A DNA stretch of 34,942 bases, from NCBI GenBank assembly GCA_028823035.1, contig JAPKCI010000043.1:1-34942 (forward strand). The letters run 5' to 3'. Under the pieces are notes generated by a model, which saw nothing but the letters and a program-made list of their open reading frames with translations, had not been told where the DNA came from and ran no database searches. Position numbers and translations under genes: made by a program. This document shows positions 1 through 34,942 of this stretch, piece after piece; position 1 is the stretch's first letter; each line of letters opens with the position of its first letter. The DNA is from Rubripirellula sp. (GTDB lineage Bacteria > Planctomycetota > Planctomycetia > Pirellulales > Pirellulaceae).

Positions 1-53
1 TTCCGCCCTTTCCATCCTTCCCGCCTTTTCCATCCTTTCCGCCTTTTCCATCC
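1..53 (-). repeat. 18-bp coding tandem repeat in the TadE-like gene tail
   Basis: About three copies of an 18-bp unit (plus-strand form TTTCCGCCTTTTCCATCC, with small differences) run to the window edge and may continue beyond it. On the minus strand each unit encodes K-D-G-K-G-G, giving Gly at every third residue. The period is a multiple of three, so the frame is kept. A separate 15-bp duplication at 61-90 encodes K-S-K-S-G twice. Confidence 0.85.
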
Positions 54-535
54 TTGTCGCCAGATTTAGACTTGCCAGATTTAGACTTCTTGTTCTTTTT
101 CCCGCCTGGTCCTGGCGGTTCATTTCCTTCCGACTCGGCGGGCATGACACAAACACCGAGCAGTGTCTTGTCAGTCATGAAACTGGGTGCAAACCAAGAC
201 ACGTCGGTGTAGGGCACGCTGACATTCACCGAAACGGTCTCGAAGGGTCCCAATTCAGTTGGCGGATCTGGCGAGACGGTAACCGTATAGCCCGTCAGGT
301 TTGCCATATCCATGGCAGTATCGACAATCTCGATCACATCGCTCTTGTCACTATATTCAGCAACTGCAACCCGACATCCAGCCCGGGCAGCTTCCTCCAA
401 AACATGTTTGACCATAACGGCACGCCCGATTTCAATGCTACCGAGCAGAAAAACAAGCAGGACAGGAATAACCACAGCCAACTCGACCATGGCGGCGCCG
501 CGTCGCTTAAGCAGTTTGCGATAAGAAACAATCAT
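1..535 (-). CDS. TadE-like pilin/assembly protein, C-terminus cut by window edge
   Basis: The minus frame opens at ATG 533-535 and stays open to base 1 (178 codons visible, no stop). Residues 1-13 are basic (MIVSYRKLLKRRG) and are followed by a hydrophobic segment at about 14-43 containing Glu18 in the context AAMVELAVVIPVLLVFLLGS. This matches the class III prepilin-type N-terminus of TadE-like proteins of tight-adherence (Flp) pilus systems. A globular part follows to about residue 145, then a low-complexity basic tail (KKNKKSKSGKSKSGDKDGKG) passing into K-D-G-K-G-G repeats. TadE family members are membrane-anchored pseudopilins needed for pilus assembly. The Lys/Gly tail is not part of the usual family and may be an expansion. 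No tad neighbours are visible because the window ends here. Family call is good; the full length is unknown. Confidence 0.8.
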   Translation of the reverse strand, partial: MIVSYRKLLKRRGAAMVELAVVIPVLLVFLLGSIEIGRAVMVKHVLEEAARAGCRVAVAEYSDKSDVIEIVDTAMDMANLTGYTVTVSPDPPTELGPFETVSVNVSVPYTDVSWFAPSFMTDKTLLGVCVMPAESEGNEPPGPGGKKNKKSKSGKSKSGDKDGKGGKDGKGGKDGKGG

Positions 536-732
536 GGAACGTCCCAGATACTTTTGCGGGATTATGAAAAGTGATGTCCCTTGGACATGCCTAGTTGAAC
601 GCTATGCTGATCTCAGATATTGGAAGCGATTTATCATGTTTATATCCATCTGTTTTTCTAAAGATGGGTGGAATTTGCTGGTTGCAACGATTACATCGGT
701 CGCATAAACGGGGCAGCAAATCCCTCTTTCCG

Positions 733-2103
733 TCAGCTGATGATTTCATGAACAACCCGTCCCAGTCCGTTGGTCGCGGTCTGTTCACGACCACCGAACT
801 GATAGGTAAGGCGTTCCTCATCGATCCCCATCAGATGCAGCACGGTGGCATGCAAATCAGGCATGCTGACGGAATCCTGGATTGGCAAGTATCCAAATTC
901 GTCTGTTTCGCCGTATCGGAACCCACGTTTCACTCCACCGCCAGCCATCCACATCGTGAACCCATAGGGATTGTGGTCCCGGCCATCCTTGTCTTGCGAC
1001 ACCGGTGCCCTGCCAAATTCTCCACCCCAGATAACGAGGGTCGAGTCAAGCAACCCACGTTGTTTGAGGTCTGCTAACAAAGCGGCAATCGGCTGATCTG
1101 TTTCGTAGCAGTTTTTGGCATGTCCAGTGACCAGGTCACCGTGCTGATCCCAGTTATTCTCGTATCCACCGTGATAGATCTGTATGAACGGCACTTCCTG
1201 TTCAACCATCCTCCGTGCCAACAGACACTGCGCCCCAAAATACTTGCACTTGGGATCGTTGATCCCATACTGATCCAGAGTAGCCGCAGTTTCGGATGAC
1301 AGATCAGCCAATACGGGTACGGAAGACTGCATCTTATAGGCCGTTTCAAACGCTCTAGCCCGAGCCTCCAACTGCTGGACACCGGAGTAACGCTCAATTG
1401 AACGTTCATTGAGCCAATTCAGCAATTCCAACTGTGCTTCCTGCGTCGAACGCGAGAGACCATCGGGACGCTTAAGATGAAGAATTGGATGCTTTCCTGA
1501 TCGGAACAACGTTCCCTGATTTTCCGCAGGCAGGAACCCGGAACTCCATAGATTGGCACCTCCCTCGGGTGCGCTTCGATAGTCGTACATGACCACATAT
1601 TCGGGAAGATCACGTTTTTCGTTAGCCAATCCATAGGTCGCCCACGACCCAACATTGGGTGCCCCAACCTGCTGGCGTCCGGTATTAACAACGTAACAGG
1701 CTGGGACATGATTCTGTTCGTTTGAACCACACGCATTCAAGAACGTGATTTCATCAACGTGCTTGGCCAACCGCGGAAATACACTGGACACAAACTGTCC
1801 ACTCTCACCGTACTGCCGGAACTCATAGGGCGATTTCATGATATTGCCGGGATAAGGAAACAGTGTCCGAATCTTTCCGGGGAACGGCTTGCCGTCCATC
1901 TTCGTCAACAATGGCTTGGGATCAAACAGATCGATGCCGGACGGGCCACCGTTCATGAACAACCAAATCACTGATTTGGCTTTGTTTGCCGGAAGATGGA
2001 CATTGGTGGAATTGGCCGCACCTTCACTCTGCAGCATTGACGAAAGTGCGAGCATCCCCATACCGCCCCCAGCGCGCGACAGCAGTTCTCTGCGGGTCAA
2101 CAT
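733..2103 (-). CDS. DUF1501 protein, Tat-type export signal
   Basis: 456 residues. The N-terminus MLTRRELLSRAGGGMGMLAL carries a twin-arginine-type motif and a hydrophobic stretch, so export by Tat is likely. The core has the features of DUF1501, a family with an alkaline phosphatase/sulfatase-like fold: VIWLFMNGGPSGIDLFDPKP near residue 45, then LDSTLVIWGGEFGRAPVSQ and GRDHNPYGFTMWMAGGGVKR in the C-terminal third, and DLHATVLHLMGID near the end. Reaction and substrate are unknown for the family. It lies 43 bp downstream of the DUF1549/DUF1553 gene on the same strand, the standard planctomycete pairing, so the two are probably co-transcribed and act in the same exported complex or pathway. 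No clear terminator was seen between the stop and 600. Confidence 0.93.
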   Translation of the reverse strand: MLTRRELLSRAGGGMGMLALSSMLQSEGAANSTNVHLPANKAKSVIWLFMNGGPSGIDLFDPKPLLTKMDGKPFPGKIRTLFPYPGNIMKSPYEFRQYGESGQFVSSVFPRLAKHVDEITFLNACGSNEQNHVPACYVVNTGRQQVGAPNVGSWATYGLANEKRDLPEYVVMYDYRSAPEGGANLWSSGFLPAENQGTLFRSGKHPILHLKRPDGLSRSTQEAQLELLNWLNERSIERYSGVQQLEARARAFETAYKMQSSVPVLADLSSETAATLDQYGINDPKCKYFGAQCLLARRMVEQEVPFIQIYHGGYENNWDQHGDLVTGHAKNCYETDQPIAALLADLKQRGLLDSTLVIWGGEFGRAPVSQDKDGRDHNPYGFTMWMAGGGVKRGFRYGETDEFGYLPIQDSVSMPDLHATVLHLMGIDEERLTYQFGGREQTATNGLGRVVHEIIS

Positions 2104-2146
2104 GGTAAACAGACTCTATTCAATGCGGAAAAAACGGGGATTGCGA

Positions 2147-4534
2147 TCAATTGAAGTACCAGAGTTCATTACTCATCAGCAGAACCTGTACAAAATCACC
2201 GATTCCATTGCCCTGGTCCAGGAACTGTTGCACACGAATGATTTCTTCTTCGTCAGCTCTTCGTCCCAACAGACGCAAGAACAGGCGTTGTATGGCGCCC
2301 TCGACCTGGTACCTGCTGTCAGCAAAGGCGCGTTCTGCAATCTGCTCTGACTGCGTCCGAATGAAACTGTCATTCCACAAGGCAAGAGATTGGGTGGGCA
2401 CCGTTGTGTCGCGACGCTGAGGACACGAGATGATGCCTCCCGGGAAGTCAAACAGGTGAAGAAAGGGAAGCGGGTTGGTTCTTTTTTTTATGGCGTAAAC
2501 GCTACGACGCCAGATTTCCGGACGATCAATGATCACTGAGGGCCAGGTTGCATCAGGATCATCTGCATTACGATTCAAGATGGCAGCTCGTGGTATCGGC
2601 GACTGAAAACCAGGCCCATACAAGCGATCGTTCAAGGCACCGCTTTGATATAGCAGCGAGTCGTGGAACATCTCTGCCGTCAAGCGTTGTCGCCACCACC
2701 TGTGAAACAACGCGCGATCAGACTCCTGAGCTCCATCAGATGCCTGACGGTAGGTCGCACTGCAAAGAATCAAGCGGTGGATATGCTTGATGTCCCACCC
2801 GTGGGAAACCAACTCATAAGCGAGCCAGTCCAGCAGGTCCTGATGACTGGGAGCAGCCCCCTCACGACCCAAATTGCTGGGTGTGTCGACAATGCCTTTC
2901 CCGAAGTGATGCAGCCACACCCGGTTCACTGCGACTCTTGCAGTCACAGGACCTGCACCCGCGTGCAGATCCGTGATCCAGTTGGCAAACGCTGCACGGG
3001 GTCTCGCAACGTCTGCCCCAAAGTCCCATGCTTGCCAGTGGTGATGGATCTGGCTGTCCTCCGCGATTCCAATTGATTCTGGAAATCGAGGCCCCACTTC
3101 GTCACCCGGTTGGTTCAGCGATCCGCCCCAAAGCACAGGTGTCATTTCAACGCCACTGCCATTGATTACTAATCCCTGTAGCGGTCGCTCGGGAAGACTG
3201 GCATAGGCGTTGTCGATTTGGCTTATCAGAAAATCATACCGCTCGCGATCTTTTTCAAGCGGCTCTGTATCATCATCGATGAAGGAATCATCCACGAACA
3301 GGCAACGATTACACATCGAGAGCAACCGCAATTGTTCCTTGTTATTCGGATCCAGAGGCAGACGCAGGATTGCTTTCTCTTCATCCGAAAATTCGAGTTC
3401 TTCGATGTTTTCATCCCGCGCACTGAGCAGCCGCAACTGCCGGATCTCTTCCTCGTACGCATCCACGTCCCGAAACGCTTGACCGGCATCTCGATCCAAA
3501 TAGCCAATGTCCCGCTGCGTCCCACGAAAGACAGAAACGAGCGCATAGTACTCGTCAATGGCGACGTCATCGTAGGGATGGTCATGGCAGCGTGCACAGC
3601 CAATGCTGATCCCCAGCATCGCACTACCGATGGTCGACACGACATCGTCTAACTCATCAAATCTTTCGGACTCTTGAGGCATGAAAGTATTGAAAGGAGC
3701 CGCCGTCAGGAACCCGGTCGCCGCAACCGCTAATGGATTTTCACCAGCCAGTTCGTCCCCGGCAATCTGCCACCTCAGAAATTGGTCCCAGGGCAAGTTG
3801 TGATTCAATGCCCAGATAACGAAGTCCCGGTAGGGATAGGCATTCGGGCGCAGCTCATCTTCTTCATAACCGTTGCTGTCAGCATACCTTGCAAGATCCA
3901 GCCAGTACTGCGCCCAATGCTCGCCAAAGCGATGACTATTGAGTAGCTTGTCAACCAAACGATCGAGTGCTTCACCATTGACCGATGGAGAGTCGGAAAG
4001 TTCTGTGTCCAAGGGTGTCAGCCCCGTGATCCCCAATTGCAGTCGGCGAATCAAAGTTTGCTTGTCGGCTGGTGGCCCGAGGGTTTTCCCATGCGATTGC
4101 AGCTTTGCTTCGATAAAATAATCAATGGAGTTACGCGCATAGCGATTGTCGCTAGGTGGAACAGTCACACGGTCGAGTGCTTGAAACGCCCAATGACCAT
4201 CGACACCCCCAGATACCGTGCTGGCAAACGGCGACTCAATCGCAGCCGAATCGACTCCGGTCTTCTGCATCCGCTGGCTTGCTAACTCAATCAGGCGCGC
4301 CCATCTCTCGGTTTCAATCAGCACTTCCCTGTCTTGAGCGGCGACTTCGGCAAGTCGCTTAAGGTAGGGGCGTTGTGCCACAGCCTCACGCTTCGATTTC
4401 ACGACGGACGTCAGAGCCGAATGGAACTCACCAGCCTGCAACCTAAGCAGCCAATGACTGACAACAAAAAAGATGGAACAGACACCCACAAAAATGATCA
4501 ATCTTCGAATCGCGTTGTGTGACGGAAGATTCAT
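2147..4534 (-). CDS. DUF1549/DUF1553 protein without the usual PSCyt1 cytochrome domain
   Basis: 795 residues. Residues 1-33 form a basic start and one hydrophobic segment (LIIFVGVCSIFFVVSHWLL), a signal anchor or uncleaved signal. The DUF1549 part includes SIDYFIEAKLQSHGK, HRFGEHWAQYWLDLARYADS and GFLTAAPFNTF. The central motif IGCARCHDHPYDDVAIDEYY contains the C-x-x-C-H of this family. The DUF1553 part follows in the C-terminal third (ARVAVNRVWLHHFGKGIV, HRLILCSATYRQASDG). Unlike most relatives, including the 957-residue paralogue at 21683-24556, no PSCyt1 c-heme domain precedes DUF1549; residues 35-110 are instead helical and charged. The gene is first in a pair with DUF1501. Function of the family is unproven; a periplasmic redox or polymer-degradation role is only inferred. 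Confidence 0.92.
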   Translation of the reverse strand: MNLPSHNAIRRLIIFVGVCSIFFVVSHWLLRLQAGEFHSALTSVVKSKREAVAQRPYLKRLAEVAAQDREVLIETERWARLIELASQRMQKTGVDSAAIESPFASTVSGGVDGHWAFQALDRVTVPPSDNRYARNSIDYFIEAKLQSHGKTLGPPADKQTLIRRLQLGITGLTPLDTELSDSPSVNGEALDRLVDKLLNSHRFGEHWAQYWLDLARYADSNGYEEDELRPNAYPYRDFVIWALNHNLPWDQFLRWQIAGDELAGENPLAVAATGFLTAAPFNTFMPQESERFDELDDVVSTIGSAMLGISIGCARCHDHPYDDVAIDEYYALVSVFRGTQRDIGYLDRDAGQAFRDVDAYEEEIRQLRLLSARDENIEELEFSDEEKAILRLPLDPNNKEQLRLLSMCNRCLFVDDSFIDDDTEPLEKDRERYDFLISQIDNAYASLPERPLQGLVINGSGVEMTPVLWGGSLNQPGDEVGPRFPESIGIAEDSQIHHHWQAWDFGADVARPRAAFANWITDLHAGAGPVTARVAVNRVWLHHFGKGIVDTPSNLGREGAAPSHQDLLDWLAYELVSHGWDIKHIHRLILCSATYRQASDGAQESDRALFHRWWRQRLTAEMFHDSLLYQSGALNDRLYGPGFQSPIPRAAILNRNADDPDATWPSVIIDRPEIWRRSVYAIKKRTNPLPFLHLFDFPGGIISCPQRRDTTVPTQSLALWNDSFIRTQSEQIAERAFADSRYQVEGAIQRLFLRLLGRRADEEEIIRVQQFLDQGNGIGDFVQVLLMSNELWYFN

Positions 4535-4991
4535 GGATCGAACAGAATTGTTAGCAGGAAACCGTGCAGGCTACTTCGCCCAGAGTCTCTTAGCTCATTC
4601 CGATAAGATGTCAAAGGTTAACCATTGTGAAGGGACGTTTTGTTACAAGAATCGCATCGACGAGGCACCTTTTTCCAACTGGGACACCTGCATGCCCGCC
4701 GTTTGCCGCCGTCAACCGCCATCAGAGAACCACAAGCAACTGGCTGCAGCAGTTGCCCAGCAACTTGATCGAAACCAAACTAAACGACACCCACCAAAAA
4801 GCATGGTGACACCGCTAGGGCTGCAACCACCGGGGAATTTCAAGTTCGTTCGCGTCGCCGCCTCAGTCTGCCAACAGCTGTGACCGGTTGAACAATCGTG
4901 CTAAACCCGACAACCGGAAAAACCGGAAAAAACGCACAGTCAACTGAGACGAACGCCTGTTAGCCCCATGACACGAATGACAATCCCTATA

Positions 4992-5043
4992 ATCCGCAAG
5001 GCACCCACCGATGGCTGATCCGCAAGGCACCCACCGATGGCTG
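4992..5043. repeat. Tandem duplication, 26-bp unit, 2 perfect copies
   Basis: Copies at 4992-5017 and 5018-5043 are identical. Each begins ATCCGCAAGGCACC and ends CGATGGCTG. A partial third start (AAATCCG) follows. The sequence is unlike the other arrays of the window. Confidence 0.95.
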
Positions 5044-5198
5044 AAATCCGTCAGTTGCACCTAAGGATACGGGAGTCGAAACAGGCTCTGAAGTGAAAGC
5101 AATGCGTCCCCTGTACAAATTCCGCTCCACACACGGGCAATACCCGTTCTCCGTAGAAAATGCTGATCACTTTGGCAACCCTGCACTCCAGGACGCGA

Positions 5199-5294
5199 CA
5201 ACCTGAAACGCAGCGAACCCAACAACCTGAAACGCGGCGAACCCAACAACCTGAAACGCGGCGAACCCGACAACCTGAAACGCGGCGAACCCGA
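5199..5294. repeat. Tandem array, 24-bp unit, 4 copies
   Basis: Copies at 5199-5222, 5223-5246, 5247-5270 and 5271-5294. Each begins CAACCTGAAACGC and ends GCGAACCCRA; copy 1 differs at one internal base and copies 3-4 have G in place of A near the end. The unit is a multiple of three, so frames crossing it stay open; this explains several spurious ORFs. It ends 105 bp before the MFS start. Confidence 0.95.
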
Positions 5295-5399
5295 AGCTCT
5301 GGCCATAAAAGCCCGCCGTCGCATATCCAGAAATGACCCGTCCGAAATCGCAAGGCCGAGTTCGATCGACCTTTTCATCCTGATCAAAGTTCCGACCTG

Positions 5400-6629
5400 A
5401 TGCCACTTATCTACACCCTTGTGTTTCTGGGATTCTTTGCCAGCGCTCTTGTATCTCCGGTGCTTTCACCAATGTTCCTGCATCCGTCCGAGCATGGTGT
5501 GCTGGCGACTGGCACTAGCACTGCCACCCGAGCCTTTCTACTTGGGCTCGCGATGTCGATGATGCGACTTGGCGAGTTCATCGGGTCACCGATTCTGGGT
5601 CAGGTTTCTGATCGCTTCGGCAGAAAGCTGGTTCTGGCCGCTGCGATGGCCATCACTGCTGTTGGCAATGCCGTCATTGCATGGTCGATTCAGGCAGACA
5701 CCGTCTGGATCATCATCGCGGGACAGTTTTTCATCGGCTTTGCCGGCGTGCTGCTGGTGCTGGCCCAGTCAGAGGTAGCACACTGGTCGACCGGTGCCGA
5801 AAAGACCCGGCGATTCGGCCTGATCTACATGGCAAGCAGCATGGCTTACGTCTTCGCACCAGTACTGGGAGGCCATCTGGCAGACAAGAAGCATTTCAGC
5901 TTTGCGTCTTACTCCCTGCCTTTCTATGCCGCTGCTGCCATCTGCGGCCTGTGTACGCTACTCATCCTGTGGCGTTTCCCGTCGTCAAAGCCAACCCCGA
6001 CATCCAAAGGACGGATTCGTATCGTACAAGAAATCAGTGAGATGGGAGACGCCTTTCGACTGGCCCCGTTTCGATCACTCCTGCTGGTCAATTTCTTTTT
6101 GTATCTGGGTATCGACTTTGTCTTTCAGTTCAACCCGGTCTACTTTGTGCAACAGTGGCAATTCACTTCATCGCAGGTGGGTTGGCTGATGTCTTACACC
6201 AGCGTCTCCATGGTTGCCACGCAATGGTTGTTGATCAAACCCATCGGCAAACGCTGGACACCACGGATCATCACAACCGCCACCGCAGTCTCGCTGGGTG
6301 TACTATTGACGCTGCTGATCACACCGGAGCACTGGCAATGGCTATGTCTGCTGCTTCCCTTGATCGGTGCTTCAATGGCCTTGGGGACGACGAACATGTC
6401 TGCATTGCTGTCGGATACCGCTCCTGACGAATCGCAGGGCAGGATGCTGGGCGTTTCCCACTCGGTTCGCGTATTGGGTTCCGCTCTGTTGTGCTTCGCG
6501 GGCGGAATTCTGGCCGGACTGTCGCCACAGTATCCCATTCTTGTGGGGGCCGTTGCATCAGTGATTGCAGCGATTTTACTGATCGCGGGCAGTCGCAAAG
6601 CCAGCAGACCGGTCGCAGACAGCGGTTGA
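5400..6629 (+). CDS. MFS transporter (DHA1-like)
   Basis: 409 residues, about 12 hydrophobic segments. Loop 2-3 carries the MFS motif A, GQVSDRFGRK, at residues 67-76. A second-half pattern (DESQGRMLGVSHSVRVLGSA, about residues 341-360) is the TetA/DHA1-type loop 10 motif. The family exports or imports small molecules with proton coupling; the substrate cannot be read from sequence. The ATG at 5400 overlaps an upstream in-frame-neutral TGA and lacks a clear Shine-Dalgarno. The gene stands alone: repeats lie upstream and a convergent DUF1559 gene downstream. Multidrug or metabolite efflux is the most economical guess. Confidence 0.88.
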   Translation: MPLIYTLVFLGFFASALVSPVLSPMFLHPSEHGVLATGTSTATRAFLLGLAMSMMRLGEFIGSPILGQVSDRFGRKLVLAAAMAITAVGNAVIAWSIQADTVWIIIAGQFFIGFAGVLLVLAQSEVAHWSTGAEKTRRFGLIYMASSMAYVFAPVLGGHLADKKHFSFASYSLPFYAAAAICGLCTLLILWRFPSSKPTPTSKGRIRIVQEISEMGDAFRLAPFRSLLLVNFFLYLGIDFVFQFNPVYFVQQWQFTSSQVGWLMSYTSVSMVATQWLLIKPIGKRWTPRIITTATAVSLGVLLTLLITPEHWQWLCLLLPLIGASMALGTTNMSALLSDTAPDESQGRMLGVSHSVRVLGSALLCFAGGILAGLSPQYPILVGAVASVIAAILLIAGSRKASRPVADSG

Positions 6630-6743
6630 AGACTGCCGCATGCGTTGCCAGCTTTCACAAACGATGACATGAAGAGTTTTCTGCCATGCCGTCATCATGC
6701 AGTCGGTTCAGGGCGAGTCCACGGAATGCGTTACCCATTTCAC

Positions 6744-6773
6744 AAAAAAACCCCGCCCGAACTGCGGGCGAGG
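6744..6773 (-). terminator. Rho-independent terminator of the DUF1559 gene
   Basis: Read on the minus strand, arms 6765-6773 and 6751-6759 pair over 9 bp (one G-T wobble, G+C rich) around a 5-nt loop, and are followed by seven T (6744-6750). It lies 28 bp after the DUF1559 stop. This is the clearest terminator in the window. Confidence 0.93.
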
Positions 6774-6801
6774 TTCAACGCATGAATTGGATCAGCAGAA
6801 C

Positions 6802-8034
6802 CTACTGGTTCAACTGTTCTTCAACCATTTCGTTACTGGCCTTGGTTCCCAAAGCGCCCCAAAGACCGTAAGGGCTTTCTCGGCCGACGCCGCCATCCGG
6901 ACCGCGTCCATCACCGTTGTCGCGTCCATAAATCACATGGTTCTGATCACCAGCCTCGATCGAATCGGTGATGAAGATCACCGCTCCGTCGCCCATCAGG
7001 ATGTGAGCCCCCCCTTGGTGATAACTCGAGGCGCAAAAAGCGCCAGCCTGTCCATGCCATCGCTGAATATTATAGCTGTTAGGCGGAGTGATCGTGTGGA
7101 AGGAACTGAACTCCAAACGCCCATCAGACCAAAGGCGACCACGTTGATGGGTGGGGTTATTCTCGTAACATGGTTTTCCGCCGCAGGGCGACAGGCCGCC
7201 GGTGGCGGGGTTGGTGTTAATGTAAGCAGGACGCTCGGGGTCGAGATACTGTTTGAAATACGCAGGTGGCTGGTCCCACGAAGTGTTGTCAAACTCTATT
7301 TGAGTCGCGGAGGCTCGCAAGTCCCGTGCCCCGACAACACACTCACCACCCATGATGGTGTTGGAGAGACCATCGGTGATGTCACGGAATTTCGTAAAGT
7401 GCCGAGTGCGGAACACACCACGTGCCCAACGCTCGGAATCTTCTTCGCCCCAAACACCACCACTGTAGGCTTGGCCTTGATTGTTGACACCGCTCTCGCT
7501 CTGCTCGAAGAAGGAGTCTCCTGCACAAGCTGTGTAGTTATTGAACGCAACTCGGGTTCCAACCGGTTGAGTGGGATCGCTCGGACAGCGGAAGGTTGGA
7601 ACCTGGGTCAACCACGGTTGGTAGTTCTCGTTCCAAGGGGCCGGGCCCATCGCTGGATAGGGCGGATTCCTGATCGCACCGGTCCGGTTGACGGCGAGGG
7701 GGTTTGAAATCTGCTCCCACAAAGCCTGTTGCTCAACGAACGGGGTAATCCCCACCAACCAACTCAACCAAAAAATGTTGCTATTGTCAGCACCCATGCC
7801 AGCTGTTTCATGTGTCCCACCAGCCAGCATTGGCAGGTTCTTGTAAGCAGCGTGATAATTATGCAGGCCAAGGCCAATCTGCTTGAAGTTGTTACTGCAA
7901 CTCATACGGCGAGCCGCTTCACGGGCCGCCTGGACGGCGGGCAGCAGCAACCCAACCAATACGCCGATAATGGCGATAACAACCAGCAACTCCACGAGCG
8001 TGAAGCCGTATCTTGGATATCTCGATTTTGACAT
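6802..8034 (-). CDS. DUF1559 pseudopilin-like protein
   Basis: 410 residues from the chosen ATG at 8034, which has AGGA 8 nt upstream (8043-8046); a start at 8067 is possible but adds residues before the type IV prepilin motif. The N-terminus RYGFTLVELLVVIAIIGVLV has the prepilin peptidase site Gly10/Phe11 and Glu15 (the Glu5 of mature pilins). This is followed by LLLPAVQAAREAARRMSCSN, the DUF1559 hallmark. Near the C-terminus HQGGAHILMGDG fits the H-X9-DG signature. Planctomycetes carry tens to hundreds of these secreted pseudopilin-like proteins; their roles are unknown, with surface fibres or secretion adaptors suggested. It follows the lacI gene on the same strand at 114 bp and ends in a strong terminator. 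Confidence 0.95.
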   Translation of the reverse strand: MSKSRYPRYGFTLVELLVVIAIIGVLVGLLLPAVQAAREAARRMSCSNNFKQIGLGLHNYHAAYKNLPMLAGGTHETAGMGADNSNIFWLSWLVGITPFVEQQALWEQISNPLAVNRTGAIRNPPYPAMGPAPWNENYQPWLTQVPTFRCPSDPTQPVGTRVAFNNYTACAGDSFFEQSESGVNNQGQAYSGGVWGEEDSERWARGVFRTRHFTKFRDITDGLSNTIMGGECVVGARDLRASATQIEFDNTSWDQPPAYFKQYLDPERPAYINTNPATGGLSPCGGKPCYENNPTHQRGRLWSDGRLEFSSFHTITPPNSYNIQRWHGQAGAFCASSYHQGGAHILMGDGAVIFITDSIEAGDQNHVIYGRDNGDGRGPDGGVGRESPYGLWGALGTKASNEMVEEQLNQ

Positions 8035-8121
8035 GTAAAAATTCCTGAAAGTTTTCGAATGGAACAATAGAAGGCCGAAACAAAAAACAAAACGATCAGT
8101 TGCATCTCAATGCATGATCAA

Positions 8122-8150
8122 AGGGGACAGGGTTCCGAACAAAATCCCCT
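8122..8150 (-). terminator. Weak stem-loop overlapping the lacI stop codon
   Basis: On the minus strand AGGGGA (8145-8150) can pair with TCCCCT (8122-8127) across 17 nt that contain a smaller GTTC/GAAC complement, followed by only a short T run. It begins within the lacI stop codon. It may attenuate read-through into the DUF1559 gene; the poor T tract keeps this uncertain. Confidence 0.35.
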
Positions 8151-9156
8151 AACGCAATCTCGCCACAGACTCCCTTCGCTGAAGTTCGACTGGCAAGCTT
8201 GGAAGCTCGTAGGGCTCCCCATGAATTAATTTCACAAGAGCACTGGCAGCAGCCTCACCCATCTCGACTGCGGGCTGTCTCATCGTTGTCAGTGGTGGAG
8301 TCACAAATGCGGACTCAGCCTGATCATCGAATCCCACCAGAGAGACATCCTCTGGCACACGCAATCCATGACGATGCAACGCAAGCCTGGCACCAAAGGC
8401 AACCATGTCATTGGCAGCGAAGACCGCAGTAAATTGAACCCCGCGGGAGATGAGCGAGTTCACCGCCATCACTCCAGATTGCGCACTGAAATCGCCCTGA
8501 AAGATCAGATCCGGATCAAACTCGATCCCCGACTCGGACAACGCCTTGGCATAGCCTTCAAAGCGTTGGATGGCGTCAGGATGCTGCTTGATTCCCCGTA
8601 TCAAAGCGATTCTTGAGTGACCGAAATTGACCAAATGATTCGTGGCCTCGTAACCAGCCCGAACGTTGTCCACATGAATGCACTGGTTGTCCCAGCCAAC
8701 AAGTTCACGAGCTACCACAATCGTGGGTAGCCGATCCCTTAGTTCATTGAGTTGCTCGACCGGAACATCACCTCCGATCAGAAGCAATCCGTCCACACGC
8801 CTGCCGATCAAAGTACGAATCAACTCAGTCTCGGTACTTTGCTTCCACTGACCATCGACAAAGATGGGTGAGTAACCGCTGCCCGCAAGCCCATGGATGA
8901 CCCCTTGGGATAGTGCATCATAATACGGGCTACCAATGTTCTGAGTGAGCACTCCCAGAGTCATCGACCGACCGCCAGCTAAACTTCGCGCGACCACATT
9001 GGGCTCAAAACCGAGCTTCTTCATGGCCTCCGTGACAGCAGTTCTCTTGTCTTCGTTGACCGAGGAACTGTTATTCAGGACGCGGGAAACCGTACTTTTT
9101 GACACACACGCGTGATCCGCGATGTCCTGAATCGTTGCTTCACCCCTCTGTTGCAT
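8149..9156 (-). CDS. LacI-family transcriptional regulator of the beta-glucan operon
   Basis: 335 residues from the ATG at 9156, which has AAGG about 7 nt upstream; the longer frame to 9207 adds residues not expected before the helix-turn-helix. Residues 7-38 (ATIQDIADHACVSKSTVSRV and following LNN) form the LacI DNA-binding domain with the hinge helix near RSLAGGRS. The rest is a periplasmic-binding-protein-like effector domain (GVLTQNIGSPYYDALSQGV, GLLLIGGDVP, AVFAANDMVAFGARLALH, VSLVGFDDQAES). Family members bind a sugar signal and release palindromic operators. It is divergent from the GPH-phosphorylase-GH16 operon, with two matching palindromes in between, so it very probably represses that operon, with a beta-glucan oligosaccharide or its breakdown product as inducer. 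Confidence 0.93.
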   Translation of the reverse strand: MQQRGEATIQDIADHACVSKSTVSRVLNNSSSVNEDKRTAVTEAMKKLGFEPNVVARSLAGGRSMTLGVLTQNIGSPYYDALSQGVIHGLAGSGYSPIFVDGQWKQSTETELIRTLIGRRVDGLLLIGGDVPVEQLNELRDRLPTIVVARELVGWDNQCIHVDNVRAGYEATNHLVNFGHSRIALIRGIKQHPDAIQRFEGYAKALSESGIEFDPDLIFQGDFSAQSGVMAVNSLISRGVQFTAVFAANDMVAFGARLALHRHGLRVPEDVSLVGFDDQAESAFVTPPLTTMRQPAVEMGEAAASALVKLIHGEPYELPSLPVELQRRESVARLR

Positions 9157-9357
9157 GTTCAGCCTTTTTCTTTTCTCGTCCCAACAAAACCGACTCAATA
9201 CCAGCACGCCGAGGGAAATCAGTGCGATTCTTCGAGACCAAATTCGACAACACCACCTCCGCAGAGGGATTCCGGGGATCGAGTCTTACCCCGGTAGGGA
9301 TTTGGGCCGCGAGAGTGCTGGTACGCGGACATCCCAACCATTACAACTAGAACCTAG

Positions 9358-9375
9358 CGTGAAACCGGTTTCACG
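9358..9375. promoter_or_regulatory. LacI-type operator O1, 18-bp perfect palindrome
   Basis: CGTGAAACCGGTTTCACG is self-complementary over all 18 bases, with the central CG typical of LacI-family operators. It lies just upstream of the putative -35 box of the sugar operon and about 200 bp upstream of the lacI start, so it could serve both directions. Confidence 0.85.
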
Positions 9376-9382
9376 GCAAGTG

Positions 9383-9411
9383 TTGACTTTCTTCTTTTTT
9401 ACGGAAATTAT
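9383..9411 (+). promoter_or_regulatory. Putative sigma70-type promoter of the beta-glucan operon
   Basis: TTGACT (9383-9388, 5 of 6 matches to TTGACA) and AATTAT (9406-9411, 4 of 6) are separated by 17 bp. An alternative -10 is TATAGA at 9409-9414 with 20-bp spacing. The two operators sit on either side, which supports the assignment. Confidence 0.6.
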
Positions 9412-9424
9412 AGAGATGTTCTCT

Positions 9425-9436
9425 GAAACCGGTTTC
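9425..9436. promoter_or_regulatory. LacI-type operator O2, 12-bp core palindrome
   Basis: GAAACCGGTTTC repeats the core of O1 exactly. Its centre is 64 bp from the centre of O1, close to six helical turns. It lies just downstream of the putative -10 box and would overlap the early transcribed region. Confidence 0.8.
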
Positions 9437-9485
9437 TTTGCCCCGCATCCATTCTCGCTCCCCACTTCACGATAGACGCCAACCC

Positions 9486-11138
9486 ATGGCCTCAGAACGC
9501 GCTCCAGCCGATCCTGATCAACGCCTGTCGATCCGCGAAAAAGTTGGCTATGGGCTTGGCGACACGGCCTCCAACCTGTTTTGGAAGACCTTTGAGTTCT
9601 TTCTGATGTACTTCTACACCGATGTCTTCGGGATCAAGGCCGGGGCTGCCGGCACCATGCTTTTGATCACCCGCATCTGGGACGCCATCAACGATCCACT
9701 GGTGGGATACTTCGCGGACCGCACCCGTACGGCGTGGGGGAGTTTTCGGCCCTATCTGGTCTGGATGTGCATCCCCTTTGCGATCACTGGCATTCTGACG
9801 TTCTACACACCTGACCTGGGTAATGAGGGCAAACTGATCTACGCCTACGTCACCTATACCTTGGTGATGATGGCCTACACCGCCATCAACATTCCTTACG
9901 GCGCTCTGATGGGTGTGATGTCTGCCAGTTCGCTGGAACGGACGAGTGCCTCAACCTATCGATTCATCCTGGCCTTCGTGGGCGGCATCATCGTTCAGTA
10001 CTTCACTCTCGATTTGGTCGGAGTTTTTGGTGGCACTGAGATAGTGATGGTTGATGGGAAAGAAACGTATCAGGTCGTCGACGAACAGGCTGGATTTTTC
10101 TGGACAATGGTGGTCTTTTCCATGGCTGCCGTGATTCTCTTTCTGATCACTTTCGCAACCACGAAGGAACGTGTGCTTCCGGAAGTCCAGAAAAAATCAA
10201 CGTATCAGGCTGACCTCCGATTCGTGTTGACAAGTATCAAACTGCATCAAGTCATGCTCGGAGGACTTGCCATACTTGCCATGCTGGCGACCCAGTTTTC
10301 AATCGAAAAAATGCCCTGGATCATCGGTTGCTATCTCGCACTGAGCATCGCTGGTCTTTTGCTGCGGTTCACCGTAAAACAAAAAGAGTCATCGACGGAG
10401 GTTGCGGAGTCCACGCTGGAACTCGACTTCAACGACCTGCTCGCCAACCGTCCCTGGATGGTGCTGCTCGGCTTTGGGCTGCTTCAACTGATGGGAGCCT
10501 TTGTACGGGGCGGAGTGATTCTCTACTACTTCAAGTACTACTGCAACAACGAATCCATGGTGCCAGGTTTTCTGGTCGCAGGCAGTATCGCAGCCATTGT
10601 CGGGATGTTGCTCACCAAGCAATTGACCAGAATCTTTGGAAAAAAGTTGCTGATGATCTCCATGAACATTGGTGTTTCTGCAACGACGGCCGCGTTCTTT
10701 CTGTTGGAACCTGATGACACGATGTGGATGTATGGCCTGTACATTGCCTCCGCCTTGATCGGTGGCCCAAGCCCGGTACTGCTATGGTCGATGTATGCAG
10801 ACACAGCCGATTACTCAGAGTGGCGCACCCGACGTCGTGCAACCGGTCTGGTGTTTTCAGCAGCAACCTTCTCGCAGAAAATGGGTTGTGCCGTCGGCGC
10901 GGCCATGACGGGTTTTTCTCTCGAATACTTTCAATATGCTGAACCCATCGACGGGGTTGAACAGGTTCAGTCAGAAACCACTTTGAATGGTTTGTGCATG
11001 ATGATGAGTTTGATTCCAGCAGGTTTCTTTCTGCTCGCTGCCTTCTGTCTGGTGCTTTACAACATCAGCGACAACGTTTTGAGCGAAATCGAGCATGATC
11101 TGCAAACGAGAAAAGCAACTGAGACCTCCTCGGGCTAA
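9486..11138 (+). CDS. GPH-family sugar:cation symporter (MelB-like)
   Basis: 550 residues. The N-terminus SIREKVGYGLGDTASNLFWK followed by FEFFLMYFYTDVFGI is the characteristic first segment of glycoside-pentoside-hexuronide:cation symporters. A basic loop with DRTRTAWGSFRPYL (near residues 78-91) and a later SMYADTADYSEWRTRRRATG are further family motifs; about 12 membrane segments are present. A central charged loop of about residues 245-330 is longer than usual. The ATG at 9486 is chosen because the upstream TTG at 9438 overlaps operator O2. First gene of the operon; by context it should import beta-glucan oligosaccharides released by the GH16 enzyme, using Na+ or H+. Confidence 0.92.
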   Translation: MASERAPADPDQRLSIREKVGYGLGDTASNLFWKTFEFFLMYFYTDVFGIKAGAAGTMLLITRIWDAINDPLVGYFADRTRTAWGSFRPYLVWMCIPFAITGILTFYTPDLGNEGKLIYAYVTYTLVMMAYTAINIPYGALMGVMSASSLERTSASTYRFILAFVGGIIVQYFTLDLVGVFGGTEIVMVDGKETYQVVDEQAGFFWTMVVFSMAAVILFLITFATTKERVLPEVQKKSTYQADLRFVLTSIKLHQVMLGGLAILAMLATQFSIEKMPWIIGCYLALSIAGLLLRFTVKQKESSTEVAESTLELDFNDLLANRPWMVLLGFGLLQLMGAFVRGGVILYYFKYYCNNESMVPGFLVAGSIAAIVGMLLTKQLTRIFGKKLLMISMNIGVSATTAAFFLLEPDDTMWMYGLYIASALIGGPSPVLLWSMYADTADYSEWRTRRRATGLVFSAATFSQKMGCAVGAAMTGFSLEYFQYAEPIDGVEQVQSETTLNGLCMMMSLIPAGFFLLAAFCLVLYNISDNVLSEIEHDLQTRKATETSSG

Positions 11139-11158
11139 CAGCCGAAACTACCTCGATT

Positions 11159-11181
11159 GGCGAGCAACCCAACTGCTCGCC
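11159..11181 (+). promoter_or_regulatory. Intercistronic hairpin between symporter and phosphorylase genes
   Basis: GGCGAGCA (11159-11166) and TGCTCGCC (11174-11181) form a perfect 8-bp stem with a 7-nt loop, 20 bp after the symporter stop and 37 bp before the next ATG. No T tract follows, so it is more likely an mRNA-stabilising or processing element than a terminator. Confidence 0.55.
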
Positions 11182-11218
11182 CGACCATGGATACAAAACC
11201 GCTACCTGATCAGTATTA

Positions 11219-14200
11219 ATGAATCACGCTACCTTCACCTCCCATGCAACTGACAGTGTCGCAACTGATGGTTATGTCATCATCGACAATGAACCCTGGT
11301 ACCGGATCTCGTGTGTCCATCGGATGCCGGAGTTCTTCGTCAGTCCGGTGAGTTCCGGAGATCACTGGATGTTCATTTCCAGTCAAGGTGCTCTGTCAGC
11401 GGGACGAAGGAATCCCGATTCTGCTCTGTTCCCCTACTATTCGTGCGACAAACTGATCGACCAAGCTGCCTTCACCGGCCCCAAAACAATCATTCGGCAA
11501 TCGATCGAAGGGGGAGAGGTTCGAACCTGGGAACCCTTCACAGGACGAGTTCCACCCCATTCATCGACTTCGCGATACCTTTACAAGAATTCTCTTGGCA
11601 ATCGACTGTTGTTCGAAGAAGTCAATCGTTCGATGAACCTCGCTTTCAGCTACAGTTGGACTTTCGGTAACCGCTTTGGTTTCATTCGCAACTGCCAGTT
11701 ACGCAACCTCGGGGCTGAATCGACCCACGTTTCTGTCCTCGACGGCATCCAGAATCTGCTACCCGCAGGTATCGACCAGAGTTTTCAACTGCGGTACAGC
11801 AATCTCGGCGACGCCTACAAAAAAGCCGAGTTGTCCGATCGAGAGAAAATTGGGATTTTCTACCTGAGTTCCATTCCAACCGACCGGGCCGAGCCAAGCG
11901 AAGGGCTCCGGGCGACGGTCGTGTGGCAACAGGGGCTCCACGATCCAACGGTCCTGTTGAGTTCGAAACAACTGGATCGTTTCCGGGACGGCATGAGCGT
12001 TGCGGAAGAACATGATATCCGAGGACATCGGGGCGCGTATTTCACCGTTTCGCAACATGAACTCGCCGGCCATTCGGTTCAGCCATCCTCAACTGAACCT
12101 CAGGTAAGCTGGAACCTCGTCGCAAACGTGAATCGAGATCACACCGATGTGGTCAATCTGCAAAAGCTTCTGAGCGAATCAGCAGGTATCGAGTCCTTGA
12201 TCACGTCAGACGTTGCAGAGAATGAGCGGCGATTGCTCGCCATTGTTTCCGCAGCCGATGGCAGGCAGGCTGGGAACAATCAACTGCGTGTCCAGCGTCA
12301 CCAATCCAACGTTCTTTTCAACGTGCTGCGTGGTGGCATACCGCAACACCAGTATTCGATTTCCGCAAGTGATTTCCACTCCCACTTGCTGCAATTCAAT
12401 CGTGATGCGGCAGAGCGGAATCCCGAATTTCTGGCACGTATTGCCAATGAGCCAAATCTGAACCTTGACGATCTGATGGCAGAAGCCATCCAGACCGGGG
12501 ACCAGGACCTGCAGCGGATCTCGTTGGAATACCTGCCACTGACGTACAGCCGTCGACACGGCGATCCGACACGACCATGGAATGCTTTTTCGATTGACTG
12601 TTTCAATGCCAACGGTACCGAAAGTCTCTGCTACGAAGGCAACTGGCGGGACATTTTCCAGAACTGGGAGGCACTGGCGCTGTCATTCCCAGGCTTCTCA
12701 CGCAACATGGTGTTTCGTTTCCTGAATGCTTCGACAGCCGATGGTTATAACCCGTACAGAATCAGCGAGGACGGTTTTGAATGGGAAACACCAGACCCCA
12801 ATGACCCGTGGGGAAACATCGGCTATTGGGGTGACCATCAAATCATTTATCTGTTGAAACTGTTGGAATGGTCCCAGCGGTTCCACCCCGCTGAACTCGA
12901 TCGGTATCTGGCCACCGAATGTTGCGCCTACGCACAGGTCCCCTATCGAATTCGCGACTACCGTTCGATTCAGAAGAACCCTCAGGAAACCATCGACTAT
13001 GACTACGAACTGGCTGATGCGATCGAGCAGCGTGTTTCCGAAATCGGTTCCGACGGTCAATTGCTGGCCAACCACCGGGCATCACCCTACCACGTGACGA
13101 TGCTGGAGAAGCTTCTGATCCCCGCCCTGGTGAAAATCACCAATTTCGTGCCCGGCGGTGGAGTGTGGCTGAACACCCAACGGCCGGAATGGAACGACGC
13201 AAACAATGCTCTTGTTGGAAACGGGTTGTCGGTTGTCACAGCCTGTTACCTGCGACGGTATTGCGATTTCATGATCCAATGGCTTTCCCGCAGCGGTCTC
13301 CCCGCGTCCATTCCGGTATCCCAAGAGATTTGCACCCTGTTACAGAACATTGGCAGGACTCTTGACACAAACGCGGAAGTCTTCAGCGGGACGTTGAATG
13401 ATAGCCAACGCAAACAACTGGTAGATGCCCTATCCCAGGCAGGATCAGACTATCGCCAACAGCTATACGCGAATGGTTTATCGGGAACCAAAACCGAGCT
13501 TCCGTTGGTGGATTGTGTGCAATTACTGCAACGATCCCTCGAAATGATCGATCACACGATCCGATCCAATCACCGCTCTGACGGTCTGTATCATTCCTAC
13601 AACCTGATCACGTTGCAGGACGAGGGTTATGGCGTCACAACGCTTCACGAAATGCTCGAAGGTCAGGTTGCTGTACTAAGTAGTGGCCTGCTCAACGCCG
13701 AGGAAGTTGTTCAAACTCTGGACGCCCTGCAAGAGAGTCCGATCTATCGAGAGGATCAGCAAAGCTACATGCTTTATCCTGATCGGCAACTTCCAGGATT
13801 TCTGCAGAAGAACATGGTTGCAGAAGAATCATGGAAGCGTTCGCAATTGCTGAAGAAACTTGTCGCCGAGGGTGACACGTCGGTCGTGCGGCAGGATGAA
13901 GATGGGGGCGTCCATTTCAATGGAGACTTCCGCAATGCTACAAACCTGAACACCACGCTTGATGCGTTGTCGTTACTGCCTGCCTATGCCGACCTTGTAT
14001 CGCGTGACCGACGTCTGATCGGCGAACTCTATGAAAACACCTTTCGCCACAAGAGTTTCACAGGTCGCAGCGGCACCTTTTTCGCCTACGAAGGTCTGGG
14101 TTCGATTTACTGGCATATGGTCTCGAAACTGGCTCTGGCTGCCATCGAAAACTGTGTCTGGTCGAAGCAGACAACGGACAAACCGGAACTGGAGAATCGC

Positions 14201-14707
14201 CTACAGCAACACTACCGCGATATCCGTAACGGTATGGGGCTGACCAAGTCGCCCGCACAATATGGTGCTTTTCCAGCGGACCCCTACTCACACACGCCCC
14301 AAGGTGCTGGTGTCCAGCAACCAGGCATGACAGGACAGGTCAAGGAAGACATTCTTTCGCGTCTGATCGAATTGGGAGTCCGAATCGTGAATGGCCAACT
14401 TGCATTCGATCCATTCATGTTCGAAGCCTGCGAGATATTGAAGACAGATTCCAGGATCCAGTTCATCAATCTTGAAGACGAACATGTTGAACTCTCGCTC
14501 CCAGCCGGCAGTTTCGCTTTTACACTCTGTCAAACCCCCATCATCTACCATCAGTCGATGAATACCAAAATCGTAGTAACACGAGCCGATGGAGCCGATG
14601 AACGGGACACGTTGACTCTTACCAAAGATGAGACGGCGAGCATTTTCTCACGCACTGGCCAGATCAAGCGAATTGACATTCATTATGACTTTCAGCAAGT
14701 CCCTTGA
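11219..14707 (+). CDS. Probable GH149-type beta-1,3-glucan phosphorylase (GH94-related)
   Basis: 1162 residues, no signal peptide, so cytosolic. The N-terminal 300 residues are beta-rich (WYRISCVHRMPEFFVSPVSS, YSWTFGNRFGFIRNCQLRNL), as in the GH94/GH149 sandwich domain. A helical (alpha/alpha)6-type region follows with CYEGNWRDIFQNWEAL (Asp478) and WGNIGYWGDHQIIYLLKLLE. RPEWNDANNALVGNGLS holds a W-N-D motif (Asp660) matching the position of the catalytic Asp in GH94 DWND motifs. A Gly-rich segment, HTPQGAGVQQPGMTGQVKED, lies at about 1022-1041 and may line the phosphate site. The size fits GH149 (about 1100 residues), whose members phosphorolyse beta-1,3-oligoglucans to glucose-1-phosphate. 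Context with a GH16 gene supports this. A beta-1,2-glucan phosphorylase of GH94 is the main alternative. Upstream Shine-Dalgarno is weak. Confidence 0.75.
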   Translation: MNHATFTSHATDSVATDGYVIIDNEPWYRISCVHRMPEFFVSPVSSGDHWMFISSQGALSAGRRNPDSALFPYYSCDKLIDQAAFTGPKTIIRQSIEGGEVRTWEPFTGRVPPHSSTSRYLYKNSLGNRLLFEEVNRSMNLAFSYSWTFGNRFGFIRNCQLRNLGAESTHVSVLDGIQNLLPAGIDQSFQLRYSNLGDAYKKAELSDREKIGIFYLSSIPTDRAEPSEGLRATVVWQQGLHDPTVLLSSKQLDRFRDGMSVAEEHDIRGHRGAYFTVSQHELAGHSVQPSSTEPQVSWNLVANVNRDHTDVVNLQKLLSESAGIESLITSDVAENERRLLAIVSAADGRQAGNNQLRVQRHQSNVLFNVLRGGIPQHQYSISASDFHSHLLQFNRDAAERNPEFLARIANEPNLNLDDLMAEAIQTGDQDLQRISLEYLPLTYSRRHGDPTRPWNAFSIDCFNANGTESLCYEGNWRDIFQNWEALALSFPGFSRNMVFRFLNASTADGYNPYRISEDGFEWETPDPNDPWGNIGYWGDHQIIYLLKLLEWSQRFHPAELDRYLATECCAYAQVPYRIRDYRSIQKNPQETIDYDYELADAIEQRVSEIGSDGQLLANHRASPYHVTMLEKLLIPALVKITNFVPGGGVWLNTQRPEWNDANNALVGNGLSVVTACYLRRYCDFMIQWLSRSGLPASIPVSQEICTLLQNIGRTLDTNAEVFSGTLNDSQRKQLVDALSQAGSDYRQQLYANGLSGTKTELPLVDCVQLLQRSLEMIDHTIRSNHRSDGLYHSYNLITLQDEGYGVTTLHEMLEGQVAVLSSGLLNAEEVVQTLDALQESPIYREDQQSYMLYPDRQLPGFLQKNMVAEESWKRSQLLKKLVAEGDTSVVRQDEDGGVHFNGDFRNATNLNTTLDALSLLPAYADLVSRDRRLIGELYENTFRHKSFTGRSGTFFAYEGLGSIYWHMVSKLALAAIENCVWSKQTTDKPELENRLQQHYRDIRNGMGLTKSPAQYGAFPADPYSHTPQGAGVQQPGMTGQVKEDILSRLIELGVRIVNGQLAFDPFMFEACEILKTDSRIQFINLEDEHVELSLPAGSFAFTLCQTPIIYHQSMNTKIVVTRADGADERDTLTLTKDETASIFSRTGQIKRIDIHYDFQQVP

Positions 14708-14710
14708 CCC

Positions 14711-14791
14711 CTTCACGACTTTCCGGTTTCATTCACACTTCACGACTTTCCGGTTTCATTCACACTTCACGACTTTCCGGTTTCATTCACA
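14711..14791. repeat. Tandem array, 27-bp unit, 3 perfect copies
   Basis: Copies at 14711-14737, 14738-14764 and 14765-14791, each beginning CTTCACGACTTTCC and ending CATTCACA, plus a partial fourth. The array starts 4 bp after the phosphorylase stop. The unit is 9 codons, so a plus frame entering from TTG 14704 stays open into the GH16 gene. The end of the phosphorylase gene (CATTCATTATGACTTTC) resembles part of the unit. Confidence 0.95.
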
Positions 14792-14892
14792 CTTCACTTC
14801 ACTGTATTGGCACCGATCGGATGATGACTCACCAACAGACACACCATCGGCAACAGCCTGTCACTGGAAACCTACTGCAAAAGGCAACTTTC

Positions 14893-15717
14893 ATGATTTC
14901 ATATTGCTTCCCAAGACTGTTCTGTTCATGCGTTTGCTTGACAGTATTTTCGCTACCGGCTGCTGCTCAGGATAGATCGAATACTTCCGATCGAAAACTC
15001 GTATGGGAGGACAACTTTGATGGTAACTCTCTTGATTATTCCAAATGGGGCATTGAAGTGAATGCTTTTGGTGGCGGAAACAGTGAGTTGCAAATTTTCA
15101 CAGACCGAAAAAAGAACGTTCGTGTCGCCAACGGCACACTGATTCTCGAAGCGCGGCGTGACCATGCCAACATCATGGGAACGACTCGTGAATACTCCTC
15201 GGGACGCGTCCGCACAAAGAACCGCGGCGACTGGAAATTTGGACGCATCGAAGTCCGCGCCAAACTGCCATCAGGAGCTGGCCTCTGGCCAGCGATCTGG
15301 ATGCTGCCAACCGAGGACAAGTATGGCGGATGGGCCAAAAGTGGTGAAATCGACATCATGGAATTCCGCGGACAGAACACGAATGAGGTACTCGGCACGC
15401 TGCATTACGGAGATGCGTGGCCCAAAAACGCCTCGTCGGGTGACGCTTACAAACTTCCAAGCGGCAACTTCACCGATGACTTTCATACCTTCGCTATCGA
15501 TTGGCAGGAAGGCAAAATCGAATGGTACATTGACGGAAAACTGGTCCAGACTCAAACAAAGTGGAGCACCACTGGCGGGCCGTTTCCCGCCCCGTTTGAC
15601 CAGAAATTCCACCTGCTACTGAATCTCTCGATCGGTGGTGGATTCGTTGGACCCGTCGGTGCCAACACCAAGTTCCCCGCTCAATACCTGATCGACTACG
15701 TTCGCATCGATCAGTGA
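14893..15717 (+). CDS. Secreted GH16 endo-beta-glucanase (laminarinase type)
   Basis: 274 residues from the ATG at 14893 (AAGG about 10 nt upstream). This start gives a compact signal peptide, MISYCFPRLFCSCVCLTVFS ending at about LPAAA/QD; longer starts through the 27-bp array would bury it. The catalytic signature is GEIDIMEFRG with Glu152 (nucleophile), Asp154 and Glu157 (acid/base), the E-x-D-x-x-E of beta-bulge GH16 enzymes that cut beta-1,3 or mixed-linkage glucans. Other family landmarks are LVWEDNFDGNSLDYSKW, GRIEVRAKLPSGAGLWPAIW and FHTFAIDWQEGKIEWYIDGK; FHLLLNLSIGGGFVG lies near the end. It lacks carbohydrate-binding modules. Last gene of the operon; it would release oligosaccharides for the symporter. 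Confidence 0.95.
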   Translation: MISYCFPRLFCSCVCLTVFSLPAAAQDRSNTSDRKLVWEDNFDGNSLDYSKWGIEVNAFGGGNSELQIFTDRKKNVRVANGTLILEARRDHANIMGTTREYSSGRVRTKNRGDWKFGRIEVRAKLPSGAGLWPAIWMLPTEDKYGGWAKSGEIDIMEFRGQNTNEVLGTLHYGDAWPKNASSGDAYKLPSGNFTDDFHTFAIDWQEGKIEWYIDGKLVQTQTKWSTTGGPFPAPFDQKFHLLLNLSIGGGFVGPVGANTKFPAQYLIDYVRIDQ

Positions 15718-15747
15718 TATGATGAACTGCAGTCTGCCGTAGGAAGC

Positions 15748-15770
15748 TTGCCGATCGATTGAATCGGCAA
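15748..15770 (+). terminator. Stem-loop after the GH16 gene
   Basis: TTGCCGAT (15748-15755) and ATCGGCAA (15763-15770) pair perfectly over 8 bp with a 7-nt loop, 30 bp past the GH16 stop. Only a short interrupted T run (TCGCTTTG) follows, so termination efficiency is uncertain. The position at an operon end favours a terminator or 3'-end stabiliser. Confidence 0.5.
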
Positions 15771-15824
15771 TCGCTTTGATCAAGCACGGAACCCAGAATG
15801 AACTGGCGGGTCATTTGGCAGAGG

Positions 15825-15936
15825 CATTCCTCGTCAAGCCCCGCCTGATCAACATTCCTCGTCAAGCCACGCCTGATCAACATTCCTCGTCAAGCCACGC
15901 CTGATCAACATTCCTCATCAAGCCCCGCCTGATCAA
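15825..15936. repeat. Tandem array, 28-bp unit, 4 copies
   Basis: Copies at 15825-15852, 15853-15880, 15881-15908 and 15909-15936. Each begins CATTCCTCGTCAAGCC and ends CGCCTGATCAA. Only two positions vary: one C/A in the middle and one G/A in copy 4. Each unit contains the palindrome TGATCA. The 330-bp region between the GH16 and DUF4956 stops holds only this array and the stem-loop at 15748. Confidence 0.95.
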
Positions 15937-16046
15937 TACGACCGGATTCGGTTCGCAAATGACCTACTCTGCAAACTCCGTAACCACACGCCCCGTTGGC
16001 AGGCAGCAACCGTTTTCTGGCAGCAGGTCACGAGCAGCGACATCTC

Positions 16047-16706
16047 TCAAGTGCTGTTGTCTGCACCGCCGGGTGACGCTTCATACCAGACACTGAGAGT
16101 GGCCGAGGCGTTTTTCAGATCAATCGACTGTACCTGTACCCGCGAGATGGGGATGCCGGTCCGCTGAAGCAGGTCTGCCTCTAGCTCGAATTGTCGGTCG
16201 GGTGCCAAAAGTTCCAACCGATCATATTCCACGGTATGTTTGCGAGCTTTCTTCGGCGTCGCCACAACACCAGTATGAATCGTCTTTCCTCTTGCCACAA
16301 ATCCCTCTTTCAGCATCGCTGCAAAAAGAATCAACGAATTGACTGCGACAAGCTCGACGTAACTTGTCTTATGGTTGGACAACGAATTGATCACAGCGAT
16401 TCCGATCACAATGAACAAGTACGTCATTTCCTTGATTGGCAACGAATTCGTTCGATATCTGAGCACACCGAAAATAGCAAACAGTCCCAATGCCATTCCG
16501 ATGTCCAATTCAAACTTTTTCAGCGTGAAGCAGATGAAGAAGACCGTGATGTTCAACATACTTGCAGTGAAAGCGAACTCGCGATCCTGTTGGGTTGGTA
16601 AGATTGCAAAACGAACAATCAGAGCAAGAAAAAACAGATCAAACGCAAAACGGATGAACATCTTGTAAACGTCATCATCGTAAAGCGGGATTCCCAAAAA
16701 CTCCAT
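16047..16706 (-). CDS. DUF4956 membrane protein
   Basis: 219 residues from the ATG at 16706, chosen because GGAG lies 10 nt upstream and the sequence MEFLGIPLYDDDVYKMFIRF begins the family; the longer frame to 16769 runs into the repeat array. About four membrane segments (FALDLFFLALIVRFAIL-like, MLNITVFFICFTLKKFELDI, GLFAIFGVLRYRTNSLPIKE, MTYLFIVIGIAVINSL) are followed by a soluble C-terminal domain of about 80 residues (VEYDRLELLAPDRQ, GIPISRVQVQSIDLK). The motif GVLRYRT is typical of DUF4956. In many bacteria the family is encoded beside VTC-like polyphosphate polymerase domain proteins; no such partner is in this window. Function is unknown. Confidence 0.88.
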   Translation of the reverse strand: MEFLGIPLYDDDVYKMFIRFAFDLFFLALIVRFAILPTQQDREFAFTASMLNITVFFICFTLKKFELDIGMALGLFAIFGVLRYRTNSLPIKEMTYLFIVIGIAVINSLSNHKTSYVELVAVNSLILFAAMLKEGFVARGKTIHTGVVATPKKARKHTVEYDRLELLAPDRQFELEADLLQRTGIPISRVQVQSIDLKNASATLSVWYEASPGGADNST

Positions 16707-16768
16707 CGAACTGTTGCTCCTGTGCCTGTGGATGCTCCGAGACCCCGACTTGGCGGTACTGCCAACCA

Positions 16769-16848
16769 TGCCAGTTGACAGAGAACCGTGCCAGTTGACA
16801 GAGAACCGTGCCAGTTGACAGAGAACCGTGCCAGTTGACAGAGAACCG
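16769..16848. repeat. Tandem array, 20-bp unit, 4 perfect copies
   Basis: TGCCAGTTGACAGAGAACCG is repeated without change at 16769-16788, 16789-16808, 16809-16828 and 16829-16848. It begins 63 bp upstream of the DUF4956 start. Each copy contains TTGACA on the plus strand, which faces away from the only nearby gene. Confidence 0.96.
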
Positions 16849-16852
16849 TACT

Positions 16853-16892
16853 GGGTACCGAAGGACTCTACCGGGTGCCGAAGGACTCTACC
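16853..16892. repeat. Second 20-bp tandem pair next to the first array
   Basis: GGGTACCGAAGGACTCTACC (16853-16872) and GGGTGCCGAAGGACTCTACC (16873-16892) differ at one base. The unit is unrelated to the neighbouring array apart from an ACCG core, but has the same 20-bp period. Confidence 0.93.
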
Positions 16893-17149
16893 GTGCGTCT
16901 GATCGCAGTCGGCAGTGCTCCTTCATGTGACACCTCAACTAAATAACCTACCACACAACCATGTTGCATGATTTGTACTTTGGCTTGAACACCAACAACG
17001 GCATTGAGTTTCACGAAATCACGCACATTGGAACCAAAGATTGGGAATGATCGTGGTTGACGGATTGTGCATAAGATTCCGACAAACCGGATACTCTATT
17101 CGTTCTGACCAACGGTTGGCCCTGCTCCAATGCCATGGCACAAGTGAAT
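16893..17149. other. Spacer between repeats and sulfatase fossil
   Basis: No recognisable gene or RNA. The missing part of the sulfatase would be expected here on the minus strand, but no frame shows sulfatase motifs. Confidence 0.5.
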
Positions 17150-17409
17150 GACGCTTGCTTAGCGATTCAGTAACGATCGGATGATCCGGCAGGCACGGCG
17201 GAACAACGACCTGCGTTGGGTCTTTTCCTGCGGCCAAGCCTGGACCGGATTTGCAACCACGATGGGGCGACTAAGTCCCCAACAAAAAACAAAAGGGTGC
17301 ATCCTCGAGACACTGCTCCATGAAGTCGGCAAAGTTTGAGGCATAGTCCTTGTTTGACATCCCGGCCTTGGATTGGCGCAACTTGTGGCGGGCAGGCTCT
17401 AGTCCAGCA

Positions 17410-17506
17410 GGGTTTTCCGTTCGGCCTGGGTTTTCCGTTCGGCCTGGGTTTTCCGTTCGGCCTGGGTTTTCCGTTCAGCCTGGGTTCCAGTCAGCCTGGG
17501 TTCCAG
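17410..17506. repeat. 18-bp array inside the sulfatase pseudogene
   Basis: Four copies of GGGTTTTCCGTTCGGCCT (17410-17427, 17428-17445, 17446-17463, 17464-17481; the last with one change) are followed by a 16-bp variant GGGTTCCAGTCAGCCT (17482-17497) and a partial copy. On the minus strand the edge copies are continuous with sulfatase codons on both sides (TGMGWNPG before, NPAG after), so the unit seems to be duplicated gene sequence. Confidence 0.93.
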
Positions 17507-17836
17507 CCCATTCCTGTGTAACCCGTCACCTAGCCAATGTCCTTCAACATGGACGTATACGTCACGAAACGAGCGGGCAGTGTACTGTGGATGTTTCCCG
17601 CTTCCGCCAACCGTCAAATGTGTTGCCCTGTCAAGATCGCGGTCCGCGAAGGCCCACAGGTCGGGGCATCACAAACATCATACGTGAAACGGATTCCCTC
17701 ATCCGCAACACGATCCAACGCGGGCGTCTGAACCACCTTGTCGCCATTGCCGCCGGTGTGTGCATAACTTTGATCATCCGAAATACAAAACAGGACATTT
17801 GGACGTTCAGCCTGCGTCCTTGCCAGGGGCGCAACG

Positions 17837-17878
17837 GGCATGCACAGAATCGCGGCCGGCATGCACAGAATCGCGGAC
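17837..17878. repeat. 21-bp duplication in the fossil signal peptide
   Basis: GGCATGCACAGAATCGCGGCC (17837-17857) is followed by a copy at 17858-17878 with one change. On the minus strand it duplicates seven codons (A-I-L-C-M-P-x) of the sulfatase signal-like region without changing frame. Confidence 0.92.
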
Positions 17879-18039
17879 ATGTAGGAACAGCCTACGACCG
17901 CGAAACGCGGCGGACGAATCAACGCAACACTCGGCGTTGAATCGATGGTCAAGACAACTCCCAACGGCCCCGGTGCTGCGGCACACGGTTGGCTGGCCGT
18001 AAAAGACAGCAGCGACACAGCAGATTCCATCGTGTCAGC

Positions 18040-18320
18040 ACGATAAGCCGTTCGCTGCAAACGATGCACCTCTCCCCACGGCTTGCGCCCGTCGCCATGC
18101 AGTTCTTTCAATTGCCGGGCGACCTTGCCAAGAGCAAGCAACTGTTTTTGACCATCGCCCTCGTCTTCTTTCAGATTACGAAATCCCCTACCACTCTTCG
18201 TACCAAGCAATGCACAGCAGGTCAGTCGTTGAGCCCTTGTCGGCATTTCCGTCCCACGCTACCAGGGCATCGACATAGGCCTGCAACTTTGCTGCTGTCT
18301 GAGGACCTCGCCTTGACTCA
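18040..18320 (-). pseudogene. Fragment of a penicillin acylase family (Ntn hydrolase) gene
   Basis: Two minus-strand frames together read like the C-terminal part of a penicillin/acyl-homoserine-lactone acylase beta subunit: AAKLQAYVDALVAWDGNADK with STTDLLCIAWYEEW at about 18315-18190, then, after a stop and a frameshift, LKEDEGDGQKQLLALGKVAR and GDGRKPWGEVHRLQR at about 18180-18045. The P-W-G-E-V-H-R motif is a family landmark. The Ntn nucleophile region and everything upstream are missing, and the expected sequence after VHRLQR is not found. The fragment abuts the sulfatase fossil. Amide hydrolysis would have been the ancestral activity. Assignment rests on motif memory, so it is moderate. 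Confidence 0.5.
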
Positions 18321-18408
18321 TCGAAACCGGTTCCAAGTCAACCGAGATTGTCAGGCAAACGATCACCCGGCCCAGATGCCGATCAGATCCAATCGCTACC
18401 CACCGTGA

Positions 18409-19260
18409 TCATTTGAGCGATTGGATTGGTTTCAAGAGGCTTCGGTAATTGGCCCCCAAAATATCTTTTTTCTCTTTCTCGCCAATTTTGGCAGTGGTCA
18501 CCTTTGACAGTTCCGTCCCCAGAGACCGCGAGGGCAGATGGCTTCCAAACACAATCCGTTCCGAACCGATTTCACGAATGGCCATTTCTATAAAACCGGC
18601 TGTGGCATCAAAACCGGACGTTTCAATCAACACATTCGAGGACTGTCGAACCGCACGGATACCACGTTCCCATTCCCCACCTGCGTGGGCACAGATAAAG
18701 CGTTGCCTGGGAAATTTCGCTGCCAGCGTCGCCAATTCCGCGGGTGTCGATTCATGAGGGGCACGCTTGCCACCAGTCTTGAACCACGTGTGTTGCATGA
18801 TCACACCTTTCAATTCTGACACACGTTCCACCAGTGTTGCAACATTGGGATCCAGACAGTTGGCTGCCCCCGGCCCACTACCCGGAAAATAAACACCCAA
18901 CATTGGGCCATCACGCAACCAGCGATCCAAGGCTGTCAGCGAACCGGAAACATCATTCGCATTGAGTTGAATCATCCCCAACAACTGGTCGGGCCAGCGG
19001 TTAAGCGGTTCCAATACCAATTCCGGCTTGGCACGCAGTAAGTCTTCCAATGAACGATCAGTCGTTGTACCAATCCCAACGTGAGCAAAGTAACAAAGCT
19101 TTTCAAAATGCCCCGTTTCAATCGCAGGCATTGCCCGCTGAATGTCAGCTATCAAGCGACTGCTACCGTCGGCTCCTGGATTGGAAAAAGACGGCGTGAA
19201 ATACGAATCCCAGATTCGATATTGTTTTAACGTTTCAGCAGCGGGCAATCCAAAACTCAT
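18409..19260 (-). CDS. Amidohydrolase-fold protein, atypical metal site (operon gene 4)
   Basis: 283 residues. The ATG at 19258-19260 lies 5 bp after the stop of the preceding amidohydrolase gene, with AGG 8-9 nt upstream, so translation is coupled. The TIM-barrel pattern of the amidohydrolase_2 group is seen in MLGVYFPGSGPGAANCLDPN, GVIMQHTWFKTGGKR, RQRFICAHAGGEWERGIRAV and SERIVFGSHLPSRSLGTELS. The first strand reads IWDSYFTPS, where many metal-dependent members have D-x-H-x-H, and the last metal position reads G-S-H in place of G-T/S-D. There is no signal peptide, although the neighbours are exported. Substrate unknown; it may be a divergent decarboxylase- or hydrolase-like enzyme or a non-catalytic partner. 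Confidence 0.82.
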   Translation of the reverse strand: MSFGLPAAETLKQYRIWDSYFTPSFSNPGADGSSRLIADIQRAMPAIETGHFEKLCYFAHVGIGTTTDRSLEDLLRAKPELVLEPLNRWPDQLLGMIQLNANDVSGSLTALDRWLRDGPMLGVYFPGSGPGAANCLDPNVATLVERVSELKGVIMQHTWFKTGGKRAPHESTPAELATLAAKFPRQRFICAHAGGEWERGIRAVRQSSNVLIETSGFDATAGFIEMAIREIGSERIVFGSHLPSRSLGTELSKVTTAKIGEKEKKDILGANYRSLLKPIQSLK

Positions 19261-19265
19261 TTACA

Positions 19266-20162
19266 TTACCTGCCACTGTCCGTTGGTGGTGAAACGGACA
19301 CACGACGAAAGTGGTCCGGGTTTTCCTGCATGATTGCTTTGACGATCGAAGTGTCCAAGTGTGATTCAACCATACGAATGCAGGCTGCCTCAGGGATCAG
19401 GAACGGCGCATGAGATCCATACAAAACGCGATCGTCACCCACAGCGCGAACCAGATCTGCAACTCCATCAGTTCCATCGACTCTGGACGTGTCAAACACG
19501 ACGCGTGGAATTGCAGCGAACTTTGATTTTTCTGCAGCCCCCGGACGACTATTCAGAATTTGAACTCTCGCCTTGGGAATTTGCTGCATCCAATGTTTCA
19601 ATGGTCCTGGATCGACCTCCGGCACTCTCATCAGCGGGGACTGCGTGCGTGTGTCTTCCATGGCAACAGCGATCTGCACAAAACCTTCCTGCCCCGATAC
19701 TTCAGCAAGCAATTCTCCGAACAACGGATCATTCAGTGCATATCCGTGATAGCCCGGATACAACCGAACTCCCGGCATCTGAAAGGTTCCCAGGCATCGC
19801 TGCACGTCCTGCCTCCACCCCGGCAGCGTCGGGTTGATCACACCGATCGGAACCAGTTCGGGACGGTTCTGACAGGCTTTCAACAACCTTTCATTGACAC
19901 TGCTCAGGTCACGGTGAAGCAGGCCTTCAAAACTACCCGCCCACGCCTGCGTGATCCTCAATTCTTTAAGCTTGTCGCACAGGCCATCGACCTCATCCAA
20001 GGGGAGTCGCCGAAAAGGCCATTGAAACAAACTGACATTGGTATCGATGATTCTGGATGGCATCGGGATCGCCGCCACTGACTGGCCCGCGTTGGCGGCC
20101 AGCACCGAACCGGCCCCCATCGTCATGACGCCGTGAATCAAGTCCCGTCGGTGAAATACCAC
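19266..20162 (-). CDS. Amidohydrolase-fold protein with Tat-like signal (operon gene 3)
   Basis: 298 residues. The start is GTG at 20160-20162, supported by GAGGAG about 6-7 nt upstream, inside the 17-bp gap after DUF1501. MVFHRRDLIHGVMTMGAGSV is a Tat-like signal. The barrel begins RIIDTNVSLFQWPFRRLPLD; the canonical H-x-H metal motif is replaced by N-x-S. Further landmarks are TQAWAGSFEGLLHRDLSSVN, VPIGVINPTLPGW, GVRLYPGYHGYALNDPLFGE, VQIAVAMEDTRTQSP and RVLYGSHAPFLIPEA. The last has His where the catalytic Asp usually sits. The protein is clearly homologous to the amidohydrolase_2 (COG2159) superfamily. Its reaction is unknown; position in the DUF1553/DUF1501 operon suggests action in the same exported pathway. 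Confidence 0.87.
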   Translation of the reverse strand: MVFHRRDLIHGVMTMGAGSVLAANAGQSVAAIPMPSRIIDTNVSLFQWPFRRLPLDEVDGLCDKLKELRITQAWAGSFEGLLHRDLSSVNERLLKACQNRPELVPIGVINPTLPGWRQDVQRCLGTFQMPGVRLYPGYHGYALNDPLFGELLAEVSGQEGFVQIAVAMEDTRTQSPLMRVPEVDPGPLKHWMQQIPKARVQILNSRPGAAEKSKFAAIPRVVFDTSRVDGTDGVADLVRAVGDDRVLYGSHAPFLIPEAACIRMVESHLDTSIVKAIMQENPDHFRRVSVSPPTDSGR

Positions 20163-20179
20163 AAATCGCTCCTCAAAAA

Positions 20180-21682
20180 CTAACCAAGGATTCCACGGAC
20201 AACCTTGGGGACTTCGACTCCCGTCAGTCTCTCTTCAAGCCCACTGCGGCGATAGAACAACTTTTGATGATGGAGCCCCATCAGATGGAGAATGGTGGCA
20301 TGAAAGTCGTGAACACTGACGGGGTCCTCGACAACCTTGTGCCCAAACTCATCAGTCTTGCCATAGGTCAAGCCACCCTTGACCCCACCACCAGCCATCC
20401 ATGAGGTAAAGGCTTGCATATTGTGATCACGTCCAGTGTAAACATCGCCTGACCTTTGCGAGGTTGGCGTGCGTCCGAACTCTCCGCCCCAGATCACCAG
20501 CGTCGAATCCAGCAACCCCATACGTTTCAGATCTCTGAGCAATCCTGCCACCGGTTTGTCAGTCCGCGTGCAAACCTCGCGGTGGTTTGCCGCGAGGTCA
20601 ACGTGACTGTCCCACGGCTGTTCCTCGAGGAAAATTTGCACAAATCGCACGCCTCGCTCAACCAGTCGTCGAGCCAACAGACAGCGCCTTGCGTAGGAGT
20701 CTGTGTGGGGTTCCCCCACACCGTACATCGCCAGAGTTTCGGCACTCTCGCGATTCAAGTCCAAAGCTTCGTGGGCGGTCAATTGCATCCGTGCTGCCAG
20801 CCCATAGGACGCGATACGTGCATCGAGATCGGCACGATGTGGTCGCTTGGAACGATGGAGTTCGTCAAGTTGCTTCAGCATTTCTCTCGCTGTCGCAGAA
20901 ACGGCCGAAGGCTGCTCGTATTGCTTCTGAAGATTCAAGATGGGAGAACCGGTCGGTCTGAACGGTGTTCCCTGATAAACCGGTGGCAGAAACCCGGACG
21001 TCCAATTTCGCGTACCGTTTTTGGGTAATCCAAGAGGGTCTCCCAGTACGACGTAGGCTGGCAGGTTCTGGTTTTCCGAGCCGAGTCCATAGGTGGCCCA
21101 AGCACCTAGAGTCGGATAGCCCATGAACAGCCTGCCACTGTGAATCTTGTAGAGGGCGTTATCATGGTTGGGATGATCAGTCCACATTGAATTGATCAAA
21201 CAAATGTCATCGGCAACCTGTGACGTGCAGGGAAGCGGATCGGCCATCCACATTCCTGATTCACCATGACGGGCAATCGGGTACTGTCCTCCCATCATCA
21301 CGCCGATATCAGTGACGCTGGTATTGCCGATTTCCTCGACGCTTCCCGGATAAGGTTTGCCATCCATTTTTGCCAAGGCCGGCTTGGGATCAAAGAGATC
21401 CATCTGGCTGGGGCCACCATTCATGAACAACTGAATGACAGAAGTTGCCTTGGCGGGGTGGTGAACCGGTTTCGCATCAAGGTTGTAAGTTGAGATACGG
21501 CCAGCATCGGACAATTCGTTTTGAGGCGACGATTCGCTTTCCGAAGCCGCCTGTTCCAACGGCAGTTCACCGCCAAACAGGTCGTCCGTCAGCAACTGCA
21601 ACAGCGCTGCACCGAACAAACCATCGCCTGCTCGCGAAAAGAAGTCACGTCGGGAAGTACCTTTGATTGAGGACAAGTTCAT
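20180..21682 (-). CDS. DUF1501 protein, Tat-type export signal (operon gene 2)
   Basis: 500 residues. The start ATG (21680-21682) directly abuts the stop of the DUF1553 gene, so the two are translationally coupled. The N-terminus contains SRRDFFSRAGDGLFGAALLQ, a good Tat motif, followed by an acidic/polar linker to about residue 75. DUF1501 landmarks: VIQLFMNGGPSQMDLFDPKP, PTLGAWATYGLGSENQNLPA, CLLARRLVERGVRFVQIF, LDSTLVIWGGEFGRTPTSQ, GRDHNMQAFTSWMAGGGVKG and DFHATILHLMGL. It is a paralogue of the protein at 733-2103, with a longer N-terminal linker. Family fold is alkaline-phosphatase/sulfatase-like; activity not established. Confidence 0.94.
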   Translation of the reverse strand: MNLSSIKGTSRRDFFSRAGDGLFGAALLQLLTDDLFGGELPLEQAASESESSPQNELSDAGRISTYNLDAKPVHHPAKATSVIQLFMNGGPSQMDLFDPKPALAKMDGKPYPGSVEEIGNTSVTDIGVMMGGQYPIARHGESGMWMADPLPCTSQVADDICLINSMWTDHPNHDNALYKIHSGRLFMGYPTLGAWATYGLGSENQNLPAYVVLGDPLGLPKNGTRNWTSGFLPPVYQGTPFRPTGSPILNLQKQYEQPSAVSATAREMLKQLDELHRSKRPHRADLDARIASYGLAARMQLTAHEALDLNRESAETLAMYGVGEPHTDSYARRCLLARRLVERGVRFVQIFLEEQPWDSHVDLAANHREVCTRTDKPVAGLLRDLKRMGLLDSTLVIWGGEFGRTPTSQRSGDVYTGRDHNMQAFTSWMAGGGVKGGLTYGKTDEFGHKVVEDPVSVHDFHATILHLMGLHHQKLFYRRSGLEERLTGVEVPKVVRGILG

Positions 21683-24556
21683 TCAATCCACGTAAATGAA
21701 GGATGCGGAATTGAAGACCATGTGACAATAAGTTCCTAGAGCTTCGGTTGTCTTACCCTGCCAGACTAATTCCAGCTTATTCAGCATCCCGGTTCCGATT
21801 GCAAGTTCCTGTTCACTGGGGACACGACTCAGGGCCAGTCGCTGAACAAGATCGACTCGCGTGCGGTGGTCATCGACCAGGCCCTGACTGTCAATCATAG
21901 CCAGTATACGGCCCGCAAACGCTTCAGCCAAATCATGCACATGACTGTCGTTCATCAGCATCAATGCTTGCGGTGAAACAGTAGAGACGGCACGATCAAT
22001 GCAGTTTGGCCCCATTTGCGGATAATCGAATGTATCCATCATCGTCGGAATTTCGGTGCGGCGATACTGCAGGTAAACACTCCGCCGCCAACCACCTCCG
22101 CGAGTTGGATAAACACTCACCAGTCCATCACGATTCACCGACACAGCATCCGGTATACCGCCTGGAACCGCGGCCAGATTACCGGAAATCAGCAGCAACG
22201 AGTCACGCAATGCTTCCGCGTCCAATCGTTGCAACGGCATGTGTGCAAGCAGACGATTCTGCGGGTCAATCCGTTGATGTTCGTCAGTCACTCGACTGGA
22301 CTGCCGATAGGTCCTGGAATTCATCATCAACCGATGCATCGCCTTGATGCTCCAATCACTCTGGATGAATTTTAACGCCAGCCAATCGAGCAGTTCCGGA
22401 TGGGAAGGTGGATCAACCTGCCTGCCAAAGTTACCGAGTTCGGTTGCCAACCCCGCTCCAAAGTGTCGGGAAAAAATGCGGTTCACCATCACCCTTGCCG
22501 TCAGGGGATGATCGGATTGCGTCAGCCAACGGGCAAACGCCAGACGGCGTCCCGTCTTGGTCCGCCCACCGGATTGCTCAGCCAACGCGGCAGGGGCAAC
22601 TTCAAACGGGGTCTTGCCGTCAGTCAACACGGCGGGGACGCCCGGACCAACAAGCCGCCCCGGCTTATCATGTTCACCTCGACGCAGAATGTAGGTGGGG
22701 GATGGTCGCCCCATATCCCACAGGGCGCGAATGGTAAGAGGTGCAACCATCTGCTGACGCATTTCATGCAGATTCCTATTGATCTGCTCTACTTCCATCC
22801 GCCCATGTAGTACCGACTCGGGTTGGCTGGAATCTGCCAGCAGCTCTGCTTTCTGTAACCGCTCGACAAGAATTTTTTCCGGCAGCGTGCGATTGTTATC
22901 CGCCGTCCTCAGAGCTCTGAGCGTTGTTTGATTGTCGGTGTCGGATTGCTCAGGATGATGGTGGCGCAACAGATTCAGGCGGATGTCCGTATCGATTTTC
23001 TTTTGACGGGCAAGCAACGTCTTGACCTGCTTTTCCAGCGGCGGGTTGACCTGCGCGACACGAGCACGATGCTGTTCGGTGGCGACATCCAACGTACGTT
23101 GTTTGAAACTGCTCCAGTCATGCTCATCAAACGCGCCCTGAAAAATGGCTTTCAGCCGATAGTAATCACGCTGGGGGATGGGATCGTATTTGTGCGAATG
23201 GCAGCGAGCGCATTCCATGGTCAAACCCATGATGCCTGAACTCACGACGACAAGGGCATCTCCAATGACTTTCAGCCTTTCGGGTACAAAGTTCATCGTT
23301 CTGGAACCTGTTTCGTCGATTCCCATCCTGAGAAATCCAGTGGCCACAAGATGGTCAACCATCTGATCATTCACCGTTCCCGCATTTTCAAAATCTTGCA
23401 GTTCATCCCCCGCGAGCTGCTCAATCAGGAATTGATCGTAGGGTTTGTCGTCGTTGAAAGCCCGGATCACGTAATCTCGATACTTCCATGCAACAGGCCG
23501 AATGGGGTCCGCACTGATCCCACCCTCCGAGTCGGCATAGCCAGCAAGGTCAAGCCAATAGCGTCCCCAACGTTCACCGTAATGAGGCGAAGCGAGCACA
23601 TGATCAACCATCCTGCCGTACCAGCGTGGGTCATCGCTCTGTGACCAACGATGAAGTTCATCCAGTTCGGGCGGCACACCCAACAGGTCAAAATAAACGC
23701 GACGAATCAGAGTAAAGCGATCAGCCTGATCGGACCATGCCAGCCCCGCCTCAGTCAACTGCTGACCCACAAAGTCATCCAGTGACCTGCCTGATTCCGG
23801 CCATGTGGGTGGCTGAAACGACCAATGCTCGCGGTCACTGGCACTCACCAGAGGATCTGGGCTTGTGGTAGCGACGTCCGGCTGCACGTCACCTGTGGGT
23901 GCCCCTGCTTCAATCCACTCCCTCAGTACTTTGACCTCAGCCGAGGCAGGACGACGAACAAAGAATTTCAGCAACGACTCGCTGGGGGGACAGGCTTCCG
24001 TTTCGATGCGCTGGATCATCAGACTGGTATCAGGCTTTCCCGGGGTCAAAGCCGTTCCCTTCGTGCCTCCCCGTATCATTGCTGCACGCGTACGCAAGTC
24101 GAGCCCACCTTCCTGAAGTCTGGGACCATGGCAAGCATTGCATCGCAATAAGAGAATCGGCAGTACATCATGCTGGTTCAACTGGCGAATCTGAGCCACC
24201 TTCGCCGCCGATGGTGATCCTGCCTCTATCCATTGGCGGATCAGTTGCTGTTCCTGCTGGCTCAGCGGTGGCTCTCCCTCAGGAGGCATTTCGCCACTTT
24301 CAACCTGATGCCAAAGTGCGCTGTCGTCCAGCGAATCCGCCAGCAAAGAGTCCCCCGTCTCGCCACCATCGTGTATACCCTGCATGGATGATAGATCGAG
24401 GCCACCCTTGCGTTCCTGATCGCGGTGGCATTTCCCACACTTGGCCGCGAACAGTGGCTTGATTTTGGATTCGAAAGTCGGCCCGTCACTTTCTGCACCT
24501 GCAACGACCGTCGCTGCGAAACAGGTGAGAAAGACGAAGGCGAAACGGTATGCCAT
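21683..24556 (-). CDS. PSCyt1-DUF1549-DUF1553 protein, two c-heme motifs (operon gene 1)
   Basis: 957 residues. A cleavable signal peptide (MAYRFAFVFLTCFAATVVAG) leads into planctomycete cytochrome domains: CGKCH at residues 40-44 and CNACH at 139-143, each followed by the GGLDL motif typical of PSCyt1. DUF1549 follows (DDFVGQQLTEAGLAW, HYGERWGRYWLDLAGYADSE), then the family motif ECARCHSHKYDPIPQRDYYR. A coiled, charged linker of about residues 490-590 precedes DUF1553 (ARVMVNRIFSRHFGAGLATE, HRLMMNSRTYRQSSRV, FDYPQMGPNC). The heme sites suggest electron transfer outside the cytoplasm. It heads a four-gene operon with DUF1501 and two amidohydrolase-fold proteins. No Shine-Dalgarno or convincing promoter was seen in the 226 bp upstream. 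Confidence 0.95.
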   Translation of the reverse strand: MAYRFAFVFLTCFAATVVAGAESDGPTFESKIKPLFAAKCGKCHRDQERKGGLDLSSMQGIHDGGETGDSLLADSLDDSALWHQVESGEMPPEGEPPLSQQEQQLIRQWIEAGSPSAAKVAQIRQLNQHDVLPILLLRCNACHGPRLQEGGLDLRTRAAMIRGGTKGTALTPGKPDTSLMIQRIETEACPPSESLLKFFVRRPASAEVKVLREWIEAGAPTGDVQPDVATTSPDPLVSASDREHWSFQPPTWPESGRSLDDFVGQQLTEAGLAWSDQADRFTLIRRVYFDLLGVPPELDELHRWSQSDDPRWYGRMVDHVLASPHYGERWGRYWLDLAGYADSEGGISADPIRPVAWKYRDYVIRAFNDDKPYDQFLIEQLAGDELQDFENAGTVNDQMVDHLVATGFLRMGIDETGSRTMNFVPERLKVIGDALVVVSSGIMGLTMECARCHSHKYDPIPQRDYYRLKAIFQGAFDEHDWSSFKQRTLDVATEQHRARVAQVNPPLEKQVKTLLARQKKIDTDIRLNLLRHHHPEQSDTDNQTTLRALRTADNNRTLPEKILVERLQKAELLADSSQPESVLHGRMEVEQINRNLHEMRQQMVAPLTIRALWDMGRPSPTYILRRGEHDKPGRLVGPGVPAVLTDGKTPFEVAPAALAEQSGGRTKTGRRLAFARWLTQSDHPLTARVMVNRIFSRHFGAGLATELGNFGRQVDPPSHPELLDWLALKFIQSDWSIKAMHRLMMNSRTYRQSSRVTDEHQRIDPQNRLLAHMPLQRLDAEALRDSLLLISGNLAAVPGGIPDAVSVNRDGLVSVYPTRGGGWRRSVYLQYRRTEIPTMMDTFDYPQMGPNCIDRAVSTVSPQALMLMNDSHVHDLAEAFAGRILAMIDSQGLVDDHRTRVDLVQRLALSRVPSEQELAIGTGMLNKLELVWQGKTTEALGTYCHMVFNSASFIYVD

Positions 24557-24782
24557 GTGAAGATACTGAGGCGGGAAACAGGTAGGAGGGTCAATTCAGA
24601 ACAACCGGCAAGACCAGACCACCAAGCGGGGCCCGAATTTTGACAACCGGCATCAACCCCCATTCTAGGAACAGATCGTGAACAACACAAACTTGCACGG
24701 CTGAGAGCAGATAGCGTTCAAAAACAAGCCCAGTCGGCCTCCCCGCGGGCCTCCGTGATTTGCCACCACCCGTAAAAACCGA

Positions 24783-25320
24783 TCACTTTCCAGAATAACG
24801 CTCGGCGTACTCGGGCAATGCAGCAGCAGCATCCTCTGGAAAACGATTCACAATCATCTGCAAACGCTGCCGACGCACTGGAAATTTTTATCGAGAGGAC
24901 TGACTTCGACCTACTGCTGCGGGTCTTGCTCAAGATCGTGAAAACTTCCCTGATTATCGATAACGAACTGCCAGTCTCTGATCATGCGAACATCACCGTA
25001 CTGCGTATAGATCCAACTACGTTTCTCGAACGGGTCCTCGCTGCCACGCAGACTGGGAACAAAGCATTTGCCATCCAGAATGGTCTGTTCAGGAATTCAG
25101 GAACCTGCATGCCCGTCAGTTCCAGAAAAGTGGGATAGAAGTCGGTGAAGTCAATCAAGTCACGTGATGCTCGACCGCCCGCGGTCAGAAACGGAGCGTC
25201 GACAACAAGCGGCACATGGACACCCAGATCCACAACGCGACCTTTTCTCTTTTCGTATTCAAAATCACCCAACGTCCCAAACACGGCGGAACCGTTGTCA
25301 CACGTAAAAACAACCATGGT
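24783..25320 (-). pseudogene. Decayed sulfatase, C-terminal half
   Basis: The minus strand reads ERTMVVFTCDNGSAVFG (the D-N-G metal-site region), then GVHVPLVVDAPFLTAGGR and DLIDFTDFYPTFLELTGMQV, standard sulfatase features. After a frame change it reads WIYTQYGDVRMIRDWQFVID and HDLEQDPQQ, a TAG stop, VEVSPLDK, an apparent one-base shift in an A run, and FPVRRQRLQMIVNRFPEDAA, ending YAERYSGK and TGA at 24783-24785. The N-terminal half with the C-x-P-S-R site is absent; the upstream neighbour is a DUF1552 fragment. The subfamily differs from that of the fossil at 17150-17890, so these are probably not two halves of one gene. Confidence 0.87.
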
Positions 25321-25745
25321 TCTTTCGCACAGACTAGTCTTGGCAAGCCGACCACGCAGACGATTGGCGTCCTGTCGGACAACATCAAGAATGCTGGCAT
25401 CTTCATTCAGAAATTGACGAGCCTGCTGCTTGGTCTTGGCGGGATTATCGACAAACAGATTGGCAACACACGAACCGGATCAGACTGTGTCGGTAAACGG
25501 ATACCAGCACGGGACCACGAGAAACCTACCGAGCCAAGCAACATCGAAAAAACAGGGTAGACCGCCCGAGGTGCTCAACCAGCAACTGATCCAGAGACAA
25601 GCGACGCTGAGGGTTGTCCGTGGTGTTCTTCATCTCGACACCATTGAGAAACGTATTGGAACACCCGTGTCCGCCACCCACACCTGGATGATCCAGATTG
25701 GTAAAGGCAGTCATCTCGTCAGGATATGGTTGCAAGGATTCCAAC
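25320..25745 (-). pseudogene. Decayed DUF1552 gene, internal fragment
   Basis: One minus frame (25744-25526) reads ESLQPYPDEMTAFTNLDHPG, VGGGHGCSNTFLNGVEMKN and RLSLDQLLVEHLGRSTLFFR, matching the N-terminal third of DUF1552; compare FTVFSGLDHGTEAQGGHGG and ISVDQKAAQLVGAATRYSS in the intact protein at 28503. After a frameshift a second frame reads LFVDNPAKTKQQARQFLNED and ASILDVVRQDANRLRGRLAK, corresponding to the middle of DUF1552. The first 70 or so residues and the C-terminal half are missing. It runs directly into the sulfatase fragment at about 25320. Confidence 0.85.
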
Positions 25746-25809
25746 AGCGAAGGCAGCTAGTGGAAAAGCAGTCATCCACAAATCCTCAATTCCATACTCT
25801 TAAGATCGC

Positions 25810-28506
25810 CTATCGATTTTGAAAAACCTCACTGCGGATCACTCCTAAAACGAGATCACGCAGCCCATAACCTTTCTTGACACATTCCGATGCGATTCGC
25901 TTGACTTCCGCATCATCTCGATAACTCAACTCACGTCCGGTCGCGTAAGCAAGCAACTTTGCTGTAAGTACTTCGGTGAAACGATCCTTGCGGGCGATCA
26001 GGAGTTGCTTGAATTCCTGTTCATCACGAAACGTTTCCCCCGAAACAAGCTTTCCCGAACCATCAACAGGTAGGCCGCGTCCATTGCGTGCCATGTATTG
26101 GGATCGATAGCCACCAATAGGATCGTAAAACTCGAGGGCAAAACCGGCGGGATCAATTCGGCTGTGGCAGTCAGCACAGGCTGCCACGTTGCGATGTTTT
26201 TTCAATTGCTCGCGTACAGTGACGGCTCCCCGCGTATCTGGTTCAAGAGGCTCGACATCTGGCGGCGGAGGTGAAGGAGGAGTCCCCAGGAGGTTTTCCA
26301 AAACCCAGACGCCGCGGACAACCGGCGAAGTTTCGATACCGTTGGCGGTCAGAGTCAATACGCTTCCCTGTCCCAGCAAACCCCCTCGGTGGTGTTGGGG
26401 GCCAAACCCGACCTTGCGAAACCTCTCACCCACAACACCCTCCACACCATAGTGTTTTGCCAGAACGCCATTAAGAAAGCTGTAATCGCTATTCAACAAG
26501 TTCACAAGCGCACCATTTTCCTGAAGCAAGTCCGCGAAAAACAGCCTCGTTTCCTGCTTAAAGAAAGTTTCAAGTCGATCCTTGTAGTAGGTTTCAAAAG
26601 TTTTTGGATCCGGTGGCATTGCACCCAGCGTGTCAATCCGCAACCAATGATCGGTAAAGTGTTCAATGAAGGCGTCAGACTTTGAATCAGTAAGCAGGCG
26701 TTCGGCTTCGTTCGTCAGCTGTTTTCCTGACAAACCGCCCACCGAGGCCGCCGAGGTCAATTTTTCATCCGGCATCGAACTCCAGAGAAAGTAAGACAGT
26801 CGGGTCGCCAACTCATGAGGTTCCAACTTCACGTTCTTCTGCTCGTCTCCTTCATCAAGATAGAGAAAACGAGGTGATGTCAGGATGGCTGCCAAACCAA
26901 GCTTGATCGCCTTTGCGGTCGCGTCCCCAGACTTGATTCGATCACGCATGAAGCTTACGTAGTGTTCGACTTCAGCAGTTTGAACAGGCTGTCGGAACGC
27001 GCGGGCGGCAAACCTGACAACCAAATCCTCGAGGTTGACTTTGGCCGCGTCGGTTTGTTCCCCGAACAATAACTGATGGCTTGCTGGCGGCCATTGCTCA
27101 TGAATAGGACCGCTGATATCCATGGCCCAGATGCGAATTCGTGGACCATGATAGACTTCTGACAACAGCGGGCTGTTTCCATTATTCGCCAGCCTTTCGA
27201 CCAAATCCTGGGCCGCTAAATCCCCAAGTTTCGCAGCATCCAATTCGGTATTGGTAGCGCGAATCACCTCCGGATGATACTTCAAAGCAACTCTGCGGAT
27301 ATTGCCTTTGGAACTGACGCCGTTGGCCCAACTCAGGAACGGAATCGCACCCTTGTAAAGCCAAACCCGTTCGGTGAACCATTCCGGATTCCCGTCGGGC
27401 AAATCCCATACTTTGGCCAGACGACGTTGATCAGCAGCAGTCTTCTCTAACAGTCGTGCTTCGGGAGCAATCCACAGCGCGATCTTCAACGGAGTGTTCC
27501 GATAACGCTCGAACTCAGCATGCTCATAACCGTGATCCTGGCGATTGGCTGCAGCCGCCCTGATCCGAATATTGTACCAACCGTCAGCCGGTACTCCGCC
27601 CTGCTTGACGAATGCTTTGACAAAATTCGGATGGCGTTCGGAGGGTTGCCCATGCCCAATCTCGATGAAATCACCCTCGCCAATTTGATCAGACTCTGAT
27701 CCGGAATTGACGATCAACCGCCATGTGACGGGAGCCCGCTGGTAAGACATCACACCATTGAAGTCTTTGCCTGTATAGGACCAGTCCCGTGTCTCTGGAC
27801 GTGTTCGATCAAAACAGATGGCCTGATCCAAATAGGATTCAGCGACTTCAATGTAGCGCTGCAACTGGTAATCAGACAATGTCAATGCTTCTCCGTTGTT
27901 ATCAAAACCATGCAGTTTTGCATCGGGCGGAAAGTCTCCCGTTGGATCAAAGGATCTAACATCTATACCAAGCAGATCCCGCATAGTACGTACGTATTCA
28001 AAACGATTCAGACGCCGAAGAACCGTTGACGGAGCCTTTTGTTCGTTAGCCTTCCTTTCCAGATAGCTGGTGATCCAATGAATCACCGCCTTGGTTTCTT
28101 TTTCGGATGGCCGATCAACACCTTCCTTGCGTGGAGGCATCTCACCACGATTCAATGCATCCAACGCTTCCTCCAGCAGCTCCGTAGCATCATCATTGAG
28201 CTGCTGACCAGTCGTGAAGATGTCAAGACGGCGTTCTGCTTTTTGCTTTGCTTCTCCATGACAGCGATAACAATGTTGCTGCAGATAACGCTGAACATGT
28301 TGCGGAACACCCGCTTCCGTTGAACCGATTTCATCGACTGACTCAGCGGCAAACGAATGCTGTTGCCACGATGAAGAAGAGCAAATCAGCGTCACAAACA
28401 AAAACAGGATCAGCCCGGGAAGCGTCGAACTACGACAGACCTCCAGCATCTCGAAACTACCAGCGGTGAAATCCACCTGATTGTGAACCAAGCGTTGAAT
28501 TTTCAC
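25810..28506 (-). CDS. DUF1587-DUF1595-DUF1592-DUF1588-DUF1585 cytochrome-type protein
   Basis: 898 residues from GTG 28504-28506, which overlaps the DUF1552 stop by GTGA and so suggests coupling. An alternative ATG at 28449 would put the hydrophobic signal (LPGLILFLFVTLICSSSSW) closer to the N-terminus. A c-heme motif CYRCH lies at residues 79-83. DUF1587 follows (VLRRLNRFEYVRTMRDLLGI), then a galactose-binding-like insert of about residues 240-350, DUF1595 (RFAARAFRQPVQTAEVEHYV), DUF1592 (ATRLSYFLWSSMPDEKL), DUF1588 (HHRGGLLGQGSVLTLTANGI, ACADCHSRIDPAGFALE) and DUF1585 (YRDDAEVKRIASECVKKGYG). This is the standard planctomycete partner of DUF1552. The exported heme protein may carry out redox chemistry; substrate unknown. 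Confidence 0.94.
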   Translation of the reverse strand: MKIQRLVHNQVDFTAGSFEMLEVCRSSTLPGLILFLFVTLICSSSSWQQHSFAAESVDEIGSTEAGVPQHVQRYLQQHCYRCHGEAKQKAERRLDIFTTGQQLNDDATELLEEALDALNRGEMPPRKEGVDRPSEKETKAVIHWITSYLERKANEQKAPSTVLRRLNRFEYVRTMRDLLGIDVRSFDPTGDFPPDAKLHGFDNNGEALTLSDYQLQRYIEVAESYLDQAICFDRTRPETRDWSYTGKDFNGVMSYQRAPVTWRLIVNSGSESDQIGEGDFIEIGHGQPSERHPNFVKAFVKQGGVPADGWYNIRIRAAAANRQDHGYEHAEFERYRNTPLKIALWIAPEARLLEKTAADQRRLAKVWDLPDGNPEWFTERVWLYKGAIPFLSWANGVSSKGNIRRVALKYHPEVIRATNTELDAAKLGDLAAQDLVERLANNGNSPLLSEVYHGPRIRIWAMDISGPIHEQWPPASHQLLFGEQTDAAKVNLEDLVVRFAARAFRQPVQTAEVEHYVSFMRDRIKSGDATAKAIKLGLAAILTSPRFLYLDEGDEQKNVKLEPHELATRLSYFLWSSMPDEKLTSAASVGGLSGKQLTNEAERLLTDSKSDAFIEHFTDHWLRIDTLGAMPPDPKTFETYYKDRLETFFKQETRLFFADLLQENGALVNLLNSDYSFLNGVLAKHYGVEGVVGERFRKVGFGPQHHRGGLLGQGSVLTLTANGIETSPVVRGVWVLENLLGTPPSPPPPDVEPLEPDTRGAVTVREQLKKHRNVAACADCHSRIDPAGFALEFYDPIGGYRSQYMARNGRGLPVDGSGKLVSGETFRDEQEFKQLLIARKDRFTEVLTAKLLAYATGRELSYRDDAEVKRIASECVKKGYGLRDLVLGVIRSEVFQNR

Positions 28507-29792
28507 GCCTTTACCTCCAAGCCATTCAAGGTACTCTTGGCCGTTCCAAAGCGGTCGGTCTGCACGCCAAAACGTTGCAACATGGAAATGAACAGATTCC
28601 CGGCGGGCGTGGCAACTTTATGAGCCTCATCCTTGAAATAGGATTTGTGTTCACCATGGCGAAAACCGCCTCCTGCCAACATCAGCGGCAGGTTTTTGTT
28701 GGAGTGTGAACTGGCATTCCCCATCCCCGAACCAAACAACACCATGCTGTTTTCCAGCAATGACTTGCCGTTGTTTTCCTGCACCGATTTCAAGTGTTCA
28801 AGGAACCGGGCAAATTGGCGTGTGTGGAATTGTTCAATCACGGACAATTCAGTGATGTAATCCGGCACCTTGCCGTGGTGTGTCAACTGGTGATAGCCCC
28901 GACTGATTTTGAAGCCACCATAATTTGCGCCAATATCGGCCAACCCCAAAGTAATCACGCGAGTGGAATCGGTTTCCAACGCCAGTGCCATCAGGTCGTA
29001 ATAGAGAGGAACCCGGTCAACGAAGTCCATGGCGTCGGCAGCATCTGGCACCTCGTAGTCAACGCGTGGCTTTGCTTCATCCAACCATTGGCGCGACTGT
29101 GCCAACCGTCTTTCAACCTCACGAACAGATGTGAAGTAACGATCGATTTTCTGTTTATCCGCAACGCCCACTTTGCGTTGCAGGTAGTCAGCGTCTGTTT
29201 TGACGAGGTCGAGAATACTGACCCTTGCGGCCTGCTTGGCTTTCGTTGCTTGCCGAAGTTTCGGATCCATTGTTTGAAACAACAGCCGGTACAACAGATC
29301 AACCCGAGTGACGGGTGGAATCGACACCCCCGACGAGTTCCACGAGATCTGGTTATTGGGATCATTGCCGCTGGCAATCTGCAATGATGAGTAACGCGTC
29401 GCAGCACCCACGAGTTGGGCAGCTTTTTGATCCACCGAGATATTGGCCTCGGGCATGTTCCGTGAGTGTTTTGACAATACACCTGACAGATAAGCGTGCA
29501 CTCCGCCATGCCCACCCTGTGCTTCCGTCCCATGGTCAAGCCCTGAAAAGACAGTGAAGTCATCACGAAACTTTCTCAATGGCTTCAGACGCTCTGACAA
29601 CTGATAATCCGGCCCGATCGTTTGAGGAAAGAAAAGCTGAGGCACGAAACCAAAATTCAGACCAACACAGACCATCCGCATGGGCGTTTCCGTCGTCGCA
29701 TCAGCCATCGCATCAAGCGCAGGCAGCGCCATGGTGGCACCACCCATTCCCCGCAAAAATGTCCGCCTTTCCATCCGTTTCCTTATTTCCAT
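28503..29792 (-). CDS. DUF1552 protein
   Basis: 429 residues from the ATG at 29792, which has AGGA 6 nt upstream; ATG 29774, just before ERRTFLRGMGG and also with AAGGA upstream, is a close alternative, and a frame to 29840 is less likely. MERRTFLRGMGGATMALPAL is a Tat-like signal with a hydrophobic core. The body has DUF1552 features: FGFVPQLFFPQTIGPDYQLS, FTVFSGLDHGTEAQGGHGG, NISVDQKAAQLVG, RVSILDLVKTDADYLQRKVG, DRYFTSVREVERRLAQSRQW, LALETDSTRVITLGLADIG, NSMVLFGSGMGNASSHSNKN. It is related in fold to DUF1501. The gene is first in a two-gene operon with the DUF1592/DUF1588 protein, with overlapping ends. A partial copy survives as the fossil at 25320-25745, just beyond the partner gene. Confidence 0.94.
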   Translation of the reverse strand: MEIRKRMERRTFLRGMGGATMALPALDAMADATTETPMRMVCVGLNFGFVPQLFFPQTIGPDYQLSERLKPLRKFRDDFTVFSGLDHGTEAQGGHGGVHAYLSGVLSKHSRNMPEANISVDQKAAQLVGAATRYSSLQIASGNDPNNQISWNSSGVSIPPVTRVDLLYRLLFQTMDPKLRQATKAKQAARVSILDLVKTDADYLQRKVGVADKQKIDRYFTSVREVERRLAQSRQWLDEAKPRVDYEVPDAADAMDFVDRVPLYYDLMALALETDSTRVITLGLADIGANYGGFKISRGYHQLTHHGKVPDYITELSVIEQFHTRQFARFLEHLKSVQENNGKSLLENSMVLFGSGMGNASSHSNKNLPLMLAGGGFRHGEHKSYFKDEAHKVATPAGNLFISMLQRFGVQTDRFGTAKSTLNGLEVKA

Positions 29793-29887
29793 CACATTCC
29801 TGCTAATCAGTTTCTGAACAATCACGCGAATTTGATCCACTGCCGAACCTGCCGATAAATCAAGTGACAGGCTCCGTCGATCTTCAC

Positions 29888-30826
29888 CTAAAATAACCGC
29901 ATCACGCCGGACACCGACGTTCTATTCTCTGTTGTCGGTTCGATACCACGTCTCGTTGTACCGTATTCACCCTCTGTGTGCCCCGACAATTCATCCGTTG
30001 CGTCCAAACGAAAGGTGCTGGCAATCAAACCAATCACAGATTTGTCAAAAGTGATCTGCTCCGTGACCATTGGCTTGTTCTTCGCACTCCGTTCCATGCA
30101 TCCAAGAGAAATTAAGTTCCATGCATCCAAGAGGAACTAAGTTCCATGCATCCAAGAGGAACTAAGTTCCATGCGTCCAAGAGGAACTAAGTTCAGCAGA
30201 TAGCTGCGGACTCTGATCCCGGCCGGAACCAGTTTTTCTCCCTGTCGATTTATTCGCTGGTAACAACCAGATGCTGTCAGATCGACACGAAGCTTTGATT
30301 TCAATAATACCTCCTGCCGCTCGGCATATACGACAATTCGGTCATTGTCCTCATACTTGTCGGGTACGAATCCCGGCCCCGGTGCTACAAACTTCATCAA
30401 CCCGGTCGTCTGAAGCACACCGGACGTTACCGGCCGGCCATCCTGAAATCGATCGGTTTCATAAACCACTGATTCAATTTTTACTGACGGTGGCGTTGAT
30501 CGAACCGCATTCCCCGCCTGCAACAGTTGAGTCTGGGCGTCCGCATCCAGCCCAATAGGGCTGACCTCCACTTCACCCTCGAACACACAAACGTCTGTCT
30601 CGCCGTCCATGCCAACGGCAACACCGAACGCAGTCGCCAAGTCCACCACATCAACGGTTAGGGTTTCAACCTCAAATCCAATGGGCGACTCGATGCCCAG
30701 GAAAAATCGGCGAAAGCTCCGGAGGATTGGAATCGGGTGAAACCGGATAGCGAGAGGTCTTCGGAGATCGGGGTGAACGGGTTCCCGCAACGACCGGGCT
30801 AGAATTGAGAGGGATTCATTGGCCAC
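29888..30826 (-). pseudogene. FecR-domain protein gene broken by a tandem array
   Basis: The upstream frame (30826-30137) has IGFEVETLTVDVVDLATAFG with VAVGMDGETDVCVFEGEVEV, the FecR signature, then RSYLLNL and entry into the 25-bp array. Past the array another frame (to 29888) reads MVTEQITFDKSVIGLIASTF and RLDATDELSGHTEGEYG, which matches the tail that normally follows in planctomycete FecR-like proteins. The four-copy array is not a multiple of three in unit length and shifts the frame. The expected N-terminal membrane and anti-sigma-like part before residue 45 is not recognised, so the 5' end is also lost. Intact relatives usually accompany ECF sigma factors; none is near. Confidence 0.8.
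30091..30190. repeat. 25-bp array inside the FecR pseudogene, 4 copies
   Basis: Copies at 30091-30115, 30116-30140, 30141-30165 and 30166-30190, each beginning GTTCCATGCATCC (GCG in copy 4) and ending GGAACTAA (GAAATTAA in copy 1). On the minus strand one unit encodes L-V-P-L-G-x-M-E plus one base. Because 25 is not divisible by three, each copy shifts the frame. Confidence 0.95.
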
Positions 30827-30886
30827 CCCCCCGAATTTACCGACTGTTGTTCATCCGTTGCCCGCGTTACTGCTGAATTCCTCGAT

Positions 30887-32539
30887 CTATTTTTCCCCAG
30901 AAACTGCTCCGGCGACGTTCTCGGCGTGATCGCGCACCCTTGAATAGGCATTCAGAACGGCCAGGTAAGCGACACTGACCGTAGGCGCCATGCTACCCGC
31001 GGACAAGTCACTCAAATGGTTACGTCGCAGTTGCTTGATTTCGCGTCCCAAACGCTTGGACACACTCTCGGTTTTTGTAATGACCCCGGGGTCCCTGGCA
31101 ACCAGAGCGTCATTCACCAAACCAAGGTAGTCCACTGACAGTTGATTCAGGCTTTTGATCCCGGTTTTCTGATTCGCTGTGAACTGTTCACCATCGCGAC
31201 GTAATCGGGTATCAAACTTGTGGATATTGACGATGTAATCGCTAATCGATTCGTACTCGTCGGCCATCCTGAACTGTTGCCGTGCTTCGACAGCGACCGA
31301 ATGGGGAATTTCGTTCGCCAACAAACCAGTAACGTGGCTTGCGATTTCGTCCTGTACTGCGTCGAGCACCTGCTCGCGGTGCAACAACTTATCGGCAAGA
31401 CCTTGTTCAATTTCATTCTGTTCACACAACTCACCAAGCCAGTGCAGCATCTTCGTGCAACCGACCGACATTTTTACAATTTCCTTGCGGGATTGTTCGA
31501 TTGCCAACAGAGGTGTTTCGAGAAGCCGCATGTCCAAATCGGTCAGACGCGGTTTTTCCTTATAACCCTTGGACGGCACAATCCGATTCAACAGTCTGAC
31601 AAAAAACGGCAGGAACGGAAGGAACAGCAGGGTGTTGGCAACATTGAATATCGTATGCGTGGCAGCGATAGCCGCCGTGATATTGGGATACGTTCCATCG
31701 GCTCCCATGATCAAATCATCCGCAAACAAAGTCTTGATCAGCGCGATATACCAATGAAAAACCAAGGTGATCCAGAACACGCCTATTAAGTTGAAAATGA
31801 TATGAAAATAGGCGGCTCTTCTGGCATTCGACGTTGCTCCTAAAGAAGCCAGAAAGGCCGTGATCGTTGTTCCGACATTCTCGCCCAACACCAATGCCGC
31901 TGCGGTATCGTAGCCAATCACACCTTGGGACGCCAAGGAAATCGTGATCCCCAACGTCGCCGAAGATGACTGCACCAAGGTGGTCAGCAAGCATCCAGCC
32001 AAAGCACACTTCAGAACGCCTACGTAAGTGTCAGCAGTGAAAACCTTGAAGGAGCTTTCGAACTGGGGTAAATCTTTGATGAACGCGCAAGCCTCTTTCA
32101 TAAATTCGAGGCCGACGAAAACCATTCCAACACCCAAGAATGCCATCGCCCAGTAACGCCAGCGATCACTCTTGGAAAACAAAAAGAAGAACGTAGCGAT
32201 CCCCAGCAGGGGCATCCCGTACTTGCCTATCTTCAGCACCAAAATCCAACCCGTAATCGTGGTGCCAATGTTTGCACCCATGATCACACCGATTGCCTGC
32301 GACAGTTCCATCACACCGCTATTGACGAAGCCAACCACCATGACGGTCGTGACCGAACTCGACTGAACAACGCTCGTCACCACGATGCCAACGATCGTCG
32401 CCATGATTCGATTGTTTGTCACGAAACTGATCAAACGCCGCAAACCCGAACCAGCAATCGCCTGCATGCCATCGGACATGTGCTTCATGCCAAGCAGGAA
32501 GATGCCCAAACCACCCAACAATCCGAACGACAATTCCAT
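30887..32539 (-). CDS. Na/Pi cotransporter family protein with PhoU-like tail
   Basis: 550 residues from the ATG at 32539 (MELSFGLLGGLGIFLLGMKH), the usual family start; ATG 32614 and the frame to 32728 are possible longer starts without good ribosome sites. The two inverted repeats of the Na/Pi fold carry QSSSVTT (residues 59-65) and QSSSAT (190-195), the signature motifs of NptA/PhoU-linked cotransporters. GANIGTTITGWIL and GENVGTTITAFLASLG are the paired GxNxGTT elements. After about residue 330 a soluble helical domain of about 200 residues resembles PhoU (EYESISDYIVNIHKF). It would import phosphate with sodium. It appears to be a single gene, with the FecR fossil downstream. Confidence 0.93.
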   Translation of the reverse strand: MELSFGLLGGLGIFLLGMKHMSDGMQAIAGSGLRRLISFVTNNRIMATIVGIVVTSVVQSSSVTTVMVVGFVNSGVMELSQAIGVIMGANIGTTITGWILVLKIGKYGMPLLGIATFFFLFSKSDRWRYWAMAFLGVGMVFVGLEFMKEACAFIKDLPQFESSFKVFTADTYVGVLKCALAGCLLTTLVQSSSATLGITISLASQGVIGYDTAAALVLGENVGTTITAFLASLGATSNARRAAYFHIIFNLIGVFWITLVFHWYIALIKTLFADDLIMGADGTYPNITAAIAATHTIFNVANTLLFLPFLPFFVRLLNRIVPSKGYKEKPRLTDLDMRLLETPLLAIEQSRKEIVKMSVGCTKMLHWLGELCEQNEIEQGLADKLLHREQVLDAVQDEIASHVTGLLANEIPHSVAVEARQQFRMADEYESISDYIVNIHKFDTRLRRDGEQFTANQKTGIKSLNQLSVDYLGLVNDALVARDPGVITKTESVSKRLGREIKQLRRNHLSDLSAGSMAPTVSVAYLAVLNAYSRVRDHAENVAGAVSGEK

Positions 32540-33214
32540 TAATGGGTTGTAATCCAAGCTCGCCACCGTAGAAAATACTGGTTTGCAACGTAGCGAGCCT
32601 CCGGGCACGCTCATGTTCACTTTTCGTAATGCAATTGTTAACAAATCAAACGCAAATACGACACACCCCGAGTCCACAAACCACAGTTTTGGCAAAAAAG
32701 TAAAACCTGCAGTCTTGAGGTGACTCATGTGCAGACGGATCAGATTCTCCGAAACACCGATAATGACGAAGTTTCCGAGCTACCCAGGGACCAAACGTGC
32801 GAACCGAGAGTCCCACCCAATAAGTCACAAATTCACGATTTCCAAGGACGAAAATCGGGTAGATGTCCGATCCCCCCTGCCCTCACCCACTCCCTGCGGC
32901 CTTGTGAACCTTGAAGAACGGGTGACACCGAAAAAAACGAACGTCCGGCATCGGCATAATATGCAGTTCAAAGAGATTTGAACCGAACTACCCGTTCGTT
33001 ACAAATTCCTTCCTGTTTCTGTTTCGGTTACATGAGACAGCCGCTTAAAAAAGCACTTTTTCTGATTCCTGATTCCGAATACGCCGACAAAACTGGCCGC
33101 TGTCGGCGTTGGCAACGACCGATATCGTGCAGCACACGCTGGACAACCACGTCGCAAGCGACGTTGATGAACGCCGGAGACCCTGCGAATTCAACGCGAC
33201 GCTAGACGATACGA

Positions 33215-33229
33215 CATTTCCGATCGGAA
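33215..33229 (+). promoter_or_regulatory. Palindrome copy 1, possible operator
   Basis: CATTTCCGATCGGAA contains the perfect 12-bp palindrome TTCCGATCGGAA (33218-33229). The same 15 bases recur in inverted orientation at 33427-33441. Confidence 0.5.
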
Positions 33230-33426
33230 CAAACTGATCCTCGGACGGCAAATACAATCTGCAACACACCAACCGCCATAGGCGTCGAAGAACACAGATT
33301 GTCACCAACTGATACAACGCCTGTTCAAGTATCTCTGCGTAACAAATCAACGCAAAAAGCTTGTGGTTCAATTTCACAACTGCGATAGTTGGATGCAACG
33401 ATTGAACCAGCATCGAAACTTTCATC

Positions 33427-33441
33427 TTCCGATCGGAAATG
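33427..33441 (-). promoter_or_regulatory. Palindrome copy 2, adjoining the beta-propeller gene start
   Basis: TTCCGATCGGAAATG is the inverted form of copy 1. It ends 4 bp before the GTG start, overlapping the Shine-Dalgarno position, so a bound protein or RNA fold here could block translation initiation or transcription. Confidence 0.5.
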
Positions 33442-33445
33442 ACCA

Positions 33446-34942
33446 GTGAAAAAAATTGCCATTTGCACTCTGATAGTTTTCTTCGCGTCATATCCATTGC
33501 TTGATCACGCGTACCGAACTGGATCCGTTCTGACCGACGCGGCGCACGCATCCGAAACAGATGCAAGCCCAATGGCACAGGTAGGCCACCCAACCTTTGT
33601 CAGTCCGCACGCATCACCAATCAGGGTGGTTGGCAATCTTGTTTTTGTCGTCAACACACCTGCCGACACTGTTGATGTCATCAACGCCAAGACACGGCAG
33701 ATCGAGACGCGGATCAATGTAGGTGTCGATCCAGTCAGCTTGGCAGTCCGCCCTGACAACAAAGAAGTATGGGTCTCGAACCATGTTTCAGATTCGGTCA
33801 GCGTGATCGACTCTGACTCATCCAGCCCTACGTTTCTTCAAGTCATTGATACGATTCAGGAATTCGACCTAGAAACACGCGCCACCCGTTTTGACGAACC
33901 AGTAGGCATCGCCTTTGCAAACAACACAAAAGCCTACGTTGCCCTGTCATCGGAGAACAAAATTGCGATCATTGACGTCGCCACGCGAACGGTAACCGGC
34001 AGGCTGAACATCACCGCCCAAGACCCTCGCGAGATCATTGTCCGGAATAACCGTCTGTATGTCATTCCATTCGAATCAAACAACAAGACGCAACTTTCTG
34101 GTGGCACAGGCGATCTGGATGGCGATCTTGTGACATTCAACGCCTATGAGCATGCCATTGCCAACAACAACGTGCTATCACTTGGCGCAGTCGTCGACAT
34201 CGTCAAACACCCAAAAGTTCCAGATCGCGACCTGTTTGTCTTTGATACCGAGACAGATCGCTTGGTAGAAACAGTGAACACACTGGGAACACTTCTTTAC
34301 GGAATAACCGTAGATTCAAAGGGTCGTGTTTATGTGGCTCAAACTGACGCCCGCAACGAAGTCAACGGTCGGGCTGGCACCAAGAAGCATGGACTGGTGG
34401 AACTTGAGAATCGCGCGTTTCTGAATCGCATTACCAGTGTTCTGCCGCGGACCAACGCGAAAAGCAAGAAACTGAAGTACGAGGCGGAAGTCGATTTCAT
34501 TGATCTGGAACCGTTGCCTCCAGAACATCCAGATCCTGACGCTGCTTTGGCAACCCCGTTTGCAATCGAGGTCAGCGACGATGATTCGACTCTCTTCGTT
34601 TCAGCAGCAGGTTCAGACCAGTTCTTTACGGTGGATGCCAAGAGCGGAGAAGTTCTGGGGCGCGTCAAGGTCGATGCTGTGCCTCGCGGGATCGCACTTC
34701 AGAAGAATGACAGCGGCAGCACTCAACAGGCATGGACACTCAACGCCGTCGCCAACACGGTTTCACTTGTGGATGTGTCCGATCCAAAGACACCCAAAGT
34801 CATCGCGTCGATTTCACTTGACGATCCGACTCACCCAGCTGTCAAACGTGGACGCATCGCATTCAACACGGCTTCATCCTCGACAACCAGAACCTTCAGT
34901 TGTGCCAGCTGTCATCCAGATGGCCATACTGACCAGCTATTG
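33446..34942 (+). CDS. Secreted YVTN beta-propeller protein with c-heme motif, 3' end beyond window
   Basis: 499 codons visible, no stop. The start must be GTG 33446 or later, because an in-frame TGA sits at 33440-33442. MKKIAICTLIVFFASYPLL is a signal peptide or anchor. The body has repeated beta-propeller blades: VGNLVFVVNTPADTVDVINA, VRPDNKEVWVSNHVSDSVSV, GIAFANNTKAYVALSSENKI, GITVDSKGRVYVAQTD and DDSTLFVSAAGSDQFFTVDA. Near the visible end lies CASCH at residues 486-490 (TFSCASCHPDGHTDQ), a c-type heme site that suggests a cytochrome or MauG/peroxidase-like domain continuing past the edge. Such propeller-cytochrome fusions are common exported proteins in planctomycetes; substrate unknown. 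Confidence 0.9.
   Translation, partial: MKKIAICTLIVFFASYPLLDHAYRTGSVLTDAAHASETDASPMAQVGHPTFVSPHASPIRVVGNLVFVVNTPADTVDVINAKTRQIETRINVGVDPVSLAVRPDNKEVWVSNHVSDSVSVIDSDSSSPTFLQVIDTIQEFDLETRATRFDEPVGIAFANNTKAYVALSSENKIAIIDVATRTVTGRLNITAQDPREIIVRNNRLYVIPFESNNKTQLSGGTGDLDGDLVTFNAYEHAIANNNVLSLGAVVDIVKHPKVPDRDLFVFDTETDRLVETVNTLGTLLYGITVDSKGRVYVAQTDARNEVNGRAGTKKHGLVELENRAFLNRITSVLPRTNAKSKKLKYEAEVDFIDLEPLPPEHPDPDAALATPFAIEVSDDDSTLFVSAAGSDQFFTVDAKSGEVLGRVKVDAVPRGIALQKNDSGSTQQAWTLNAVANTVSLVDVSDPKTPKVIASISLDDPTHPAVKRGRIAFNTASSSTTRTFSCASCHPDGHTDQLL

Follow-up and report, generated by a model that had tools for sequence, protein, structure and literature searches.

The short tandem arrays of this Rubripirellula genome are probably lineage-specific minisatellites, which were born in place as duplications of about 10-30 bp, lengthened by slippage and sorted by selection. 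We started from one stretch of 34,942 nucleotides, hereafter the window. It is contig C349 in a draft genome that totals 7,398,431 bases over 523 contigs and is 99.58% complete. The evidence comes from the arrays of the window, from their density in a larger sample of the genome and its relatives, from the sequences of their units, and from their distribution over genes, spacers and contig ends.

Tandem arrays in the window

An earlier note on the window had listed short tandem arrays at 11 places. TRF found an array at all 11, with borders at most 6 bases off, periods of 15-28 bp, 1.9-4.3 copies and matches of 92-100% (Table 1). The place listed as 17410-17506 resolves into two arrays, 18 bp × 4.3 and 16 bp × 2. 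Altogether, the window contains 14 arrays at a score of at least 50 and 12 at a score of at least 60, compared with means of 0.15 (maximum 2) and 0.02 (maximum 1) in 100 first-order Markov shuffles of the window, which confirms that the listed arrays are real. They consist of head-to-tail copies of a unit within 10-100 bp, as in a minisatellite or VNTR. The same note had also stated that none of the arrays is located in the core of an intact gene. For the window this is not strictly true, because two weak arrays missing from its list are inside predicted genes, and the arrays at 3-88 are in a predicted reading frame.

Table 1. Tandem arrays in the window, with their surroundings and the evidence for each.
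Positions	Unit and copies	Location	Evidence
3-55	18 bp, 2.9 copies	left contig edge, predicted Lys/Gly-rich reading frame (2-535, minus strand)	TRF
59-88	15 bp, 2 exact copies	in Lys/Gly-rich reading frame 2-535	TRF
4992-5044	26 bp, 2 exact copies and 1 base	spacer between DUF1549/DUF1553 gene and MFS gene	TRF; unique by genome BLAST
5196-5294	24 bp, 4.1 copies	spacer between DUF1549/DUF1553 gene and MFS gene	TRF and genome BLAST
13803-13834	16 bp, 1.9 copies, weak (score 57)	inside 1162-aa gene; missing from earlier list	TRF
14711-14797	27 bp, 3.2 exact copies	between stop codon of 1162-aa gene and GH16 gene	TRF; absent in G011 and L095
15825-15936	28 bp, 4.0 copies	GH16-DUF4956 spacer	TRF; different 23-bp array in same spacer of L095
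16764-16849	20 bp, 4.3 copies	immediately upstream of DUF4956 gene	TRF
16849-16893	20 bp, 2.2 copies, unrelated second unit	adjoins array 16764-16849	TRF
17410-17486	18 bp, 4.3 copies	sulfatase-gene fossil; about 1 copy in relatives	TRF and alignment
17475-17506	16 bp, 2 exact copies	overlaps end of array 17410-17486	TRF
17837-17876	21 bp, 1.9 copies	sulfatase-gene fossil	TRF and alignment
30091-30194	25 bp, 4.2 copies	border of short predicted ORF (30137-30826, minus strand, no Pfam match)	TRF
32368-32407	21 bp, 1.9 copies, 84% match, weak (score 59)	inside Na/Pi-cotransporter gene; missing from earlier list	TRF

The genes of the window encode DUF1501, DUF1549/DUF1553, MFS, GH16, DUF4956, sulfatase (as a fossil), DUF1552 and Na/Pi-cotransporter domains; no tRNA was found in the window, and mechanical ORFs pass through some of its arrays. 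A DUF1501 protein of the window shares 79-81% identity with proteins from MAGs labelled Rhodopirellula, Rubripirellula and Planctomycetaceae.

Array density in the genome and in other genomes

We defined a strong array by a period of 10-35 bp, a match of at least 90% and a TRF score of at least 70. The sample of the genome comprised 74 of 81 loci picked by contig number, window included, amounting to 964 of 7398 kb; the seven loci reading N were dropped, and contig ends were counted from the 74 kept loci only. It contains 162 strong arrays (1.68 per 10 kb), 114 of which are away from contig ends (1.18 per 10 kb). Contigs of at least 20 kb carry 55 in 475 kb, corresponding to 1.16 per 10 kb, or 0.99 when those at the ends are subtracted. 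Twenty other genomes of the genus, when pooled, had 16 strong arrays in 625 kb, a sample from which one locus reading N (L222) was dropped and in which an overlap of about 9 kb in G011, without any strong array, was counted twice. Individually, G003 and G019 have 4 per 100 kb each, and G012 and G001 have none in 100 kb and 80 kb, respectively. Five other families of the order yielded a single strong array in 400 kb. Among 80 loci around a DUF1501 gene there were 17 in 1191 kb, with none in the 284 kb of the 22 loci titled Verrucomicrobia; 50 kb of E. coli K-12 had none either. The array density thus exceeds both shuffled sequence and relatives, and the opposite outcome, which the earlier note had named as the one that would speak against a high duplication rate, was not seen.

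The species may not be unique in this respect. G014, G017, G020 and G021 reach 1.0-1.25 strong arrays per 10 kb, in small samples of 9-20 kb with one or two arrays each, and locus L093 carries four in 21 kb. These values suggest that the raised density is partly a trait of the genus, with the present species at its high end.

Contig ends and assembly

Arrays were also frequent where the assembly breaks. Of the 118 readable contig ends, 66 have an array within their final 55 bp and 52 show none, whereas only 2.8% of 4000 random internal 55-mers overlap one; this difference indicates that arrays fragment the present assembly. The last 55 bases are wholly periodic at 36 ends, as expected where an array longer than the assembly word of 55 forms a loop. 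A further 24 ends also hold unique sequence, where a single short allele should not break the assembly, and six have an imperfect array. Breaks of these two kinds would be more readily understood if the sequenced DNA contained several copy-number variants, and the copy number of the arrays may vary within the sequenced population.

Many arrays at the contig ends of a 523-contig draft could also raise the suspicion that the arrays themselves are artefacts of assembly. We give this explanation almost no weight. As mentioned above, 114 of the 162 strong arrays are away from contig ends, and the unit copies differ from each other at single positions. Moreover, like arrays are found in G003 and G019, long-read-like assemblies of one and nine contigs, and are thus not products of short-read assembly.

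Unrelated units, probably born in place

An all-against-all comparison of 246 units gave four pairs that were at least 85% alike, and none after letter shuffling. All four pairs involve arrays at most 90 bp from contig ends, and two of the four are identical units at the ends of the contig pairs C110/C125 and C330/C45. The ends of C110 and C125 overlap exactly by 55 bases, as do those of C420 (L253) and the window, whose first 55 bases are the last 55 of C420; these shared ends indicate two sides of one array. BLAST searches of the genome with three stretches covering nine of the 11 listed places (1-53 and 61-90 are outside) found no other copies of the arrays; besides themselves, the stretches matched only two sulfatase-gene relatives of the fossil at 17483-17793. 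The four similar pairs and the BLAST result bear out the claim that every unit is a different sequence. Recurring units of a mobile family, also named beforehand as contrary evidence, were looked for and not seen: one unit at several unrelated places, as a dispersed mobile repeat or transposed satellite would have, was not found.

We also searched for a motif shared by the units, using 202 arrays from the first 56 readable loci and their flanking segments. The k-mer excess was modest (AGGACC 6 vs 0.9 expected, ACAGG 18 vs 6.5 and CAGCG 24 vs 10.7, uncorrected for multiple testing), and no common motif was accepted.

Alignment with relatives points to where the units come from. The sulfatase genes of G011 (L069) and L095 have no repeat at the site of array 17410-17486, and what they carry there corresponds to a single copy of the unit. 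Since both relatives carry about one copy, the unit is resident gene sequence, as had been read from the fossil by itself. According to TRF, the seven arrays that the window has at 14711-17876 are all missing from the shared stretch of G011. L095 has one array in the matching stretch, 23 bp × 3.3 in the GH16-DUF4956 spacer, with a unit unlike that of the 28-bp array of the window.

Arrays in genes and spacers

For dividing the sample into coding and non-coding sequence, we used a retrained version of a simple, custom and unvalidated codon-usage gene caller, so that genes here are predictions. Away from contig ends, 103 arrays are found in 215 kb of non-coding sequence (4.79 per 10 kb) and 73 in 749 kb of coding sequence (0.97 per 10 kb). 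Arrays are therefore 4.9 times denser outside predicted genes than inside. When contig ends are included, 91 arrays are located in predicted genes, and the claimed absence of arrays from intact genes is untrue of the genome sample. Of these 91 arrays, 81 have a period divisible by three, versus 64 of the 143 arrays outside. Arrays in genes thus survive chiefly with unit lengths that keep the reading frame, which amounts to an in-frame filter. The lean to multiples of three in non-coding sequence perhaps comes from missed genes.

Because arrays are common in spacers, one might suspect a repeat family that is functional or mobile, for example binding-site arrays, CRISPR-like repeats or transposed satellites. 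This is highly improbable. The units do not recur apart from the four pairs near contig ends, the positions of the arrays are not common to the aligned relatives, and no Rfam family was found in the window at gathering thresholds. Nor do the arrays prefer one spacer orientation: for the 86 arrays with both neighbours known, the four classes range from 4.2 to 6.1 per 10 kb (divergent 6.1, forward 4.2, reverse 5.1 and convergent 5.7).

The proposal of the earlier note, frequent local duplication tolerated under weak selection, is thus upheld in part. The unrelated units, the local origin, the density and the non-coding excess are in its favour, but arrays occur in genes, too, and there they are nearly always in frame. 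Our best reading of the high density is a high birth or retention of local tandem duplications of about 15 bp, which are filtered by selection.

Period size and junction homology

Exact repeats in non-coding sequence have a preferred size. Periods of 14, 15 and 16 bp account for 14, 24 and 18 cases (56 in total), and periods of 10, 11 and 12 bp for 4, 2 and 7 (13 in total), although the latter are equally detectable. After Markov shuffling of the whole sample, a single exact repeat had a period of 10 or more. We also inspected the junctions of 39 clean two-copy arrays for homology extending beyond the unit. Sixteen have no extra homology (55% expected by chance), 22 have 0-1 bp (83% by chance), and 12 have at least 4 bp (1.9% by chance); removal of five probable worn three-copy arrays leaves 7 of 34 in the last group. 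Compared with chance, these counts suggest that microhomology contributes to some births, but not to most of them. Two new clues to the mechanism are that duplications of 14-16 bp are preferred and that many of them lack microhomology.

A plausible alternative is that the arrays arose by ordinary slippage during replication, acting between short direct repeats (ABA to ABABA), and that the lineage is special only in time or in weaker selection on spacers. The excess of two-copy arrays with at least 4 bases of extra homology is what such slippage would produce, and the single-copy ancestor of array 17410, as deduced from the window sequence, has GGGTT at both ends of the unit. However, the 16 arrays without extra homology, and the 22 with no more than 1 bp, do not fit, and the peak at 14-16 bp is unexpected if any pair of short repeats can serve. 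Spacer arrays are also far rarer in relatives, which have spacers, too (their spacer fractions being outside this comparison). We regard ordinary slippage as a real possibility, somewhat below an even chance.

Candidate repair genes

End joining would be another route. If staggered breaks were filled in and their ends then ligated by Ku-dependent NHEJ, the resulting duplications would be free of microhomology and have a size set by the stagger. We found no Ku gene at E ≤ 0.001 in the genome itself or in 21 other genomes of the genus; Ku was present in 6 of the 40 genomes searched, all of them from other families of the order. The absence makes Ku-dependent joining very unlikely and largely excludes it, and, as Ku is missing across the whole genus sample, it does not explain the difference between species either.

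In a model of unprocessed 5' flaps, a displaced strand of some 15 nt escapes cutting and becomes ligated, so that the flap length sets the unit length; this would amount to a mild natural state resembling a FEN defect. The period mode of 14-16 bp and births mostly without microhomology, with a minority helped by it, are consistent with this model. Its signature would be a PolA 5' nuclease domain that is lost or decayed, and no sign of either was found. The domain is present in the genome with 179.3 bits, a score similar to those of relatives, and the reading frame keeps motifs which we take to belong to the nuclease active-site region. It was found in all 40 genomes searched, leaving no gene loss to explain the difference. 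MutS and RecJ are also present, and the four families searched (Ku, PolA 5' nuclease, MutS and RecJ) revealed no simple gene loss behind the arrays. In yeast, rad27 mutants gain insertions flanked by short direct repeats as well as unstable minisatellites (PMC5677150), which lends the flap model some support. Like the arrays here, the yeast insertions are duplications that arise de novo and span tens of bases, in some cases with a little homology at their flanks. Yet the insertions described in that source have direct repeats, unlike 16 of our 39 two-copy arrays, and no loss of a flap-nuclease gene was found here. We therefore consider the flap model rather unlikely.

Returning to the minisatellite reading with which we began, a tandem duplication of about 10-30 bp of resident DNA (mode 14-16 bp outside genes) would start each array, and slippage between the copies would then lengthen it. 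Births or survivals would be unusually frequent in the species and raised in parts of the genus; the cause may be frequent births rather than slow loss, with replication as the source. Selection would let arrays build up in spacers and pseudogenes and would spare those in genes chiefly where the unit length is divisible by three. The likeliest birth step may be that lagging-strand or gap repair synthesis retains a short strand of some 15 nt that was displaced or misaligned, with microhomology perhaps helping a minority of births.

Relation to known repeats and implications

The arrays are of a known kind at an unusual density. Prokaryotic satellites, as catalogued by Subirana and Messeguer in 2019 (PMC6749651), are alike in being unique, unrelated arrays with short units; many of the short-unit satellites are described there as deriving from microsatellites or as forming families, which differs from the unrelated units and the 14-16 bp mode found here. 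In Table 1 of that work, Rhodopirellula baltica has 29 satellites (4.06 per Mb), and the highest densities are 23.0 per Mb for a bacterial replicon and 89 for an archaeal one. Using a satellite-like definition (at least four copies of 10-200 nt), our sample contains 66 in 964 kb, which is 68 per Mb, or 42.5 without contig ends; the comparison is a rough one, as TRF was used here and another program there. Bacterial VNTR loci used for strain typing (MLVA) likewise consist of short units in tandem and break or differ in copy number. The arrays here are far denser than such loci, and their copy-number variation is suggested only by the assembly breaks. The open-licence literature that we searched did not name planctomycete arrays of comparable density.

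A more far-reaching interpretation, which we put forward tentatively and hold to be doubtful, is that an altered replication or repair step in this lineage keeps writing tandem duplications of 14-16 bp into the chromosome. This length is close to one and a half turns of the helix, and the step would work without Ku and mostly without microhomology. The lineage would then be a natural mutator that produces one specific class of mutation, and it would continually supply in-frame repeats to proteins and spacers variable in copy number. If births are truly frequent, the species would offer many newborn tandem duplications in a bacterium that can be dated by divergence, and these would show directly what sets the unit size, whether microhomology is needed and how selection filters the arrays. 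Frequent births would also account for the hundreds of pieces into which such genomes assemble, and they would provide protein evolution with a source of in-frame repeats.

Tandem arrays at a contig end, around genes and in a relative

The last 55 bases of contig C420 from the same genome (right end of L253) are identical to window positions 1-55, and because of this end identity we consider that C420 probably adjoins the window, with the putative junction running across the 18-bp array.

For the GH16 gene, the mechanical ORF (window 14704-15717) extends back across the 27-bp array, from which it gains a repeated peptide at its start, and the true GH16 start probably lies downstream of that of the mechanical ORF. 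The spacer that carries the 28-bp array at 15825 in the window is occupied in a relative's locus, L095, by a 23-bp array with a different unit (L095:19125-19200). The sulfatase gene is longer in L095 and in the aligned locus of another relative, G011, than in the fossil copy of the window.

Tandem arrays located within a gene or gene fossil
Feature	Position	Description
Sulfatase gene fossil	window, about 16893-18250	three arrays inside
Two adjacent 15-bp arrays, in frame	L195:6479-6614	within predicted 1046-aa gene

Locus L093 of the MAG Plancto7 contains four strong arrays in 21 kb, with periods of 15-22, none of which (0/4) was found where the window aligns with this locus; Plancto7 is possibly a second species with a high array density.
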